The notes under the pieces: generated by a model
Told to the model about the DNA's origin: nothing
The model's input: the letters and a program-made list of their open reading frames with translations, nothing else
The model's database searches: none
Position numbers and translations under genes: made by a program
Part shown: positions 1-64,000 of the stretch, in pieces
Layout of the letters: the number at the start of each line of letters is the position of its first letter
Numbering within the stretch: position 1 is the first letter of the stretch
Assembly: GCF_023091155.1 (NCBI RefSeq)
Contig: NZ_JAHWXK010000001.1
Span: forward strand, 496,001 to 560,000
DNA: 64,000 nucleotides
Origin: Microbacterium sufflavum
GTDB taxonomy: Bacteria; Actinomycetota; Actinomycetes; Actinomycetales; Microbacteriaceae
Reading direction: 5' to 3'

Positions 1-2000
1 AAGTTCCAGGGCGGCGCGACCACGGTCACGCGCGCCGGCACGAACACGGCACCGGAGATCGCGTCGAGCTCGCGGCACGTGGAGGCGTAGTAGCGGGCGA
101 AGTCGACGGCCTCGCTGACCTCCACGTCGGCCTCGGCGAACACCTTTCCGGTCTCCGCCGCGGCCACCTCGATCAGCTCCCCGCGCCGACCGTCGAGCGC
201 GGCGGCGGCCCGCAGCAGCACCTCCGCGCGCTCCGCCGCCGGACGCGAGCCCCACGACGCGGCCGCGGCGCGCACGCCCCGCACGAGGCGCCCGAGCTCG
301 TCGGCGTCGTCCACGCGCGCGGCGGCGAGCACGGCCTCCCCCACGGTCGAGTCGGCCAGGCGACCGCGGATCCCGTCGGCCCACTCCCGGTTGGCGGGCA
401 GCGCGAGGTCGGTGTCCTGCGCGTTGGCGAAGCCCGGAGCGCCGCTCGTGTCCTCACCGCGCTCGCGGGCCGCGTACACCGCCGTCTCCAGGAAGGCCCC
501 GGTGTCCGCGCCGTCGGTGCCGCGGGCGATGCCCAGCACCGCCTGCGTCAGGTCGGCCTCGGGGATCGGGGCCGCGGCGGTCGGGCGGACCGACTCGTGC
601 ACGGGTGCGAGCCGGTCCTGCGTGCGGCGCGGTCCGCGGAGCAGGGTCGCGTCCGTGGAGCGGTCGAGGGCGTCGAGGAACCGGTCGCGCTCCCGGGCGA
701 ACAGCCCCTCGTCCTCGTGCAGCCGGAAGGCCGCGGACAGGAAGTTGTCGGACGACGCGTTCTCCTCCAGCCGCCGCACCAGGTAGCTGATGGCCACGTC
801 GAACTCGGCCGGGGCGACCACGGGCACGTACAGGAGCACCGCCCCGACCTCGCGCGACACGGCCCGCACCTGGCCCTGCGCCATCCCGAGCAGCATCTCG
901 AACTCGATCGCGTCGCGCACGCCGCGCTCGCCCGCGAGCAGCCAGGCGTAGGCGATGCCGAACAGGTTGTGCCCGGCGATCCCCAGCTTCACGGCGGAGG
1001 TGTGCGCGGGCGTGAGCGCCCAGTCCAGGCAGCGGAGGTAGTTCGCGTCGGTGTCGAGCTTGGTGTCGTAGGTCGCGGGGGTCCAGCCGTGCAGCCGCGC
1101 CTCGACGTGCTCCATGGCGAGGTTCGCGCCCTTCACGAGCCGCACCTTGATGCGGGCACCCCCGTGGGCCACGCGGTCCTGCGCCCACGCGGTCAGCTCC
1201 TGCAGCGCGGGCAGCGCGTCGGGCAGGTAGGCCTGCAGCACGATGCCGGCCTCCAGCCGCGCCAGCCGCGGATCCTCCAGCAGCCGCGTGAACACCGCGA
1301 TCGTGAGGTCGAGGTCGCGGTACTCCTCCATGTCGAGGTTGATGAAGGTGCCGTCGTCCGCCGCGGTCAGGTACAGCGGCAGCAGACGCTGCACCACGCG
1401 GTCGACGACGGCGTCGAACCCCCACATCGAGATGCGGCTCATGATGGCCGACACCTTGACCGACACGTAGTCCACGTCGGCGCGGCGGATGAGCTCGTGG
1501 ATGCCGTCGAGCCGGCGCTGCGCCTCGGCCTCGCCCAGCACCGCCTCGCCCAGCAGATTGAGGTTGAGCCGCGAACCCGAGGCACGCAGCCGCTCGATCG
1601 CGGGGCCGAGCTTGGCGGGACGCGCGTCGACCACGAGGTGCCCGACCATGTCGCGCAGCGCCCGCCGCGCGATCGGCACGACCGGGGTCGGCAGCACGGG
1701 CGCGACACCCCCGCCCAGACGCACGGCCGAGCGCAGGTACCAGGGCAGGAACTCGGGCACGATCGGCGCGATGCGGTGCAGGCGGGCGGCGGCCGCGGTC
1801 AGGCTCTCCGGGCGCATCACCCCGTCGACGAAGCCGAGCGTGAAGGGGAGGCCGTTCGCGTCGCGCAGCACCCCGGCCAGGCGTGCGGCCGCGGGGTCGA
1901 CGTCGGCCGCCGCGGCCTCGATCACCCAGCGGCGCGCGAGGTCGATCGCACGGTCGGAGAGGGGGGCGGACGACGCGGCATCCGGCGGGAGCTCGGCCAT
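1..2000 (-). CDS. putA: Bifunctional proline dehydrogenase / L-glutamate gamma-semialdehyde dehydrogenase PutA (3' end beyond the window)
   Basis: Oxidises proline to glutamate in two steps (FAD-dependent proline dehydrogenase, then NAD-dependent P5C/aldehyde dehydrogenase). The visible ~666 residues hold a PRODH barrel (strings INLDMEEYRDLDLT, KVRLVKGANLAMEH, LLYVPVVAPAEFD) followed by the start of an aldehyde dehydrogenase domain (ETGKVFAEADVEVSEAVDFARYY region, then VTVVAPPWNF). The catalytic Cys of the second domain lies off the left edge. The ATG at 2000 is preceded by TAGGCT seven bases upstream, so the transcript is probably leaderless. No regulator is adjacent. The frame is open to base 1, so the gene is cut by the window, not broken. 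Confidence 0.93.
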   Translation of the reverse strand, partial: MAELPPDAASSAPLSDRAIDLARRWVIEAAAADVDPAAARLAGVLRDANGLPFTLGFVDGVMRPESLTAAAARLHRIAPIVPEFLPWYLRSAVRLGGGVAPVLPTPVVPIARRALRDMVGHLVVDARPAKLGPAIERLRASGSRLNLNLLGEAVLGEAEAQRRLDGIHELIRRADVDYVSVKVSAIMSRISMWGFDAVVDRVVQRLLPLYLTAADDGTFINLDMEEYRDLDLTIAVFTRLLEDPRLARLEAGIVLQAYLPDALPALQELTAWAQDRVAHGGARIKVRLVKGANLAMEHVEARLHGWTPATYDTKLDTDANYLRCLDWALTPAHTSAVKLGIAGHNLFGIAYAWLLAGERGVRDAIEFEMLLGMAQGQVRAVSREVGAVLLYVPVVAPAEFDVAISYLVRRLEENASSDNFLSAAFRLHEDEGLFARERDRFLDALDRSTDATLLRGPRRTQDRLAPVHESVRPTAAAPIPEADLTQAVLGIARGTDGADTGAFLETAVYAARERGEDTSGAPGFANAQDTDLALPANREWADGIRGRLADSTVGEAVLAAARVDDADELGRLVRGVRAAAASWGSRPAAERAEVLLRAAAALDGRRGELIEVAAAETGKVFAEADVEVSEAVDFARYYASTCRELDAISGAVFVPARVTVVAPPWN

Positions 2001-2074
2001 GATCCTCAGCCTATGACCGGGCCCCTGTTTCGGCGGGAGCCCGGGCCGCACGACCTCGCCCCTATGCTGTTGCC

Positions 2075-2755
2075 GTGACCACGACACCGCCGGAGGGGAC
2101 GGCGCCGCAGGGCCGCAGCGACGCGTCCGCCGCCCGGGCCAGGGTGCTGGGGTGGGCGCGGCGCAGCATCGACCTGATCCCGACCCCGTGGCTGCTCACC
2201 GGCGCGGGGGCGCTGCTCCTCGCCGGCACCGCGGTGTTCGGCGGGCTGGAGGCGGCCGCGGTCGACCCGATCCCCGAGGTCGCGGTGGGTGAGACGTACG
2301 CGGGGTCCGACCTGGAGCTGACGGTCGTGGCGGTGGAGCTGCGCGACGACCGCGGGCAGACGTGGGTGTTCCCCGAGGAGGAGAAGGGCGAGCGCGTGCT
2401 GGTGGTCACGGTCGACGCGGTGAACACCTTCCACGCCCCGCGCGGCTCGACCTCGGGCGTCCCCGAGTCGGCGGTGGTCGACGGCATCCGCATCGAGGGC
2501 CTCGACGAGAAGGGGCAGGTGTCGCGGGCCGACGACGGACGCGGGGCCCCGACGCTGCAGCCCGACGTCCCCGCACGACTGCTGCTCGCCTGGCTCGTGG
2601 GGCCGGACGACTACCGGGAGGGCGAGGAGCTCACGCTCACCCTGCCGGACTCCACGCACGCGGTCGGCTCGCGGGTGATCCGCGGGGACTACTGGACCGA
2701 CGTGCGGGTCGGCGCGACCCTCACGGCGCGGATCGGGGAGGAGACGGCACCGTGA
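2075..2755 (+). CDS. Membrane-anchored protein of unknown function, first of three coupled genes
   Basis: 226 residues. A basic N-terminal segment is followed by one hydrophobic helix (about residues 40-63, WLLTGAGALLLAGTAVFGG), then a predicted beta-rich exported domain (YAGSDLELTVVAVELRDD ... RVLVVTVDAVNTF). The layout resembles DUF4352-type extracellular domains, but I do not recognise the family securely. The GTG start lies six bases after TATGCT (2063-2068), a good actinobacterial -10, so a leaderless mRNA is likely. The stop overlaps the next start (GTGA), implying translational coupling. Its domain resembles that of the next protein and the two may be paralogues. Confidence 0.7.
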   Translation: MTTTPPEGTAPQGRSDASAARARVLGWARRSIDLIPTPWLLTGAGALLLAGTAVFGGLEAAAVDPIPEVAVGETYAGSDLELTVVAVELRDDRGQTWVFPEEEKGERVLVVTVDAVNTFHAPRGSTSGVPESAVVDGIRIEGLDEKGQVSRADDGRGAPTLQPDVPARLLLAWLVGPDDYREGEELTLTLPDSTHAVGSRVIRGDYWTDVRVGATLTARIGEETAP

Positions 2756-3315
2756 AGAAGCACGTCCTCGTGTGGCTGCTCACCGCGGCGCTGCTCGCCG
2801 GCGCGTGGGTGGTGTCGAAGGTCACGCTTCCGGACGACGCCGCGACGGCCGCGTTCCCCCGGGTCACGCGGATCGGCGAGGAGGCCGCCGTGCGCAACCT
2901 CGTCGTGACGATCACCGACGTGCGCCTGGCCGACCGGGTCGAAGACGCGGACGGCTGGTCGGCCGACGGCACCTGGCTGGTGGTCGACCTGGAGGCCGCG
3001 TCCGCCGTGACGCAGGACCTCAGCACCCTCTCGCTCGCGCAGCTCGCCATCGGCGACCGCACGTTCAGCGCCACCGATCGCGGGACGACGTTCTCGCAGC
3101 AGCGGCTGGTGACCGGCGTCCCCCGCGCGGGGAGCCTGGCCTTCGAGCTGCCAGACGACGTCACGGACGCCCGCGCCACCCTGCGCCTCGGGGTCGCGGG
3201 CGCCGGCATCGGCAAGGTGCTGCTCGACGGGGTCGTCGACCTGCCGCTCGACCTCGCCGACCTCCCGGTCGAGTCCGCGATCCTCCTCGACGAGAACGGG
3301 TGGGCCCGCCGATGA
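2752..3315 (+). CDS. Exported or membrane-anchored protein of unknown function
   Basis: 187 residues starting at a GTG that overlaps the upstream stop. It begins with a short positively charged stretch and a hydrophobic helix (VLVWLLTAALLAGAWVVS), an uncleaved anchor or signal peptide, followed by a beta-rich domain (VRNLVVTITDVRLADRV ... TWLVVDLEAASA). The pattern parallels the preceding protein (short strand, acidic turn, LVV strand), so duplication is plausible. It overlaps the next gene by ATGA. Function is unknown; the coupling suggests the three products act together at the cell surface. Confidence 0.68.
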   Translation: MKKHVLVWLLTAALLAGAWVVSKVTLPDDAATAAFPRVTRIGEEAAVRNLVVTITDVRLADRVEDADGWSADGTWLVVDLEAASAVTQDLSTLSLAQLAIGDRTFSATDRGTTFSQQRLVTGVPRAGSLAFELPDDVTDARATLRLGVAGAGIGKVLLDGVVDLPLDLADLPVESAILLDENGWARR

Positions 3316-3902
3316 CGATCCCGCCTCCGCCGCTCCCGCCCGCGCCCACGGTCGAGCCCGCACCGGCGCCGCGTCGGCCGTCGTGGTGGCGTCGCAACGC
3401 CGTCGCGCTCGTCGCCCTCGCGGTGCTCGCCCCGGTCACCGCCGCGGCCGTCGGCTGGCAGGAGTGGTATCAGTACTTCGGGTTCGGAGCCAGGGCGGTC
3501 ACCGCGATCACGGTCGACGAAGACGCCTCGGCCGACCTCGCCGGAGCCGAGTGGGGTCCGGTGCGCGGGGGCGAGATCGACGACGTGAGCGGCCTCGACG
3601 TCCCCGACGGCACGCGGCTGATCGCCGTGGCGGTGCCGGTCGACGCGAGCACCGCGGGCATCGGCTGCGAGACCCCGAAGCTGGTGGAGCGGGCGACGGG
3701 CCGCGAGTGGCGCCCCGTGCGTCTGGAGATCGGGCTGCTGTCCGACCCGGACGAGCCGGAGACGTGCCTGAGCGCAGAGGCCGGGGAGTACGAGCTGGTC
3801 GTGCCGTTCGTGGTGCCGGACGACGCGGAGGGCCCGTTCTGGGTGGACGTGCGACCCTACGACGCGGGCGGCTCGTTCCTCAGGTTCGCGTTCGAGCTCT
3901 GA
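3312..3902 (+). CDS. Membrane-anchored protein of unknown function with a proline-rich N-terminus
   Basis: 196 residues. The first ~22 are Pro-rich, then WWRRN and one transmembrane helix (AVALVALAVLAPVTAAAVG), then an extracytoplasmic domain with two cysteines (in GIGCETPK and ETCLSAEAGE) that could form a disulfide. It is the third member of the coupled set beginning at 2075. Its last 46 bases overlap the 3' end of the convergent membrane-protein gene on the other strand. No catalytic motif is visible. Confidence 0.68.
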   Translation: MTIPPPPLPPAPTVEPAPAPRRPSWWRRNAVALVALAVLAPVTAAAVGWQEWYQYFGFGARAVTAITVDEDASADLAGAEWGPVRGGEIDDVSGLDVPDGTRLIAVAVPVDASTAGIGCETPKLVERATGREWRPVRLEIGLLSDPDEPETCLSAEAGEYELVVPFVVPDDAEGPFWVDVRPYDAGGSFLRFAFEL

Positions 3903-5257
3903 CCCCCCACGGCATCGCGCGGCGGGGCGGCGACGACGGCCGCGGCGACCGCGTCGACCGAGGAGGGCAGCAGCCCCGCGGCATCGGCGACGGCGCGCAT
4001 CTCCGCCTCGGCCGCGGAACCGGTGGTGGTGTCGGAGCGCTCCTGCTGCTTGCGTCGCAGTCGCCCGAGCGTGGCGTCGTACGCGCCGCTGATCACGGCG
4101 ATGCGCACGGGCTCGATCAGCAGCATCGGGACGAGGGACACGAGGGGCGTCGCGACCGCCCAGAAGACGAAGTCGTGCGGACCGATCAGGCGGGTGAGAC
4201 CGAAGGCCAGGTACGACTCGAGCGCCTTCACCACCACGTACAGCAGGGCGTAGGACGCGACCAGGAGCGGGCCGGCCCGCCACATCAGCAGCAGCGCGCG
4301 ACCGATCGGGCGGAACCGGGCGCCGAGTTCGTCGCCGAGGTCTCTGAGCCGGCGCACGAGCGGGTTGGGGATGGCCTCGGCGTGCTGACGGAACCGCGAC
4401 AGGAACCGGCTCTCGACGCGCAGCTTCTCGGCCACGATCGCCTGCCCGAACACGACGCCGGCGATCGTGAGCCACGCCAGCGGCGCCAGCAGCACCGGAC
4501 CGGCCTCCGACAGCACCCAGCCGACCCCGTCCCACAGCCACCGCAGCGGCGCGACCGCGTCCAGCAGTCCCTCGCGCACGTCTTCCAGGACCGCCATCGC
4601 GGCTCGGCTGTCTACCCAGGCCTTGATCGCGTCGAACACGTCGCCGAGCACCATGACCGAGAAGAACACCCAGACGACCTCGAAGTACACCGCCACGGGC
4701 GAGAGCCAGGCGGCGAGTTTCGGCGACCACTTCGACCACGCCCATCGCCCGGCGAACGCGACGACGATGATCGCGATCGTCCAGACGTTGAGGGGCAGGT
4801 TGAGCACCGTGTCCTCGGAGCCGACGGCCGGTTCGCCGTTGACGCTCGCCGTCCAGATGATCCCGGAGCGCACCTCGAGGGCACGGGCCGAGTAGGTGCG
4901 CACGTCCTCGCCGAGCAGGCCCTGCGCCCAGTACACGGCGAAGAAGGGGAGGATCCCGGCGAGCAGCGCGGTGAGGAACGTCCGGCGCCGGTCGGCGGCG
5001 GACTCCGGGAGCGGGGCGACCTCCTGCAGGTTGCGCAGCCCGTCGCGCAGCACCAGGAACATGGCCACCAGGCTGACGAGCCGGGCGAGGATCGCGATGG
5101 GCAGCACCAGGAAGCCCAGCGTGGCCGAGGTGGCACCCACGAAACCGGCGATCTCGGTGATCACGTAGTGCACGAGGACCCCGGCCAGGTACCACGCCAT
5201 GAGCGCGGGCCAGTGCCGCAGCAGCACGCGCCCGGCGGTCGTCAGGATGGCCAGCAC
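3857..5257 (-). CDS. Multi-pass integral membrane protein of unknown function
   Basis: 466 residues with roughly eight hydrophobic helices, for example LAGVLVHYVITEIAGFVGA, LGFLVLPIAILARLVSLVAMFLVL, WTIAIIVVAFAG and FVFWAVATPLVSLVPMLLI. The hydrophilic C-terminus is Ala/Ser-rich. The GTG start at 5257 follows TATATT (5264-5269, minus strand) by six bases, so it is probably leaderless. The 3' end overlaps the convergent gene by 46 bp, unusual but consistent with two intact frames. No transporter or enzyme family recognised. Confidence 0.7.
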   Translation of the reverse strand: MLAILTTAGRVLLRHWPALMAWYLAGVLVHYVITEIAGFVGATSATLGFLVLPIAILARLVSLVAMFLVLRDGLRNLQEVAPLPESAADRRRTFLTALLAGILPFFAVYWAQGLLGEDVRTYSARALEVRSGIIWTASVNGEPAVGSEDTVLNLPLNVWTIAIIVVAFAGRWAWSKWSPKLAAWLSPVAVYFEVVWVFFSVMVLGDVFDAIKAWVDSRAAMAVLEDVREGLLDAVAPLRWLWDGVGWVLSEAGPVLLAPLAWLTIAGVVFGQAIVAEKLRVESRFLSRFRQHAEAIPNPLVRRLRDLGDELGARFRPIGRALLLMWRAGPLLVASYALLYVVVKALESYLAFGLTRLIGPHDFVFWAVATPLVSLVPMLLIEPVRIAVISGAYDATLGRLRRKQQERSDTTTGSAAEAEMRAVADAAGLLPSSVDAVAAAVVAAPPRDAVGGQSSNANLRNEPPAS

Positions 5258-5296
5258 AGCGTCAATATATCGGCAGTGCGCCCGCCGCGCGCCTGA

Positions 5297-5857
5297 TCAG
5301 TTCCAGACGCTGGGGGCGGGCGTGCGCACGGGCGGGAGGGCGGACGCCGCCGCCCAGTCGTGCACCCAGGCGTCGATCTCCGGCACGCCCTCCGGCTTGC
5401 CGACCGCGGCGAACAGCTCCTCGTTGCTCACGGTGCCGCCCGTGCGCCGCAGCACGCGCGCCCGCACGATGGCCCTGGCGTACACCTCGCCGTCGACCAC
5501 GGCCCGGTGCTCCAGGAACAGCGCCCTGTCGTCGTGGCCGATGAACCGCGACTGCACCTCGAAGCGCTGCCACAGCTGCAGCGACTTGCGGAACGTGATG
5601 GTCTCGCTCGAGACGACCGCGTACCAGCCGCGCTGCTTCATCACGTCGAACAGCCCGGTGCGGATCAGGTGATCCCAGCGGCCGAGGTCGAACAGCGACA
5701 GATAGCGGCCGTTGTTCATGTGCCGGAGGATGTCGAGGTCGGTGGGGAGGGTCGTGACGGTGACGCTGCTCACCGCGGTCGGGTCGAGGGTCTTCCCCTG
5801 CCGCACGCGACGCCGCGCGCCGAGGATCACGAGGAGGGTCCGCCAGATCACGTTCAC
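5297..5857 (-). CDS. Hotdog-fold acyl-CoA thioesterase-like protein (THEM6/4HBT type)
   Basis: 186 residues with the hotdog signature DLDILRHMNNGRYLSLFDLGR, typical of the thioesterase family related to animal THEM6 (the string is 20 or so residues around the conserved HMNNGRY core), followed by ITFRKSLQLWQRFEV. Cytoplasmic hydrolysis of an acyl-CoA is likely; the substrate is unknown. I chose the GTG at 5857 (protein beginning MNVIWRTL) because TACGAT lies eight bases upstream as a -10 for a leaderless message. A GTG at 5884 would add nine residues and is possible. Confidence 0.72.
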   Translation of the reverse strand: MNVIWRTLLVILGARRRVRQGKTLDPTAVSSVTVTTLPTDLDILRHMNNGRYLSLFDLGRWDHLIRTGLFDVMKQRGWYAVVSSETITFRKSLQLWQRFEVQSRFIGHDDRALFLEHRAVVDGEVYARAIVRARVLRRTGGTVSNEELFAAVGKPEGVPEIDAWVHDWAAASALPPVRTPAPSVWN

Positions 5858-5987
5858 GAGGGACGATCGTAGCCAGCGGCGCACGAACCGTGAATATCAT
5901 TGTGCGGTTCCTCCAGGCCGTTCACCCGCGCGTCACCCCGCTCCGCGCCGATTTCGAGTTTTCACGGGCCGCGCGTAGAGTCACCGC

Positions 5988-6497
5988 ATGAGCGCCGAAG
6001 CCCAGCCCGAAGTCATCGTCCGTCCGGTCCGTGATGTGGATGCCGAAGCCCTCGGTCGCGTGCACGCGCAGTGCTGGCACGAGACCTACGATCACCTGAT
6101 CAGCAAGGCCGCGCTGGAGAAGGTCTCGCCCCGCCGCATGGCCGAGCTGTGGACCCACTGGGCCGCGCAGGGCCCCGACTTCAAGATGAACGCGGCCCTC
6201 GTCGACGGCGAGATCGTCGGCTTCGTCGGCTCCGGCCCCGCCCGCGACAAGGACGCCCCCGCCTTCCGGGAGCTCTACTTCATCTACCTGCTCGACGCGT
6301 ACCACTCCACCGGCATCGGCCAGAAGCTGTTCGACGCCGCGGTCGAGAAGGACGAGCCGCTCTACCTGTGGGTCGCGGAGGACAACCCCCGCGCGCACCG
6401 CTTCTACACGCGCAACGGCTTCCACCTCGACGGCGCCTCGCACACCGAGCCCTTCCTCGGCGAGACGCTCACCGAGGTCCGCTTCGTCCGTCCCTGA
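5988..6497 (+). CDS. GNAT-family N-acetyltransferase
   Basis: 169 residues. Acetyl-CoA binding is indicated by the loop HSTGIGQKLFDAAV (motif A) after the strand ELYFIYLLDAY, and by the C-terminal NPRAHRFYTRNGFH string found in RimI-like GNAT proteins. The acceptor is unknown. The start is preceded by TAGAGT (5976-5981) and six bases, a leaderless arrangement. It is followed after 24 bp by a CoaE-like gene on the same strand. Confidence 0.85.
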   Translation: MSAEAQPEVIVRPVRDVDAEALGRVHAQCWHETYDHLISKAALEKVSPRRMAELWTHWAAQGPDFKMNAALVDGEIVGFVGSGPARDKDAPAFRELYFIYLLDAYHSTGIGQKLFDAAVEKDEPLYLWVAEDNPRAHRFYTRNGFHLDGASHTEPFLGETLTEVRFVRP

Positions 6498-6521
6498 CGC
6501 GTCGCGACCGGGAGAACCCTC

Positions 6522-7154
6522 GTGACGGCGGCGATCCTGGTCGGACTCACGGGCGGGATCGCCGCGGGGAAGAGCACGGTCGCGCGCGCCCTGGCCGCGC
6601 ACGGTGCCCGCATCGTAGACGGTGACGCGGCCGCACGTGCCATCGTCGATCCCGGCACCACGGACGGCGCGGCGCTGCTCGACCGGATCACGGCGCTGCT
6701 CGGGGCCGAGGTCCGCACGGCGGACGGGTCTCTCGACCGGGCGGCGGTCGCGGCACGCGTGTTCGACGATCCCGCCCTCCTCTCCTGCTACAACGCCCTG
6801 CTGCGCCCGGCTCTGCTGGCCGAGGTGGCTGCGCGCATCGCCGAGGCCCGCCGCGAACCGGGTGTCGTGGTGCACGAGATCCCGCTGCTCAGCCGCACCA
6901 CCGCCCCCCTGCCCTGGACGTACGACCGGGTCGTGACGGTCGAGGCCGCCGAGGCCATGCGCCTGCGACGGTTGCGGGAGGAGCGGGGGCACGATGCGGC
7001 CGAGGCCGAGCGGCGGCTCCGCGCACAGGGCGCCGAGGCCGACCGGATCGCGATTGCCGACGAGGTGCTGCGCACGGACGGCACCCTCGCCGACACTCTC
7101 GCCGCGACGGCCGTGCTGTGGGAGCGGCTCAGCGCTGCGCGTCCGCCGCGGTGA
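6522..7154 (+). CDS. Dephospho-CoA kinase-like P-loop protein
   Basis: 210 residues, GTG start. The P-loop GLTGGIAAGKST and the following ARIVDGDAAARAIVDPG match dephospho-CoA kinase (last step of CoA synthesis). The later regions EIPLLSRTTAPLPWTYDRVV and MRLRRLREERG also fit the family. However, the usual I-x-H-P string after the lid region reads NALLRPALLAEV, without the His, so it may be a diverged paralogue rather than the essential CoaE. The gene follows the GNAT gene and overlaps the convergent epimerase-like gene by 26 bp. Confidence 0.75.
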   Translation: MTAAILVGLTGGIAAGKSTVARALAAHGARIVDGDAAARAIVDPGTTDGAALLDRITALLGAEVRTADGSLDRAAVAARVFDDPALLSCYNALLRPALLAEVAARIAEARREPGVVVHEIPLLSRTTAPLPWTYDRVVTVEAAEAMRLRRLREERGHDAAEAERRLRAQGAEADRIAIADEVLRTDGTLADTLAATAVLWERLSAARPPR

Positions 7155-8043
7155 CGATCTCCGCCAGCGCGCGCTCGACATCGCCCCGGTCGTAGCCGAG
7201 CAGGGCGGTCTCCGCGGGGTCCGGCTCGTACGCGATCACCGCGCCGCGGCCCTGCACGATGAAGCGGTCGGGCTGGAACGGATGCTCCTCGTCGCGCTCC
7301 TCGATCGTGTGCGCGCTGCCGGCGGCGTCGGCGAGCAGCTGGAAGTAGTCGCGATACGTGAGGTTCGCGTCGCCCACCAGGTAGGCCCGCCCGCCTTCGC
7401 CCGCATCGAGCGCGCCCTGTACGGCCTGCGAGAGCGAGCGCACCGACAGGTAGTTGGTGCCGCCGGGCGGGGCGAACAGCGCGGGTTCGTCGAGCTCGCC
7501 GCGCGTCCACGCGATCATGCGGGCGAACCGCCGCAGGCCGCGCTCATCGGCGCCGACGATCGACGGCGGGTTCAGGGTGATCGCCGCGAAACCGTCGTCG
7601 CTCAGGGCGCGGGTGCGCTCGTCGGCGTCGCGCCGCGCCGCCACGTAGGGGATCCGCTCCGCCCACTCCGGGTGCAGCTGGTGGTAGTAGCTGCCGATCT
7701 GCACGAACCGGCCGACGCCCGCGGTCTTCGCGAGCGCGGCGAAGCGCGGCACCCCGACGCTCTGCGTGCGCTCCCAGAACGCGTCGTCCTCCTGCGCGGC
7801 GGGCACGTGGCGGATGTCGTTGCCCGCCGCGAACACGACCGCGTCGAAACCGTCGAGCAGCGCGGCGGACCCGGCGTCGGTGTAGTCGCCCCGGAGGCGC
7901 GGCATCCCGGCGATGGCCCGGGGGTCGCGCTCGGACGGCTCGCGCCGCGCCATCACGGTCACCGCGTCACCGCGCGCGGCGAGGTCGGCGGCGACGTGAC
8001 TGCCGATCATCCCGGTCGCGCCGACCACCAGCACCCGGCTCAT
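7129..8043 (-). CDS. NAD(P)-dependent epimerase/dehydratase-type (extended or atypical SDR) protein
   Basis: 304 residues with a Rossmann start VLVVGATGMIGSHVAADLAARG. It then follows an atypical-SDR path: VVFAAGNDIRHVP, FVQIGSYYHQLHP, ITLNPPSIVGADERG. The usual YxxxK is not clear; SYYHQLHP sits at that place. Its role may be reduction or isomerisation of an acyl-CoA or ketone intermediate, but the substrate is unknown. Third gene of a tightly overlapping operon (SDR, hydratase, this gene) read from 9721, whose promoter region carries two KstR2-like boxes. The 3' end overlaps the CoaE-like gene by 26 bp. Confidence 0.78.
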   Translation of the reverse strand: MSRVLVVGATGMIGSHVAADLAARGDAVTVMARREPSERDPRAIAGMPRLRGDYTDAGSAALLDGFDAVVFAAGNDIRHVPAAQEDDAFWERTQSVGVPRFAALAKTAGVGRFVQIGSYYHQLHPEWAERIPYVAARRDADERTRALSDDGFAAITLNPPSIVGADERGLRRFARMIAWTRGELDEPALFAPPGGTNYLSVRSLSQAVQGALDAGEGGRAYLVGDANLTYRDYFQLLADAAGSAHTIEERDEEHPFQPDRFIVQGRGAVIAYEPDPAETALLGYDRGDVERALAEIVTAADAQR

Positions 8044-8822
8044 GCGAACACCGCCCGGCCGTCGGAGATCACGGACGTCCCGTCGCGCCGCAACTCGAAG
8101 TCGCCGCCGTGCCACGACTCGACCTCGAGCACATCGCCCGGGATGACCGGACCGCTGAACCGGCCCCGTAGCGAGCGGAGGTCGGCCGGATGCGCGCCCT
8201 GCTCGCAAGCGAGGACGAGGGTGGTGGCGGCGAGCGTGCACAGCCCCTGGAGGATCGGCACGGTCTGCCCGATCCGCGCGGACGCCGCGGGATCGATGTG
8301 GATGTGGTGGCGGTCGCCGGTCAGCCGGTACAGGGCGGCCTGCGTCGGGAACGTCGTCACGGCGGCCGTCGCACCCACCGGTCGCTCGTCGGTGGCAGCC
8401 CGCGCCGGGCCCCGCTCCCCACCGAACCCGCCCGCACCGGGTGCGAACAGTGACCAGGTCGCGGTGAACTCGGCGCACTCCACGATCACGTCGAACACGG
8501 CCGCGGAACCCTTGTCCCACACGTCGCCAACGCGGGCGGACAGCCGCAGCTCGCCCGAGCGCGGCAGCGGCCGGTGCACCTCCAGCGTCTGCGAGCCGTG
8601 CACGGCGCGGTCGTCGAACGCCCCCGCCTCGGCGAGCACGTCGGGCGCCCACTGCGCGAGCGTCAGCCCGAACGACGGGAGCACGCGCAGACGGTCCTCG
8701 AACACGAGATCGAGGTCGGTCGCGGCGGCCCCGACCGACAGCGCGTAGAGGATCGCGTCGCGCTCGTCGTAGCCGACTGTCTGCTCGCCGAGGTCGCGCC
8801 CGGCCCAGTCGCCCGCGCTCAT
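8040..8822 (-). CDS. MaoC/hydratase-2 family enoyl-CoA hydratase
   Basis: 260 residues, the double-hotdog length of hydratase 2 (as in peroxisomal MFE-2 and mycobacterial ChsH-type hydratases). The N-terminal half has YDERDAILYALSVGA. The C-terminal half has the catalytic R-hydratase loop LTGDRHHIHIDPAAS (Asp and His present) followed by PILQGLCTLA. It should hydrate trans-2-enoyl-CoA to (R)-3-hydroxyacyl-CoA. The ATG at 8822 overlaps the stop of the upstream dehydrogenase (ATGA), so the pair resembles a split MFE-2. An upstream in-frame ATG at 8900 lies inside the previous gene and is unlikely. Confidence 0.88.
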   Translation of the reverse strand: MSAGDWAGRDLGEQTVGYDERDAILYALSVGAAATDLDLVFEDRLRVLPSFGLTLAQWAPDVLAEAGAFDDRAVHGSQTLEVHRPLPRSGELRLSARVGDVWDKGSAAVFDVIVECAEFTATWSLFAPGAGGFGGERGPARAATDERPVGATAAVTTFPTQAALYRLTGDRHHIHIDPAASARIGQTVPILQGLCTLAATTLVLACEQGAHPADLRSLRGRFSGPVIPGDVLEVESWHGGDFELRRDGTSVISDGRAVFA

Positions 8823-9721
8823 GCGCCGTACACCGGCTCGGGGGCAGCAGCTTCGGCGACCAGGGCCCGCACCGCCTCGCCGACCTCGGCCGCGTCCCAC
8901 CGCCGATCCCGGTCACGCCGGGGCCCGTGCCGCCATCCCTCCTCCAGGCAGAGGCGGCCGCCCTCGATCTCCAGCACGCGGCCGGTGACGTCGCAGTCCG
9001 CGCTGGCGAGCCAGGCGACCACGGGCGAGACGTTCGCCGGGTCCATGCGATCGAAGCCGTCCGCGGGCGCGGCCATCGCGTCGGCGAAGGGCCCCTCGGT
9101 CATGCGCGTGCGGGCGGATGGGGCGATCGCGTTGACGTGCACGCCGTACCGCTGCAGCTCGGCGGCGGCCACGAGGGTGAGGGAGGCGATGCCGCCCTTC
9201 GCGGCGGAGTAGGCCGCCTGCCCGATGCTGCCCTGGAGCCCGGCGCCGGACGAGGTGTTCACGACGCGGGCGACCGGCTGCCGCCCGGCCTTGGCCTCGG
9301 CACGCCAGTGCGCGCTCGCGTGGCGCAGCGGCGCGAAGTGCCCCTTGAGGTGCACGCGGATCACCGCGTCCCACTCGTCCTCGCCGGCGTTGACCAGCAT
9401 GCGGTCGCGCACGAACCCGGCGTTGTTCACGAGGATGTCCAGTCGTCCGAACGCCGTGAGCGCCTGCTCGACGAGGGCCCCGGCCTGCGCGAAGTCGGCG
9501 ATGTCGGCGCCGTTCGCGATCGCCTCTCCCCCGGCGGCCTCGATGAGCTCGACGACCTCCTGCGCCGGACCGACCGAGACGCCGTCACCGTCGAGGGTCG
9601 TGCCGAGGTCATTCACGACCACCTTCGCCCCCTGGCGCGCGAGCTCCAGCGCGTGCTCTCGGCCGAGGCCGCGACCGGCACCGGTGACGATGGCCACGCG
9701 GCCTTCGAGTATTCCTGCCAT
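8819..9721 (-). CDS. Short-chain dehydrogenase, (R)-3-hydroxyacyl-CoA dehydrogenase (MFE-2) type
   Basis: 300 residues. TGAGRGLGREHALELARQG and KVVVNDLG give the cofactor site of MFE-2/Hsd4A-like SDRs; NNAGFVRDRMLVN, SSGAG and YSAAKGG supply the N-S-Y-K set. The extended C-terminus (GRVLEIEGGRLCLEEGW) is typical of this subgroup. With the overlapping hydratase it should oxidise the (R)-3-hydroxyacyl-CoA. The ATG at 9721 has a GAAGGAG ribosome site; a longer frame to 9835 would run through the operator region. Minus-strand -10 TATGCT (9772-9777) sits beside the first KstR2-like box. Confidence 0.87.
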   Translation of the reverse strand: MAGILEGRVAIVTGAGRGLGREHALELARQGAKVVVNDLGTTLDGDGVSVGPAQEVVELIEAAGGEAIANGADIADFAQAGALVEQALTAFGRLDILVNNAGFVRDRMLVNAGEDEWDAVIRVHLKGHFAPLRHASAHWRAEAKAGRQPVARVVNTSSGAGLQGSIGQAAYSAAKGGIASLTLVAAAELQRYGVHVNAIAPSARTRMTEGPFADAMAAPADGFDRMDPANVSPVVAWLASADCDVTGRVLEIEGGRLCLEEGWRHGPRRDRDRRWDAAEVGEAVRALVAEAAAPEPVYGA

Positions 9722-9780
9722 GGTCGACTCTCCTTCGAGCGGCGTCGGCGGACGCGGGTGGGATGCGCCCGAGCATACCA

Positions 9781-9794
9781 ACCAAGCAATTGCT
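9781..9794. promoter_or_regulatory. KstR2-like operator 1 (divergent SDR / echA20 promoters)
   Basis: ACCAAGCAATTGCT, matching the KstR2 consensus AnCAAGnnCTTGnT at all fixed positions but one. It adjoins the minus-strand -10 TATGCT of the SDR-hydratase operon. Confidence 0.75.
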
Positions 9795-9826
9795 AGGGCA
9801 AATGCACGGTGAGGGTTCCGTCGATA

Positions 9827-9840
9827 ACCAAGCAACTGCT
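9827..9840. promoter_or_regulatory. KstR2-like operator 2 (divergent SDR / echA20 promoters)
   Basis: ACCAAGCAACTGCT, 46 bp from operator 1. A degenerate third copy (CAAACGTTAGGT, 9853-9864) follows and overlaps a possible -10 TAGGTT for echA20. Confidence 0.72.
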
Positions 9841-9874
9841 AGGGTGCTTGAGCAAACGTTAGGTTAGGTGTCCG

Positions 9875-10633
9875 ATGACGATCACTTCCACCCTGCACCC
9901 TCGCGGCGTCCGCACCGTCACGATGGACTACCCGCCGGTGAACGCACTCCCCGTCGCCGGGTGGTTCGACGTGGCCGCCGCGATGCGCGAGGCCACGGCC
10001 GACGCCGAGACCCGCGTCGTCATCCTCCGCGCCGAGGGCCGCGGGTTCAACGCGGGCGTCGACATCAAGGAGATGCAGCGCATCGAGGGCTTCTCCGGCA
10101 TCCTCGGCGCCAACCGCGGCTGTTACGAGGCGTTCAAGGCCATCTACGAGTGCGCCGTTCCGGTCATCGCCGCCGTCAACGGTTTCTGCCTGGGCGGCGG
10201 GATCGGCCTCGTCGGCAACAGCGACGTGATCGTCGCCTCCGACGACGCGACCTTCGGCGTGCCCGAAGTGGACCGCGGCGCGCTCGGCGCCGCCACCCAC
10301 CTGGCCCGCCTCGTGCCGCAGCATCTGCTGCGCTCGCTGTACTTCACGAGCCGCACGGTGACGGCGCAGCGTCTCGCGGAGTTCGGATCCGTCGACGCGG
10401 TGGTGCCACGCGCCGACCTCGACGCGACCGCGCTCGCGCTCGCGGAGGAGATCGCCGCGAAGGACCCGCGCGTCATCCGCGCCGCCAAGGAGGCGCTGAA
10501 CGGCATCGACCCGATCGACGTCAACCGCAGCTACCGGTTCGAGCAGGGCTTCACGTTCGAGCTCAACCTCGCCGGCGTCGCCGACCAGCACCGCGACGCG
10601 TTCGTCGCGACCGGCGAGAACCTGACGACATGA
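9875..10633 (+). CDS. echA20: EchA20-type crotonase, ring-D hydrolase of HIP catabolism
   Basis: 252 residues. From memory it closely resembles mycobacterial EchA20 (Rv3550) along its length: ITSTLHPRGVRTVTMDYPPVNA, GRGFNAGVDIKEMQR, ANRGCYEAFKAIYECAVPVI and EQGFTFELNLAGVAD fit the subfamily, not generic hydratases. EchA20 hydrolytically opens ring D of the bicyclic CoA intermediate, giving the COCHEA-CoA substrate of IpdAB. It is first in echA20-ipdA-ipdB-ipdC, the same order as Rv3550-Rv3553, each overlapping the next by ATGA. TAGGTT at 9860-9865 could serve as -10; no strong ribosome site precedes the ATG. Confidence 0.92.
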   Translation: MTITSTLHPRGVRTVTMDYPPVNALPVAGWFDVAAAMREATADAETRVVILRAEGRGFNAGVDIKEMQRIEGFSGILGANRGCYEAFKAIYECAVPVIAAVNGFCLGGGIGLVGNSDVIVASDDATFGVPEVDRGALGAATHLARLVPQHLLRSLYFTSRTVTAQRLAEFGSVDAVVPRADLDATALALAEEIAAKDPRVIRAAKEALNGIDPIDVNRSYRFEQGFTFELNLAGVADQHRDAFVATGENLTT

Positions 10634-11475
10634 CCACCGCCGGATCCGCCGCCGATCTCGCGCCGCTGATCCGCGACGGCATGACGATCGGCGTCGGCGG
10701 CTGGGGTTCACGGCGTAAGCCGATGGCCCTCGTGCGGCAGATCGTGCTCTCCGGGGCGCGCGACCTGCGCATCGTCAGCTTCGGCGGACCGGACGTGGGC
10801 CTGCTCTGCGCCACTGGCCAGGCGTCCGAGATCGTGCACGGGTTCGTCTCGCTCGACAGCATCGCGATCGACCCTTACTTCGCGGACGCCCGGCAGTCCG
10901 GCGCGGTGCGCAGCGTGGAGTACGACGAGGCGATGCTGGTCGCCGGACTCCGCGCCGCCGCCCGGCGCCTGCCCTTCGAGGCCACCCGGGCGGGGGCGGG
11001 CTCGGACGCCGTCAGCCGCAACCCCCAGATCCGCACGATCACATCGCCCTACGCCGACGCCGAGGTGCTGGTGGCGATGCCCGCCGTGCCCCTCGACCTC
11101 GCCCTGCTCCACCTCGACCGGGCCGACGCCGCCGGCACCGCCGTGTGCCTCGGGCCGGACCTGTTCTTCGACGACCTGTTCGCGGGCGCGGCGGCGCACA
11201 CCGTGGTGAGCGTGGAGGAGGTGGTGGACACCGCCGCGCTGTGGACGGGGCTCGGCCCCACGGCGCGCTTCCTCGACCGCACGCTCACCGACCGGATCGT
11301 GCATGCCCCGGGCGGAGCCGGGTTCACGGCGCATCCGCCCCATCACGACCGCGACGAGGAGGGGCAGCGCGCCTACGCCGCCGCGGCCGCCTCGCCCGCG
11401 GACCGTGAGGCGTATCTGACCCGGTTCCGGGCGGGCGAGCTCGCCCCGCGGACGAGTGAGGCGGCGACACAATGA
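10630..11475 (+). CDS. ipdA: IpdA-like alpha subunit of the COCHEA-CoA hydrolase (copy 1)
   Basis: 281 residues of the CoA-transferase class I alpha fold. GVGGWGSRRKPMALVR and FGGPDVGLL are IpdA hallmarks, and VEYDEAML keeps the Glu (about residue 100) at the place of the catalytic Glu of IpdA. IpdAB hydrolyses ring C of the steroid remnant. This copy holds the syntenic position after echA20, yet its C-terminal half (VHAPGGAGFTAHPPHHDRDEEGQRAY) is more diverged from the mycobacterial protein than copy 2 at 24715. It overlaps ipdB by ATGA. Either subfunctionalisation or different substrates could explain two copies. Confidence 0.87.
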   Translation: MTTAGSAADLAPLIRDGMTIGVGGWGSRRKPMALVRQIVLSGARDLRIVSFGGPDVGLLCATGQASEIVHGFVSLDSIAIDPYFADARQSGAVRSVEYDEAMLVAGLRAAARRLPFEATRAGAGSDAVSRNPQIRTITSPYADAEVLVAMPAVPLDLALLHLDRADAAGTAVCLGPDLFFDDLFAGAAAHTVVSVEEVVDTAALWTGLGPTARFLDRTLTDRIVHAPGGAGFTAHPPHHDRDEEGQRAYAAAAASPADREAYLTRFRAGELAPRTSEAATQ

Positions 11476-12221
11476 CGGCCACGCGCGCCGAGGTCGCGAT
11501 CGCCGCGTGCAGCGACCTCTTCCGCGGCGCGGGCACGATCCTCGCGAGCCCCGTCGGCATCGTGCCCACCGTCGGGGTGCGGCTCGCGCGGCTCACGCAC
11601 GCGCCCGGCCTGCTGCTCAGCGACGGCGAAGCCACCCTGTACGCCGACACCCCCGCCGTCGACGAGCCGTTCCGCGAGCCGGAGGCGCCGCTCCCCTACG
11701 CGCAGCTGTTCGAGCTGATCGCCCGCGGTCGCCGCCACGTGATCATGGGGGCCGCACAGCTCGACCGCCACGGCGACCAGAACCTGTCCGCGATCGGCGA
11801 CCGCGACCGTCCCACCCGGCAGCTGCTCGGCGCCAGGGCCGCCGCCACGAACACCGTCAACCACGCGACCAGCTACTGGGTCGCCCGCCACAGCCCGCGC
11901 GTGTTCGTGGACCGGGTGGACGTGGTCACGGGCGTCGGGCCGGCCAGGGCGCGCACGGCCGGGGCCCACCGCTTCCACGACGTGCGCCGCATCGTCACCG
12001 ACCTCGCGGTGCTCGACCTGACCGGCCCCGGCGCCACGGTCGCCCTCGTCAGCCTGCACCCCGGCGTGACCCTCGACCGGGTGGTCGCGGCCACCGGCTT
12101 CCCGCTGCACATCCCCGCCGTCGTCCCCGAGACCCGGCAGCCCACCGCCGAGGAGCTGCGCCTGGTGCGCGAGCGTCTCGACCCCCGCGGACTCCGCGAC
12201 CGAGAGGTGATCGCATCATGA
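11472..12221 (+). CDS. ipdB: IpdB-like beta subunit of the COCHEA-CoA hydrolase (copy 1)
   Basis: 249 residues. ATRAEVAIAACSDLFRGAG, LLLSDGEATLYADTPA, RRHVIMGAAQLDRHGDQN and NTVNHATSYWVARHSPRVF match IpdB (Rv3552), including the NHATSYWV string that copy 2 lacks. It should pair with the overlapping IpdA (ATGA junction) and is itself coupled to ipdC. The usual GVRGSPGNT loop is changed to GARAAATNT here, a difference near the CoA-binding face that may matter for specificity. Confidence 0.87.
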   Translation: MTATRAEVAIAACSDLFRGAGTILASPVGIVPTVGVRLARLTHAPGLLLSDGEATLYADTPAVDEPFREPEAPLPYAQLFELIARGRRHVIMGAAQLDRHGDQNLSAIGDRDRPTRQLLGARAAATNTVNHATSYWVARHSPRVFVDRVDVVTGVGPARARTAGAHRFHDVRRIVTDLAVLDLTGPGATVALVSLHPGVTLDRVVAATGFPLHIPAVVPETRQPTAEELRLVRERLDPRGLRDREVIAS

Positions 12222-13291
12222 CCACGCCCCCGCAGCTCTCCACGCCGCTCACGCGCCTGACCGGCGTCGACCATCCGATCGTGCAGACCGGCATGGGCTG
12301 GGTCGCCGGCGCCCGCCTGGTCACCGCCACCGCGCAGGCCGGAGCGCTGGGCATCCTCGCCTCCGCCACCATGACCATCGACGAGCTCGAACGGCAGATC
12401 ATCGAGGTGACCGAGCGCACCGACCGGCCCTTCGGCGTGAACCTGCGCGCCGACGCCGGGGATGCCACCGAGCGCGTCGAACTGCTCATCCGGCACGGCG
12501 TGAAGGTCGCCAGCTTCGCTCTCGCCCCACGACGCGAGCTGATCGAGCGACTCAAGGACCACGGCGTGGTCGTGATCCCCTCGATCGGGGCCGTGCGGCA
12601 CGCCGAGAAGGTCGCGGCGTGGGGTGCGGACGCCGTGATGGTGCAGGGCGGTGAGGGCGGCGGTCACACCGGCGCCGTGCCCACCTCGATCCTGCTGCCC
12701 TCGGTGGTCGCGGCCGTCGACATCCCCGTGATCGCGGCCGGCGGCTTCCACGACGGACGGGGTCTCGCCGCCGCGCTCGCGTACGGCGCCGCCGGGGTCG
12801 GGATGGGCACGCGGTTCCTGCTCACGAGCGACAGTTCGGTGCCCGAGGCCGTGAAGCGGCGATACCTCGACTTCGGGCTGGACGGCACGGTCGTCACCAC
12901 GAAGGCCGACGGCATGCCCCACCGCCTGCTGCGCACCGAGTTCGTGGAGGGACTGGAGGGCGGAAGCGGGGTGTCCCGCCTGCTGCCGACGCTGCGCCGG
13001 TCGTGGGAGTTCAAGAAGCTGAGCGGCCTGAGCTGGCCGCAGCTGGTGCGGGATGCCGTGTCGATGAAGAAGGCGACCGGGCGCTCCTGGACGCAGATGA
13101 CCCTCGCCGCGAACACTCCGATGCTGCTGAAGGCCGGGCTCGTCGACGGCGACACCTCCGCGGGCATGCTCGCCGCCGGCCAGGTGGTGGGGCTGATCGA
13201 CGACCTCCCCAGCTGCGAGGAGCTCGTCGACCGCGTGGTGCGCGACGCCGTGGCCCACCTCCGCGCCGCCGCCTCCTGCGTCCTCGCCTGA
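12218..13291 (+). CDS. ipdC: IpdC, flavin-dependent nitronate-monooxygenase-like oxidoreductase of HIP catabolism
   Basis: 357 residues, TIM-barrel FMN protein of the nitronate monooxygenase family: HPIVQTGMGWVAGARLVTA, GVNLRADAGD, MVQGGEGGGHTGAVPTS and VIAAGGFHDGRGLAAALAYGA give the phosphate and flavin contacts. In the HIP pathway IpdC (Rv3553) oxidises the hydroxylated bicyclic CoA intermediate before ring opening. Length and position directly after ipdB equal those in mycobacteria. It ends the operon; a GC hairpin follows the stop at once. Confidence 0.9.
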   Translation: MTTPPQLSTPLTRLTGVDHPIVQTGMGWVAGARLVTATAQAGALGILASATMTIDELERQIIEVTERTDRPFGVNLRADAGDATERVELLIRHGVKVASFALAPRRELIERLKDHGVVVIPSIGAVRHAEKVAAWGADAVMVQGGEGGGHTGAVPTSILLPSVVAAVDIPVIAAGGFHDGRGLAAALAYGAAGVGMGTRFLLTSDSSVPEAVKRRYLDFGLDGTVVTTKADGMPHRLLRTEFVEGLEGGSGVSRLLPTLRRSWEFKKLSGLSWPQLVRDAVSMKKATGRSWTQMTLAANTPMLLKAGLVDGDTSAGMLAAGQVVGLIDDLPSCEELVDRVVRDAVAHLRAAASCVLA

Positions 13292-13317
13292 GCCCCGGGG
13301 AGCCGCGCCCCCGGGGC
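13292..13317. terminator. GC-rich hairpin between convergent ipdC and fadA6
   Basis: GCCCCGGGG and CCCCGGGGC form a perfect 9-bp stem with an 8-base loop, starting one base after the ipdC stop. There is no T-tract, as is common in high-GC actinobacteria. It could end transcription from either side. Confidence 0.6.
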
Positions 13318-13369
13318 CCGGACGCACGCCATCCGCGGGTCGTCCGTCGTCAGGCCCGGATGCGCAGCC

Positions 13370-14521
13370 TCAGAGGCGCTCGATGATGGTGACGTTGGCG
13401 AGACCGCCGCCCTCGCACATGGTCTGCAGACCGTAGCGACCGCCGGTGCGTTCGAGCTCGTTCAGCAGCGTCGTCATGAGACGGGTGCCCGTCGCGCCGA
13501 TCGGGTGACCGAGGGCGATGCCGCCCCCGTTCACGTTCACCTTCTCGTGCGGCACCCCGGTCTCGCGCATCCAGGCGAGCACGACCGACGCGAAGGCCTC
13601 GTTCACCTCGAACAGGTCGATGTCGTCGAGGCTCATGCCCGTGCGCTCCATCGCGTACCGCGTGGCGGGGATCGGCGCGGTGAGCATGAACACCGGGCTG
13701 TCGCCGCGCACCGACAGGTGGTGGATGCGCGCGCGGGGCGTGAGCCCGTGGTCCTTCACCGCCTGCGCGCTCGCGACGAGCACCGCGCTAGAGGCGTCGC
13801 TGATCTGCGAGGCCACGGCAGCCGTGAGCCGTCCGCCGGGGGTGAGCGTCTGCAGGCCCGCCATGCGCTCGAGCGAGGTGTCGCGGCGCACGCCCTCGTC
13901 GCGGTCGAGCCCGTTCAGCGGGGCGATCTCGCCGTCGAACCGACCCTCGTCCTGCGCTCTGGCCGCCCGCTGATGGCTCTCCAGCGCGAACCGCTCCATC
14001 TCCTCGCGCGTGATGTCCCACTTCTCGGCGATCATCTCCGCGCCGACGAACTGCGAGATCTCCTGCCCGGGGTAGCGCTCCTGCCAGCCCGGCGACTCGG
14101 CGAACGGCGTGGTGAAGCCGTATGCCTCTCCGGCCACCATGGCCGAGGAGATCGGCAGCTGCGACATGTTCTGGAGACCGCCGGCGATCACCAGGTCGCT
14201 GGTCCCGCTCATCACGGCCTGCGCGGCGAAGTGCACGGCCTGCTGGCTCGAACCGCACTGCCGGTCGATCGTGACGCCGGGCACGTGCTCGGGGAAGCCA
14301 GCGACGAGCACGGCGGAGCGACCCACGTTGCCCGCCTGTCCTCCGATCGTGTCGGTCGCGCCGATGATCACGTCGTCGAGCGCGCCAGGGTCGATGCCCG
14401 TCCGCTCCACGAGCGCCTTCAGGCTGTGCGCGCCGAGGTCGGCCGGGTGGATGCCGGACAGCGAGCCGCCCCGCTTCCCGACGGGCGAGCGGACCGCGTC
14501 GACGATGTATGCCTCTGCCAT
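13370..14521 (-). CDS. fadA6: FadA6-type thiolase of HIP catabolism
   Basis: 383 residues, full thiolase length. Nucleophilic Cys in DRQCGSSQQA, then NEAFASVVLAWM, GGGIALGHPIGATG and CEGGGLANVTIIERL (second Cys). The ends EAYIVDAVRSPVGKRGG and GRYGLQTMCEGGG follow mycobacterial FadA6 (Rv3556c) closely. It performs thiolytic cleavage of 3-ketoacyl-CoA late in C/D-ring degradation. Third gene of fadE30-ipdF-fadA6, 20 bp after ipdF, and convergent with ipdC. Confidence 0.9.
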   Translation of the reverse strand: MAEAYIVDAVRSPVGKRGGSLSGIHPADLGAHSLKALVERTGIDPGALDDVIIGATDTIGGQAGNVGRSAVLVAGFPEHVPGVTIDRQCGSSQQAVHFAAQAVMSGTSDLVIAGGLQNMSQLPISSAMVAGEAYGFTTPFAESPGWQERYPGQEISQFVGAEMIAEKWDITREEMERFALESHQRAARAQDEGRFDGEIAPLNGLDRDEGVRRDTSLERMAGLQTLTPGGRLTAAVASQISDASSAVLVASAQAVKDHGLTPRARIHHLSVRGDSPVFMLTAPIPATRYAMERTGMSLDDIDLFEVNEAFASVVLAWMRETGVPHEKVNVNGGGIALGHPIGATGTRLMTTLLNELERTGGRYGLQTMCEGGGLANVTIIERL

Positions 14522-14541
14522 GGTGTTCCTTCTCTCCGGGT

Positions 14542-15330
14542 TCACGCGTGCTGACTGCTGACGGCGACGACCTCGCCGGTCATATAAGAGGAGTATGCGC
14601 TGGCGAGGAACACCATGACGTTGGCGACCTCCCAGGGTTCCGCGGCCCGGCCGAACGCCTCGCGCGCTTTCAGCTGCTCCAGCAGCTCGGGCGAGGTGAC
14701 CTTCTCCAGGAACGGGTGCATCGCGAGGCTCGGTGACACGGCGTTCACGCGGATGCCGTGCGGCGCGAAATCCATCGCCGCGCTGCGGGTGAGCGCCATC
14801 ACGCCGGCCTTCGCGGCGGCGTAGTGGGCCTGCTCCACCTGCGCGCGCCAGCCGATCACGGACGCGTTGTTGACGATGACGCCGGCCGTGCCCGCCGCGA
14901 CCATGCGGCGGCCGACCGCGCGCAGGCACCGGAACGTGCCGGTGAGGGTCACGTCGATCACCCTGTCCCACTGCTCGTCGGTCATGTCGAGGATCGACAC
15001 CGACCCGCCGAGCCCGGCGTTGTTGATCATCACGTCGATCGCGCCGCCGTCCTCCGCGAGGTCGAGGAGGGCGGCGACCTGGTCCTCGACGGTCACGTCG
15101 CACACGGCGGTGCGCACGCGGTCGGCGCCGAAACGGTCACCCAGCTCGCTCTGCGTCTCGGCGAGGCGGCCGGCGTGCGTGTCGCCGAGCACCACGAGCG
15201 CCGCGCCCTCCTCCAGGCAGCGGACCGCGGCGGCCTGACCGATGCCGGCTCCGGCGGCGGCCGTGATGACGACGCGCTTCCCGTCGAGCAGGCCGTGACC
15301 GGGGACGTAGGCGGGGGCGGAAGAGCTCAT
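14542..15330 (-). CDS. ipdF: IpdF-like short-chain dehydrogenase of HIP catabolism
   Basis: 262 residues. The cofactor loop is the unusual VVITAAAGAGIGQAAAVRC, and the C-terminus reads FGRAAEPWEVANV then SSYMTGEVVAVSSQ, a combination I associate with Rv3559c (IpdF). NNAGLGGSVSILDMT, NNASVIGWRAQ and HYAAAKAG supply Asn, Ser, Tyr and Lys. IpdF is an NAD(P)-dependent oxidoreductase acting on the hydroxyl/keto group of the HIP-derived CoA ester. Start ATG at 15330 overlaps the fadE30 stop. Confidence 0.88.
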   Translation of the reverse strand: MSSSAPAYVPGHGLLDGKRVVITAAAGAGIGQAAAVRCLEEGAALVVLGDTHAGRLAETQSELGDRFGADRVRTAVCDVTVEDQVAALLDLAEDGGAIDVMINNAGLGGSVSILDMTDEQWDRVIDVTLTGTFRCLRAVGRRMVAAGTAGVIVNNASVIGWRAQVEQAHYAAAKAGVMALTRSAAMDFAPHGIRVNAVSPSLAMHPFLEKVTSPELLEQLKAREAFGRAAEPWEVANVMVFLASAYSSYMTGEVVAVSSQHA

Positions 15331-16493
15331 GGGCGGGCCTCTCGGGGTAGGCCGAGCACGCGCTCGGCGATGACGGTGCGCTGGATCTCGTCGGAACCGC
15401 CGTAGATCGTGTCGGCGCGGCTGAACAGGAACAGCGTCTGCAGGTCGTCCAGCGCGTAGTCCGCGCCGACCCGCAGGGCCTCGGGTCCGGCGACCTCCAT
15501 CGCGAGCTCGCCGAGCGCGCGGTGCCAGTTCGACCACAGCAGCTTCGCGACGGAGGCGCCGTCGCCCTGGGCACCGCCGAGCGTGCGGAGGGCGTGCTGG
15601 CGGATCACCTCCAGGTCCATGCGGGCGCGCACGAGCCGGTCGCGGATCACGGCATCGTCGATCGCGCCGGTGCGCTGCGCCGTCTCGATCACGGCGTCGA
15701 GCTCGCGACGGAACGCGATCTGCTGCGCGAGGGTGGAGACGCCGCGCTCGAAGCCGAGGGTCGCCATCGCGACGCGGAAGCCGTTCCCCTCGCCGCCTAC
15801 GACGAGGTCGGCATCGGTGCGGGCGTCGTCGAAGAACACCTCGTTGAACTCGCTGGTCGCGGTGAGCTGCAGGATCGGGCGCACCTCGACGCCGGGCTGG
15901 TCCATCGGCACGAGCAGATACGACAGACCCTGGTGGCGGCTCGATCCCGGTTCGGTGCGGGCGATCACGAAGCACCAGTCGGCGTGCTGCGCGAGGGACG
16001 TCCACACCTTCTGCCCCGTGACGGACCACTCGTCGCCCGTGCGCTGAGCCTTGGTCGCCACCGCGGCGAGGTCGGATCCGGCGCCCGGCTCCGAGTAGCC
16101 CTGGCACCACAGCTCCTCGACCGCGACGATGCGCGGCAGGAAGCGGGCCTGCTGCGCGGGCGTGCCATGCGCGATGAGGGTGGGGCCGAGCAGCTCCTCC
16201 CCCAGATGGTTCACGCGGGCGGGGGCGTCGGCGCGGGCGTACTCCTCGTGGAAGATGACCTGCTGCGCGATGCTGAGTCCGCGGCCGCCGTGCTCGACCG
16301 GCCAGCCCACGCACGTCCACCCCGCAGCGGCCAGGTGCCGGTTCCACTCCAGGCGCGCCTCGAAGTCCTCGTGCTCGCGACCGGAGCCGCCGCGGCCGCG
16401 CAGCGCGGCGAAGCGACCGGTGAGGTTCTCTTCCAGCCAGCCGCGGATCTCGGCGCGGAATCGCTCGTCCGCGTCGTGCTGCGTCGCGTCCAT
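15327..16493 (-). CDS. fadE30: FadE30-type acyl-CoA dehydrogenase (HIP-CoA dehydrogenase)
   Basis: 388 residues. RAEIRGWLEENLTGRFAAL, EYARADAPARVNHLGEELLGPT, WCQGYSEPGAGSDLA, EFNEVFFDDARTDADLVVG and YGGSDEIQRTVIAERVLGLP follow mycobacterial FadE30 (Rv3560c) almost string for string. It introduces the double bond into the propionyl side chain of HIP-CoA, passing electrons to ETF. First gene of the fadE30-ipdF-fadA6 operon, read from the divergent promoter region with operator 3. Confidence 0.92.
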   Translation of the reverse strand: MDATQHDADERFRAEIRGWLEENLTGRFAALRGRGGSGREHEDFEARLEWNRHLAAAGWTCVGWPVEHGGRGLSIAQQVIFHEEYARADAPARVNHLGEELLGPTLIAHGTPAQQARFLPRIVAVEELWCQGYSEPGAGSDLAAVATKAQRTGDEWSVTGQKVWTSLAQHADWCFVIARTEPGSSRHQGLSYLLVPMDQPGVEVRPILQLTATSEFNEVFFDDARTDADLVVGGEGNGFRVAMATLGFERGVSTLAQQIAFRRELDAVIETAQRTGAIDDAVIRDRLVRARMDLEVIRQHALRTLGGAQGDGASVAKLLWSNWHRALGELAMEVAGPEALRVGADYALDDLQTLFLFSRADTIYGGSDEIQRTVIAERVLGLPREARP

Positions 16494-16552
16494 CTGTGCT
16501 CCTCATCGAGTCGTGGTCTTCGGCGGACCGTTCCCGTATAGTATCAAACTAA

Positions 16553-16566
16553 ACCAAGCGATTGTT
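16553..16566. promoter_or_regulatory. KstR2-like operator 3 (divergent fadE30 / enoyl-CoA hydratase promoters)
   Basis: ACCAAGCGATTGTT, within the longer near-palindrome CCAAGCGATTGTTTGG (16554-16569). It lies midway between the two start codons. TACTAT on the minus strand (16538-16543) is a -10 candidate for fadE30. Confidence 0.75.
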
Positions 16567-16602
16567 TGGTTTCGCTCCCGGGAGTTCAGAGAGGAACCCG
16601 CC

Positions 16603-17466
16603 ATGACCGACGACTCGGACGCCGTGGTCACCTACGAGGTGCGCGGCGCGACCGCGATCATCCGGCTGAACCGCCCCCAGTATCGCAACGCCCAGAACTC
16701 GAAGGTCACCTACGCCCTCGACGCCGCGTTCACCCGCGCCGTGGACGACGACGCCGTGAAGGTCATCGTGCTCGGCGGGAACGGGAAGCACTTCTGCGCC
16801 GGGCACGACATCGGCACCCCCGAGCGCGACATCGACCAGAGCTTCGAGCGCAGGGCCGTCATCTGGTGGGACCACGTCGGAGCCCAGGGCGTCGACTCCC
16901 GCTTCGCCCGCGAGTCCGAGGTCTACCTGGGGATGTGCCGCCGCTGGCGCGAGATCCCCAAGCCCGTGATCGCGATGGTGCAGGGTGCCTGCATCGCCGG
17001 AGGGCTCATGCTCGCCTGGTCGTGCGACTTCATCGTCGCCTCCGACGACGCGTTCTTCCAGGACCCGGTCGTCGCGATGGGCATCCCCGGCGTCGAGTAC
17101 TTCGCACACCCCTGGGTGACCAACCCCCGCGCGGCCAAGGAGATGCTGTACACCGGCGACCGGATGCCCGCCGCCCGCGCGCACGAACTCGGCATGGTCA
17201 ACCACGTCGTCCCGTCGTCCGAGCTGGAGCAGCGCACGCTCGAGCTCGCCGAGCGCATCGGCCGCATGCCCCGACTCGGGCTCGCCCTCGCGAAGAAGGC
17301 CGTGAACCAGGCGGAGGATCTGCAGGGCCTGCGCCCCGGCATGGACTCCGTGTTCGGGCTGCACCACGCCGCCCACGCGCACAACGCCGAGGTGGGCGGC
17401 GACTCCCTCGGCGGCGTGGACGTGCGCACCATCAAGGCCGACACCGCGGACGGAGCATCCCGATGA
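16603..17466 (+). CDS. Enoyl-CoA hydratase/isomerase family protein
   Basis: 287 residues, crotonase fold with IIRLNRPQYRNAQNS, an oxyanion segment GKHFCAGHDIG, and QGACIAGGLMLAWSCDFIVAS. A family insertion (DQSFERRAVIWWDHVGAQGVDS) lies between them. The expected chemistry is hydration of the enoyl-CoA made by FadE30 or by the FadE proteins encoded next. The exact step is not assigned. The ATG at 16603 follows GAGAGG; longer in-frame starts run back into the divergent gene. The stop overlaps fadE31 (ATGA). Confidence 0.87.
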   Translation: MTDDSDAVVTYEVRGATAIIRLNRPQYRNAQNSKVTYALDAAFTRAVDDDAVKVIVLGGNGKHFCAGHDIGTPERDIDQSFERRAVIWWDHVGAQGVDSRFARESEVYLGMCRRWREIPKPVIAMVQGACIAGGLMLAWSCDFIVASDDAFFQDPVVAMGIPGVEYFAHPWVTNPRAAKEMLYTGDRMPAARAHELGMVNHVVPSSELEQRTLELAERIGRMPRLGLALAKKAVNQAEDLQGLRPGMDSVFGLHHAAHAHNAEVGGDSLGGVDVRTIKADTADGASR

Positions 17467-18632
17467 ACCTCGACCTCACCCCCGCGCAGGAGGCCTTCGC
17501 CGCGGAGGCGCGCGCCTGGCTCACCGAGCACGTGCCGTCCACACCGCTGCCCTCGATGGACACGGCCGAGGGCTTCGCGGCGCACCGCGCGTGGGAGGCC
17601 GAGCTGGCGGAGGGCCGCTGGTCCGTCGTCTCCTGGCCCGAGCAGTTCGGCGGCCGCGACGCCGGAATCACGGAGTGGGTGCTGTTCGAGGAGGAGTACT
17701 ACCGCGCGGGCGCCCCGACCCGGGTGGCGCAGAACGGCATCTCCCTGCTCGCGCCGATCCTGTTCGAGCACGGCACCCCGGATCAGCACGAGCGGTACCT
17801 GCGCGCCATGACCGACGGCTCGCTGATCTGGGCGCAGGCCTGGTCGGAGCCCGGAGCGGGCAGCGACCTCGCCGCGATCCGCAGCACCGCCCGCCGCGAC
17901 GACGACCGCGGCGGATGGGTGCTCAACGGCCAGAAGATCTGGAGCTCGCGCGCGGTGTGGGCCGACCGCGGGTTCGGCCTGTTCCGGTCCGACCCCGAAG
18001 CGCAGCGGCACCGCGGCCTGACGTACTTCCTGTTCCCGATGGACGCCGAGGGCATCACGGTGCGGGCGATCGCCCAGCTCGACGGCACGACCGGGTTCGC
18101 CGAGATCTTCTTCGACGACGTGTTCGTGCCCGATGAGGACGTGCTGGGCGCCCCCGGCGACGGGTGGCGCGTGGCCATGAGCACCGCGGGCAACGAGCGC
18201 GGACTGTCGCTGCGGGCGCCGGGACGGTTCCTCGCCGCGACCGACCGCCTGATCGCACTGCAGTCCGAGCGGGGCGCGACCGGCGAGGATGACGCCGTGG
18301 TGGACGCCTGGATCGGCGCGGAGGCCTACCGGCTGTTCACGTGGCAGACCGTGAGCACCCTGCTCGACGGTGGTGCGGTCGGCGCGGAGGGCAGCATCAA
18401 CAAGGTGTTCTGGTCGGAGCTCGACGTGCACATCCACGAGACCGCGCTGCGCATCCTGGGACCGGAGTCCGAGCTGCGCGGGGAGTCGGCGGTCGACGGC
18501 GGGCGCTGGGTCGACGACTACCAGTTCGCGCTCGCCGGTCCCATCTACGCGGGCACCAACGAGGTGCAGCGGAACATCATCGCGGAGCGGATCCTCGGAC
18601 TCCCCCGCGGCGGAGACGGAAGGCGCGCCTGA
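17463..18632 (+). CDS. fadE31: FadE31-type acyl-CoA dehydrogenase
   Basis: 389 residues. AEGFAAHRAWEAELAEG, WPEQFGGRDAGITEWVLFEEEYYRAGAPTR, WAQAWSEPGAGSDLA, NGQKIWSSRAVWADRGFGLFRSDP and GPIYAGTNEVQRNIIAERILGLP match mycobacterial FadE31 (Rv3562). It takes part in dehydrogenation of the ring-opened methyl-oxo-octanedioyl-CoA intermediates with FadE32/33-type partners. Middle of a four-gene coupled operon; it joins the next gene by TGATG. Confidence 0.88.
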   Translation: MNLDLTPAQEAFAAEARAWLTEHVPSTPLPSMDTAEGFAAHRAWEAELAEGRWSVVSWPEQFGGRDAGITEWVLFEEEYYRAGAPTRVAQNGISLLAPILFEHGTPDQHERYLRAMTDGSLIWAQAWSEPGAGSDLAAIRSTARRDDDRGGWVLNGQKIWSSRAVWADRGFGLFRSDPEAQRHRGLTYFLFPMDAEGITVRAIAQLDGTTGFAEIFFDDVFVPDEDVLGAPGDGWRVAMSTAGNERGLSLRAPGRFLAATDRLIALQSERGATGEDDAVVDAWIGAEAYRLFTWQTVSTLLDGGAVGAEGSINKVFWSELDVHIHETALRILGPESELRGESAVDGGRWVDDYQFALAGPIYAGTNEVQRNIIAERILGLPRGGDGRRA

Positions 18633-19597
18633 TGCGGTTCCTGCCCACGGAAGAACAGACCGCGTTCGCGGAGGCCATCGACGAGATCGTGGAGGGCGCG
18701 GGCGGCGCCGACGTCGCACGCGCCTGGGCCGACGGCGACACCGCCCCCGGGCTCGCCCTGTGGGCGCAGTTCGCCGAGCTCGGGCTGCTGGGGCTGCGGG
18801 TGAGCGAGGAGGCGGGCGGCTTCGGCGGCACCCTCGGCGACCTGGTGGTGGTGTTCGAGCGGCTCGGCTACCACGGCGTGCCCGGCCCCTACCTGGAGAC
18901 GGTCGCGCTGCTGCCCTCCCTGGTGGACGACGAGACGCGGCAGTCCCTCGCCGCGGGAGCCATCGCCACCGCGGCGGTCGACGGTGTCGCTCCCGCCGCC
19001 GTGGACGCCGCCGTGGCCACGCACCGCTACCTCGTCCGCGGTGACGCGCTGCACGAGGGCGAGCCGGGCGCGGAGCTGACCTCGGTCGCGCCCACCCGGC
19101 GTCTCGCCCGGCTCTCCCCCACGGGAGCCTCGACCCCGCTCGTGCCCGGCGCCCTCGACGCAGCCCTGAACGAAGCAGCCCTCGCCGCCGCCGCGCTGCT
19201 CGTGGGCGCGGGAGAGCGGCTGCTCGCGGAGGCCGTGTCGTACGCGAAGGTGCGCGAACAGTTCGGCCGTCCGATCGGGGAGTTCCAGGCGCTCAAGCAC
19301 CAGCTGGCGGATGTGCGGATCGCGCTGAGCTTCGCGCGGCCGCTCGTGTGGAACGCGGCACTGCGCGCCGACGAGCCCGACGAGGACCGGGCGGTGTCGG
19401 CCGCCAAGGTCGCCGCGGGCGACGCCGCGCTGCGCGCCGCGCGCACCTCGCTGCAGGTGCACGGCGCGATCGGCTACACGGCCGAGCACACGCTGCGGAT
19501 CTGGCTGGGCCTCGCGCCCGCGCTGTCCGCGGCGTGGGGCACGCCGGATTTCCATCGGGCGCGCATCGCCCGCGACATCCTTCCGAAGGAGCGGTGA
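18632..19597 (+). CDS. fadE32: FadE32-type acyl-CoA dehydrogenase subunit
   Basis: 321 residues, shorter than a homotetrameric ACAD and equal in size to FadE32 (Rv3563). MRFLPTEEQTAFAEAIDEIV, LLGLRVSEEAGGFGGTLGDL, VPGPYLETVALLPSL and EQFGRPIGEFQALKHQLADV are characteristic. In mycobacteria such short ACADs form heteromeric complexes in steroid catabolism, and FadE32 dehydrogenates the MOODA-CoA intermediate. Coupled on both sides (TGATG before, GATG after). Confidence 0.85.
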   Translation: MRFLPTEEQTAFAEAIDEIVEGAGGADVARAWADGDTAPGLALWAQFAELGLLGLRVSEEAGGFGGTLGDLVVVFERLGYHGVPGPYLETVALLPSLVDDETRQSLAAGAIATAAVDGVAPAAVDAAVATHRYLVRGDALHEGEPGAELTSVAPTRRLARLSPTGASTPLVPGALDAALNEAALAAAALLVGAGERLLAEAVSYAKVREQFGRPIGEFQALKHQLADVRIALSFARPLVWNAALRADEPDEDRAVSAAKVAAGDAALRAARTSLQVHGAIGYTAEHTLRIWLGLAPALSAAWGTPDFHRARIARDILPKER

Positions 19598-20709
19598 TGT
19601 CTTTCGAACCCGATGAGGATCAGCAGGAGCTCGTCGCCCTCGTGCGCGGGATCCTGAGCCAACGCGCCGACAGTGCGGCGACGCGTCGGGCCCTGGAGTC
19701 GGACCAACGGTTCGACGCCGACCTGTGGCGTCTGCTCTGCGAGGAGATCGGCATCGCCGGCATGGCCGTCCCCGAGGAGCACGGCGGCGCCGGCTTCACA
19801 CTGCGGGAGGCGCAGCTGGCGCTGGAGGAGATCGGCTACGCGCTCGCGCCGTCGCCGTACCTCGGCTCGGTCGCGATCGCGGCGCAGGCGATCCTGGCCG
19901 CGGGCGATGCGGAGGCGTCCGCCCGACTGTTGCCCGGCATCGCGGAGGGATCGTCGGCGGCGGCGCTCGTGTGGGCCGACCCGTCCGGACGCTTCGCCCC
20001 CGACCGCATCGACGTGCACGCCGAGGCCGACGGGGAGGCGTGGACGCTCACCGGCACGGCGGGCTTCGTGCTGGACGGGCTGCCCGCCGACGTGCTGGTC
20101 GCGGTGGCCCGCACCGCCGACGGCCCGCGCCTGTTCGAGGTGCTCGACGCCGCGGCGGTCGCGCGCGAGGACGACCCGACGATGGACCAGACCCTGCGGC
20201 TCGCCACCCTCCGGTTCGACGGGGTCCCTGCCCGTCCGCTCGGCGACGGCGATCCCGCCGTGCTCGACGACGTGCGGGCGCTCGCGCTCGCGGCGGTCGC
20301 GGCGGTGCAGGCGGGCACAGCGGCGCGGGCCCTCGACGACACCGTGGCCTACGCACAGCAGCGGGTGCAGTTCGGGCGACCCATCGGCTCGTTCCAGGCG
20401 CTCAAGCACCGCATGGCCGACCTGCACGTGCGGGTGGAGGTGGCGCGCACCGCGTCCCGCGCGGCCGCCGACGCCCTCGCGTCCGGCGCCCCCGACCGCG
20501 CGGAGCTGGCCACGATCGCGAAGGCCGTGTGCTCGGAAGCGCTCACCCGGGTCGCGGGAGAGATGATCCAGCTGCACGGCGGGATCGCGATCACGTGGGA
20601 GCACGACGCGCACCTGGTGTTCAAGCGCGCGCACGCCCTCGGCACCCTGTTCGGCACCCCGCGCGAGCTCCGCGCCGCCGCCGAGCCCTGGGCCCTCGCA
20701 CGCCTCTGA
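19597..20709 (+). CDS. fadE33: FadE33-type acyl-CoA dehydrogenase subunit
   Basis: 370 residues. EDQQELVALVRGILSQR, GMAVPEEHGGAGFTLREAQLALEEIG, YAQQRVQFGRPIGSFQALKHRMAD and MIQLHGGIAITWEHDAHLVFKRA are ACAD motifs. Position after fadE31-fadE32 equals the mycobacterial Rv3562-3564 order, supporting FadE33. It is probably the partner of the FadE32-like subunit in an alpha2beta2 enzyme. Last gene of the operon; the convergent NTF2-like gene starts 20 bp on. Confidence 0.83.
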   Translation: MSFEPDEDQQELVALVRGILSQRADSAATRRALESDQRFDADLWRLLCEEIGIAGMAVPEEHGGAGFTLREAQLALEEIGYALAPSPYLGSVAIAAQAILAAGDAEASARLLPGIAEGSSAAALVWADPSGRFAPDRIDVHAEADGEAWTLTGTAGFVLDGLPADVLVAVARTADGPRLFEVLDAAAVAREDDPTMDQTLRLATLRFDGVPARPLGDGDPAVLDDVRALALAAVAAVQAGTAARALDDTVAYAQQRVQFGRPIGSFQALKHRMADLHVRVEVARTASRAAADALASGAPDRAELATIAKAVCSEALTRVAGEMIQLHGGIAITWEHDAHLVFKRAHALGTLFGTPRELRAAAEPWALARL

Positions 20710-20729
20710 CCGCAGCCCTGGCGGCGGCC

Positions 20730-21173
20730 TCAGCGGCGGAGCGGGGTGGTCTCGGTCCAGTCGGTGTACTTGCGGCGCTCGCGGAACAGCCAGCGGCCGC
20801 CCACCCGCACGAGGTCGTCGTCGTAGCGGTCGGCGAGGGTGAAGCGGATGCGTCCCTCCGAGGTCTCGCGGATGTGGTGCGACAGGCAGGCCGTATGCAC
20901 CCGGGCGGTGTCGCCTCGCACCTCCACATCGCTCGGAGACAGCGCGTGACTGGTCGCCACGAAGGCCGTGAGGGCCTCGAACGCCGCGACCAGCTCCGCC
21001 GTCCCCCGCGGCGTCTCGGCCGGGTGATCGGCACGCGGCCGATACAGGAGCATCCGCCCGTCCGGCACGAACAACGACGCCATGTCGGCGAACCTCCGCT
21101 GATCGGCGTAGCGCCCGTACCGCAGGATCGTGCGGGTGATGTCGAGCCAGTCCGCGAACTCGGCCGTGCTCAC
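20730..21173 (-). CDS. NTF2/SnoaL-like protein 1
   Basis: 147 residues, cone-shaped NTF2-like fold predicted from DWLDITRTILRYGRYADQRRFADMASLFVPDG and VRVGGRWLFRERRKYTDW. The family includes ketosteroid isomerase, the bile-acid dehydratase BaiE and non-enzymatic members, so a dehydratase or isomerase acting on a cyclic substrate is possible, not shown. GTG start at 21173 overlaps the hexapeptide-protein stop by GTGA. Third gene of the operon from 22527, controlled by operator 4. Confidence 0.75.
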   Translation of the reverse strand: MSTAEFADWLDITRTILRYGRYADQRRFADMASLFVPDGRMLLYRPRADHPAETPRGTAELVAAFEALTAFVATSHALSPSDVEVRGDTARVHTACLSHHIRETSEGRIRFTLADRYDDDLVRVGGRWLFRERRKYTDWTETTPLRR

Positions 21174-21787
21174 CGGGGTCCCTCCGCGCGTCGACGGTGC
21201 AGCGGGGTCGCGGCGTCCGCGGCCCAGGTGGTGCGTCGGCGGTCGGGCTCCGCAGCCGGCAGCGGCTCCACCGCCACCAGGGTCTCACGGCTGCGCCGGG
21301 CGAGCTCCTGGTAGATGCGCACGCCGTTCCGCTTCCACTCCTGCGCGTCGTCGTCGAGGAGCCCGACCACCCGCGCCGGGGCTCCGAGCGCCTTCGACCC
21401 GGGCGGGATCACGGTGCCCGCGGTGACCACGGCACCTGCGCCCAGCAGCGCGTCCGCCCCGATCTCGGCGCCGTCGAGCACGGTGGCCCCGATGCCGATC
21501 AGCGCGAACGACCCGATGCGGCAGCCGTGCAGCACCGCACCGTGGCCGACGTGGCTGTGCGGGTCGAGCACCGCGTCCGCACCGGGGAACGCGTGGATGA
21601 CGCACGAGTCCTGCACGTTCGACCCCTCCCCCACGACGATGCGACCGAAGTCTCCGCGCAGGCTCGCGAAGGGTCCGATGTAGCAGCCGGGACCGATCAC
21701 GACGTCACCGATCAGGCTCGCGGTCTCGTGCACGAACGCGGTCGGGTCGACCACCGGCACCACGCCGTCGAACGCGTACGACGGCAT
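21170..21787 (-). CDS. Gamma-carbonic-anhydrase/PaaY-like hexapeptide-repeat protein
   Basis: 205 residues. Left-handed beta-helix repeats (IGDVVIGPGCYIGPFASLRGD, LIGIGATVLDGAEIGADALLGAG) with His residues in CVIHAF and SHVGHGAVLHG at the metal-binding places of gamma-CA/PaaY/CaiE proteins. PaaY removes dead-end CoA thioesters in phenylacetate catabolism; a similar housekeeping thioesterase role for stalled ring-CoA intermediates would fit this operon (inference). The last 40 residues are Arg-rich and outside the fold. TGATG junction with the upstream SDR. Confidence 0.8.
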   Translation of the reverse strand: MPSYAFDGVVPVVDPTAFVHETASLIGDVVIGPGCYIGPFASLRGDFGRIVVGEGSNVQDSCVIHAFPGADAVLDPHSHVGHGAVLHGCRIGSFALIGIGATVLDGAEIGADALLGAGAVVTAGTVIPPGSKALGAPARVVGLLDDDAQEWKRNGVRIYQELARRSRETLVAVEPLPAAEPDRRRTTWAADAATPLHRRRAEGPR

Positions 21788-22527
21788 CAGGCGACCTGAC
21801 CGCCGTCGATGACGAAGTCCTGTCCGGTGCAGTAGCTGCTGGCCGGGCTCGCGAGGTAGGCGACGAGTGCCGAGATCTCCTCGGGCCGGCCCGCGCGCGG
21901 GATGGGGATGCGTGAGATGAACCCGACCCCCGCCCGGGTGTCCTCGGTGATCATGGGCGTGTCGACGGCGCCGGGACACACGGTGTTCACGCGGATGCCG
22001 CTGCCCGCCAGCTCGCGGGCCAGCGCGTGGGAGACCCCCCGCAGCCCCCATTTCGACGCCGAGTAGGGCACGCGGTTGGCGTAGCCGGCGACCCCGGCCG
22101 TCGAGGCGATGTTGATGATCGAGCCGCCGTCGCCCAGGAGCGGGAGCAGCGCCTGCACGCCGAGCATGGGGCCGATGAGGTTCACGTCGAGCGTGAGACG
22201 GATGACGCGCTCGGCCGTTTCCGCGAGCGGTCCTTCGGGGCAGAACCCGGCGTTGTTCACCAGCACGTCCACGCGGCCGAACCGCTCGCGCGCAGCCTCG
22301 GCGACCGCGCCCCACGCGTCGGCGGAGGAGACGTCGTGCGCGAGGCCGATCGCGCGATCGCCGTACCCGGCCGCGACCTCCTGCACGGCCGCCCCGTCGA
22401 GGTCGGTCAGCACCAGGTCGGCGCCGAGCTCGTGGAACAGAGCGGCGTGCGAGCGGCCCTGCCCTCCGGCGGCGCCGGTGATGACGGCGACGCGTCCGGT
22501 CAGGTCGATGACGGGTGTTGCACTCAT
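21787..22527 (-). CDS. Short-chain dehydrogenase, hydroxysteroid-dehydrogenase-like
   Basis: 246 residues, classical SDR: VAVITGAAGGQGRSHAALFHELGA, NNAGFCPEGP, IASTAGVAGYANRVPYSASKWG, SYCTGQDFVIDGG. The GGQGRSHA variant of the glycine loop and the overall length recall 3-alpha/20-beta-hydroxysteroid dehydrogenases, making oxidation or reduction of a ring hydroxyl plausible. First gene of SDR-PaaY-NTF2, starting 30 bp from operator 4. Confidence 0.83.
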   Translation of the reverse strand: MSATPVIDLTGRVAVITGAAGGQGRSHAALFHELGADLVLTDLDGAAVQEVAAGYGDRAIGLAHDVSSADAWGAVAEAARERFGRVDVLVNNAGFCPEGPLAETAERVIRLTLDVNLIGPMLGVQALLPLLGDGGSIINIASTAGVAGYANRVPYSASKWGLRGVSHALARELAGSGIRVNTVCPGAVDTPMITEDTRAGVGFISRIPIPRAGRPEEISALVAYLASPASSYCTGQDFVIDGGQVA

Positions 22528-22551
22528 GGGGTTCCTCCGCGATAGTGATCG

Positions 22552-22565
22552 AACAAACGTTTGCT
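22552..22565. promoter_or_regulatory. KstR2-like operator 4 (divergent SDR / VOC promoters)
   Basis: AACAAACGTTTGCT; CAAACGTTTG is a perfect palindrome, extended by CTTG on the right. It lies in the only 56 bp between the two start codons, so it must cover both promoters. Confidence 0.72.
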
Positions 22566-22583
22566 TGAGAGATGGGGGACGGC

Positions 22584-23033
22584 ATGCCGCGCCTGCACCA
22601 CATGGGCATCACCGTGAGCGACACGGCGGCGGCCGCCGCGTTCTACGCCGCCGCGACGGGCGGCACGGTGACCGGCCCCCTGGTCAAGAGCGGCCCCGCG
22701 GTCGAGGCCGCGACCGGACGCCCCGGTGCCGAGATCCTGCTCACGTTCGTGCGGCTCGACGACGGCGTCTTCCTGGAGCTCGCGGAGTACCGCGGGGTCG
22801 ACGCTGCGCGCATCGACCCGCACAACGGCCACATCGGCGCTGCCCACCCCGCGATCACGGTGCCCGACATCGCGCAGAGCCTCGCGCGGCTGGCGGAGCT
22901 CGGCCACCACCCGCTCTCGGCGGTCATGACCGCGACGGCCGGACCGCTCGACGGCTTCCGCTACGTGTACGTGCTCGGGCCCGACGACGTGCGGGTCGAG
23001 CTGCTGCAGGAGCCTCATCCCGGCACCGCCTGA
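22584..23033 (+). CDS. VOC (glyoxalase/methylmalonyl-CoA epimerase-like) family protein
   Basis: 149 residues. LHHMGITVSDTAAAAAFYAAATGG is the first beta-alpha-beta module with its metal-ligand His; ITVPDIAQSLARLAELG and GFRYVYVLGPDDVRVELLQ form the second. Members include glyoxalase I, ring-cleavage dioxygenases and methylmalonyl-CoA epimerase; single-module length here fits epimerase or isomerase types. I chose the ATG at 22584, preceded by GGGGGA; an ATG at 22572 would add four residues. The 3' end overlaps the convergent reductase by 19 bp. Confidence 0.78.
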   Translation: MPRLHHMGITVSDTAAAAAFYAAATGGTVTGPLVKSGPAVEAATGRPGAEILLTFVRLDDGVFLELAEYRGVDAARIDPHNGHIGAAHPAITVPDIAQSLARLAELGHHPLSAVMTATAGPLDGFRYVYVLGPDDVRVELLQEPHPGTA

Positions 23034-23893
23034 CCGGCGCCGTCGAGCAGCCGCAGGTCGGCGGGGTCCAGCGTCAGCTCGACCGCCGCGACGGAATCCC
23101 GCACGCTCTCCGGCCGGCTCGCACCGGGGATCGGGATCAGCACGGGCGATCGTGCGAGCAGCCACGCCAGCACCACGCGCTGCGGGCTGACGCCGGAGCG
23201 CGCCGCCACCTCGGCCACGGGCGCCGCCGCCCCGCCGAGCGCCTTCGCCTGGCGCATGCCGCCGAGCGGACCCCACGCGAGGAACGCCAGGCCGTGCTCC
23301 TCGCAGCGCCGCAGCACGGGCTCGCTCGACCGCTCCAGGAAGCTGTACTCGTTCTGCACGCTCACGAGCGCGTCGCCGAGGACGCCCCGGGCGAGGTCGA
23401 GCTGCGCAACGTCGACGTTCGACACCCCGACCCGCACCACGACCCCGTCGTCCACCAGCTGCCGCAGGGCCCCCATCGAGTCCGCATAGGGCACGCGCAC
23501 GTCGGGCCGGTGGTGCTGGTAGAGCGGGAGCGCGTCGAGTCCGAGACGCCGCGCCGAGGCACGCGCGGCGGCGGCGAGATGCGCGGGGGTGCCGTCCACC
23601 CACCACGTCGCGGCGGGCCCGCGCGTGTGGCCGCCCTTCGTGGCGACGACCACGCGGTCCCTCGCGTCGGGGTGCCGGCGCAGGGCCGCGGCGAGGGCGC
23701 GCTCGTTCACGCCCATCTCGCTCGACGGTCCGTACGAGTCGGCGGTGTCGAACAGCGTGATGCCGGCATCGACCGCGGCGTGCACGGCGCGGACGCCCCG
23801 CTCGACATCCGACTCCGGGGTCTGCGTGAGCGTCATCGCGCCCATCCCGAGCGCCGAGACCCGCAGGTCGCCGAGCGCGCGCTGCGGCATCAT
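23015..23893 (-). CDS. Aldo/keto reductase
   Basis: 292 residues, TIM-barrel AKR. The tetrad is visible: LFDTADSYGPSSEMG (Asp, Tyr), VVVATKGGH (Lys) and LYQHHRPD (His), with the NADP loop IPIPGASRPESVRDS near the C-terminus. It should reduce a ketone or aldehyde with NADPH, or oxidise the alcohol. Second gene after an SDR (ATGA overlap), under operator 5. Confidence 0.85.
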   Translation of the reverse strand: MMPQRALGDLRVSALGMGAMTLTQTPESDVERGVRAVHAAVDAGITLFDTADSYGPSSEMGVNERALAAALRRHPDARDRVVVATKGGHTRGPAATWWVDGTPAHLAAAARASARRLGLDALPLYQHHRPDVRVPYADSMGALRQLVDDGVVVRVGVSNVDVAQLDLARGVLGDALVSVQNEYSFLERSSEPVLRRCEEHGLAFLAWGPLGGMRQAKALGGAAAPVAEVAARSGVSPQRVVLAWLLARSPVLIPIPGASRPESVRDSVAAVELTLDPADLRLLDGAGQAVPG

Positions 23894-24624
23894 CGGCCCA
23901 CGACCGTCCAGCCACCATCCACCGGCAGGCACTGGCCGATCACGTGCGTGGCATCGCGCAGCAGCCAGATGATCGCGGCGGCGATCTCCTCGGGATCGGC
24001 GAGACGGCCGCGCGGCGTGCGGCGCTCGACCGCGGCGAGGTCGTAGCCGCCGGCCACCAGCTCCTGCACCATCGGGGTGAGCGTGTGGCCGGGGGCGACC
24101 GCGTTCACGCGCACGCCGAGCGGCGCCCACTCGACCGCGAGGTTCTCCATCAGCTGCCGCTCCGCCGCCTTCGCCGGACCGTAGTCGGCCTGGTTCGCCC
24201 AGCCGCGATAGGCCGTGGTCGACGACACCATCACGATCGACCCTGGTTCTCCATCGAGACGCCGCACGAGGGCCCGCGACACGGCGAGCGCCCCGACGAC
24301 GTGCACGTCGTACAGCAGCCGCAGCCGGTCGAGGCCGATCTCCAGCGCGGGCATGTACGCCCCGCGGATTCCGTGGCACACGACCACGCCGCCCACGGGC
24401 GCGCGTTGCCAGGCGCGTTCCATCGCGGCCTCGACCGCCGCCTCGTCACGCAGGTCGACCGCCTCGGAGCTCACGTCGTCGTGGGCGCTCGGGCTCAGGT
24501 CGAACACCGTCACGGTGAGTCCGCGCTCGCGGAGCAGCCGCACCACCGCGTCGCCGATCCCGCTCGCTCCCCCGGTGACCACGACGTGGTCGGCGGGTCG
24601 ATCCTGCGCCTGCTCCGGCATCAT
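23890..24624 (-). CDS. Short-chain dehydrogenase
   Basis: 244 residues: VVVTGGASGIGDAVVRLLRERG, VVVCHGIRG replacing the usual NNAG, VMVSSTTAYRGWANQADYGPAKAAE (Ser, Tyr, Lys) and GQCLPVDGGWTV. The CHG variant in place of NAG is seen in some SDRs and leaves the catalytic Tyr-Lys intact. Substrate unknown, probably a ring alcohol or ketone. -10 TAGCAT (24655-24660, minus strand) abuts operator 5. Confidence 0.83.
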   Translation of the reverse strand: MMPEQAQDRPADHVVVTGGASGIGDAVVRLLRERGLTVTVFDLSPSAHDDVSSEAVDLRDEAAVEAAMERAWQRAPVGGVVVCHGIRGAYMPALEIGLDRLRLLYDVHVVGALAVSRALVRRLDGEPGSIVMVSSTTAYRGWANQADYGPAKAAERQLMENLAVEWAPLGVRVNAVAPGHTLTPMVQELVAGGYDLAAVERRTPRGRLADPEEIAAAIIWLLRDATHVIGQCLPVDGGWTVVGR

Positions 24625-24672
24625 CCAGCTCCCTCGCTGCTCGCCCTCCCGGGCATGCTACTGTGATTCCCA

Positions 24673-24686
24673 AACAAGCGCTAGGT
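24673..24686. promoter_or_regulatory. KstR2-like operator 5 (divergent SDR / ipdA copy 2 promoters)
   Basis: AACAAGCGCTAGGT, one fixed base off AnCAAGnnCTTGnT. It overlaps a plus-strand -10, TAGGTT (24682-24687), so binding would block RNA polymerase at ipdA copy 2. Confidence 0.8.
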
Positions 24687-24714
24687 TTAGCGTCGGTCGC
24701 GCGAAGGAGCGGGA

Positions 24715-25581
24715 ATGGCGGACAAGCAGGTCAGCATCGAGGAGGCGATCGGCACCCTCGAGAGCGGGATGACGGTCGGCATCGGCGGGTGGGGGTCGCG
24801 GCGCAAGCCCATGGGCCTGGTGCGCGAGATCCTGCGCCGCGACATCACCGACCTCACCGTGGTGGCCTTCGGCGGCCCCGACGTGGGGCTGCTCGCCGAG
24901 GCCGGGCGCATCCGTCGCCTCGTCTACGGCTTCGTGTCGCTCGACAGCATCCCGCTCGATCCGCTGTTCACGCGGGCGCGCGAGCGCGGGGCGATCGAGG
25001 TCGAGGAGTACGACGAGGGGATGTTCGTCGCGGGGCTGCGTGCCGCGAACGCCCGCCTCGACTTCCTCCCGATCCGCGCGGGCCTCGGCTCCGACGTGCT
25101 CCCGGCGAACCCTCGGCTGCGCACCGTCCGCTCCCCCTACTCCGACGCCGAGTACGTCGCGATGCCGGCGCTCCCCCTCGATGTCGCCCTCGTGCACGTG
25201 AACCGCGCCGACCCGCAGGGCAACGCGCAGTACCTCGGCCCCGACCCGTACTTCGACGACCTGTTCGCGATGGCCGCGCAGCGCACGATCGTCTCGGCCG
25301 AGAAGGTCGTGCCGACCGCCGCACTGCTCGACGAGGGCTCGTTCCACACGCTGCTGTTCAGCCGCCTCTACGCCTCCGCCGTGGTCGAGGCACCACGCGG
25401 GGCGCACTTCACCACGTGCGCGCCCGACTACGACCGCGACGAGGCGTTCCAGAAGCACTACGCCGCATCCGCCAAGGACCCCGACGCGTGGGCGGAGTTC
25501 GCGCGCACGTACCTGCACACCGACGAGGCGGGGTACCACGCCGCCGTCGCCCGCTTCCACGCCGACCGAGGAGAGTCATGA
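24715..25581 (+). CDS. ipdA: IpdA-like alpha subunit of the COCHEA-CoA hydrolase (copy 2)
   Basis: 288 residues. GIGGWGSRRKPMGLVREIL, FGGPDVGLL, VYGFVSLDSIPLDP, EEYDEGMFVAGLRAA (Glu at residue 101, the catalytic place), DPYFDDLFAMAAQR and VVEAPRGAHFTTCAPDYDRDE follow the mycobacterial IpdA (Rv3551) more closely than copy 1 does. It should hydrolyse ring C of COCHEA-CoA with the overlapping ipdB. An AAGGAG ribosome site precedes the ATG. Separated from the echA20/ipdC operon by 11 kb but under the same operator type. Confidence 0.9.
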   Translation: MADKQVSIEEAIGTLESGMTVGIGGWGSRRKPMGLVREILRRDITDLTVVAFGGPDVGLLAEAGRIRRLVYGFVSLDSIPLDPLFTRARERGAIEVEEYDEGMFVAGLRAANARLDFLPIRAGLGSDVLPANPRLRTVRSPYSDAEYVAMPALPLDVALVHVNRADPQGNAQYLGPDPYFDDLFAMAAQRTIVSAEKVVPTAALLDEGSFHTLLFSRLYASAVVEAPRGAHFTTCAPDYDRDEAFQKHYAASAKDPDAWAEFARTYLHTDEAGYHAAVARFHADRGES

Positions 25582-26351
25582 CCACCGTCGCCCCCACGCC
25601 CGCGACCGTCGCCACCACCGCCGAGGTCTGCGTCGCGGCCTGCGCCGACACCTACCGCGACTCCGGCGAGGTGCTCGCCCACGCCGTCGGGATCATCCCG
25701 TCCCTCGGCGCCCGTCTGGCCAAGCTCACCACGGCGCCCGACCTGGTGCTCAGCGACGGCGAGGCCTTCTTCCTCAGCGGTCCGCCGATGCCCGGCGACA
25801 CCGCAGCCCCCGCACCGACGATCGAGGGGTGGGCGCCGTTCCGCCGCATCTTCGACATCCTCGCGACCGGCCGACGCCAGAGCATGATGGGCGCCAGCCA
25901 GATCGACCGGCACGGCAACCAGAACATCTCGCTCATCGGCGACTGGGACCGCCCCACCAAGCAGCTGATCGGCGTGCGCGGGGCTCCGGGCAACACGGCC
26001 AACCACCGTGTGGACTACTGGGTGGCCCGGCACAGCCCCCGCGTGTTCGTGGAGTCGGTGGACATGGTGTCGGGTGTCGGCACCGACCGTGCGGCCGAAG
26101 CCGGGCTGGAGCACCACCGCCTCGGCGTGATCGTCACCAACCTCGCCGTGCTCGGCTTCGACGCGGACGGCATCGTGACGGTGCTCTCGGTGCACCCCGG
26201 CGTCGACCCGCAGCTCGTGGCGGACAGCACCGGCTTCGCGCTGGATGCGAGCGCCGCACCCCTCACGCGCACGCCCGACGCGGAGGAGCTGCGGCTGATC
26301 CGCGACGTGCTCGACCCGCGCGGCACCCGCAGCCGCGAGGTCGCAGACTGA
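25578..26351 (+). CDS. ipdB: IpdB-like beta subunit of the COCHEA-CoA hydrolase (copy 2)
   Basis: 257 residues. TTAEVCVAACADTYRDSGE, LVLSDGEAFFLSG, QSMMGASQIDRHGNQNISLIGDWDRPTKQL, GVRGAPGNTANH and HSPRVFVESVDMVSGVGTD are IpdB features. Compared with copy 1 it keeps the GVRGAPGNT loop but reads RVDYWV instead of ATSYWV after NH. Partner of the overlapping ipdA copy 2 (ATGA). The stop codon forms part of a hairpin shared with the convergent regulator gene. Confidence 0.88.
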   Translation: MTTVAPTPATVATTAEVCVAACADTYRDSGEVLAHAVGIIPSLGARLAKLTTAPDLVLSDGEAFFLSGPPMPGDTAAPAPTIEGWAPFRRIFDILATGRRQSMMGASQIDRHGNQNISLIGDWDRPTKQLIGVRGAPGNTANHRVDYWVARHSPRVFVESVDMVSGVGTDRAAEAGLEHHRLGVIVTNLAVLGFDADGIVTVLSVHPGVDPQLVADSTGFALDASAAPLTRTPDAEELRLIRDVLDPRGTRSREVAD

Positions 26352-26369
26352 CGCGGCCTCCGCTCAGTC
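26346..26369. terminator. Compact two-sided hairpin between ipdB copy 2 and kstR2
   Basis: GACTGA / TCAGTC (6 bp) continue through one bulged C into GCGG / CCGC (4 bp) around a 3-base loop. Both stop codons lie in the outer stem, so the same structure can terminate both convergent genes. Confidence 0.55.
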
Positions 26370-26975
26370 GGAGAGGAGGCCCTTGTGCAGCAGGTCGAGG
26401 AAGTTGTCGGTCAGGCTGGCGGCGGTGTGCCCGCGGCCGGGCCGGTACCACGCGACCGTGGACCACACGGCGTCGCGGATGAAGCGGTAGGCGATGGGCG
26501 CGTCGATGGAGTCGCGGAACACGCCGACCTTCTGCCCTTCACGGATCTGCGACAGCCACAGCTCCTCGATGCGCTCGCTGTTCTCGCGCAGGAACTCGAA
26601 GCCGGGCTGGCGGCCGAGGAACGACAGCTCGTTCTGGTAGAGGCCGACCGCGTCGGGCTGGCTCTCGATCGTCGTGAAGGCGTGCGCGATGAGCTTGTCG
26701 AGGATGTCGCGGGGGCTGCCGCCCTCGGCCACGATCTCCTCGAACCGATCGAGCAGCCCGGTCATGAAGCTGCCCAGGATCTCCTGGAGGATCGCCTCCT
26801 TGGAGGAGAAGTGATGGTAGAGGCTTCCGGAGAGGATGCCGGCCTCGTCGGCGATGTCGCGGACCGTGGTCGCGGAGTACCCGCGCTTGGCGATCAGGCG
26901 CGCGGCGATCGAGAGGATCTGATCGCGCCGCTCGGAGCTCTGCTCCTGGCGGCCTCCGCTTTTGGTCGTTGCCAT
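26364..26975 (-). CDS. kstR2: KstR2-like TetR-family repressor
   Basis: 203 residues. The helix-turn-helix TTVRDIADEAGILSGSLYHHFSSKE is nearly the sequence of mycobacterial KstR2 (Rv3557c). The ligand domain shares YRFIRDAVWSTVAWYRPG with it, unlike generic TetR proteins. KstR2 represses the HIP regulon and is released by HIP-CoA. Divergent from fadD3 with an operator between, so it should autoregulate. AAGGAG lies just before the ATG. The twelve boxes in the window are its likely targets. Confidence 0.92.
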   Translation of the reverse strand: MATTKSGGRQEQSSERRDQILSIAARLIAKRGYSATTVRDIADEAGILSGSLYHHFSSKEAILQEILGSFMTGLLDRFEEIVAEGGSPRDILDKLIAHAFTTIESQPDAVGLYQNELSFLGRQPGFEFLRENSERIEELWLSQIREGQKVGVFRDSIDAPIAYRFIRDAVWSTVAWYRPGRGHTAASLTDNFLDLLHKGLLSD

Positions 26976-26998
26976 TGCTGCTCCTTCACAGAAAATCT

Positions 26999-27012
26999 CA
27001 CAAGCGCTTGCT
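26999..27012. promoter_or_regulatory. KstR2-like operator 6 (divergent kstR2 / fadD3 promoters)
   Basis: CACAAGCGCTTGCT, containing a perfect CAAGCGCTTG palindrome; it fits AnCAAGnnCTTGnT except for the first base. The best copy of the core in the window, placed 23 bp upstream of the repressor's own start. Confidence 0.85.
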
Positions 27013-27085
27013 CAAGTGTGCCGCATGCGAGCGGTTTCCCGAAACATCCCTTCGGAGTGTACGCATGATCTGGGAAAGGACGTCC

Positions 27086-28687
27086 ATGACAGTCTCGGAA
27101 GCCACTACGGTCCCCGCCCTCCTCACGGAGATGGCGGCGCTCGGCGATCACCCCGCCATCGTCGACGGCGACGTGACGATCGGCTACGCCGAGCTGCGGG
27201 ACCGCGTGGAGGACGTCGCCCGCGCCTACCTGGCGCAGGGCGTGGCGCCCGGCGACCGCATCGGTCTCTGGGCGCCCAACCGGTACGAGTTCATCCTCGC
27301 GATGCTCGGCGCCCAGCTGGTCGGGATCGCGGTCGTGCCGTTGAACACCCGCTTCACGGGTCACGAAGCCGCCGAGATCCTCGCCCGCTCCCGCGCCACC
27401 GCGCTCGTGCTGGCGGACGGCTTCCTCGGCAAGTCCTACAGCGAGATGCTGCGCGATGCAGCGGCCGAGCGCGGCGGGGACGGCCCGGTGTTCCCCGGGC
27501 TCCCGCACCTCCGCACCGTGGTCTGCCTGGACGGCGACGGTGCCGGCGGGCTGCTGTCGTGGGACGCCTTCCTCGCCGGCGGTGGAGCCGTGGCACCGTC
27601 ACGGGTGGCCGAGGCTGCCGCGGCGGTCGGTCCGGACGACATCATGGACGTGCTGTTCACCTCGGGCACCACGGGCGTGCCCAAGGGCGTGCTCAGCGCG
27701 CACCGGCAGACCCTGTCGGTCGCGCGCGCCTGGGGCCTCGGAGCCCGCCTCACGCCGGAGGACCGCTACGCCGTCGTGAACCCCTTCTTCCACGGCTTCG
27801 GCTACAAGGCGGGCATGATCACGTCGCTCATGGCCGGCACCACGATCTACCCCCTGGCCGTGTTCGACGCCGACCGCCTGCTCGACCTCGTGCAGTCCGC
27901 CCGCATCAGCGTGCTGCCCGGCGTGCCCACCATCTTCACATCGCTGCTCGACCACCCCCGCCTCAGCGAGTACGACCTGTCGTCGCTGCGGTTCGCGATC
28001 GCCGGGGCCACGGCCGCCCCCGCGACGCTCTTCCACGACATGGTGAACGTGCTCGGCTTCGAGACCGTGGCCCAGGCGTACGGCCTCACCGAGTGCGTCG
28101 TCGCCACCCTCTCCCGCCCCGGCGAGTCGCTGGAGCACACGGCCCAGACCACCGGACCCGCGGTCGAGGGCGTGGAGATCCGGGTCGTGGACGAGAAGGG
28201 GAACGACGCGGGGGTCGACGTGGACGGCGAGATCCTGCTGCGCGGCCCCAATGTGATGCTCGGCTACTTCGAGGACCCGGCCGCGACCGACGCCGTGCTC
28301 GACGCGGACGGCTGGTTCCACACCGGCGACGTCGGCCGTCTCGACGAGCACGGCTGCCTCAAGATCACCGACCGCCTGAAGGACATGTTCATCGTCGGCG
28401 GCTTCAACGTGTACCCCGCCGAGGTCGAGAACGCGCTGCGCAAGCACCCGGCGGTGAACGAGTCGGCCGTGATCGGTGTGGACGACGACCGGCTCGGCAC
28501 CGTCGGCCGCGCCTACGTGCTGCTGCTGCACAATGCGGAGCCGCGCCCCGACGCCGCCGAACTCGAGACCTTCTGCCGCCGGCACCTGGCGAACTTCAAA
28601 GTGCCGCGCGAGTTCGTGCTCGTGGAGGACTTCCCCCGCAACGCCACCGGCAAGATCCTCAAGTCCGAGCTCCGCGACCGCGCCTGA
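27086..28687 (+). CDS. fadD3: FadD3-type acyl-CoA synthetase (HIP-CoA ligase)
   Basis: 533 residues, ANL superfamily. LFTSGTTGVPKGVLSAHRQT (AMP-binding P-loop), NPFFHGFGYKAGM, AYGLTE, GWFHTGDVG, ITDRLKDMFIVGGFNVYPAEVE and NATGKILKSEL (catalytic Lys). GVLSAHRQTLS and the FFH.FGYKAG string are those of mycobacterial FadD3 (Rv3561). It adenylates HIP and makes HIP-CoA, which is also the KstR2 inducer. I chose the ATG at 27086, six bases after GGAAAGGA; ATGs at 26969 and 27065 are in frame, the first overlapping kstR2 and the operator. Confidence 0.9.
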   Translation: MTVSEATTVPALLTEMAALGDHPAIVDGDVTIGYAELRDRVEDVARAYLAQGVAPGDRIGLWAPNRYEFILAMLGAQLVGIAVVPLNTRFTGHEAAEILARSRATALVLADGFLGKSYSEMLRDAAAERGGDGPVFPGLPHLRTVVCLDGDGAGGLLSWDAFLAGGGAVAPSRVAEAAAAVGPDDIMDVLFTSGTTGVPKGVLSAHRQTLSVARAWGLGARLTPEDRYAVVNPFFHGFGYKAGMITSLMAGTTIYPLAVFDADRLLDLVQSARISVLPGVPTIFTSLLDHPRLSEYDLSSLRFAIAGATAAPATLFHDMVNVLGFETVAQAYGLTECVVATLSRPGESLEHTAQTTGPAVEGVEIRVVDEKGNDAGVDVDGEILLRGPNVMLGYFEDPAATDAVLDADGWFHTGDVGRLDEHGCLKITDRLKDMFIVGGFNVYPAEVENALRKHPAVNESAVIGVDDDRLGTVGRAYVLLLHNAEPRPDAAELETFCRRHLANFKVPREFVLVEDFPRNATGKILKSELRDRA

Positions 28688-28700
28688 CCCGCCGCGGTCG
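28675..28700 (+). terminator. Hairpin at the end of fadD3
   Basis: CGACCGCG and CGCGGTCG pair over 8 bp with a 10-base loop that includes the fadD3 stop codon. No T-tract follows. Confidence 0.4.
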
Positions 28701-28759
28701 ATTGGCCCGCGCGACCCCCGGCCGGTAGCCTTCGAGGTCGGCCACGGGGAAGGACGGGG

Positions 28760-29191
28760 ATGCGGGTACACGACCGATCGGCGGGGATCACGCGACGCAC
28801 GGCGATGCGGGCGGCGGTGTGGACGGTACCGGTGGTGGCGGTGACCTGCGCGGCGCCACTGGCGGCGGCGTCCACCGCGCGCCCGGCGGTGCAGATGCTG
28901 CCCGTCACCATCGACCGCGCGACCTTCACCTGGCCGGGAGCGGTGGTCGGCAACCCTGGGACGACGCCGATCACCGTGACGTGGTCGGTCGCGGTGTCAC
29001 CCGAGCTGGACTGGATGACCGGGCCCACCACGGGCTCGACGACGGTCCCGCCCGGCTCGTCCGCCACCATCGCGGCGGGGGTGCAGGGATTCCCGGTCGC
29101 CGCGGCGTGGCCCACCACGCTCACCCTCACGCTGCTGCGCGACGGCGGCAGCGAGGATCACAGCATCGTGTTCCAGGCCGAAGAGGCCTGA
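28760..29191 (+). CDS. Small secreted protein of unknown function with a Tat-like signal
   Basis: 143 residues. The N-terminus has a twin arginine (GITRRTAMRAAVWTVPVVAVTCAAPLAAAS region, RR at about 12-13) before a hydrophobic stretch ending in an AxA-type cleavage site. The mature part is a Thr/Pro-rich beta domain resembling an Ig-like or DUF-type exported module (VTWSVAVSPELDWMTG). The ATG at 28760 follows an AAGGACGGGG stretch. It has its own 72-bp gap after fadD3 and no KstR2-like box; a link to the regulon is not shown. Confidence 0.7.
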   Translation: MRVHDRSAGITRRTAMRAAVWTVPVVAVTCAAPLAAASTARPAVQMLPVTIDRATFTWPGAVVGNPGTTPITVTWSVAVSPELDWMTGPTTGSTTVPPGSSATIAAGVQGFPVAAAWPTTLTLTLLRDGGSEDHSIVFQAEEA

Positions 29192-29206
29192 CCGGGATCC
29201 GGGGCT

Positions 29207-30427
29207 TCAGCTCAGGCGCTCGAGCACCATCGCCATGCCCTGGCCACCCGCGGTGCACATGGTCTCGACCGCGAACTGCTCGTCTCGCTCCCGCAGCGCG
29301 TTGATCGCCGTGGTCGTGATGCGCGCACCCGTCATGCCGTAGGGGTGGCCGAGGGCGATCGCGCCGCCGTTGACGTTCACGCGCTCCGGATCGATGCCGA
29401 TGTCCGCGATGGACGGCACGACCTGGGCCGCGAACGCCTCGTTGATCTCCAGGAGGTCGATGTCGCCGATGCTCATGCGGGCGTGGGCGAGCGCCCGCTC
29501 GACGGCCTGCACGGGACCGAGCCCCATGATCTCGGCCGACAGCGCCGACACCCCGGTCGACACGATGCGAGCGAGCGGGGTCAGCCCCAGCTCGGCGGCT
29601 CGGGTGTCGCTCATGACCACGAGCGCCGCCGCCCCATCGTTCAGCGCGCAGCAGTTCGCGGCCGTCACGGTGCCGTGCGGGCGGAACACGGGCTGCATCC
29701 CGCTGATGCCGTCCAGGGTCACCCCCGCGCGGGGGCCGTCGTCGGCCGAGACCAGCGTGCCGTCGGTCAGACGCACGGGAGTGATGTCCTTCTGCCAGAA
29801 GCCGCGGGCGGCCGCGGCCTCGGCACGGTTCTGGCTGAGCACGGCCCACTCGTCCTGCTCGCGCCGGGAGACGCCGCGGAACGAGGCCACGTTCTCGGCG
29901 GTCTCGCCCATCGCGATGTAGATGTCGGCGAGCTCGCCGCGCGCGCGCGCGTCGGACCACACGAACTCCGGGTCCTGCGCGTCCCGGGCGGTGCGGGCAG
30001 CGGCGTCGGCCCACCGCGGGTTCTTGGTGTCGGGCATGCCGTCGGCCTTGCCGGACCCGAACTGCGACACCGCCTCGACCCCGGCCGACACGAACACGTC
30101 GCCCTCGCCTGCCTTGATCGCGTGGAAGGCCATGCGAGTGGTCTGCAGCGAGGACGCGCAGTAGCGGTTGACGGTGGCGCCGGGCACGCCGTCCCACCCG
30201 AGCTGCAGCGCGACCATGCGGCCGATGTTGTACCCCTGCTGACCGGCCGGCTGCGCACACCCCATCATCAGGTCGTCGATCTCGGCGGGGTCGAGTCCCG
30301 GCACGGCTTCCACGGCGGCGCGCACCATCTGCGTCGCGAGGTCGTCGCCGCGCATGTCCTTCAGGCTGCCCTTGAACGCGCGGCCGATGGGCGAGCGCAC
30401 GGCGGAGACGATGACGGCTTCGGTCAT
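29207..30427 (-). CDS. Acetyl-CoA acetyltransferase-type thiolase
   Basis: 406 residues. Active-site strings NRYCASSLQT (Cys), NEAFAAQVVPS, GGAIALGHPYGMTG (His) and CTAGGQGMAMVLERL (Cys). The N-terminus MTEAVIVSAVRSPIGRAFKG is typical of degradative thiolases. A second thiolase beside FadA6, so the pathway has two thiolytic steps covered, for example side-chain shortening versus final ring fragments (inference). Second gene after an SDR (ATGA overlap), under operator 7. Confidence 0.88.
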   Translation of the reverse strand: MTEAVIVSAVRSPIGRAFKGSLKDMRGDDLATQMVRAAVEAVPGLDPAEIDDLMMGCAQPAGQQGYNIGRMVALQLGWDGVPGATVNRYCASSLQTTRMAFHAIKAGEGDVFVSAGVEAVSQFGSGKADGMPDTKNPRWADAAARTARDAQDPEFVWSDARARGELADIYIAMGETAENVASFRGVSRREQDEWAVLSQNRAEAAAARGFWQKDITPVRLTDGTLVSADDGPRAGVTLDGISGMQPVFRPHGTVTAANCCALNDGAAALVVMSDTRAAELGLTPLARIVSTGVSALSAEIMGLGPVQAVERALAHARMSIGDIDLLEINEAFAAQVVPSIADIGIDPERVNVNGGAIALGHPYGMTGARITTTAINALRERDEQFAVETMCTAGGQGMAMVLERLS

Positions 30428-31242
30428 GAGGGGGTTCCTCCAGAGTCGGGCAGGCGGTCGGCCTGCCGCACGATGTCGGCGTTCGGGGTGTGGGCGAGGA
30501 AGGCCGGCCATTCGCCGCCGCCGTCGACCGGGATCACGGCACCGGTGAGGTGCGCGGAGAGGGGGGAGGCGAGCACGACGCACACGGCCCCGAGTTCGGC
30601 GGGGTCGGCGAGACGTCCGCGCGGGATGGTGCGCGCGATCTCGGCGTATTGCTCGGGCGTGCCGTAGTGATCGGCGGCGCTCTCGGTGTGCACGAGCCCG
30701 CTGCTGACCGCGTTGACGCGGATCTCGGGGGCCCACTCGACGGCGAGGCTGCGGGTCAGGCTCTCCAGTGCCGCCTTGGCCGCCCCGTAGACGGCGGTGC
30801 CCGGACTCGGACGGCGCGCACTGATCGAGGTGATGTTGACGACACTGCCCTTCGCTGCGCGCAGAGGCTCGAACGCGGCGCGCGTGGCGACGGCGGCCGA
30901 GAGGAAGTTGATCTCGGTGATCGCCTGGAAGTAGCGGGGCGAGCCCGCCTCGAACCGGCCGAAGGGGGAGCCGCCGACGTTGTTGACGAGTACGTCGAGC
31001 CGTCCGTGGCGCTCGGCCACGTCGCGGATCCACGCCTCGTTCTGCGCCGCGTCGCGCACGTCGACGGGGCGGAAGGAAGCGCGGCGCCCGTCGCGCTCGG
31101 GAACCCCGTCGGGCTCGGAGCGCCCGCAGAACTCGACCTCGGCCCCGGCGTCCAGGAACGCGTCGACCACGCCCCGGCCGACACCGCGACCGCCGCCGGT
31201 GACCGCGACGACCTTCCCCGCGAAATCGATGACCAGACTCAC
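30424..31242 (-). CDS. Short-chain dehydrogenase
   Basis: 272 residues: VVAVTGGGRGVGRGVVDAFLDAG, NNVGGSPFGRFEAG, ITSISARRPSPGTAVYGAAKAALE (Ser, Tyr, Lys). The long C-terminus GAVIPVDGGGEWPAFLAHTPN, with GGGE..PAFL, recalls SDRs of mycobacterial steroid clusters. Probably a 3-hydroxyacyl-CoA or ring-alcohol dehydrogenase feeding the overlapping thiolase gene. -10 TAGCAT (31285-31290, minus strand) next to operator 7. Confidence 0.83.
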   Translation of the reverse strand: MSLVIDFAGKVVAVTGGGRGVGRGVVDAFLDAGAEVEFCGRSEPDGVPERDGRRASFRPVDVRDAAQNEAWIRDVAERHGRLDVLVNNVGGSPFGRFEAGSPRYFQAITEINFLSAAVATRAAFEPLRAAKGSVVNITSISARRPSPGTAVYGAAKAALESLTRSLAVEWAPEIRVNAVSSGLVHTESAADHYGTPEQYAEIARTIPRGRLADPAELGAVCVVLASPLSAHLTGAVIPVDGGGEWPAFLAHTPNADIVRQADRLPDSGGTPS

Positions 31243-31293
31243 TGCGCACTCCTCCGTACCGCGCTCCGGTGCGACGGCCTGTCCATGCTACCA

Positions 31294-31307
31294 ACCAAAT
31301 GCTAGGT
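31294..31307. promoter_or_regulatory. KstR2-like operator 7 (divergent SDR / SDR promoters)
   Basis: ACCAAATGCTAGGT. It overlaps a plus-strand -10, TAGGTT (31303-31308), which lies six bases before the ATG at 31315, so the plus transcript should be leaderless and directly blocked by the repressor. Confidence 0.75.
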
Positions 31308-31314
31308 TTGTTGC

Positions 31315-32148
31315 ATGGGTCACGAAGACGTACCTCCCCGCTCTCCGCGCACGATCGTCGTCACCGGCGGTGCGCTCGGCATCGGTGGCGGCATCAGCCG
31401 CCGCTTCGCCGCTGAGGGCGACCACGTGGTGCTGGTCGACATCGACGCCGACGCCGCTGAGGCGACAGCGTCGGAGATCGAGGAAGACGGCGGGAGCTGC
31501 ACCGCGCTCGTCGGCGACATCACCCGGGACGACACGGTCGCCCGCCTGGCGGCCCACGTTCAGGAGCAGCACGGTCATGCGGAGGTGCTCGTCAACAACG
31601 TCGGCGACTTCCGCCCCGCGAAGTCGTTCTTCGCCAAGAGCCCACCGGAGCAGTGGCAGCGGTTGCACGAGCTGAACCTCTGGCACGTGTTCGCGGTGAC
31701 GCACGCCCTGCTGCCCGGAATGATCGCGGCCGGCCGCGGCAGCATCGTGAACGTGTCCACCGTGGAGGCCTTCCGCGGCATCCCCGGCAACGCGGTGTAC
31801 TCCGCCTACAACGCCGGCGTGTCCGCCTTCACCAAGAGCCTGGCGGTCGAGCTCGGCCCCTCCGGCATCCGCGTCAACGCGATCGCCCCCGACCTCGCCG
31901 ACACCCCTCAGACACCGGCCGAGCTGATGCTCGCCGGACGCGACCCCGCTCTGCTGCGCTCCTGGCTCCCTGCCGGGCGCTTCGGTCGACCGGAGGACTT
32001 CGCGGGCGTGGTGGCGTTCCTCGCCTCCGACGACGCCGCCTTCGTGACCGGACACACCATTCCGGTCGACGGCGGCACGCTCGCCGCCTCCGGCTGGTAC
32101 GGCCGCGCGGAGGGCCGCGGCTGGACCAACCTGCCGGATCGAGCATGA
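31315..32148 (+). CDS. Short-chain dehydrogenase
   Basis: 277 residues: IVVTGGALGIGGGISRRFAAEG, VLVDIDADAAE, NNVGDFRPAKSFFAK, VSTVEAFRGIPGNAVYSAYNAG. The usual YxxxK appears as YSAYNAG, where the Lys position holds Asn, so the Tyr-x-x-x-Lys pair is not intact in the obvious register; this may alter or abolish dehydrogenase activity. GHTIPVDGGTLAASGWYGR ends the protein. First of SDR-NTF2-NTF2, all joined by ATGA overlaps. No ribosome site; leaderless start. Confidence 0.8.
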   Translation: MGHEDVPPRSPRTIVVTGGALGIGGGISRRFAAEGDHVVLVDIDADAAEATASEIEEDGGSCTALVGDITRDDTVARLAAHVQEQHGHAEVLVNNVGDFRPAKSFFAKSPPEQWQRLHELNLWHVFAVTHALLPGMIAAGRGSIVNVSTVEAFRGIPGNAVYSAYNAGVSAFTKSLAVELGPSGIRVNAIAPDLADTPQTPAELMLAGRDPALLRSWLPAGRFGRPEDFAGVVAFLASDDAAFVTGHTIPVDGGTLAASGWYGRAEGRGWTNLPDRA

Positions 32149-32678
32149 ACCTCGCGGAGCTGGTCGATCGTCAGGAGATCCACGCCCTCGTGCTCCGCTA
32201 CTGTGCTGCGGTCGACCGGGCGGATTGGGGCGCGGTGCGTGCGGTGTATGCCACGGACGGCGTCGACCACCACACCGGTTTCTCCGGTGACGCCGACGCC
32301 TACGTGGCCTGGTTGCGCGAACGGACCGCGGTCTTCGACGGCACTGCGCACCTCACCGCCAACCACACGGTCGAGCTGCTCGGCGACCACGCGTACGCGG
32401 AGACCTCCGGCACCGCTGTGCACTGGGGATCCCCGGCCGACGACGAGACCCGCAACTTCACGAGCGGCTTCCGCTACCTCGACCACCTGCGCCGCGACCC
32501 GGACGGCTGGCGGATCGTCGAGCGCCTCGCGGTGCGCGACTGGACCCGGTCCGACGCCGGGCGCCTGCGCGATCCCGAGGGCGACGGCCCACGCGGACGG
32601 CGAGGACCGGACGACCCCTCCACCGCGTTCCGGGAGCGGGTGCGGACGACAGCCGAGAGCGCGAGGAGGATGACATGA
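32145..32678 (+). CDS. NTF2/SnoaL-like protein 2
   Basis: 177 residues. LVDRQEIHALVLRYCAAVDRADWGAVRAVYATDG is the SnoaL_4-type first helix and strand with the Tyr and Asp used by BaiE-like dehydratases. HLTANHTVELLGDHAYAETSGTAVHWG supplies the central His-containing strand. The last ~45 residues are charged and outside the fold. A dehydratase or isomerase for a ring substrate is possible. Coupled to the SDR before and the NTF2-like gene after. Confidence 0.77.
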   Translation: MNLAELVDRQEIHALVLRYCAAVDRADWGAVRAVYATDGVDHHTGFSGDADAYVAWLRERTAVFDGTAHLTANHTVELLGDHAYAETSGTAVHWGSPADDETRNFTSGFRYLDHLRRDPDGWRIVERLAVRDWTRSDAGRLRDPEGDGPRGRRGPDDPSTAFRERVRTTAESARRMT

Positions 32679-33157
32679 CCGCGGACATCGAACGGCGGCT
32701 GCGGCTGCTGGAGGACCGCCTGGAGCTCATCGACCTGGAGGCGACGTACGCGCGCTCGTTCGACGAACGCGACGGCGCCGTGTGGAGCGCGCTCTTCACG
32801 GACGACGGGGTGTACCAGTCCCGGCCCGTAGGCGACGCGCCGCCCGTCACGTTCGTACAGGGTCGTGTTGCGCTGGAGGCGTTCTGCCGCGACGCCCCGT
32901 TCTCGGGCATCCACTTCCTGCACCTGCCGCAGCTGCGGTTCGACGGCGACCGGGCGACCGCCCGCGTGCACCTCGAGTTCCACGGCGACCACCCGGCAGA
33001 CCCGGGCGCACCCCGCGTGGCGATGCGCGGGTACTACGACGTGGCGTATCGCCGGGTGGACGGTCGCTGGCGCATCGCCCACCGCGTCACCACGGCGTTC
33101 GGACGCGAACAGACAACGGTGCTCGGCTATCCGCCCGCGGCCGTGCTGCCGGATTGA
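32675..33157 (+). CDS. NTF2/SnoaL-like protein 3
   Basis: 160 residues. LEDRLELIDLEATYARSFDERDGAVWSALFTDDGVY then GIHFLHLPQLRFDGDRATARVHLEF: the Tyr, Asp and His spacing resembles the SnoaL_4 family that contains the bile-acid 7-alpha-dehydratase BaiE. Adjacent to another NTF2-like gene; the two could form a heterodimer. Function not demonstrated. The GAGGAGGAT string is a good ribosome site. Confidence 0.78.
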   Translation: MTADIERRLRLLEDRLELIDLEATYARSFDERDGAVWSALFTDDGVYQSRPVGDAPPVTFVQGRVALEAFCRDAPFSGIHFLHLPQLRFDGDRATARVHLEFHGDHPADPGAPRVAMRGYYDVAYRRVDGRWRIAHRVTTAFGREQTTVLGYPPAAVLPD

Positions 33158-33201
33158 TCCGAGCGGAGGTCGGGCGAGATCACGGTCAGGCGTGGCCCCT
33201 G

Positions 33202-33663
33202 TCAGACGGGGAGGACGAGCCGGAACCGCTCGCAGAGCACGGGCATGTCCGGGGCGTAGCCACGCGGGTTCTCGGAGTGGGTGCGCCAGTAGCGCTCGTG
33301 CACCTCGCGCCAGTGCTCCAGCGTGCGGTCGCCCTCCCCCTCGGCGAAGGCGTGCGCGGCATCGACCCGGTCGAACGGCACGACCTCGAGCGCGGTCGTC
33401 TCGATCACGGCGCGCGGCTCCCCGCGTCCGTCGAGGATGATGCTGAACTCGCCCACCTCGGGCAGCGGGTCGCCGGTTGCCTCGTAGTCCCACAGCGACG
33501 ACGCGGTGCCGACCTTCACACCGGCGAGCACCAGCGCGAGCAGCTCGTCGGCGTGCGCCGGGGTGGCACCGAACGCCCATGCCTCCGGCACCGCTTCGGG
33601 AAGGTGCGGCAGCGCCGCCCTCGCGTCGCGCCAGTACTGCTCGATCCCCGCACCGTCATCCAC
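33202..33663 (-). CDS. ASCH-domain protein
   Basis: 153 residues. AWAFGATPAHADELLALVLAGVKVGTASSLWDYE, then LPEVGEFSIILDGRGEPRAVIETTALEVVPF and YWRTHSENPRG are ASCH-fold (PUA-related) signatures, as in YqfB-like proteins that bind RNA or hydrolyse N4-acetylcytidine. Probably a passenger gene unrelated to the catabolic regulon. It lies between the convergent NTF2 gene and the end of the LIV-transporter operon. Confidence 0.82.
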   Translation of the reverse strand: MDDGAGIEQYWRDARAALPHLPEAVPEAWAFGATPAHADELLALVLAGVKVGTASSLWDYEATGDPLPEVGEFSIILDGRGEPRAVIETTALEVVPFDRVDAAHAFAEGEGDRTLEHWREVHERYWRTHSENPRGYAPDMPVLCERFRLVLPV

Positions 33664-33704
33664 CCGCCCAGACTAGCGGCGGACACCCCCGGGACCGCCT
33701 GCCG

Positions 33705-34424
33705 TCACGCGACCGCGCCGAAGTACGCCCGCTGCAGATCCTCCAGGGACACGTCGGCCGCGGCGCCCGCGAGCGTCGTGCGGCCCATCTCTATCACGGC
33801 CACCTCGTCGGCGATCGCGACGGACTCCTGCACCGCCTGTTCGACGAGGAGGATGCCGATGCCGGTCGCCTTCAGCTCGTGCACCCGCTCCATGACCTCC
33901 TTCACGATCACGGGGGCCAGGCCCTGGCTCGGCTCATCGAGGATCAGCAGTTTCGGCTTCGCCATGAGCGCCTGCCCGATCGCGAGCATCTGCTGCTGTC
34001 CGCCCGACATGCTCGCAGCCGGGAGGGCCCGCTTGCTGCCGAGGATCGGGAACAGCTGGTAGATCTCGTCGACCGAGGAGGCGAGGCCGCGCTTGCCGAG
34101 GCGTCGCGAGAAGCCGCCGAGGATCAGGTTCTGCTCGATCGTCAGCTCACGGAAGACCTTCTTGCCCTCCTGCACGTAGGAGATCCCGCGCGCGACCCGC
34201 TTGTGCGGCGCGTCGGCGAGGGGCGCCCCCAGGTAGGAGACGGACCCGCCCGTGACCCGGTTCAATCCGGTGATGGCACGCAGCGTGGTGGTCTTGCCGG
34301 CGCCGTTGCGACCGAGCAGCACCGTGATCTCTCCCGACCGCACCGTGAGCGACACGTCGCGCACCACGGTCAGGTCGCCGTAGCCGGTCTGCAGCGCCGA
34401 CACCTCCAGCAGCACGTCACTCAT
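33705..34424 (-). CDS. LIV-type ABC transporter ATP-binding protein (LivF-like)
   Basis: 239 residues with Walker A GRNGAGKTTT, Q-loop YVQEGKKVF, signature MSGGQQQMLAIGQAL and Walker B LLILDEPSQGL. One of two ATPases of a branched-chain-amino-acid-type importer (HAAT family), a family that also imports aromatic and alicyclic acids. Last gene of binding protein, LivH, fused LivM-LivG, LivF. It overlaps the fused gene by 8 bp. Confidence 0.93.
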   Translation of the reverse strand: MSDVLLEVSALQTGYGDLTVVRDVSLTVRSGEITVLLGRNGAGKTTTLRAITGLNRVTGGSVSYLGAPLADAPHKRVARGISYVQEGKKVFRELTIEQNLILGGFSRRLGKRGLASSVDEIYQLFPILGSKRALPAASMSGGQQQMLAIGQALMAKPKLLILDEPSQGLAPVIVKEVMERVHELKATGIGILLVEQAVQESVAIADEVAVIEMGRTTLAGAAADVSLEDLQRAYFGAVA

Positions 34425-36240
34425 GGTCGCCGCCTCCCGCCGCGTTGGTCTCCGCCGTGACGCCGAGGTACTCCTCCATCACGCGCGGGTTGCTCTCGAT
34501 CTGCTCCGGTGTGCCGTGCGCCATAACCGCGCCCTGGGCGAGCACGTAGATGTCGTCGGCGAGACGCAGCACCAGCTGGAAGTTGTGCTCCACGAGGATC
34601 ACGGTCATCCCGGCGTCGCGCAGCCGGCGCACCAGGCTCTCCAGCACCTCCAGCTCGTCCTCGTCGAGGCCGGAGGCGACCTCGTCGAGCAGCACGACCT
34701 GGGGCGAGGCCGCGAGGCTGCGGGCGACCTCCAGCAGGCGGCGGTTGCCGAGCGGGAGGGAGTCGGCCGGCTCGTCGCGCTGCGCGCTCAGCCCGACCAG
34801 TGCCAGGGCACGTTCGGCCGCCGCGCGGTTCTCCCGACGCGCCCGCCAGAACGACGGCAGGCGCAGCACCGACGCGAACACGCTGGCGCGCTCGGTCGCG
34901 TAGCACCCGGCCTGCACGGCTTCGAACACGGTGAGCTTCTCGGGGATGTTGGGGGTCTGGAACGTGCGCGACACTCCGGCCCGCGCGACCCGATACGACG
35001 AGAGCCCCTGGATGGGCCGCCCGTCGAGCTCGATCGTGCCGGCGTCGGTGCGGTAGAACCCCGAGATCATGTTCAGCAGCGTGGTCTTGCCCGAGCCGTT
35101 GGGCCCGATGATCGCGGTGACCGCGCCCGGCGCCGCCTCGATCGAGACCTTCGAGAGCGCCTGGTTGCCACCGAACGCCTTCGAGACACCGTCGGTGCGC
35201 AGCAGGGCGCCGTCGAGCCTCTCGACGTCGGCCGGGGCTGCGGGCACGGGCTCGATGCCGACCCTGCGCTTCGCAGCGATGTCGGCCTTGCGCACGAGGC
35301 TGCGCACGAGCCCGGAGAGACCGCCGGTGAATGCGACCCCTCCGATGAGCAGGAACGCACCGGAGATGATGAGGCCGAACTTGCTGAAGTTCGTCGACTG
35401 GTTCATGCCGAACTGCAGCACGGCCGCGCCGATGAGCGCCCCGTAGATGCTTGCGGATCCGCCGAAGATCGACGCCGCGAGCACCGTCATCGCGAAGGAG
35501 AACGCGAACGCCTCCGGCGAGATGAACAGGTCGAGGTTGGCGAACAGCACGCCCGCGATGCCGGCCGGCACCGCGCCGATCGCGTACGCGGTGAGCTTGG
35601 CGCGGAAGACCGAGATGCCCATGGACGACGCCAGCACGGGGCTCTGCTTGAGCACGCGCAGGGCGGTGCCGTGGTCGGACACGACGAGGTTGCGGATGAG
35701 GGCGAACACGACGATCGCGATCGCGACGATCAGCACGTAGTACGTCCGCCCGTCGATCATCTGCCCGAAGGAGGTCGCGGGCATGATGCCGGCCAGGCCG
35801 TTGCGACCGCCGGTCTCCTCCTTGAAGATCGACAGCACGTCGGGGACGATCAGGATCAGGAAGAACGAGGTCATCGCGAGCGACCAGCTGCCGAGCCGGA
35901 GCCCGGGGATGCCGGAGATCAGGCCGACGATCAGGGCGGCCCCTCCGCCGATCAGCAGTTGCAGCCAGATGTCGGTCACGCCGGCCTTGTTGGCGAGACC
36001 CGCCGCGTAGGCACCGGCGGCGTACATGGCGACCTGACCCATCGCGAGCTCGCCGGCGTAGCCGAGCGAGAGGTTCAGGCCGAGCACGATGAGGGCGAGG
36101 ATGAGCGTGAGCTCGATCTGCCGGGTCGCGCCGTAGTTGAGCCCCAGGAAGGGCAGCACGAGCAGCACCGCGCCGATGGCGAGCGGCCAGAGCCACCCGG
36201 GGACGGCACGCAGTTTCAGCCAGAGAGCGGCCATGGTCAC
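34417..36240 (-). CDS. Fused LIV-type permease and ATPase (LivM-LivG fusion)
   Basis: 607 residues. Residues ~15-315 are a LivM-type permease with about ten hydrophobic helices and the conserved SLGYAGELAMGQVAMYAAGAY. Residues ~345-600 form a LivG-type ATPase with Walker A GPNGSGKTT (379-387) and Walker B QVVLLDEVASG. The signature is degenerate (LPLGNRRLLEVA instead of LSxGQ-like). One uninterrupted frame, so a real fusion. GTG start at 36240 overlaps the LivH stop; an ATG two codons in is an alternative. Confidence 0.9.
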   Translation of the reverse strand: MTMAALWLKLRAVPGWLWPLAIGAVLLVLPFLGLNYGATRQIELTLILALIVLGLNLSLGYAGELAMGQVAMYAAGAYAAGLANKAGVTDIWLQLLIGGGAALIVGLISGIPGLRLGSWSLAMTSFFLILIVPDVLSIFKEETGGRNGLAGIMPATSFGQMIDGRTYYVLIVAIAIVVFALIRNLVVSDHGTALRVLKQSPVLASSMGISVFRAKLTAYAIGAVPAGIAGVLFANLDLFISPEAFAFSFAMTVLAASIFGGSASIYGALIGAAVLQFGMNQSTNFSKFGLIISGAFLLIGGVAFTGGLSGLVRSLVRKADIAAKRRVGIEPVPAAPADVERLDGALLRTDGVSKAFGGNQALSKVSIEAAPGAVTAIIGPNGSGKTTLLNMISGFYRTDAGTIELDGRPIQGLSSYRVARAGVSRTFQTPNIPEKLTVFEAVQAGCYATERASVFASVLRLPSFWRARRENRAAAERALALVGLSAQRDEPADSLPLGNRRLLEVARSLAASPQVVLLDEVASGLDEDELEVLESLVRRLRDAGMTVILVEHNFQLVLRLADDIYVLAQGAVMAHGTPEQIESNPRVMEEYLGVTAETNAAGGGDHE

Positions 36241-37094
36241 ACCGTCCGTTCCACGCGACGGGTGAAGAGCCCCGTCGGTTTGACCATCAGGATCACGATC
36301 AGGATGAAGAACACCGTCAGCCCCGCGTAGTCCGCGCCGATGTAGCGCGTGGCGAGGGCCTCGGCGAGTCCGACGATCAGCCCCCCGACCAGCACGCCGC
36401 CCAGCGACCCGAAGCCGCCGATGGCGAGCACCACGAAGCCCTTGAGCGCGAGCGAGGCGCCGAGGGTCGCGACCGCGTAGGTCTTGGGCCCGACGAAGAC
36501 GCCGAGGAACCCGGCGAGCACCCCCGTGAAGATGAAGGCCAGCAGGGCGAAGCGCCGCACGTTCACGCCGCGCAGCTGGGCCGCCTCCCGGTTCTCGCTC
36601 ATGCCGAGCAGGGCGATGCCGGTCATGCTCCGCTTCGCGAACTGGGTGAGCACCACCACGAGCACGATCACGAGCACGATCAGGGCGATCTCGACGGGGT
36701 ACACGCGGCCGCCGAGGAACTCGAGCACCTGGTCGCCCATGAAGAAGGGGACACGCTTGGGCTCACCGCCCCAGATCACCTGTGCGACGCCTTCCATGAT
36801 GATCGACGCGCCGAGCGTGGTGACGAGCAGGTTGTGCGGGTCTTTCACCGGTCGGATGGCGACGCGCTCCTCCAGCGCGGCGATCCCGCCGACGATCACG
36901 GCCGCGCCGATCGCGACGAGCCACCAGGGCAGACCCCAGACGACGATGCCGACGTACGCGAGGAACGCACCGAGCATCATGAGCGCCGCCTGGGCGAAGT
37001 TGAAGGTCTTCTGGGAGAGGAAGACGATGTTGTAGCCGATCGCCACCAGTGCGTAGATCGCACCGAGCGCGAGGCCGGACCAGATGATGGTCAT
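36237..37094 (-). CDS. LIV-type ABC transporter permease (LivH-like)
   Basis: 285 residues with about eight transmembrane helices. SGLALGAIYALVAIGYNIVF and KTFNFAQAALMMLGAFLAY at the N-terminus, LLVTTLGASIIMEG, and GGFGSLGGVLVGGLIVGLAEAL are family signatures. It pairs with the LivM half of the fusion protein as transmembrane channel. The gene starts after a 110-bp gap that contains a hairpin, downstream of the binding-protein gene. Confidence 0.92.
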   Translation of the reverse strand: MTIIWSGLALGAIYALVAIGYNIVFLSQKTFNFAQAALMMLGAFLAYVGIVVWGLPWWLVAIGAAVIVGGIAALEERVAIRPVKDPHNLLVTTLGASIIMEGVAQVIWGGEPKRVPFFMGDQVLEFLGGRVYPVEIALIVLVIVLVVVLTQFAKRSMTGIALLGMSENREAAQLRGVNVRRFALLAFIFTGVLAGFLGVFVGPKTYAVATLGASLALKGFVVLAIGGFGSLGGVLVGGLIVGLAEALATRYIGADYAGLTVFFILIVILMVKPTGLFTRRVERTV

Positions 37095-37150
37095 TGCGGT
37101 CGGGTCCTTCCATCATTGTGGCTTCGAGGCGGCGGGCTCCGTGTGCCGAC

Positions 37151-37177
37151 GGCTCGGATCCGCGGGGGATCCGAGCC
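37151..37177 (-). terminator. Hairpin between binding-protein and permease genes
   Basis: GGCTCGGATCC / GGATCCGAGCC is a perfect 11-bp stem with loop GCGGG. Inside the LIV operon it probably acts as a partial terminator or mRNA-stability element, raising binding-protein over permease levels, a common arrangement in ABC importers. Confidence 0.6.
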
Positions 37178-37204
37178 GCCGGCCGTGGTCGCTCGCCGGC
37201 CGGG

Positions 37205-38431
37205 TCAGGGCTGGAACTGACCGTTGACGAGCTCGCCCGGCGGGATGAACGCGAACTGGTCCGGGCTCACGTGCGGGCTGTGCGCGTCCTTCTCGAACGC
37301 GTAGTTGGCGAGGATCGCCGTCTCGGCCGCCTTCTGCACCTCGGGGTCGATGAGCGCCTCGACCAGGGCGTCGGGGTCGTCGATGCCACCGGCCTTCTCC
37401 GCGGCGGCCTTGAACAGCAGCGCCGAGTCGTAGTTGTACGCGAGGATCAGCGACGACTTGATGTCGCCCGCGGCGAGCATGCGCTCCACGGCGTCGTTGA
37501 CCTTGGTGTCGTCGGGGTTGTACTGGGTGCTGGAGTACACCTGCATGGTGAGGTTCTTCACCTGATCGGTGCCGAGCACGCCGTCGGGGGCGGGCGTGGC
37601 GATCAGACCGGTCGCGGCGACGGAGGAGTTGCCCATCACCGGCACGTCCCAGCCGAGCTTCTCGAGGCTCTGCAGCACGTAGCCGAGCGGGGCGCCGTAG
37701 GCGTCGAGAACGAGCACGTCGGGGTCGCCCTGCTGGAGCGCCGACAGCTGCGGGGTCATGTCGAGCGCGGCGTTGTCGAAGCCCTCGTTGCCGGTGACGG
37801 TGAAGCCCGCGTCGGCGAAGGTGGTCTCACCGAGCTGTCCGAACAGCTCGCCGTAGGCGCTGGAGCCGTGCAGGATGGCCACGTCCTCGTAGCCGCGATC
37901 TTCCATCTCGGCGACGAACGAGCCGAGGTAGTCGGGCACGGACGCGCTCAGGTCGAAGCTGTAGGGGTTGACCGAGGGGTCGCCGGAGCCGGTGGTCGGG
38001 CCGATGTTGAACGACACGATCTGGTTCTGCGTGAGGATCGGCAGCATCGCCTCGGTGATGGTGGAAGGGCCGGAGTTCATCACGAGGGCGGGCTTGCCCT
38101 CGGTGGCGATGTACTCGCGCAGCTTGGTGACGGCGACGGTCGGGTCGGCGTTGTCCTCCAGATGCGTGATCTCGACCTCGCGGTCGAGGATGCCGCCCAT
38201 GTCGTTGACGGCGTCGACGGAGGCGAGGGCTGCCGTGACGGCGGTGGTGGCGTTGTCCGCCAGGATGCCCTCCGCGCCCATGCCGCCCAGCACCACGATC
38301 TTGATCGGGTCGCCCCCGGCGTCCCCGCCGCCGCTGTTGTCGGCGTCCGCATCGCCGCCGGAGCAGCCGGCGAGCGCCATGGACGACACCACGATCCCTG
38401 CGGCGACTGCCGCGAGCCTCTTGAATCGCAT
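37205..38431 (-). CDS. LIV-type ABC transporter substrate-binding lipoprotein
   Basis: 408 residues. Signal peptide with lipobox LAGC (Cys 23), then a Ser/Gly/Asp linker and a type I periplasmic-binding fold (IKIVVLGGMGAEGILADN, NDMGGILDREVEITHLEDNADP, YLGSFVAEMEDRGYEDVAILHGSSAYGELF). The family binds branched amino acids, aromatic acids and other carboxylates. Given the KstR2-like operator upstream, HIP or a related ring carboxylate is a candidate ligand (inference). First gene of the transporter operon. Confidence 0.92.
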   Translation of the reverse strand: MRFKRLAAVAAGIVVSSMALAGCSGGDADADNSGGGDAGGDPIKIVVLGGMGAEGILADNATTAVTAALASVDAVNDMGGILDREVEITHLEDNADPTVAVTKLREYIATEGKPALVMNSGPSTITEAMLPILTQNQIVSFNIGPTTGSGDPSVNPYSFDLSASVPDYLGSFVAEMEDRGYEDVAILHGSSAYGELFGQLGETTFADAGFTVTGNEGFDNAALDMTPQLSALQQGDPDVLVLDAYGAPLGYVLQSLEKLGWDVPVMGNSSVAATGLIATPAPDGVLGTDQVKNLTMQVYSSTQYNPDDTKVNDAVERMLAAGDIKSSLILAYNYDSALLFKAAAEKAGGIDDPDALVEALIDPEVQKAAETAILANYAFEKDAHSPHVSPDQFAFIPPGELVNGQFQP

Positions 38432-38463
38432 TTCCGAACCTCTCTCATCGTTGAGTTAGAGCG

Positions 38464-38477
38464 ACCAAACGCTTGCT
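38464..38477. promoter_or_regulatory. KstR2-like operator 8 (LIV transporter promoter)
   Basis: ACCAAACGCTTGCT, one fixed base off the KstR2 consensus, 33 bp upstream of the binding-protein ATG. Confidence 0.8.
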
Positions 38478-38517
38478 TAGTAAATCACACTCGGATCACC
38501 CGGACAATGCCCAACCG

Positions 38518-38531
38518 GTCAATTGCTTGGT
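38518..38531. promoter_or_regulatory. KstR2-like operator 9 (SDR at 38564)
   Basis: Minus strand ACCAAGCAATTGAC, 54 bp from operator 8 in the same divergent gap. It occupies the -35 region of TAGATT (38550-38555), whose start point would be the ATG at 38564. Confidence 0.68.
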
Positions 38532-38563
38532 TGATGACGGAACTGCTGTTAGATTCGCCGCTC

Positions 38564-39343
38564 ATGGACACTCAGCAGAGCATCGACGCCCGCCAGCCCT
38601 CCCCCCTCGACGGCGTCGCCGTGGTGACGGGAGGCACCGGAGGGATCGGCTCGGCGATCGCGCGCAGCCTGGCCGCGGCGGGCATGCGCGTGGTCGTCAC
38701 CCACCGCTCCGTGCCCGCCCCCGAGGTGCGCACGGCCCTGGGTGCCGACATCGAGCTGCACCGCCTGGACGTGCGCGACGAGGAGGCCGCCCGCGCCCTC
38801 GCGGACGACCTCGTGGCGCGCCACGGTGCGATCCACACGGTGGTGCACGCCGCCGGTCCCCACGTGCCGATGGTGCACCTGTCGAAGGTCCCCGTAGCGC
38901 AGTTCGCCCGCCAGGTGGACGACGACCTCGTGGGCTTCTTCACGATCGCTTCGGCATTCCTGCCCGCCCTGCGCCAGGCGTCCGGCTCGCTCACGGTCGT
39001 GACCAGCGCCGGCACCCGCCGATACCCCGTCCGCGACGGGCTCTCGGTGGCCCCGAAGGGCGGGGTGGAAGCACTGGCGCGCGGGCTCGCCGCGGAGGAG
39101 GGCCGCTTCGGCGTGCGCGTGAACGCCGTGGGCCCCGGGATGCTGTGGGACGGCATGTCGGCCCGCCTCATGGCCTCGGGCGACCTCGACCAGCGGGCGC
39201 TCGACGTGGCCATGGCCAACATCCCGATGCGCCGCTTCGGCACCGCGGACGACATCGCCGCGGCGGTCTCTTTCCTCGCGTCGCCCGCGGCCGGGTTCAT
39301 CACGGGGCAGAAGCTCGACGTCGACGGGGGCTTCGGGCTCTGA
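38564..39343 (+). CDS. Short-chain dehydrogenase
   Basis: 259 residues: VAVVTGGTGGIGSAIARSLAAAG, VVHAAGPHVPMVHLSK, VVTSAGTRRYPVRDGLSVAPKGG. The catalytic Tyr expected before the Lys is replaced (SVAPKGG), so activity is uncertain. FITGQKLDVDGGFGL ends the fold. The ATG at 38564 is nine bases after TAGATT and has no ribosome site, so it should be leaderless; an in-frame ATG at 38534 is an alternative inside the promoter. Confidence 0.78.
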   Translation: MDTQQSIDARQPSPLDGVAVVTGGTGGIGSAIARSLAAAGMRVVVTHRSVPAPEVRTALGADIELHRLDVRDEEAARALADDLVARHGAIHTVVHAAGPHVPMVHLSKVPVAQFARQVDDDLVGFFTIASAFLPALRQASGSLTVVTSAGTRRYPVRDGLSVAPKGGVEALARGLAAEEGRFGVRVNAVGPGMLWDGMSARLMASGDLDQRALDVAMANIPMRRFGTADDIAAAVSFLASPAAGFITGQKLDVDGGFGL

Positions 39344-39373
39344 GCCCCGGGGACGGTCACGCGCGGCCCGGCG

Positions 39374-39946
39374 TCATCGCATGCCCTGCAGGCGCTCGAG
39401 CAGCCAGTCGATGCGGGCGGCCTCGTCGCGGTTGAACCGCTCCGCCCACTCCAGGGCGACCCCGGAGAACCGCCACGCCTCTTCGCGCTCGGCTCCCCTG
39501 GCGTGCGCCCCCGCGTCCTCAGCGGTCCGCAGTGCCTCGTCGCGGTAGGCGGTGAGCGCGGCGCGCAGGCGGTCGAGATCGCCGTTGTGCGCGGCCCACA
39601 GGCGCAGGATCTGCGGGTGCTTGAGCACCACCGGCTCGGGCGGCACGTCGTCGGTCCAGCGCCGCATGTGGTCGCGTCCGAGCGGGGTGATCGCGTACAG
39701 GCGCCGGCTCTTCGCGGCGTGCGTCTGCTCCACCCGGGAGACCGCGAGGCCGAGGTCCTCCAGCCGGCGCAGCTCGGTGTAGATCTGGCTCTGCGACGGA
39801 GCCCAGTAGAAGAACGCGAGGCTCTGGTCGGCCCACTGCTTGACGTCGTAGCCCGACAGCTCGGTGTCGAACGACAGGATGCCCAGGACGGCCCAGCTCG
39901 TGGCGGGCAGCTCCGGCAGCTCCGGGGTGTTCTCGTGATCGGTCAC
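39374..39946 (-). CDS. PadR-family transcriptional regulator
   Basis: 190 residues. N-terminal winged helix (WAVLGILSFDTELSGYDVKQW, SQSQIYTELRRLEDLGLAVSRVEQ, RRLYAITPLGRDHMRRW) and a C-terminal Vir-like helical domain. PadR proteins repress divergent catabolic or stress genes. GTG start with a GGAGGT ribosome site. Divergent from the hydrolase/BVMO operon with a 17-bp palindrome in between, so it is the likely regulator of that pair. Confidence 0.88.
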   Translation of the reverse strand: MTDHENTPELPELPATSWAVLGILSFDTELSGYDVKQWADQSLAFFYWAPSQSQIYTELRRLEDLGLAVSRVEQTHAAKSRRLYAITPLGRDHMRRWTDDVPPEPVVLKHPQILRLWAAHNGDLDRLRAALTAYRDEALRTAEDAGAHARGAEREEAWRFSGVALEWAERFNRDEAARIDWLLERLQGMR

Positions 39947-39986
39947 TTGACCTCCTCGTCGTTGAGTGAGATATTCCTGATCGTAC

Positions 39987-40003
39987 TATGACTAACAGTC
40001 ATA
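39987..40003. promoter_or_regulatory. PadR operator candidate
   Basis: Perfect inverted repeat TATGACT-AAC-AGTCATA. It overlaps the -10 TACTAT (39984-39989; -35 TTGAGT at 39962-39967, 16-bp spacer) of the hydrolase/BVMO operon, so binding would repress it. Confidence 0.65.
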
Positions 40004-40027
40004 CCGACGCCGATCGAAGGAGATCAG

Positions 40028-40951
40028 GTGGACGAGACGACCCGGATGCTGGACCTGCTCAACGCGACGTTCCCGCCGATCTGGACGATGGACCCGCTGG
40101 CGGGACGCGCCGCCGTGGATGCGCGCATCCGCCCCGCCGCGAACCTCGACGACGCCGACGCGGAGGACGCGGTGGTCGCGCGCGGCACGCACCCGATCCC
40201 GATCCGCGTGTACCGCCCCGCGACGATCCGCGATGGCGCGCCCACCACCGTGTACGCGCACGGCGGCGGCTTTCTGCACGGCTCGATCGCCGGACACGAC
40301 GGCTTCTGCCGGCGCTGGGCGCGGGAGACGGAGTCGATCGTCGTGTCGGTCGACTACCGGCTCGCGCCGGAGGCAGGACCCGGCGCCGCCCGGGACGACC
40401 TCGTGGCCGCCGCGGACTGGGCGGTGGCGGCGGGCCTCGCGCCGCACGGGCTGCTCCCCGCAGGGGACAGCTCGGGGGGCAACATCGCCGCCGGCGCCGC
40501 GATCGCCCTCCGCGACCGCGGCCACAGCCCCGTCGTCGGCCAGGTGCTGCTGTACCCGTTCCTGGACCCGGCCATGGCCACGGAGAGCCATCGCACGCGA
40601 GCCGCGGGGTACTTCGTGACCGCCGAGCTGCTCGCCCACTACTGGCGCACCTTCCTCGGTGACACCGCCGACCGGGTCCACCCCGACGTCACGCCGCTCG
40701 CGGTCGACGACCTGGGCGATCTGCCGCCCGCCGTCGTCGTGACCGCCGGGCTCGACCCGCTGTGCGACGAGGGGGCGCTGTACGCCCGGCGTCTCCGCGC
40801 CGCCGGGGTGCCCGTGGTCGAGCGACACCATCCCGACCAGTTCCACGGATTCCTCACGATCCCCGGCTACGGCCCCGCCGCGTCCGCCGCGGCCCTCCTC
40901 TGGAGCGACGTGCGCGCGCTCACCCCCACCCCTGCGAAGGAGCAGACATGA
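40028..40951 (+). CDS. Alpha/beta-hydrolase, hormone-sensitive-lipase family esterase
   Basis: 307 residues. YAHGGGFLHGS (oxyanion HGGG), DYRLAPEAGPGAARDD, GDSSGGNIAAGAA (nucleophile Ser in GDSSGG), DPLCDEGALYARRLRAAG (Asp) and HQFHGF-type DQFHGFLTIPG (His) make the HSL triad complete. GTG start six bases after AAGGAG. Overlaps the BVMO gene by ATGA. It probably hydrolyses the ester or lactone formed by the monooxygenase, as in other BVMO-esterase pairs. Confidence 0.9.
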   Translation: MDETTRMLDLLNATFPPIWTMDPLAGRAAVDARIRPAANLDDADAEDAVVARGTHPIPIRVYRPATIRDGAPTTVYAHGGGFLHGSIAGHDGFCRRWARETESIVVSVDYRLAPEAGPGAARDDLVAAADWAVAAGLAPHGLLPAGDSSGGNIAAGAAIALRDRGHSPVVGQVLLYPFLDPAMATESHRTRAAGYFVTAELLAHYWRTFLGDTADRVHPDVTPLAVDDLGDLPPAVVVTAGLDPLCDEGALYARRLRAAGVPVVERHHPDQFHGFLTIPGYGPAASAAALLWSDVRALTPTPAKEQT

Positions 40952-42546
40952 CCACCCAGCACGACCTCCTCGTCGTCGGCGCCGGCCTCGCCGGGCTGTA
41001 CACCACGATCCACGCCGAACGGGCCGGGCTCGACGTGCTCGGGCTGGAGGCCGGCGACGACGTGGGAGGCACCTGGTACTGGAACCGCTACCCCGGTGCG
41101 CGGTGCGACGTGGAGAGCATCGACTACTCGTTCTCGTTCGACGACGAGCTGCAGCGCGAATGGCGATGGACCGAGCGCTATGCGACACAGCCCGAGATCC
41201 TGCGCTACCTGAACCACGTGGCCGACCGCTTCGACGTGCGCCGCCACTACCGGTTCGGGCAGCGCCTGTCCGCCGCGACCTGGGACGAGGGGCTGCAGCA
41301 CTGGGAGGTGCGCACGGAGACCGGGCTGACGGCGACCGCGCGGTGGCTGGTGATGGCGACGGGCGGGCTCTCGAAGCCGCAGCTGCCCGATCTCCCCGGG
41401 CGCGACACCTTCGCCGGCACCGTGCTGCAGACCTCCGCCTGGCCCGAGGGCCCGGTCGACCTGCGGGGGCGGCGCGTGGCCGTGATCGGCACGGGGTCGT
41501 CCGGTGTGCAGGCCATCCCGCTGCTCGCGGAGCAGGCGTCCGAGCTCACGGTGTATCAGCGCAGCGCCAACTACAGCGTGCCCGCGTTCAACCGTCCGAT
41601 CGACGACGAGGAGTGGGCACAGCAGCAGCGGGCCCTGCCGCGACGGCGCGAGCTGTCGTGGAACGGTGCCGCGGGCTCGCCGTGGACGAGTCATCCCGTG
41701 CCCTTCGCGGAGACCGGCGAGGAGGAGCGGCGGGCGGTGTTCGAGGAGAGCTGGACCCGCGGCGGCGTGCTGTTCGCGAAGGCGTTTCAGGGCCTCACGG
41801 TCGACCCGGTGATCAACGACGCCGCGCGGTTGTTCTTCGAGGAGAAGCTCGCCGAGCGGGTGCATGATCCCGAGGTGCGCGCGACGCTGACCCCGCGCGA
41901 TCACCCCGTGGGCACCAAACGCATCTGCACGGACTCGGGCTACTACGAGACGTTCAACGCCCCGCACGTGACGCTCGTGGATCTGCGCACGGAGCCTCTC
42001 GCCGAGGTCACCCCGACCGGCATCCGCACGGCCGCCCGGCACCGCGAGCACGACGTGATCGTGTACGCCACGGGCTTCGACGCCATGACCGGGGCCCTGA
42101 CGGCGATCGACATCCGGGGCCGCGAGGGCCACTCGCTGCGCGAGGACTGGAGCGGCTTTCCCTCCACCTACCTCGGTATCGGACTGCCCGGGTACCCGAA
42201 CCTGCTGGTGCTGAACGGCCCGGGCAGCCCCAGCGTGCTGTCGAACATGGCGCTGACGTCGGAGCAGCAGGGCGACCTGGCGCTGCGGATGATCGCGCAC
42301 TGCCGTGACCGCGGGTTCACGTCGATCGAGGCGCGCGCGGATGCGGCGGAGGCGTGGACGGCGCACTCCCTCGAGCTCGCCGACCGCACGCTGTTCGGCT
42401 CCGCACCCTCGTGGTACACCGGCGCCAACATCGCGGGGAAGGCTCGCGGCTTCCTGCCGTACATCGGCGGCTTCAAGGCCTACATCGACCGGTGCGAGGA
42501 GGTCGCCGCCGCCGGATTCCGCGGTTTCGTGCTGTCGTCGCGCTGA
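40948..42546 (+). CDS. Baeyer-Villiger flavin monooxygenase
   Basis: 532 residues. FAD Rossmann VVGAGLAGLYTTIHAERAG, GGTWYWNRYPGARCD, NADPH Rossmann VIGTGSSGVQAIP and GTKRICTDSGYYETFN with the Arg of the active site are cyclohexanone-monooxygenase-type features. The BVMO fingerprint FxGxxxHxxxW(P/D) reads FAGTVLQTSAWP (155-166), so the conserved His is Gln161. It should insert oxygen next to a ketone to give an ester or lactone; the substrate is unknown (a cyclic or steroid-type ketone fits the setting). Coupled to the esterase gene. Confidence 0.9.
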   Translation: MTTQHDLLVVGAGLAGLYTTIHAERAGLDVLGLEAGDDVGGTWYWNRYPGARCDVESIDYSFSFDDELQREWRWTERYATQPEILRYLNHVADRFDVRRHYRFGQRLSAATWDEGLQHWEVRTETGLTATARWLVMATGGLSKPQLPDLPGRDTFAGTVLQTSAWPEGPVDLRGRRVAVIGTGSSGVQAIPLLAEQASELTVYQRSANYSVPAFNRPIDDEEWAQQQRALPRRRELSWNGAAGSPWTSHPVPFAETGEEERRAVFEESWTRGGVLFAKAFQGLTVDPVINDAARLFFEEKLAERVHDPEVRATLTPRDHPVGTKRICTDSGYYETFNAPHVTLVDLRTEPLAEVTPTGIRTAARHREHDVIVYATGFDAMTGALTAIDIRGREGHSLREDWSGFPSTYLGIGLPGYPNLLVLNGPGSPSVLSNMALTSEQQGDLALRMIAHCRDRGFTSIEARADAAEAWTAHSLELADRTLFGSAPSWYTGANIAGKARGFLPYIGGFKAYIDRCEEVAAAGFRGFVLSSR

Positions 42547-42591
42547 TCGCGCAGTCTGGCTGGCCTTCGGACGACCTCGCCGCTAGAGTCA

Positions 42592-42605
42592 AACAAGCAA
42601 ATGCT
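42592..42605. promoter_or_regulatory. KstR2-like operator 10 (SDR at 42624)
   Basis: AACAAGCAAATGCT, part of the palindrome CAAGCA-AA-TGCTTG (42594-42607). It lies three bases after -10 TAGAGT (42584-42589), covering the expected start point. Confidence 0.75.
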
Positions 42606-42623
42606 TGGGCAAAGGAGCGCGGG

Positions 42624-43367
42624 ATGAGTGCCATCGACCTCGGATTCACCACGGGAGACGCGGTGCTCATCACCGGCGCGGGCAGCGGCATCGGCCGGGC
42701 GACCGCCGTGCGCGCGGCCGAGCTCGGACTGGCCCTGAGCCTGTGGGATCTGAACCCCGAGGGACTCGAGGAGACCGCGACGCAGGTGCGCGCGATCGCC
42801 CCCGCGGTGCACACCTGGGTGGCCGACGTGTCGGACGATGCCGCCGTGTCCGCGGGTTTCGCCGACGCCGCCGCCACCCTCGGCCCGGTGCGCTACCTGC
42901 ACAACAACGCCGGCCCCGCGTCTGCTTCCACACTCCCCTTCGACCGTGCCCTGGAGATCTGCGTGGGCAGCGTGCGCCGTGTGACCGACGCCTGGGCGGC
43001 GGCCGGTCCCGGCACCGGCGCCGCGATGGTCGCCACCACCTCGGTCGCCGGCAACCTCGTGGGCACCGACAGCGCGTGGTACTCCGCCGCGAAGGCCGCC
43101 ATCATGGGCTACGTCCGCCACCTCGCCGCCCACCGCGCCCACGAGTTCCGCTCCAACGGCGTCGCGCCCGGGATGACCGACACCCCGCGGCTCGCCGGGT
43201 TCGCGAGCAGCGAGACCGGACAGCGTGTCCTCACGCGCATTCCGCTGAAGCGCATGGCCACGCCCGACGACATCGCCTGGGCCACACTGTTCCTGCTCTC
43301 GCCGCTCGCGGGCTACGTCAACGGCGTCTTCCTCCCGGTCGACGGGGGCTGGACGGTCACCCAGTGA
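42624..43367 (+). CDS. Short-chain dehydrogenase
   Basis: 247 residues: VLITGAGSGIGRATAVRAAELG, NNAGPASASTLPFD, ATTSVAGNLVGTDSAWYSAAKAAIMG (Ser, Tyr, Lys) and GYVNGVFLPVDGGWTVTQ. Complete catalytic set. AAAGGAGC precedes the ATG. First gene of SDR-thioesterase-NTF2, each overlapping the next (GTGA, ATGA), under operator 10. Likely oxidises a ring alcohol or reduces a ketone. Confidence 0.84.
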   Translation: MSAIDLGFTTGDAVLITGAGSGIGRATAVRAAELGLALSLWDLNPEGLEETATQVRAIAPAVHTWVADVSDDAAVSAGFADAAATLGPVRYLHNNAGPASASTLPFDRALEICVGSVRRVTDAWAAAGPGTGAAMVATTSVAGNLVGTDSAWYSAAKAAIMGYVRHLAAHRAHEFRSNGVAPGMTDTPRLAGFASSETGQRVLTRIPLKRMATPDDIAWATLFLLSPLAGYVNGVFLPVDGGWTVTQ

Positions 43368-43807
43368 GCACGGAGCCCGAGCGCCCGGTGCTGCACTCCC
43401 ACACGACCCGCCTCAGCTACGCGGACACCGACCCCGCGGGGATCCTCTACTACGCCGCCTGGTTCCCGAAGATGGAGGCGCTGCAGTCGGAGTTCCTCTA
43501 TCTGCAGGGGCTACGGCAGGACACGCTGGTCGAGCGCTTCGGGTGGTGGACGGTGTCACGCGCCACGACGTGCGAGTACCTTGCCGCAGCCCGCCTGTTC
43601 GACGAGGTGCGCATCGACCTGCGTCTGGGACGCATCGGCGCCTCGTCATTCCGGTTCGCGTTCCGCATGACCCGACTCGACGACGACGTGCCGGTCGCGC
43701 GCGCCGAGAACACGGTCGTGACGGTCTCCCCCGCGCAGGAGCCCGTGCGCATCCCCGCCGACCTGCGCGCGCACCTGGAGCGCTGGGCGGGACGGGGCGC
43801 CGCATGA
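43364..43807 (+). CDS. Acyl-CoA thioesterase (4-hydroxybenzoyl-CoA thioesterase type)
   Basis: 147 residues, single hotdog. LSYADTDPAGILYYAAWFPKMEAL carries the active-site Asp of the 4HBT family (YxDTDPAGxxYYxxW). GTG start overlaps the SDR stop. It should release CoA from an acyl-CoA, perhaps to relieve CoA trapping during ring degradation. Coupled to the NTF2-like gene. Confidence 0.85.
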   Translation: MSTEPERPVLHSHTTRLSYADTDPAGILYYAAWFPKMEALQSEFLYLQGLRQDTLVERFGWWTVSRATTCEYLAAARLFDEVRIDLRLGRIGASSFRFAFRMTRLDDDVPVARAENTVVTVSPAQEPVRIPADLRAHLERWAGRGAA

Positions 43808-44238
43808 GCGTCGACCTGCGCACGATCGGCGACCGTCAGGAGATCGCGATGCTGCTCGCCCGCATCGCCCACCTGGCCGACGCGGGAGACCCCGCGGAGT
43901 ACGTGCGGTGCTTCACTCCGGACGCGGTCTGGGACCTCACCGACGCGACCGACCTGCCGATGGACGTGCAGACGATCTCCGGGAGGGCGGCGCTGCTCGC
44001 GGGCGTGCACGAGCGCCGTGCGGCCGGCATCCAGGGCCCGGGCACCCACACGCGGCACGACGTGTCGAGCATCGCGGTCGAGGTGGACGGCGACCGGGCG
44101 CGGTCGCGCGCCTACTTCCGCTACTACCGCGGCACCGACGGGGCGCCGGTGCTCGCGGCGATGGGGGTGTACGCCGACGAGTTCGTGCGCGACGGCGACC
44201 GCTGGCTGCTGCGGCGACGCGTGATCAGCCGGGGCTGA
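43804..44238 (+). CDS. NTF2/SnoaL-like protein 4
   Basis: 144 residues. IGDRQEIAMLLARIAHLADAGDPAEYVRCFTPDAVWDLT and HTRHDVSSIAVEVDGDRARSRAYFRYYRG match the NTF2-like fold with the central His strand. Third gene of its operon. Its end overlaps the convergent MBL gene by 14 bp. Dehydratase, isomerase or binding role open. Confidence 0.75.
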   Translation: MSVDLRTIGDRQEIAMLLARIAHLADAGDPAEYVRCFTPDAVWDLTDATDLPMDVQTISGRAALLAGVHERRAAGIQGPGTHTRHDVSSIAVEVDGDRARSRAYFRYYRGTDGAPVLAAMGVYADEFVRDGDRWLLRRRVISRG

Positions 44239-45259
44239 GCCACGCGCGGGCCCGGCCGCTGCGTACGAGCTCGCGGTGCATCTCGGTCTGCCGCAGCGCG
44301 GAGTGCAGCCAGAATCCGTCGAGCCCCTGCCATCCCGCGGTCCACGTGAGGCGCTGCGCGTACTCCCACACCGGGCTGTCGCCGAGCTCGTCGACCAGCG
44401 CTGCCACCTCGGCCGTGCGACGCAGATGGTGGGCCGCGATCCGAGCCCGCCGTTCCCTCAGCCCGGTGAACCGGAACTCGTGGCCGGGCAGCACCGTGAA
44501 GGCGTCGAACGGCGCCAGGCGGTCGAGCGAGTCGAGCAGGTCGCCCAGGGGCTCATCGCCCGGCAGCACGCCGATGCCGACACCCGAGTAGATGCGCGGC
44601 AGCACGTGATCGCCCGTGAACAGCAGTCGCGCCTCTCGGTCGGCGAGGCAGACGTGACCGCCCGTGTGCCCCGGGGTCGCGACGACCTCGAGGCGCCGCC
44701 CGCCGAGGTCGAGCACGTCGCCGTGGGCGAGCAGCACGTCGGGCTCCACGTCGCCGGTGAGGGACGGACGCGTGAACGACGCCAGGAGCTCGGCGTGGCG
44801 ATCGCGGGGGACGCCCCAGCGCTCGACCGTATGGCGGTAGGCCGCGGGGTCGGTGGCCGCGGGATCGACCACGACACCCAGCACCCGTCGCTCGGCGGAC
44901 GACATCGCGATGCGGGCTCCCGTGCGGTCGCGGAGCCGTGCGGCGAGCCCGAGGTGGTCGGGGTGGTGGTGGGTCACGACGACCGTCGCGAGCTCGGACA
45001 GCGCGCGGCCGGCGGCGGCGAGCGCTTCCTCGATGCGGGACAGGTTGCCCGGGGTGTCCCACCCCGGATCGATCAGGTGCACGCCGTCGCCGCCGAGCAC
45101 GGCGTAGGCGAGCGTGCCGGGCAGCGTACCCTCGGGGATCTCGACCGGGATGCACCACAGGCCGGGGGCGATCTCGGCGGGCGGGCACAGTTCGCCGCGA
45201 TCCCACGCCGTCCGCTCCGCCTCGTCGACGGGGACCACGTCGTCCGCTACCGCGTTCAT
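44225..45259 (-). CDS. Metallo-beta-lactamase-fold hydrolase
   Basis: 344 residues. THHHPDHLGLAARL is the HxHxDH zinc motif; TPGHTGGHVCLAD, FTGDHVLPR and PGHEFRF supply the remaining ligands of a glyoxalase-II-like site. A C-terminal helical part (RRTAEVAALVDELG) is as in LACTB2/RNase-like MBL proteins. It probably hydrolyses a thioester or lactone. Single gene under operator 11; an extra hydrolase beside the thioesterase operon. Confidence 0.85.
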   Translation of the reverse strand: MNAVADDVVPVDEAERTAWDRGELCPPAEIAPGLWCIPVEIPEGTLPGTLAYAVLGGDGVHLIDPGWDTPGNLSRIEEALAAAGRALSELATVVVTHHHPDHLGLAARLRDRTGARIAMSSAERRVLGVVVDPAATDPAAYRHTVERWGVPRDRHAELLASFTRPSLTGDVEPDVLLAHGDVLDLGGRRLEVVATPGHTGGHVCLADREARLLFTGDHVLPRIYSGVGIGVLPGDEPLGDLLDSLDRLAPFDAFTVLPGHEFRFTGLRERRARIAAHHLRRTAEVAALVDELGDSPVWEYAQRLTWTAGWQGLDGFWLHSALRQTEMHRELVRSGRARAWLSPG

Positions 45260-45270
45260 GACACCACCCT

Positions 45271-45284
45271 AGCAATCGCTTGTT
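45271..45284. promoter_or_regulatory. KstR2-like operator 11 (divergent MBL / MFS promoters)
   Basis: Minus strand AACAAGCGATTGCT. It overlaps TTGTTC (45280-45285), the -35 of a promoter with -10 TAGCCT (45303-45308, 17-bp spacer) that reads into the MFS gene, and lies 12 bp from the MBL start. Confidence 0.78.
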
Positions 45285-45340
45285 CATTTCACGAGATCCG
45301 GCTAGCCTGACGCCTGGGACGCGGTCCCGCGAGCGGGACG

Positions 45341-46744
45341 GTGACAGTGGAGTCGGGACGAGAGCGCCACGAGCGCGCAGTGGTCGCACTGCTCGCCGCA
45401 TGCGGCATGCTGACCTCCCTGCAGTTCACGCTCATCGTGCCCATCCTGCCGCTCATGCCCGCCCTGCTCGGCACCACGGCCGCCGATGCGTCCTGGCTCA
45501 TCACGGTCACCCTGCTCACCGGGGTGGTCGGCACACCGGTGGTGACGCGGCTCGCCGACCTGCACGGCCGCCGGCGGATGCTGCTCGTGGCCATGGCGCT
45601 GCTCGTCGCCGGATCGGTCATCGCGGCCGTCGTGCCCGGATTCCTCGCGGTGCTCATCGGCCGGGCGCTCCAGGGATTCGGCACCGCCGTGGTGCCGATC
45701 GGCATCGCCCTCCTGAGCGCCCTCGTCTCCCGCCGCCGCGCCGTGCTCGGCATCGCCCTCATGAGCGGCACGCTCGGCATGGGCTCCGCGCTGGGCCTCG
45801 TGCTCGCCGGGCCGCTGCTCGCGTGGGGCGGACTGCCGGCCGTGTTCTGGTGCTCCGCCATCGTGGGCGCCGTGTTCTGCGTGCTCATCCGGCTGCGCAT
45901 CGATGAAGCCCCCACGCGACCCGTGCGGGGATTCGACGGCATCGGGGCCGTGCTGCTCGCGCTCGGGCTCACGGCCCTGCTGCTCGCCATCTCGCGGGGT
46001 CAGTACTGGGGATGGGCCAGCGTGCCGACGCTCGGACTCGCGGCACTCGCGGCCGCGGCACTGCTCGCCTGGCTGCTGTGGGAGCGACGGCACCCGGCAC
46101 CGCTGATCGACGTGCGCACGAGCCTGCGCGCACCGATCCTGCCGATCAACGTGGCCTCGTTCTTCGCGACGGCCGGCATGTACGCCAACCACCTGCTCAC
46201 CACCCAGGAGGCCCTGGCACCCGCCGCGACCGGCTACGGCCTGGCCACCACGACCGCCGCCGCCGGGCTCTTCCTGCTGCCGTCCGCCGTGACGATGATC
46301 GCCCTCGCGCCCCTCGCCGCCCGTGTGATCAGCCGCTTCGGCGGGCAGCGCGCCCTGCTGCTGGGGTCGTCGCTCATGGCCGCGGCGTTCCTGCTGCGGA
46401 TGCTGTTCCACGGCGCGGCCCTGCCCGTCCTGCTCGGCTCGGCACTGGTCGGCGCGGGGGTGGCGTTCGCGTTCGCGGCGATGCCGTCGCTCATCACCGC
46501 CTCGGTCCCTCCAGACGAGGTCGCCACCGCGAACGGTGTGAACTCGGTCATCCGCACGCTGTCCGGCGCGGTCGTCGCCGCTCTCTTCGCGTTCGCGATC
46601 ACCGCCCTGCCCTCGGCCGCCGATCCGTCCTTCCTGTCCGAGCAGGCGCTTCTGCTGTGCTTCGGCGCCGCAGCGCTGTGCGGTGCCGTGACCGCCGTGC
46701 TCGCCACCGTCCTCCGCCTCCCCCGTCTCCCGGAGTCGCCATGA
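45341..46744 (+). CDS. MFS transporter, probable 14-helix drug/metabolite:H+ antiporter (DHA2-like)
   Basis: 467 residues with about 14 hydrophobic helices. LADLHGRRRMLLVAMALLVAG is MFS motif A, RALQGFGTAVVPIGIALLSALV motif B, and GSALGLVLAGPLL resembles the antiporter motif C. Export of a pathway intermediate or uptake of substrate are both possible. GTG start at 45341 lies 32 bases after the -10. Overlaps the reductase gene by ATGA. Confidence 0.86.
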   Translation: MTVESGRERHERAVVALLAACGMLTSLQFTLIVPILPLMPALLGTTAADASWLITVTLLTGVVGTPVVTRLADLHGRRRMLLVAMALLVAGSVIAAVVPGFLAVLIGRALQGFGTAVVPIGIALLSALVSRRRAVLGIALMSGTLGMGSALGLVLAGPLLAWGGLPAVFWCSAIVGAVFCVLIRLRIDEAPTRPVRGFDGIGAVLLALGLTALLLAISRGQYWGWASVPTLGLAALAAAALLAWLLWERRHPAPLIDVRTSLRAPILPINVASFFATAGMYANHLLTTQEALAPAATGYGLATTTAAAGLFLLPSAVTMIALAPLAARVISRFGGQRALLLGSSLMAAAFLLRMLFHGAALPVLLGSALVGAGVAFAFAAMPSLITASVPPDEVATANGVNSVIRTLSGAVVAALFAFAITALPSAADPSFLSEQALLLCFGAAALCGAVTAVLATVLRLPRLPESP

Positions 46745-47901
46745 CCCTGTTCTCGCCACTGACCCTGCGCTCCGTGACGCTGCCCAACCGCATCGGCATC
46801 TCCCCCATGTGCATGTACGCGTCCCGTGAGGGCTTCGTGACCGACTTCCACGTCGCGCATCTCGGACGCTTCGCCCTGGGTGGTGCGGGGCTCGTGATCG
46901 CCGAGGCGACGGCCGTGCATCCGCGGGGCCGCATCTCGCCGTTCGACGCGGGGCTGTGGAGCGACGAGCAGGTGCCGGGGTGGGGTCGGGTCGCCGAGGT
47001 CGTGGGTGCCGCGGGCGCCGTTCCCGGGGTGCAGCTGGGCCACGCGGGGCGGCGGGCAGCGGTGCGCGAGCCGTGGCGGGCCGGTGCACCCCTGGACGAG
47101 ACCGACGCCGCGGTCGGCCACGGCCCCTGGCCCCTCGACGCCCCGAGCGCCCTGGCGGCAGGACCGGGCCACGCCGTGCCCGCGGCGGTCACCGCGGCCG
47201 ACATCGCCCGCTCCGTGCAGGACTGGCACGACGCCGCGGTGCGGGCGGTCGCCGCGGGGTTCCGCTTCGTCGAGCTGCACGGCGCCCACGGCTACCTGCT
47301 GCACTCGTTCCTCTCCCCCGTGTCGAACCGTCGCACCGACGCGTACGGCGGCAGTCCGCAGAACCGGCTCCGCTACCCGCGCGAGGTGGTCGCCGCCGTG
47401 CGGTCGGCGATCGGCGACGGCATCCCGCTGTCGTTCCGGCTGTCCGCGGTCGACGGCGCCGCGGACGGACTGGGGATCGACGACACGGTCGGCATCGCGC
47501 GCGCCCTCGCCGCGGAGGGCGTGGACCTCATCGACACCTCGTCCGGGAGCATCACCACCGACCGCTCGACGGACACCAGGGTCCGTCGCGGCTTCGCCTT
47601 CCACGCCGACTTCTCCCGCCGCATCCGCGACGAGGCCGGGGTGCCGACCGCGACGGTGGGCCTGATCGTGGACCCCGTGCAGGCCGATCGACTGCTCGAC
47701 CACGGCGACGCCGATCTCGTGCTGCTCGGCCGGGAGGCGCTCGACGACCCCAACTGGCCGCATCACGCGCGCGCGGCGCTCGGCGACGACAGCCACGAGG
47801 GATGGGACGTGCGGTTCGGCAGCGCCCTCGGTCCGCGCGCGCGGACGCTCGCCCGGCTCGCCGCCGCGGGTGAGACCCCGCTCTCGCGCTTCGAGGGCTG
47901 A
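46741..47901 (+). CDS. Old-yellow-enzyme family NADH:flavin oxidoreductase (YqjM type)
   Basis: 386 residues, FMN TIM barrel. PNRIGISPMCMYASREG carries the Cys of the thermophilic-like/YqjM class; VQLGHAGRRA, FRFVELHGAHGYLLHSFLSP, NRRTDAYGGS and DLVLLGREALDDP complete the family pattern. These enzymes reduce the C=C bond of activated enones, so an unsaturated ring ketone is a likely substrate. Coupled to the MFS gene and under operator 11. Confidence 0.9.
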   Translation: MTLFSPLTLRSVTLPNRIGISPMCMYASREGFVTDFHVAHLGRFALGGAGLVIAEATAVHPRGRISPFDAGLWSDEQVPGWGRVAEVVGAAGAVPGVQLGHAGRRAAVREPWRAGAPLDETDAAVGHGPWPLDAPSALAAGPGHAVPAAVTAADIARSVQDWHDAAVRAVAAGFRFVELHGAHGYLLHSFLSPVSNRRTDAYGGSPQNRLRYPREVVAAVRSAIGDGIPLSFRLSAVDGAADGLGIDDTVGIARALAAEGVDLIDTSSGSITTDRSTDTRVRRGFAFHADFSRRIRDEAGVPTATVGLIVDPVQADRLLDHGDADLVLLGREALDDPNWPHHARAALGDDSHEGWDVRFGSALGPRARTLARLAAAGETPLSRFEG

Positions 47902-47917
47902 GCCGGAGCCCGAGCAC

Positions 47918-48367
47918 TCAGGGAGCGAGCAGCTCTCTGGCGACCGCATCCCCGTCGAGCAGGTGATTGCGGCGCTCCCGCACGCGCCATCCGTTCGTCG
48001 TGCGCACCAGTTCCCACCGGTTGGCGCTGACCCGCTCCGCTTCCCAGTGGTCGCCGTCGCGCAGCAGCACCACGGAGTGCGTCACGGCCACCGCTGTGTC
48101 CCCGTCGATCTCGATCCGAGGGGCGGAGAGTACGTGCGCGCAGCCGCGGCGCAGATACTCGCGGTGCGACGGCAGGTCGACCAGGGTCCGGATACCGTCC
48201 GCGTCCAGAACCGTGTCGTCAAAGCGGTAGGTGCCATCCGCCGCCCAGAGCGCCGAGACCTCGGCGGCGTCCGCGCTGTCCACGGCGGGCCCGTACCGCG
48301 CGATCAGCTCGGCGATCTCTGCGCGGTCCTCGAGCGCCCGCAGCCGCCGTTCGAGATCGGCGCTCAC
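47918..48367 (-). CDS. NTF2/SnoaL-like protein 5
   Basis: 149 residues. RRLRALEDRAEIAELIARYGPAVDSADAAEVSALWAADGTY, then CAHVLSAPRIEIDGDTAVAVTHS and NRWELVRTTNGWRVRERRNHLLDG, a full SnoaL_4-like domain with Tyr, Asp and His at the BaiE-like places. I chose the GTG at 48367, which overlaps the upstream stop by GTGA and follows CAGGAC; a GTG at 48379 would add four residues. Second gene after the unknown protein under operator 12. Confidence 0.76.
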   Translation of the reverse strand: MSADLERRLRALEDRAEIAELIARYGPAVDSADAAEVSALWAADGTYRFDDTVLDADGIRTLVDLPSHREYLRRGCAHVLSAPRIEIDGDTAVAVTHSVVLLRDGDHWEAERVSANRWELVRTTNGWRVRERRNHLLDGDAVARELLAP

Positions 48368-49110
48368 CAGTCCTGCCACGGGATGATCGTGTGCACCGGG
48401 GTCGACAGAACGACCTCGCCCGCCCCGGGGAACCGCTCTTCCACGGCGCGCAGAGCCGGGGTCACGAGGTCGGGATCGTCCTCCAGATAGAGCAGGCGGA
48501 GGCGCAGGGACCCCGGCTCATCGGCCGGGCTCTCGTCGAACGGCAGGGAGGAGTGCCGCTGCGGGTGGCTGTACGAGAAGGTCCAGGCGCCGGCGACGCC
48601 GTCCACGTCGAGCAGGGCCGGGATGAGTTCGCGGTCCTCTCGCCGATGCGCCTCGTGGGCCTTGTGGCCATGCGGCTCGGCGAAGCGGGTGGCGGTGAGG
48701 TGCAGTCCGCGGTTCGGGCGGTAGGGCAGCACGTCGGGCGACACCAGAGCGCGCGGGGCGGCATAGCCCTTCACCGGACGGAAGAACGCGAGCAGGGGGC
48801 GCTGGATGCCCGGGAGCAGCGGCCCGCGACCCCACTGAAACGAGGCCTCCCCGAGCGCATCCCACGCGGCGACGGACTCGTCGACCGGGTCGCGGAACCA
48901 GTACATGGCGACGAAGTCCACAGCGCCGGCGAGTGACCCTGTGGCCAGACCATCACCCGTCGGTCGCACTTCCCACCGGTCTCCCCCTGCGACGCCGGGC
49001 AGGGCGAGGTTCTCGGGCCGGTGGTCGAGCTGATGCCAGCGGTTGTACTCGGCGTGCTGTGAGCGGTCGTCGAGACGGACGAAGGAGAAGAAGGCGAGAG
49101 GCAGCGACAC
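48364..49110 (-). CDS. Unknown protein, possibly with tandem ferredoxin-like (EthD/Dabb-type) domains
   Basis: 248 residues. The N-terminal half reads [44 protein letters not shown], with the H.LDHRPE string like EthD-type proteins. The C-terminal half repeats a similar beta-alpha pattern ([32 protein letters not shown]). EthD partners act in ether and ring degradation, but the match is loose. GTG start directly beside operator 12, apparently leaderless. It belongs to the regulon by its promoter but has no assigned step. Confidence 0.72.
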
Positions 49111-49116
49111 GCCCCA

Positions 49117-49130
49117 GTCAAGCGTTTGCT
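49117..49130. promoter_or_regulatory. KstR2-like operator 12 (unknown protein / NTF2 operon)
   Basis: GTCAAGCGTTTGCT; the other strand also gives ACCAAGCAAACGCT (49121-49134). It ends the series of boxes on the right and sits six bases from the GTG at 49110. Confidence 0.7.
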
Positions 49131-49164
49131 TGGTGACCTGTCAACACCCGCTCGCCTCGGGCGA

Positions 49165-51159
49165 TCAGCGACCGGAGACCTTGCCGAAGAGCTTCGCGAT
49201 CGGGGCGAGCACGAGCGGACGCGCCGCCGCCCACGCGCCCGCGATCACGACGAGCGAGAGCACGAACACCCAGAACCCGGTCCAGGTCGCCGCATCCTGC
49301 GCCGCGAACATGTGGTTGAGGTTGCGCTGGAACCCGGTGAGCATCACGAGTGCCACGTGCACGACGATGAACGCCACAAAGTACAGCATGATCGGGAAGT
49401 GCAGCGCGCGCGCCCACTCCACCGGGTACGCCTTCGACAGCCGCTCCGCCCTCTTCGGCCACAGCCCCGACATGCGGAAACCGGTGGCGGCGGCGAGCGG
49501 CGCCGCCACGAACACGGTCACGAAGTAGGCGAGCTGCTGCAGGCTGTTGTAGTTGTTCCAGCCGTTCTCGTGCGGCCAGTCGAGCGAGACGTACTGCAGG
49601 GCCGCCGACAGCGCGTTCGGGAAGACCTCCCAGCTCGTCGGCACGATGCGCACCCAGTGCCCGGTGACGAAGAGCAGCACCACGAAGGCCACGCCGTTCA
49701 CGAGCCACAGGATGTCGAGCGCCTGGTGGAACCAGAGGTTCAGGCTGATCTTTCCCTTGGGGTTGTTCCGCGGCGTCCAGAACACGGTCGGCCGCTTCTC
49801 GGTGCGCACCTGCAGCCCCGAGCGGATGATCAGCACGATCAGGAACATGTTGAAGAAGTGCGCCCAGTTGACCCACGGCGCGAAGCCCGGCTCGACCGGG
49901 ATCGCCGGCTCGTACTCGCCGGGGAACGCAGCCAGGAAGTCCTGCATGAACGGGACGCTCAGCAGCGCCCGCACCAGCGCGACGGCCGCGCCGGCGAGCA
50001 CGCCCAGGGCCGCGGCACCGAAGAGCCCCGTGATCGCCTGCGTCCAGGTCGGGCGGCGGCGACCCGTGTCCGGAGCGGTCGTGAGGTGACGCGGCGCACG
50101 GCCGTTCCACACCGTCCGCGTCCACGGCAGCGGCGTCGCGAGGTCGGCGGCCGGCACGATCTCCGTCGTGCTCGGCGTCGCGGCGGCGGGAGCGGTGGCA
50201 GCGGCGGAAGCGGCGGCAGCGGCGGAAGCGGCAGCGGCGGCAGCGGGAGCGGCGGCAGCGGCGGGAGCGGCGGCGGAAGCTGCAGCAGCGGCGGCGGCGG
50301 GAGCGGCAGCAGCGGCAGCGGCGGCGGAAGCTGCAGCAGCGGCGGCGGCGGGAGCGGCAGCAGCGGCGGGAGCGGCAGCAGCAGTGGCGGCGGAAGCGGC
50401 AGCAGCGGCGGGAGCGGCAGCTGTCCCGGTGGACGACGGCACGGTCCCGGCGGACGACGGCACGGTCCCGGCGGGCGGCCACGGCTCGCCACCGGCGACG
50501 CGCGGCAGACCCCGGCGCACCGTCGCGGCGCCGGGTGTGGGCGCGGGGGCGGACGGCGCGCCGTCCGCGATCGAGGCTCCGGGCGCATCAGTCGCGGCAC
50601 CCTCGGCGGGCGAGGCGATCCCGGGTGCCGCGGCACCGGGTGCCGCGGCACCGGGCGCAGCCGCCACCGAAGCAGCTGCCACCGAAGCAGCGGCACCGGG
50701 CGCAGCCGTCACCGAAGCGGCCTCGGGAACGGGGGCGGGCTCGGCGCCGGTCGCAGATCCGAGCCCGGCGGAGGCCGACGCGGGCGGCCAGGGCTCTCCG
50801 CCCGGAACGCGCGGCAGGCCTCGACGAAGACGCGACGGCCCGGATGCGGCCGTCGCGGGAGGCGTCGCGGCGACAGAGGAGGCCGCAGAGCTCGCGCTCG
50901 GCTCGGCCGGCGGGGTCGTCTCGGCGCTGGTCTCGATCACGGGCGATGCGGCCGCGACGCCGACACCGCTCGCACCGTCCTCCGCGGCCGCGGAACCGAC
51001 AGCGGTCCCGGACTGCGCCTGCGAGCCGGAGAGGGCCGCCGACGCCTCATCCGCACCGACGGAGGCCGCATCCGCGACCTCGACGGACACGTCGGCCGGC
51101 GGCCACGGCTCGCCACCGGGCACACGCGGCAGACCGCGTCGCAGCATCCGCGTGGCCAT
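49165..51159 (-). CDS. Cytochrome b561-like membrane protein with a repeat-bearing Ala-rich N-terminal extension
   Basis: 664 residues. Residues ~370-650 form a four- to five-helix haem-b domain of the cytochrome b561/formate dehydrogenase gamma type, with His in [31 protein letters not shown] and [10 protein letters not shown]. The first ~345 residues are low-complexity Ala/Pro with three copies of [16 protein letters not shown] (about 7-22, 112-127, 215-230; the third has A for P) and a nearly pure Ala tract (246-328). The gene lies 2 bp after etfA, suggesting transfer of electrons from ETF to the quinone pool (inference). Confidence 0.85.
50176..50424. repeat. GC-rich simple-sequence tract in the cytochrome gene
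   Basis: About 250 bp of irregular GCGGCAGCG / GGAGCGGCG units. It encodes the Ala/Pro tract on the minus strand; the units differ enough to avoid a perfect tandem array, but length variation by slippage is likely. Confidence 0.8.
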
Positions 51160-51161
51160 GA

Positions 51162-52133
51162 CTACTTCTTCCGCGCCTCGAGCGCGGCGATCACCTGCGG
51201 CACGATCGTGAACACGTCGCCGACGATGCCGAAGTCCGCGACGTCGAAGATCGGCGCCTCCGGGTCTTTGTTGATCGCGACGATGTTCTTCGACGTCTGC
51301 ATGCCCGCCCGGTGCTGGATCGCGCCGGAGATGCCGAGTGCGACGTACAGCTGCGGCGACACCGAGACACCCGTCTGCCCGACCTGGTGCGACTGGGGGA
51401 TGTAGCCCGCGTCGACGGCCGCGCGCGAGGCGCCGACCGCCGCACCGAGGGCGTCGGCGAGCTCCTCGACGAGCACGAACTTCTCCTTCGACGCCAGGCC
51501 GCGCCCCCCGGAGACGACACGGGTCGCCCCGCGCAGCTCGGGCCGGGTCGACGTGGCCTCGACGGCTTCGACCGGACCGGCGGTCGCCGCGACCGCACCC
51601 GACGGGGCGACCGTCAGCTGCTCGACCTGCGGGGAGGCGACGGCCTCGGCCCGCGCGTCGACCGCGCCCTGCCGCACCGTGACCACGAGCGTGCCGTAGG
51701 TCGCGGCCGCATCGACGAGGTAGGCCCCGCCGTACACCGAGTGGTGGGCCACGACGCCCTCCTCGTCGCGGGAGACCCCCACGGCGTCGACGGCGAGCGC
51801 ACCGGGGAGGCGCACCGCGAGGCGACCGGCGACGTCGCGTCCGGAGATCGAGTTCGACACGAGCACCGCATCGGGCTGCACCTGTGCGACCGCGGCCTGC
51901 AGGGCGTCGACGAGCGGCACAGTGAGCGCGGTCGCATCGCCCTCGGCGGTCAGCACGACGGCGGCACCGGCGGCCGCGGCCTGATCCACGGCCTCCTTCC
52001 CGCCGCCCACGACGAGAGCCACGGGGGTGCCGATGCCGGCCGCAGCCCCCAACAGAGCGGCGGTGCTGCTGGCGGCGTTGCCCGACGGGTCGAGGTCGAC
52101 CAGGACGAGGATCGGGTTCTCGGGGTACGCCAT
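51162..52133 (-). CDS. etfA: Electron transfer flavoprotein alpha subunit
   Basis: 323 residues. The C-terminal FAD domain is unmistakable: [56 protein letters not shown] and [24 protein letters not shown]. It accepts electrons from acyl-CoA dehydrogenases such as the FadE proteins here. ATG at 52133 ([13 protein letters not shown]); an in-frame start at 52184 lies within etfB. One base separates it from etfB and two from the cytochrome gene. Confidence 0.95.
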
Positions 52134-52134
52134 G

Positions 52135-52911
52135 TCACACCAGCCTGTTCTGCACGAGGAAGTCGACGAGCTTGTCGGCGGCATCGCCCTCGTCGGTGAT
52201 CTTGACGCCCGCGGCGCGCGGCGGCTTCTCCGCGACCGCGGTCATGATGGTGCGGGGCGCCGCGGCGGGATCGGCCGACACGTCGAGGTCGGCGAGGGTC
52301 ACCACCTCCAGCGGCTTCTTCTTCGCCGCCATGATGCCCTTGAAGTTCGGGAACCGGGCGTCGGGAAGCGCCTCGGTGATCGAGATGACCGCGGGCAGCG
52401 GTGCCGTGACCTGCTGCCCGCCGAAGTCCGCACCCCGGGTGCCCGAGACGCCGTCCGCCGTGATCTCCACGGACGTGAGCGCGGTGGCCTGCGCCCAGCC
52501 CAGGTGCTCGGCGAGCATGGCGGGGATCACACCGCCGGAGCCGTCGGTCGAGAGGTTGCCCGTGATGACGAGGTCGGGGGCGCCACGACGGATGGCCGCG
52601 GCGAGGACCTCCGCGGTGAGCCCCAGGTCGGCACCGGCGAGCTGCTCGTCCGCGATGTGGATGGCCGAACCGGCACCGATCGCGAGCGCGCGCCGCACCG
52701 ACGCGGTGGACCCCTCGGGTGCCATGGTGAGGGCGACGACCTCCGTGCCCTCGTTCTTGTCGGCGTGGCTCAGGGCCACTTCGAGGGCCCGCTCCGTGAT
52801 CTCGTCGAGCACGACGTCTCCGGCCGCACGATCCGCGAGCCCCGTCTCGAGATCCAGCTTGCGATCGCCATAGGTGTCCGGCACCTCTTTGACCAGGACG
52901 AAGATCTTCAT
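52135..52911 (-). CDS. etfB: Electron transfer flavoprotein beta subunit
   Basis: 258 residues. [54 protein letters not shown] and [26 protein letters not shown] are EtfB signatures, including the AMP-binding region. Forms the dimer with EtfA. ATG at 52911 follows GAGGAGC; TAGACT (52935-52940, minus strand) is a -10. No KstR2-like box precedes it, so it is probably constitutive or under the divergent MarR. Confidence 0.95.
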
Positions 52912-53008
52912 CGAATGCTCCTCACGACACGGCGAGTCTATCGGCATGGCGGTCTATGTAGCCAAAAACCGAGGAAACCCCCGGCTGCGGCCCGCGAATC
53001 CGCGGTGA

Positions 53009-53018
53009 ATGTATACAT
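53009..53018. promoter_or_regulatory. Palindrome ATGTATACAT in the etfB / MarR divergent gap
   Basis: A perfect 10-bp palindrome in the 173-bp gap, AT-rich against the local background, so a candidate binding site for the divergently encoded MarR protein. Confidence 0.35.
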
Positions 53019-53084
53019 AACCGACAGCCACGCCCTGCGCGACCGCGTCCGAGGCAACCCGCGACGCGCCGGTACCGTAGAGAC

Positions 53085-53621
53085 GTGGTCCGCCCTCGCC
53101 CTCTCCCCGTCGATCCGCTCGCCGAAGCCAAGCGGCAGTGGGTGGCGCACGGCTGGACCGACGCGGCCGACGGCATGACGGTCGTCACCTCGGTCATGCG
53201 CGCGCAGCAGCTGCTGCTCGCCCGGGTCGACGCGGCCCTCAAGCCCTTCGCGCTGAGCTTCGCGCGGTATGAGGTGCTGCGGCTGCTCGCGTTCAGCCGC
53301 ACCGGGCGGCTTCCGCTGTCGAGCGTCGTCGCGCGCCTCCAGGTGCATGCGACCACGGTCACCAGCACCGCCGAGCGCCTGGTCCGCGACGGCCTCGTCG
53401 TGCGCGAGCCGCACCCGCACGACGGCCGGGCCGCGATGCTCGCACTGACCGCGGAGGGACGCGACCTGGTCGAGCGTGCCACCGCCGCGCTCAACGCCGA
53501 CGTGTTCGCCGACCCCGGCCTGAGCCACGACGACGCCGCCGAACTGGTCGCGATCGTCGCCCGCATGCGCCGCGACGCCGGGGACTTCATCGACCCCCGC
53601 CCCCTCCCCGAGCCCCTCTGA
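53085..53621 (+). CDS. MarR-family transcriptional regulator
   Basis: 178 residues. Winged-helix core LSFARYEVLRLLAFSRTGRLPLSSVVARLQVHATTVTSTAERLVRDGLVVREPHPHDGRAAMLALTAEG region with the DGRA.ML.LT wing of MarR proteins. GTG start seven bases after TACCGT (53073-53078), probably leaderless. Coupled by TGATG to an SRPBCC gene and divergent from the etf operon. Ligand unknown. Confidence 0.88.
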   Translation: MVRPRPLPVDPLAEAKRQWVAHGWTDAADGMTVVTSVMRAQQLLLARVDAALKPFALSFARYEVLRLLAFSRTGRLPLSSVVARLQVHATTVTSTAERLVRDGLVVREPHPHDGRAAMLALTAEGRDLVERATAALNADVFADPGLSHDDAAELVAIVARMRRDAGDFIDPRPLPEPL

Positions 53622-54079
53622 TGCCCCGGTTCGTGATCGAGACCGTCGTCGCCGCGCCCCCGCAGGAGGTGTTCGACGCCGCGCTCGACCCGGCCCTGCA
53701 CCTCGCGTCGATGGCCCGCTACGGCGAGACGATGATCGAAGAACCCGCGGGTGGCCGCTTCTCCGAGGGGTCGACGGTGACCTGGCGCGCGCGGCACTTC
53801 GGCATCCCCTTCCGGCTGCGCTCCGTGGTCTTCGACATCGAGGCGCCGTCCCGGTTCACCGACCGCCAGCTCCGCGGGCCGTTCGGCGACCTCCGGCACG
53901 AGCACGTCTTCGAACCGCATCCGCGCGGCACCCTCATGCGCGACACCATCGCGTTCCACTCGCCCCTCGGGCCGCTCGGCCGCCTCGTCGACGCCCTGGT
54001 GCTCGGCCGCTACATGGAACGGCTCATCCGCGAGCGCAACGACGCCCTGGTCGCTGCGATCGAGGGGCGGCGGGCGTAA
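53621..54079 (+). CDS. SRPBCC (START/polyketide cyclase-like) family protein
   Basis: 152 residues. FVIETVVAAPPQEVFDAALDPALHLASMARYGE begins the helix-grip fold; RHEHVFEPHPRGTLMRDTIAFHSPLGPLGRLVDALVL ends it, as in ligand-binding SRPBCC proteins of the CoxG/DUF type. A hydrophobic-ligand carrier is likely. Its start overlaps the MarR stop, so the two may share a signal. Confidence 0.82.
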   Translation: MPRFVIETVVAAPPQEVFDAALDPALHLASMARYGETMIEEPAGGRFSEGSTVTWRARHFGIPFRLRSVVFDIEAPSRFTDRQLRGPFGDLRHEHVFEPHPRGTLMRDTIAFHSPLGPLGRLVDALVLGRYMERLIRERNDALVAAIEGRRA

Positions 54080-54088
54080 CCTCTGGGC

Positions 54089-54532
54089 ATGAGCGAACTG
54101 CGCCTGCACACCGTCCTCACCGGTCGCGGTCCCGCCGCGGCGATCCAGCTCACCGACGAGCAGGTCGCCTCGTTCGGGGCCGGCAAGAGCTTCCCCGTCG
54201 CCGTCACCATCGGCGGCCGCACCGCGCGACTGCGGCTGGCCCGCATGGGCGGCGAGAACCTCATCGGCTTCAGCAAGGCGGTTCGCGCCGACCTCGGGGT
54301 GGAGATCGACCAGGAGGTCGACGCCGTGATCCGCCTCGACACCGCCGAGCGCACCGTCGACGTGCCGCCCGCGCTGGCCGAGGCGCTCGACGCCGACCCC
54401 GCCCTGCGGGCGGCCTTCGACGCCCTCTCCCCCAGCGCCCGCAAGGAGCACGCGCGCGCGGTCGCCGAGGCCAAGCAGCCGGCGACGCGCGACCGCCGGA
54501 TCGCGAAGATCCTCGACGGTCTCCGCGGCTGA
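54089..54532 (+). CDS. YdeI/OmpD-associated family protein with DUF1905 domain
   Basis: 147 residues. LHTVLTGRGPAAAIQLTDEQVASFGAGKSFPVAVTIGG is the DUF1905 barrel; ALDADPALRAAFDALSPSARKEHARAVAEAKQPATRDRRIAKIL is the bacteriocin-protection/YdeI helical tail. Function poorly known, usually a small cytoplasmic protein. Nine bases after the SRPBCC stop, so probably cotranscribed. Confidence 0.85.
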   Translation: MSELRLHTVLTGRGPAAAIQLTDEQVASFGAGKSFPVAVTIGGRTARLRLARMGGENLIGFSKAVRADLGVEIDQEVDAVIRLDTAERTVDVPPALAEALDADPALRAAFDALSPSARKEHARAVAEAKQPATRDRRIAKILDGLRG

Positions 54533-54534
54533 CC

Positions 54535-54619
54535 GTTCACAGCCCTCAGGACCCCGGGCGAACCGGCGCCACACCGCGCGGTGCGCGCAACAGTCCCGCG
54601 TCTCTGAGGAGCCGTGAAC
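54535..54619. repeat. Long interrupted inverted repeat in a convergent gap
   Basis: GTTCACAGCCCTCAG (54535-54549) is nearly complementary to CTGAGGAGCCGTGAAC (54604-54619), one base inserted. The 85-bp unit fills the gap between two convergent genes and could fold as a two-sided transcription barrier. No second copy was seen in the window. Confidence 0.5.
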
Positions 54620-54624
54620 CAGGG

Positions 54625-55401
54625 TCAGCGGTTCTGGAAGTCGGGCTGGCGCTTCTCGCGGAACGCGGCCATGCCCTCCTTCTGGTCGGCCGTGTCGAAC
54701 AGCGCCGCAAACGCCTCCTTCTCATGAGCGAGGCCCTCCGCGAGCGTGGTCTCCATGGCCGCATCGAGGGCGGCCTTGGCGGCGTACACCGACGGCAGCG
54801 ACTTCGCCGCGATGCCGTCCGCGAGCGCGGTCGCCTCGGCCAGCAGCTCCGCCGCGGGCACGACGCGCGACACCAGTCCCGCCCGCTCGGCCTCCTCCGC
54901 GCCGAGGAAGCGGCCGGACAGCACGAGCTCGGCCGCCTTGTAGTAGCCGACCGCGCGGATGAGCCGCTGCGTGCCGCCCATGCCCGGGATGACCCCGAGG
55001 TTGATCTCGGGCTGTCCGAACTGCGCGGTGTCGGCCGCGAGAATGATGTCGCACATCATGGCCAGCTCGCACCCCCCGCCGAGCGCGAAGCCCGACACCG
55101 CGGCGATGACCGGGGTGCGCACGGCGGCGAAGTCCCGCCACGCCCCGAAGTGATCCGTCTCGCGCATCTGCGCCGCCGACATCCCCTCCATCTCCTTGAT
55201 GTCGGCTCCGGCGGCGAACGCCTTCTCCGAACCCGTGACGACGATCGCGCCGATGCCGTCGTCGGCGTCGAAGGCGAGCGCGGCGGCCGTGACCTCCTCG
55301 GCGACGGTGCTGTTCAGCGCGTTGAGGGCCTGCGGGCGGTTCAGGGTGATCCATCCGACCCGTCCGCGCTGCTCCACCAGGATCGTCTCGTACTCGGTCA
55401 T
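54625..55401 (-). CDS. Enoyl-CoA hydratase (short-chain, probably methacrylyl-CoA/crotonyl-CoA)
   Basis: 258 residues, standard crotonase. [48 protein letters not shown] and [20 protein letters not shown] contain both catalytic Glu positions ([15 protein letters not shown]). C-terminus KRQPDFQNR is typical. Following mmsB and the acyl-CoA dehydrogenase, it probably hydrates methacrylyl-CoA in valine breakdown. Confidence 0.9.
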
Positions 55402-55526
55402 CTGTCTCCCTCTCCGTCGTGGTTCTGCTTCAGTATCGCCCGTCGCGTCGGTCGCCCCGTCGCCGGCGCTCCCGCTCGGGCACCGGTCGTCCGGTCGCCG
55501 GCGCTCCGCGCTCCGCGACGGGGGTG

Positions 55527-56414
55527 CTACACGCGGTCGTCGCGGATGTCGGTGATGATGCCGGAGAAGTCGCGCGTGGCCCCGTCGCCCGCGGCGTACG
55601 CGGCGTAGAGCTGCTGCGCGAGCCGGCCCATCTTCGCGTCGGTGGAGGTCTGCTCGATCGCCTGCAGCGCGAGCCCGAGATCCTTCGCCATGAGCGCCCC
55701 CGCGAAGCCGGGCTGATAGTCGCGGTTGGCGGGGCTCGTGGGCACCGGACCGGGCACGGGGCAGTTCGTCGTGATCGACCAGCACTGCCCCGACGCCTGC
55801 GACACCACGTCGAACAGCGCCTGGTGCTCGAGCCCCAGCCGCTCGCCGAGCACGAACGCCTCCGCCACGGCGATCTGCGACACCGCGAGCACCATGTTGT
55901 TGCAGACCTTCGCCGCCTGGCCGAGACCCGAGCCACCGCAGTGCACGATCCGCTTGCCCATGACCTCGAGCAGCGGCAGTGCCGCCGCGTAGTCCTCGTC
56001 CGAGCCGCCCACCATGAACGCCAGCGTCCCGGCCTCGGCGCCCACGACCCCGCCGGACACCGGGGCGTCGATGTTGCGGTGACCGGCGGCGAGCGCGAGC
56101 GCGTGCGCGGCGCGGGCCTCGTCGACCGCGATCGTGGACGACTCGATGAACAGGGTGCCGGGGCGCGCCGCCGCCAGCAGCTCGGTGCGATACGCCTCGA
56201 TCACGTGCTTCCCGGCGGGGAACATCGTGATCACGACCTCCGCGTCGGTCACGGCCTCCGCGCCGCTGGCCGCCACCAGGATCCCGGCCGCCCGCGCCGC
56301 CTCCACGGCCGCGGGCACGAGGTCGAAGCCGTGCACCTCGTGTCCCGCCGCGACGAGGTTCTTCGCCATCGGCAGGCCCATGTGGCCGAGGCCGAGGAAG
56401 GCCACGCGGGTCAT
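55527..56414 (-). CDS. mmsB: 3-hydroxyisobutyrate dehydrogenase
   Basis: 295 residues. NAD fold [52 protein letters not shown] and [19 protein letters not shown] (catalytic Lys in KVCNN) are hallmarks. It oxidises 3-hydroxyisobutyrate to methylmalonate semialdehyde in valine catabolism. ATG at 56414 overlaps the acyl-CoA dehydrogenase stop. Confidence 0.93.
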
Positions 56415-57592
56415 GAGGCGCTCCGCATCGACGCCGACCCCGCCGGCCGCAGCATCTCCCGGCCGACGATGAGTCGCATGATCTCGTTGGTGCCCTCGAG
56501 GATCTGGTGCACGCGCAGGTCGCGGACGATCTTCTCGATGCCGTAGTCCTGCAGGTAGCCGTAGCCGCCGTGCAGCTGCAGCGCGCGGTTGGCGACGTCG
56601 AAGCCGGCGTCGGTGGCGAACCGCTTCGCCATGGCGCAGCGCATCGTGGCGTCCGGCGCCTTCGCGTCCACCGCCTCCGCACCGTCGCGCACCATGAGCC
56701 GCGCGGCCTGGAGGTCGGTGCGCATGTCGGCGATCGCGAACAGGATCGACTGCTTCTCGGCCAGCGGCTCCCCGAACGCCACCCGCTCGTGCACGTACTG
56801 CACGGCGCGGTCGAGGGCCGCCTGGGCTCCGCCGAGCGAGCAGGCGGCGATGTTGAGGCGCCCGCCGTTGAGCGCCGACATCGCGATCGCGAACCCGCGA
56901 CCCTCGTCGCCGAGCATCGCGGCCGCGGGCACCCGCACGCCGTCGAGGATCACCTGCCGGGTGGGCTGCGCGTGCCAGCCCATCTTCTTCTCCGGGGCGC
57001 CGAAGCTCAGCCCCTCGGCGTCGCCCGGCACGAGGAAGGCGCTGATGCCGCGCGCTCCCGGCTCGCCCGTCCGCGCCATCACGACGTACACGGCCGCCTC
57101 GCCCGCCCCCGAGATGAACTGCTTGACGCCGGTGAGCAGGTAGTCGTCGCCGTCGCGCACGGCGCTGGTCGCCACGTTGGCGGCGTCGGATCCGACCCCC
57201 GGCTCGGTGAGGCAGTAGCCGCCGAACTCCTGCATGGCCGTGAGCTGCGGCAGCCAGGCGGCACGCTGGGTGTCGTCGCCGTAGGTGTCGATCATCCACA
57301 CCACCATGTTGTGGATGGAGATGTAGGCGGCGACCGCGGGGTCGGCCTTGGCGAGCTCCTCGAAGATCGCGACGGTGTCGACGCGGGACAGGCCGGTGCC
57401 GCCGTACTCCTCGCTCACGTAGATGCCGCCGAGCCCGAGCTCGCCGCCGCGGTTGAGCGACTCCCGTGGGAACAGGTGCTTCTCGTCGCGCTCGGCGGCC
57501 TGCGGGGCGAGCTCGGTCTCGGCGAACTCGCGGACGGCGTCGAGGATGGCCTCGCGCTCCTCGGCGGTGGTGGTGACGCTGGTCATGGTCAT
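56411..57592 (-). CDS. Acyl-CoA dehydrogenase, probable isobutyryl-CoA dehydrogenase
   Basis: 393 residues. [63 protein letters not shown] and [24 protein letters not shown] with the catalytic Glu in LEGTNE. The mmsA-ACAD-mmsB-ech order indicates oxidation of isobutyryl-CoA from valine. Electrons go to ETF. ATG at 57592 or two codons later. Confidence 0.9.
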
Positions 57593-57609
57593 GTCGGTTC
57601 CTCGGGCGA

Positions 57610-59109
57610 TCAGTGCATGGTGGGGATGACGAAGCTGGCGCCGTCGCGGATGCCGCTGGGCCAGCGACTCGTCACCGTCTTGGTCTTGGTGTAGAAGCGG
57701 AAGGCATCGGCGCCGTGCTGGTTGAGGTCGCCGAAGCCGCTGCGCTTCCAGCCGCCGAAGGTGTAATACGCGATGGGCACCGGGATCGGCACGTTCACCC
57801 CGACCATGCCGACCTCCACACGGGCGGCGAAGTCGCGGGCCGCGTCGCCGTCGCGCGTGAAGATCGCGACACCGTTGCCGTACTCGTGCTCCGACGCCAT
57901 CCGCAGCGCCTCCTCGTAGTCCGCGGCCCTCGCGATCACGAGCACGGGACCGAAGATCTCCTCACGGTAGATCGCCATGTCGGTCGTCACGTGGTCGAAC
58001 AGCGTCGGCCCGAGGTAGAACCCCTCCTCGTGCCCTGGCACCGTGAAGCCGCGGCCGTCGGCGAGGAGCGTCGCCCCCTCGTCCACGCCCTGCTGGATGT
58101 AGCCGGTGACGCGGTCCACGGCGTCGCGCGAGACCAGCGGGCCGTAGTCGACGTCGGCCGCGAGCGAGGGCCCGACCCGCAGCTGGGCGACCCGCTCGAC
58201 GAGCTTGGCCGCGAGCGCGTCCGCCGTCTCCTCCCCCACGGGCACCGCGACCGAGATCGCCATGCAGCGCTCGCCCGCCGAGCCGTAGCCCGCGCCGATC
58301 AGCGCGTCCACCGCCTGGTCGAGGTCGGCGTCGGGCATCACGATCATGTGGTTCTTGGCCCCGCCGAAGCACTGCGCCCGCTTGCCGTGCGCGGCCGCGG
58401 TGGCGTAGATGTACTCGGCGATGGGCGTCGAGCCCACGAAGCCGACCGCGCGGATCCGGTCGTCGCTCAGCAGCGTGTCGACCGCCTCCTTGTCGCCGTG
58501 CACCACGTTGAGCACCCCCGCCGGGAGCCCGGCTTCGAGGAACAGCTCCGCCAGCCGGACGGGCACCGAGGGGTCGCGCTCGCTGGGCTTGAGCACCACG
58601 GCGTTGCCGGCGGCGAGCGCGGGCCCGGCCTTCCACAGCGGGATCATGGCCGGGAAGTTGAAGGGGGTGATGGCGGCGACGACACCCAGGGGCTGTCGCA
58701 TCGAGTACACGTCGATGCCCGCGCCCGCGCCGGTGGAGTACTCCCCCTTGAGCAGGTGGGGCGCTCCGGCGGAGAACTCGATCACCTCGAGGCCGCGCTG
58801 GATGTCGCCCTTCGCGTCGTCGACGGTCTTGCCGTGCTCGCTCGCCAGCAGTTCGGCGAGCGACTGCATCTCGCGCTGCGCCAGGTCGAGGAACCGCAGC
58901 AGCACCCGCGCGCGCTTCTGCGGATTGGTCGCGGCCCAGGCGGCCTGCGCCTCCTCGGCGGTGGCGATCACGCGGCGCACCTCCTCGGCGGAGGCGAGCG
59001 GCACGCGCGCCTGCACCGCGCCGGTGCTCGGATCGAAGACGTCGGCGAAGCGTCCGTCGTCGGGGGTGAGAAGCGTTCCGCCCACGAAGTGCGGGATCGT
59101 ACGGGTCAT
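57610..59109 (-). CDS. mmsA: Methylmalonate-semialdehyde dehydrogenase (CoA-acylating)
   Basis: 499 residues. EEAQAAWAATNPQKRARVLLRFLDL, LGVVAAITPFNFPAMIPLWK, RAQCFGGAKNHMIVMPDADLDQ and GSAGERCMAISVAVPVG (catalytic Cys) identify MMSDH. It makes propionyl-CoA from methylmalonate semialdehyde, which links valine breakdown to the methylcitrate genes at the right end. ATG at 59109 with GGAGGG upstream; a start at 59148 is in frame but weaker. First gene of the operon. Confidence 0.94.
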   Translation of the reverse strand: MTRTIPHFVGGTLLTPDDGRFADVFDPSTGAVQARVPLASAEEVRRVIATAEEAQAAWAATNPQKRARVLLRFLDLAQREMQSLAELLASEHGKTVDDAKGDIQRGLEVIEFSAGAPHLLKGEYSTGAGAGIDVYSMRQPLGVVAAITPFNFPAMIPLWKAGPALAAGNAVVLKPSERDPSVPVRLAELFLEAGLPAGVLNVVHGDKEAVDTLLSDDRIRAVGFVGSTPIAEYIYATAAAHGKRAQCFGGAKNHMIVMPDADLDQAVDALIGAGYGSAGERCMAISVAVPVGEETADALAAKLVERVAQLRVGPSLAADVDYGPLVSRDAVDRVTGYIQQGVDEGATLLADGRGFTVPGHEEGFYLGPTLFDHVTTDMAIYREEIFGPVLVIARAADYEEALRMASEHEYGNGVAIFTRDGDAARDFAARVEVGMVGVNVPIPVPIAYYTFGGWKRSGFGDLNQHGADAFRFYTKTKTVTSRWPSGIRDGASFVIPTMH

Positions 59110-59170
59110 TGTGTGACATCCCTCCGTGCCGTCGTTGGCACATCGCAAGTTTACTCCGGCGTCCGTGAAA

Positions 59171-59190
59171 ATACGAGGACGTCCTTGTAT
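59171..59190. promoter_or_regulatory. 20-bp palindrome upstream of mmsA
   Basis: ATACGAGGAC-GTCCTTGTAT, self-complementary except for one pair. Placed about 60 bp upstream of the mmsA start, it is a candidate operator for the valine-catabolic operon. It differs from the KstR2-like boxes. Confidence 0.6.
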
Positions 59191-59260
59191 CTCCGCGCAC
59201 GGCCGGTCCCCACCCCGAGCGGCGCCGTTCGCACCCCGTTCACCCGCGCGTCACCTCGGC

Positions 59261-59399
59261 CGATTACAACTGCAGGTGCACGGACAGTGACTCAGACCGG
59301 ATCGGGTAATCGCGTCCTCCGTGCGCACGGTGAGCGCTCTCGCTCCCGTCGCGGCCCCCAACGCCGCGTGACCCCCGCCGAATCGGGTCGGCGGGGGTC
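59261..59399 (+). ncRNA. Candidate structured RNA ending in an intrinsic terminator
   Basis: CGATTAC (59261-59267) pairs with GTAATCG (59306-59312); then come the palindrome GTGCGCAC, GAGCG-CTCT-CGCTC, GCGGC-loop CCCCAAC-GCCGC, and a 12-bp terminator hairpin. No coding frame is convincing and no upstream gene on the plus strand needs this terminator, so a small RNA is the simplest reading. No known family is assigned. Confidence 0.35.
59370..59399 (+). terminator. Intrinsic terminator
   Basis: GACCCCCGCCGA / TCGGCGGGGGTC, a perfect 12-bp stem with loop ATCGGG, followed by TTCTCC. Confidence 0.75.
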
Positions 59400-59518
59400 T
59401 TCTCCGTGCGGACGCCGCCGCGCTCCGGCGAAATAGAATCGTGCTGGCGCCGCGACCCTGGCGCCCCCACCCCACCCGGCGTCCGCACCCCGATGCCCCC
59501 ACCCCCGAGGACCGCACC

Positions 59519-60118
59519 ATGTCCGCAACCGCCCCCGTGTCCGAGCCCGTCACCGTCTCCATCCGCCGCGAGGTCGACCCCGAGCGCATCGCCGAGGCGA
59601 CCGCCTGGGTGCAGACCGGCGTGAACCTGGCGACGAAGTACCCGGGCTTCCTCGGCTCGGGGTGGGTGCGCGCGGGCGAGGACTCGCAGGTGTGGCACAT
59701 GCTCTACCGCTTCGCGAGCGAGGAGTCGCTGACTGCCTGGGAGCAGTCGGGCGAGCGCACCTGGTGGCTCTCCATGGGCGAGGGCTTCGTGCGCAGCGAG
59801 CGCTCCAAGCGCCGCACCGGCATCGAGGGGTGGTTCGACGAGCCGTCCACGGGCTCCATCCCCGTGGTCGAGCCCGACGGCACGACCACGGTCGCGGTGG
59901 CCCCCGCACCGCCGCGCTGGAAGCAGGCGGTGTCGATCTGGCTCGGCTTCTTCCCCGTCAACCTCGCCTTCACGTACGCCATGAGCCCGGTGCCGGGATG
60001 GGACGGCCTGCCGATCTGGCTGCGCGTTCTCGCGACCACGCTCGTGCTCACGCCGATCATGACCTACTGGGTGCTCCCCTGGGTCACCCGCTCCCTGCGC
60101 GGCTGGCTCGCCCGCTGA
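59519..60118 (+). CDS. Antibiotic-biosynthesis-monooxygenase (ABM) domain protein with two C-terminal membrane helices
   Basis: 199 residues. VTVSIRREVDPERIAEATAWVQTGVNLATKYPGFLGSGW and WHMLYRFASEESLTAWEQSGER form the ferredoxin-like ABM domain. Two helices follow (WLGFFPVNLAFTYAM and VLATTLVLTPIMTYWVLPWV), as in a widespread but uncharacterised membrane ABM family. ATG at 59519, about 80 bases after the -10 TAGAAT. Function unknown. Confidence 0.85.
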   Translation: MSATAPVSEPVTVSIRREVDPERIAEATAWVQTGVNLATKYPGFLGSGWVRAGEDSQVWHMLYRFASEESLTAWEQSGERTWWLSMGEGFVRSERSKRRTGIEGWFDEPSTGSIPVVEPDGTTTVAVAPAPPRWKQAVSIWLGFFPVNLAFTYAMSPVPGWDGLPIWLRVLATTLVLTPIMTYWVLPWVTRSLRGWLAR

Positions 60119-60121
60119 CGC

Positions 60122-61600
60122 TCACGCGCCGTCCGGCGTGACCTTCTTCTTCCCCGGCTCGACGAGCGACAGCGGATCCGCGATGTCCTCCAGCGACTTG
60201 CCCGCCGCGCTCACCCCGAACACCCCGCAGACCACGCCGCCGAACATCATGATCGCGGCACCGAGCACGTAGCCCCAGAAGAGCGGGCCGCGGTCGCCGG
60301 ACTCGGCGCTCGCCCCGATCAGCGCCCCGTAGAGCACCGGGGCGATCGCGCCGACGAGCTGGCCGATGGAGAAGACGTACGAGATCACCTGGCTGCGCAG
60401 CTCCAGCGGGAAGATCTCGCTCACCGTCAGGTAGGCGGCGGACGCACCGGCGGAGGCGAAGAAGAACGAGGCGCACCAGAACGCCGTGTGCGTCGCCGCG
60501 TTCAGAACGCCCGCGTTGAACAGGAAGGCGCTGACCAGCAGGATCAGCCCGGCGAGCACGTACGTGCCGAAGAGCATGCGGCGCCGGCCCCACGTGTCGA
60601 AGAAGTGACCGAGGATGAGGGCGCCGGCGAGGTTGCCGACCGCGAAGACGATGAAGTACTGCGAGGCGGAGGCGGGCGGGGTGTCGTAGAAGTTCTCGAG
60701 CACCAGCGCGTAGGTGAAGAAGATCGCGTTGTAGAGGAACGACTGCGTCACCATCATCGTGATGCCGACCAGCGTACGGCGCGGGTACTTCTGGAACAGC
60801 ACCTTCGCGATCACCAGGAACGGCACGCTGCCGTACTCCTTGACCGTGATCGCCTTGTCCTCGTCGACCGGGTCGATCGTCTTGCCCTCCTTGCGGATGC
60901 GCTCCTCGATCGCGTCGACGTTGCGCTCCGCCTCCTCCTCACGGCCGTGCGTCATCTGCCAGCGCGGGCTCTCCGGGATGTGCCGACGCAGCCAGATGAT
61001 CAGCAGGCCGAGGATCGGACCGACGAAGAAGCTGAGCCGCCAGCCCAGGTCGGCGGGCAGGAGGTCGGTGTTGAGGAAGAACATGTTCGCCACGGCACCC
61101 AGGGCCGCACCGCCCCAGTAGGTGCCGTTGATCGCGATGTCGACGCGGCCGCGGTACTTCGCCGGGATGATCTCGTCGATCGCGGAGTTGATGGCGGCGT
61201 ACTCGCCGCCGATGCCCGCGCCGGCGACGAACCGCCAGATGTAGAAGAACCACGGGGCGAACGCGAGACCGGCCACCGCGGAGCCCACGAGGTAGACCGC
61301 GAGCGAGATCAGGAAGAGGTTCTTGCGGCCGAGGCGATCGGCGAGGCGACCGAACACCAGCGCCCCGAACACCTGGCCCAGCAGGTAGCACGTGCCGGCG
61401 AGACCCACCTCGGCCGGGCCCATGCCGAGGGTCTCGGCATAGCCGTTCGCGGCGACGATCTGCACCTCGAGCCCGTCGAGGATCCACGAGAAGCCGAGGC
61501 CGACGACGATCATCCAGTGGAAGCGCGACCACGGCAGCCGGTCCATGCGCGCCGGGACGAGCGACCGGACCTCCTTGACGGTGACCTCGGATGCGGACAT
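60122..61600 (-). CDS. MFS transporter (sugar/organic-acid porter type)
   Basis: 492 residues, 12 helices with a central charged loop (HGREEEAERNVDAIEERIRKEGK). GRLADRLGRKNLFLISLAVYLVG is motif A; IWRFVAGAGIGGEYAAINSAIDEIIPAKYRG and YLTVSEIFPLELRSQ are typical of the sugar-porter/aromatic-acid subfamilies. Substrate unknown; placement between the ABM gene and the methylcitrate operon gives no firm hint. ATG at 61600 with GAAGGAGGG. Confidence 0.88.
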   Translation of the reverse strand: MSASEVTVKEVRSLVPARMDRLPWSRFHWMIVVGLGFSWILDGLEVQIVAANGYAETLGMGPAEVGLAGTCYLLGQVFGALVFGRLADRLGRKNLFLISLAVYLVGSAVAGLAFAPWFFYIWRFVAGAGIGGEYAAINSAIDEIIPAKYRGRVDIAINGTYWGGAALGAVANMFFLNTDLLPADLGWRLSFFVGPILGLLIIWLRRHIPESPRWQMTHGREEEAERNVDAIEERIRKEGKTIDPVDEDKAITVKEYGSVPFLVIAKVLFQKYPRRTLVGITMMVTQSFLYNAIFFTYALVLENFYDTPPASASQYFIVFAVGNLAGALILGHFFDTWGRRRMLFGTYVLAGLILLVSAFLFNAGVLNAATHTAFWCASFFFASAGASAAYLTVSEIFPLELRSQVISYVFSIGQLVGAIAPVLYGALIGASAESGDRGPLFWGYVLGAAIMMFGGVVCGVFGVSAAGKSLEDIADPLSLVEPGKKKVTPDGA

Positions 61601-61697
61601 GAACCCTCCTTCGTGCGGGGCGCGAACGGCCCGCATCCGGTTCTACTCCGCCCGGGAATTCGCCGCATCGCCTTGACCCCGAGGGCTCCATCACGCT

Positions 61698-61729
61698 ACA
61701 GCGCCGCCGAGAACCCTCGGCGGCGCTGT
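61698..61729 (-). terminator. Terminator of the prpDBC operon
   Basis: ACAGCGCCGCCGAG / CTCGGCGGCGCTGT, a perfect 14-bp stem with loop AACC, 20 bp after the prpC stop. Confidence 0.75.
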
Positions 61730-61748
61730 CAGATCGTGCTCGCGGCGG

Positions 61749-62939
61749 TCAGGCCGACGCCTCCTCGGGGCGCTCCTGCACCTCGATCGCGGCGGTGTCC
61801 GGCGTGTACCCCTCGACGTGCCGCTCCTCGGCTCCGACGTACGCCGAGAGCGGCCGAATCAGGGCGTTCGACGACTGCTGCTCCAGGATGTGCGCCGTCC
61901 ACCCCGTGATCCGCGCCGCGACGAACAGCGGCGTGAAGGTCAGGGTGTCGAAGCCGATCAGGTTGTAGGCGGGGCCCGACGGGTAGTCCAGGTTCGGGTA
62001 GATGCCCTTGCGCTCCACGAACTCGCCCTCCAGACGCTCGTAGAGCTCGGCCACCTCCGGGCGGTCGTAGTGGCGTACCAGGGTGTCGAGCGCGGCCTTC
62101 ATGGTGGGCACCCGCGAGTCGCCGCGCTTGTAGACGCGGTGACCGAACCCCATGATCTTGCGCTTCTCGGCCAGCGCCTTGTCGAGCCACTCGGTCACGC
62201 GGTCGGCCGCGCCGATCTCGTCGAAGATGTGCATCACGGCCTCGTTCGCACCGCCGTGCAGCGGGCCCTTGAGCGCCCCGATCGCCCCGACGACCGCGGA
62301 GTACAGGTCGCTGAGCGTTGAGGTGATCACGCGCGCCGTGAAGGTGGACGCGTTGAAGGAGTGCTCCGCGTAGAGCGTCATCGAGCGGTTGAACGCATCG
62401 ACCACCACCGGGTCCTGCTCCTCGCCGAACGTCATCCAGAGGAAGTTCGCCGCGTAGTCCAGGTCGTCCCGCGGCTCGACCGCCGGCAGGTCCCGCCGCC
62501 GCCGCTGCCCGTAGGCGACGATCGCCGGAAGGGCCGCGAACAGGCGCAGGCTGCGCTCCAGGTTGACCTCGGGCGTGCCGACCGCATCGAGCACGTTGCG
62601 GATGCCGGCCGTCTCGACCGCGCCGATCACGCTCACCGCCGTGCGGACCTCGTCCATCGGGTGGGCGTCCAGCGGCAGCCGGTCGATCGCATCCTTCACC
62701 TCGGGCGTGAGGGCGCGGTGCCGCCGCTCCTCCAGCCGGAACGCCGCGAGCTCCTCCCCCGTGGGCAGCTCGCCGTTCCACAGCAGATACGCGACGGCCT
62801 CGAACGGCTGCGTGTCGGCGAGTTCCTGCACCGGGTAGCCGCGGTACAGCAGGCTGTTCGTCTCGGGGTTGACCTTCGAGATCGCGGTCGTGTCGACGAC
62901 GACCCCCGCGAGGCCCTTCTTGATGTCCGGCTCGGTCAT
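61749..62939 (-). CDS. prpC: 2-methylcitrate synthase
   Basis: 396 residues, citrate-synthase fold. KGLAGVVVDTTAISKVNPE, LLYRGYPVQELAD, GPLHGGANEAVMHIFDEIG, MGFGHRVYKRGDSRVPTMK (catalytic His) and PSGPAYNLIGFDTLTFTPLF (Asp region) match the methylcitrate synthase group. Condenses propionyl-CoA with oxaloacetate. Last gene of prpD-prpB-prpC, two bases after prpB. Confidence 0.94.
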   Translation of the reverse strand: MTEPDIKKGLAGVVVDTTAISKVNPETNSLLYRGYPVQELADTQPFEAVAYLLWNGELPTGEELAAFRLEERRHRALTPEVKDAIDRLPLDAHPMDEVRTAVSVIGAVETAGIRNVLDAVGTPEVNLERSLRLFAALPAIVAYGQRRRRDLPAVEPRDDLDYAANFLWMTFGEEQDPVVVDAFNRSMTLYAEHSFNASTFTARVITSTLSDLYSAVVGAIGALKGPLHGGANEAVMHIFDEIGAADRVTEWLDKALAEKRKIMGFGHRVYKRGDSRVPTMKAALDTLVRHYDRPEVAELYERLEGEFVERKGIYPNLDYPSGPAYNLIGFDTLTFTPLFVAARITGWTAHILEQQSSNALIRPLSAYVGAEERHVEGYTPDTAAIEVQERPEEASA

Positions 62940-62941
62940 GC

Positions 62942-63844
62942 TCACTCCTTCGTGATAGTGAAGTTGAAGACCCCGGAGTCGAAGTGGTTGTACGACTCGT
63001 AGTCGATCAGGTCGTAGAGATCGGCGCGGTGCTGCATCTCGCCGAGCGTCGAGGTCAGATGCCCCTCGTCGTTCAGCGTATCGAGCGCACGGCCCGCGGC
63101 GCCCATCGCGATCCGCAGCAGCGACACCGGCCAGATCACCATCCGCACCCCGGCGCTGCGGAGCTGGTCGACCGAGAACAGCTCGCTCTTGCCGAACTCG
63201 GTCATGTTCGCGAGGATCGGCACGTCGAGCGCCTCCGCCATCGCCTCGAACTCGCCGAGCGTGCGCATCGCCTCGGGGAAGATCGCATCGGCACCCGCGT
63301 CGACCAGGGCCTTCGCGCGGTCGATCGCGGCGTCCAGTCCCTCGATCGCCCGGATGTCGGTGCGCGCCATGATCAGGAAGTTCTCGTCGCGGCGGGCGTC
63401 GGCGGCGGCACGGATGCGCTTGATCGCGGTGTCCTGATCGACCACGCTCTTGCCGTCGAGGTGACCGCAGCGCTTCGGGTTGATCTGGTCCTCGATGTGG
63501 GTGCCGGCGAGTCCCGCGTCCTCCAGCTCCTGAATGGTGCGGGCCACGTTCATGGGCTCGCCGAAGCCGGTGTCGGCGTCGACGATCGCGGGCAGGTCGG
63601 TCATGCGCGCGATCTGCTTGGCGCGTCCGGCGACCTCGGTCAGCGTCGTGAGGCCGATGTCGGGCAGCCCCAGGTCGGCGGAGAGCACCGCGCCCGAGAT
63701 GTACACGCCGTCGAACCCCTTCTGCTCGATCAGCCGGGCGCTGAGCGGGTTGAACGCGCCGGGGAACCGCAGCAGCTCGCCCGAGGACAGGCGCTCCCGG
63801 AACAGCCGCCGCTTCTCGGCGGGCGTGACGGTGGAGTACAGCAT
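62942..63844 (-). CDS. prpB: 2-methylisocitrate lyase
   Basis: 300 residues. FPGAFNPLSARLIEQKGFDGVYISGAVLSADLG, VDADTGFGEP (Mg ligands), IEDQINPKRCGHLDGKSVV (KRCGH catalytic loop) and ADAIFPEAM identify PrpB. It splits 2-methylisocitrate into pyruvate and succinate. ATG at 63844 overlaps the prpD stop (TGATG). Confidence 0.95.
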   Translation of the reverse strand: MLYSTVTPAEKRRLFRERLSSGELLRFPGAFNPLSARLIEQKGFDGVYISGAVLSADLGLPDIGLTTLTEVAGRAKQIARMTDLPAIVDADTGFGEPMNVARTIQELEDAGLAGTHIEDQINPKRCGHLDGKSVVDQDTAIKRIRAAADARRDENFLIMARTDIRAIEGLDAAIDRAKALVDAGADAIFPEAMRTLGEFEAMAEALDVPILANMTEFGKSELFSVDQLRSAGVRMVIWPVSLLRIAMGAAGRALDTLNDEGHLTSTLGEMQHRADLYDLIDYESYNHFDSGVFNFTITKE

Positions 63845-64000
63845 CAGAACAGGCCTCGGGGAGCCGGGGCGGCGTCGAGCACACCGGGCTTCGCGACGAT
63901 CGACAGCTCGGCGACCTCGGCGGCCGTGAGCTCGGGGAGGCGCTGCACGAGCTCCAGGAACCGCTCGATCTCGGCCGGCTCCAGCACGGGCTCCGCGAGC
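63844..64000 (-). CDS. prpD: C-terminal end of 2-methylcitrate dehydratase PrpD (5' part beyond the window)
   Basis: 51 residues plus stop: EPVLEPAEIERFLELVQRL, then ELTAAEVAELSI and a short Pro-rich tail ending RGLF. This is the C-terminal pattern of MmgE/PrpD proteins, and the position before prpB in one operon supports it. Cut by the right edge of the window. Confidence 0.8.
   Translation of the reverse strand, partial: LAEPVLEPAEIERFLELVQRLPELTAAEVAELSIVAKPGVLDAAPAPRGLF

Follow-up and report, generated by a model that had tools for sequence, protein, structure and literature searches.

A compact predicted KstR2-type regulon for C/D-ring steroid catabolism in a Microbacterium genome in which upper-pathway marker enzymes were not found

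How far can a KstR2-type regulon extend, and what might it serve in a genome in which the enzymes that open the steroid nucleus are not found? Both questions are raised by a 64,000-nucleotide stretch of a Microbacterium genome (here termed the window), in which similar palindromic boxes recur over 39 kb around a TetR-family repressor gene. KstR2 binding and HIP-CoA as its effector have been reported for relatives, HIP being the two-ring acid that remains after removal of rings A and B. The mycobacterial KstR2 regulon is described as comprising 15 genes and three boxed promoter regions (Kendall et al. 2010, PMC3068626). A sequence-only reading of the window had proposed a considerably larger regulon, marked by twelve 14-bp boxes.

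Boxes and their regulator

All twelve boxes were found by both pattern and matrix, and each lies in a promoter gap, as that reading had claimed. Its list was incomplete: a matrix scan added a thirteenth box at 9847-9864. The motif also proved KstR2-like, in that a matrix built from it scores EMSA-proven M. tuberculosis sites, but it is better described by 18 bp than by 14 bp. Re-derived from the window sites, it reads ACCAAGC-RNTT-GCTWGGK. In total, 13 promoter-gap palindromes of the AnCAAGnnCTTGnT type are spread over ten gaps, eight between divergent genes (11 boxes) and two between tandem genes. Unless stated otherwise, each was recovered by pattern, matrix and genome scan:

Box 1: 9781..9798, plus strand, ACCAAGCAATTGCTAGGG
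Box 2: 9827..9844, plus strand, ACCAAGCAACTGCTAGGG
Box 3: 9847..9864, minus strand, ACCTAACGTTTGCTCAAG; matrix and genome scan; absent from the earlier list
Box 4: 16553..16570, plus strand, ACCAAGCGATTGTTTGGT
Box 5: 22552..22569, plus strand, AACAAACGTTTGCTTGAG
Box 6: 24669..24686, minus strand, ACCTAGCGCTTGTTTGGG
Box 7: 26999..27016, plus strand, in the kstR2/fadD3 gap
Box 8: 31290..31307, minus strand, ACCTAGCATTTGGTTGGT
Box 9: 38464..38481, plus strand
Box 10: 38514..38531, minus strand
Box 11: 42592..42609, minus strand, CCCAAGCATTTGCTTGTT
Box 12: 45267..45284, minus strand
Box 13: 49117..49134, plus strand

Noncoding DNA accounts for 4.2% of positions 9722-49164. With up to two mismatches, AnCAAGnnCTTGnT gave 31 matches in the window, genic ones included, compared with 4.4 expected from shuffles. 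An 18-bp weight matrix built from the twelve listed sites was then scanned across the window: every match of at least 13.5 bits was one of the 13 boxes or an opposite-strand overlap of one, and the best intragenic match reached 13.2 bits (at 25956). Upon leave-one-out scoring, the twelve sites obtained 14.9-27.1 bits and window ranks of 2-17, the weakest being kstR2's own box at 26999 (14.9 bits). A promoter and terminator scan of 37050-38600 found nothing.

The same concentration is apparent at the genome level, where a weight-matrix scan had been suggested as a check: strong boxes gather in the 39-kb stretch and not in random gaps. The exact site-set pattern occurs at 13 distinct places in this stretch and at three elsewhere in the 3.63-Mb genome, the latter scoring at most 14.9 bits versus at least 19.7 bits for the 13 sites. 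Allowing one mismatch yielded 106 matches; among the 100 listed, 80 lie outside the window, all at 16.3 bits or less. Five random 3.63-Mb genomes from an order-3 Markov model contained zero or one match of at least 18 bits each, two of them having one at 20.0-20.1 bits. Because random genomes yield such a match now and then, a lone weak box is not significant, while the cluster is. The matrix separation, the genome scan and the random genomes rule out that the boxes arise by chance from a short, loose motif.

The repressor gene (26364-26975), already proposed to be KstR2-like, encodes a protein that matches PDB entries 2ibd (E 1e-48) and M. tuberculosis KstR2 4w97 (E 7e-45); judged by these matches, it is the KstR2 orthologue. 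NCBIfam assigned no family above cut-off to this product, with no KstR2 model among the matches. The reported M. tuberculosis KstR2-5 motif YRFIRDTVW aligns with YRFIRDAVW in the window protein. With the window-site matrix, the scores were 24.0, 20.7 and 23.9 bits for three EMSA-positive M. tuberculosis KstR2 sites and 26.6 bits for an M. smegmatis site without an EMSA of its own; at these 20.7-26.6 bits, the published mycobacterial sites agree with a large part of the 18-bp outline (PMC3068626). The window box differs in its looser center, position 9 being A, C or T.

The box array and the gene order recur in relatives, and 80 of 80 kstR2 loci (the best 80 of 489 relatives) have one or more boxes scoring 18 bits or higher. 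Boxes 6 and 8 are identical in three of three relatives and box 4 in the sole alignable one. The 18-mer of box 3 is also present in relatives G150, G151 and G154, and that of box 11 in G150, G152 and G154. Compared with up to three relatives, four of the five gaps tested show higher conservation in the box than in the remaining gap sequence; box 5 (22552) is less conserved than its surroundings. Sequence supports the KstR2-type box as well as a predicted regulon that is both large and compact.

Predicted regulon and its gene content

Counting operons from our own gene calls gave 18 transcription units and 42 genes, with an ASCH gene and a questionable 119-aa ORF left out. These figures agree with the earlier estimate of about 18 and about 42. 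The predicted units, and two boxless loci inside the interval, are:

7129..9721, minus: SDR (Hsd4A-like, our assignment), MaoC/MFE-2 hydratase, epimerase-like protein
9923..13291, plus: crotonase (EchA20-like by position), ipdA1, ipdB1, ipdC-like FabK/nitronate-type flavoprotein
13370..16493, minus: fadE30-like, ipdF-like SDR, fadA6-like thiolase (named by family and position)
16603..20709, plus: enoyl-CoA hydratase, three acyl-CoA dehydrogenases (fadE31/32/33-like)
20730..22527, minus: SDR, PaaY-like, SnoaL_4
22572..23033, plus: VOC/glyoxalase-fold protein
23015..24624, minus: SDR, aldo-keto reductase
24715..26351, plus: ipdA2, ipdB2 (ipdB2 by position)
26364..26975, minus: kstR2, TetR-family repressor, 203 aa (PDB match)
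27086..28687, plus: fadD3-like HIP-CoA ligase (best match FadD3 family)
29207..31242, minus: SDR, thiolase
31315..33157, plus: SDR, two SnoaL_4 proteins
33705..38431, minus: branched-chain-type ABC importer (binding protein, permease, fused permease-ATPase, ATPase)
38564..39343, plus: SDR
39374-39946: padR, no box
40028-42546: esterase/BVMO, no box
42624..44238, plus: SDR (by sequence start and name only), 4HBT thioesterase, SnoaL_4
44225..45259, minus: metallo-beta-lactamase-fold hydrolase
45407..47901, plus: MFS transporter, old-yellow-enzyme oxidoreductase
47918..49110, minus: 248-aa protein without Pfam match, SnoaL_4

The esterase/BVMO pair was considered as a regulon member and not adopted, since it has no upstream box and its own PadR gene. 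The units placed under predicted KstR2 control contain the C/D-ring (HIP) pathway together with importers, SDRs and SnoaL-type proteins. IpdB1 matches PDB 6co6_B (E 3e-80) and IpdA2 matches 6co6_A (E 7e-100); the FadD3-like product scores 632 bits against the FadD3 family, slightly below its 657-bit cut-off, and two products of the 16603..20709 operon match the IpdE2 model below its cut-off. Compared with the published HIP pathway (Crowe et al. 2017, PMC5380842), the window shares FadD3-, FadE30-, IpdF-, IpdC-, EchA20-, IpdAB-, FadE31-33- and FadA6-like proteins, and goes beyond it with boxed SDRs, SnoaL_4 proteins, a thioesterase, an MBL hydrolase, an OYE and two importers. Four of the five SnoaL_4 proteins share an operon with an SDR, the fifth (47918 operon) being the one without. 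Two that were searched against the PDB matched a single uncharacterized entry.

For several of the SDR, SnoaL_4 and other genes with boxes, no counterpart is known in the 15-gene mycobacterial set, and two Agromyces kstR2-like genes (see below) lie away from HIP genes. Both points would fit a KstR2-like regulator governing another bicyclic compound resembling HIP, such as a terpenoid or a secosteroid fragment. We regard this as very improbable, since FadD3-, IpdAB-, IpdC-, IpdF- and FadE30-33-like proteins are all present in an arrangement common to steroid degraders.

The mycobacterial regulon resembles that of the window in its TetR repressor, its palindromic CAAG-N2-CTTG core and its boxes between divergent genes, and we count its cholesterol catabolism genes as a further likeness (PMC3068626). 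The window differs in extent, with some 42 genes and with ten gaps that hold 13 boxes, and its genome differs in that neither KstR nor upper-pathway markers were found. A closer precedent is Nocardioides simplex VKM Ac-2033D, for which 29 KstR2 operons were predicted, ten of them upregulated on phytosterol (PMC7807495). Its ipdA, ipdB, kstR2 and fadD3 genes are numbered consecutively by locus tag and follow the order seen at 24715-28687, and a second ipdAB copy is common to both genomes (PMC7807495). The proposal that the regulon far exceeds the roughly 15 mycobacterial genes is supported as to size; an unprecedented size is ruled out by the 29 N. simplex operons (PMC7807495). Size alone is not the novelty, because that regulon was already predicted well above 15 genes. 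In N. simplex, however, KstR2 genes are reported in at least two clusters and alongside KstR-controlled upper-pathway genes (PMC7807495), whereas the window genome has almost all of its detectable boxes in a single stretch and yielded no upper-pathway marker.

Upper-pathway markers and the source of HIP

Absence of the upper pathway was judged from three marker enzymes in a genome of 99.99% completeness in six contigs. We found no KshA (PF19298, E<=1e-3), no KstD (E<=1e-30; query, 3-oxosteroid 1-dehydrogenase above cut-off) and no HsaC-type extradiol dioxygenase (TIGR03213, E<=1e-20). The sole weak TIGR03213 match (64.9 bits) is HpaD, a 3,4-dihydroxyphenylacetate 2,3-dioxygenase above cut-off. 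KstR, searched in this genome alone and without a KstR-positive control genome, reached at best 38.6 bits against a cut-off of 280.

The queries for the three enzymes were applied to 30 kstR2 genomes, two of them joined by a selection of 28 among the 80 loci (L006-L030, L032, L037, L046). Among the 15 from outside Microbacteriaceae, KstD was found in 14, the extradiol dioxygenase in 14 and KshA in 13, with best KshA scores of 276-319 bits each. The extradiol match of the Arthrobacter control is closest to the M. tuberculosis-type entry 2zi8, which we take to be HsaC. In the 15 Microbacteriaceae, there was no KstD, no extradiol dioxygenase (E<=1e-20) and no KshA of the size seen elsewhere, two genomes having weak KshA-like proteins (98.7 and 102.7 bits). 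Where kstR2 lies beside HIP genes, all 14 Microbacteriaceae (the window genome and 13 others) are without the three enzymes, the two weak KshA-like matches aside, compared with 12 KshA, 12 KstD and 13 extradiol dioxygenases in the 13 other HIP-carrying genomes. These Microbacteriaceae cannot be counted as independent: the window genome and M. sufflavum apparently belong to the same species, and a MAG is among the genomes.

This comparison bears on whether the regulon is an ordinary large one with upper-pathway genes that have diverged beyond detection or lie on a replicon missing from the assembly. The six contigs would allow for the latter, and the two parts of the pathway can separate, as on the single chromosome of Arthrobacter sp. 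ATA002 where kstR2, near 2.15 Mb, is distant from kshA, near 3.245 Mb. Against the high completeness and the 14 Microbacteriaceae lacking enzymes that the same queries detect elsewhere, we consider this explanation quite improbable.

Since no 9,10-seco route from a whole steroid to HIP is apparent, we infer uptake of external HIP; with three ring-opening markers undetected, the bacterium may live on the leftovers of other steroid eaters. The reading we favor, and hold to be probable, is a KstR2 regulon for the C/D-ring pathway in a bacterium that scavenges HIP released by others. KstR2 would occupy the 13 ACCAAGC-N4-GCTWGGK boxes in ten gaps and repress 18 units, its own gene included. HIP or hydroxylated HIP relatives from other bacteria would be imported via the boxed ABC and/or MFS transporter. 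Inside the cell, the FadD3 ligase would convert HIP to HIP-CoA, which would release KstR2 and turn on the entire C/D-ring pathway. The five SnoaL_4 proteins may strip or move ring hydroxyls, so that HIP variants merge into one pathway. A review terms HIP an extracellular metabolite (PMC12507874).

Alternatively, the regulon may be as described and HIP be made in the cell, from estrogens or other polycyclic compounds without KshA and KstD, either by a 4,5-seco route or by Baeyer-Villiger oxidation via the BVMO at 40948-42546. Estradiol transformation has been reported for Microbacterium strains, which counts against scavenging, and kshB and fadD3 are given as the two KEGG steroid genes of M. 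resistens MZT7, for which androstadienedione is among the listed metabolites. HIP is described as the meeting point of three routes, aerobic 9,10-seco, anaerobic 2,3-seco and estrogen 4,5-seco, and the cluster contains a BVMO and an esterase. Yet a ring-A dioxygenase is required for the 4,5-seco route, and the genome's only TIGR03213 relative is HpaD; the BVMO and esterase genes lack a KstR2 box and lie next to a PadR gene of their own; and Microbacterium, like other isolates of an estriol consortium, was reportedly unable to grow on estriol alone. Internal HIP formation thus appears unlikely, if less so than the alternatives above.

Within the literature searched, to which most subscription papers were external, we recognized no paper on HIP catabolism without an upper pathway. 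If some bacteria hold only the post-HIP part, natural steroid breakdown would be partly a shared task, and surveys based on KshA or HsaC would miss such genomes. A KstR2 system without detected KstR or upper pathway would also offer a clean test bed in which HIP uptake, HIP-CoA sensing and the SDR/SnoaL genes could be studied separately.

Distribution among relatives

The distribution of kstR2 is patchy, with the gene present in 16 of 295 genomes of the genus and two of 150 of the family. The kstR2-like genes of Agromyces S2-1-8 and A. gandavensis stand apart from HIP genes. We see an even chance that the family includes a guild with a stand-alone, KstR2-controlled lower module, unable to open the nucleus and living on leaked HIP-type acids. 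In such bacteria, KstR2 would have changed from a second-stage regulator to the only sensor of a nutrient from outside, and uptake and HIP-tailoring genes would have enlarged its regulon.

A KstR2 tree of 42 rows places Microbacteriaceae and Arthrobacter together in a single supported group, within which the three Arthrobacter rows are nested; two of the three Arthrobacter genomes in this group have KshA, KstD and the extradiol dioxygenase. Relatives of the importer, SDR-d or SnoaL-b also lie near kstR2 in upper-pathway genomes (L025, L032), and the enlarged regulon is therefore not peculiar to stand-alone genomes.

KstR2-type boxes in the window and the genome

All twelve sites that the sequence-only reading had placed in the window are present at the positions given. 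The window covers bases 496001-560000 of contig 1 of the source genome (3.63 Mb, 6 contigs, completeness 99.99%). The 14-bp KstR2 consensus on which they were recognized is there, but the sites share a longer 18-bp motif, ACCAAGC followed by four bases (mostly RNTT) and GCTWGGK, and the total is 13, since one box that shares its gap with the first two sites had been missed:

9847-9864, thirteenth predicted KstR2 box
26364-26975, gene for the KstR2-like repressor

With a weight matrix built from the 12 sites, all matches in the window scoring at least 13.5 bits are the 13 boxes or opposite-strand matches overlapping them, and the top in-gene match reaches 13.2 bits. In leave-one-out scoring the sites range from 14.9 to 27.1 bits, the lowest being the box between kstR2 and fadD3.

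Genome-wide matrix scoring, which had been proposed as a check, confines strong sites to the window stretch, among the matches listed. A pattern covering all 13 sites occurs at 13 distinct places in this stretch versus 3 elsewhere in the genome, which score at most 14.9 bits; with up to one mismatch allowed, it has 106 matches, and among the 100 listed the 80 outside the window stay at or below 16.3 bits. In each of five random genomes matched in size, at most one position reaches 18 bits, and two of the five have one at 20.0–20.1 bits. The predicted regulon is thus one contiguous block as far as a scan up to one letter off the pattern reaches.

The regulator and its sites in relatives

The repressor gene was correctly identified as KstR2-like: its product matches 2ibd (E 1e-48), which we take to be Rhodococcus jostii KstR2, with a near-identical helix-turn-helix stretch, and Mycobacterium tuberculosis KstR2 (E 7e-45). 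It is identical to KstR2 of Microbacterium sufflavum SSW1-51 over 203 residues, and in a genome marked as belonging to that species kstR2 has the coordinates found in the SSW1-51 record. The window-only matrix also recognizes three M. tuberculosis sites (24.0, 20.7 and 23.9 bits) shown to bind KstR2 by EMSA (PMC3068626), and scores an M. smegmatis site at 26.6 bits. In a mycobacterial genome (G177) the strict pattern finds no site and the matrix two boxes near kstR2 (23.9 and 24.0 bits). Each of the 80 kstR2 loci fetched (best 80 of 489 relatives) carries one or more boxes that reach 18 bits.

The order of the genes and the placement of the boxes are found again in Microbacterium luticocti and partly in genome G096 (60 kb compared in each), and also, over 20-kb loci, in other Microbacteriaceae. 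In four of five gaps tested the box is more conserved than the remaining gap, the exception being that at 22552. Exact 18-mers cluster in one stretch in genomes such as G150 (12 matches within 39 kb of one contig), with single strays outside it in G152 and G155, and are absent from Agromyces G161 under the strict pattern. In Agromyces S2-1-8 and Arthrobacter gandavensis (L017, L018, L099–L101), kstR2-like genes adjoin etfBA and cytb561 homologues, not genes for HIP, the two-ring acid left once steroid rings A and B are removed. Two kstR2 paralogues lie about 31 kb apart in Microbacterium sp. Se63.02b (L008, L034); G417 likewise has two.

Gene content of the predicted regulon

Counting operons on our own gene calls gives 18 units and 42 genes, in agreement with the earlier estimate; large KstR2 regulons have been predicted before (PMC7807495). 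IpdA2 and IpdB1 match the CoA-transferase chains of 6co6/6con, presumably IpdAB. Family matches and gene order suggest FadD3-, IpdC-, IpdF-, FadA6- and FadE30-33-like proteins (the FadD3-like family match falls just under the cut-off), and EchA20 is assigned from fold and position only. The boxed extra genes encode two transport systems, a branched-chain-type ABC importer and an MFS protein, along with an OYE, an MBL hydrolase, a thioesterase and several SDRs. Also boxed are genes for five SnoaL_4 proteins, four of which share an operon with an SDR. The block further contains genes for PadR, an esterase and a BVMO, none of which has a box. Two further features were observed:

37095-37204, GC-rich inverted repeat between the genes for the ABC binding protein and the permease; no terminator was called here, and it is perhaps an mRNA stabilizer or attenuator
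39374-42546, padR, esterase and BVMO genes; an ATGACT-AGTCAT inverted repeat in the padR/esterase gap may be a PadR operator

Upper pathway and source of HIP

Searches of the source genome returned no KshA, no KstR over the cut-off (sought in this genome only), no KstD at E ≤ 1e-30 with a query confirmed as KstD, and a single extradiol dioxygenase match, HpaD. This 3,4-dihydroxyphenylacetate 2,3-dioxygenase (L001:1213-2379) adjoins aldehyde dehydrogenase- and hydratase-like ORFs, and the searches turned up no other relative of the ring-A extradiol dioxygenases in the genome.

The comparison covered 30 kstR2 genomes, of which 28 were selected from the 80 loci and the other two are the window's and G096. 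The 15 Microbacteriaceae have no KstD, no extradiol dioxygenase at E ≤ 1e-20 and no KshA except weak matches in G096 (98.7 bits) and G153 (102.7 bits). Among the 15 others, KstD occurs in 14, the extradiol enzyme in 14 and KshA in 13, with best KshA matches of 276–319 bits. Three genomes in which HIP genes did not turn up near kstR2 (G161, G162, G174) were dropped for the counts below, in which the 14 Microbacteriaceae include one MAG (G163), whose absences mean less, and two genomes, the window's and G154, apparently of one species.

Upper-pathway markers in HIP-carrying genomes (Microbacteriaceae vs others)
KstD: 0/14 vs 12/13
Extradiol dioxygenase: 0/14 vs 13/13
KshA: 0/14 (weak matches aside) vs 12/13

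In the open-licence literature searched, we recognized no description of a KstR2/HIP module that lacks the upper pathway throughout a bacterial family, and words beginning "Microbacter" are absent from the main texts, as far as available, of two steroid-degrader surveys (PMC4810484, PMC5790920).

Most likely, KstR2 would repress the 18 units until freed by HIP-CoA, named as its effector in PMC7807495. The simplest source of HIP would be outside the cell, because PMC12507874, where it deals with estrogen degradation, describes HIP as an extracellular metabolite. The main rival is that HIP is made internally, from estrogens or via another route, and estradiol transformation has been reported for Microbacterium strains. 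Of the 150 genomes in the family sample, two have a PF19298 match over the cut-off, G096 and, barely, G003. The G096 cluster encodes a Rieske-type protein of 345 aa that is a distant relative of KshA (L089:7074-8111), with BVMO-like and FadD3-like genes nearby; together these could possibly form an alternative entry route.
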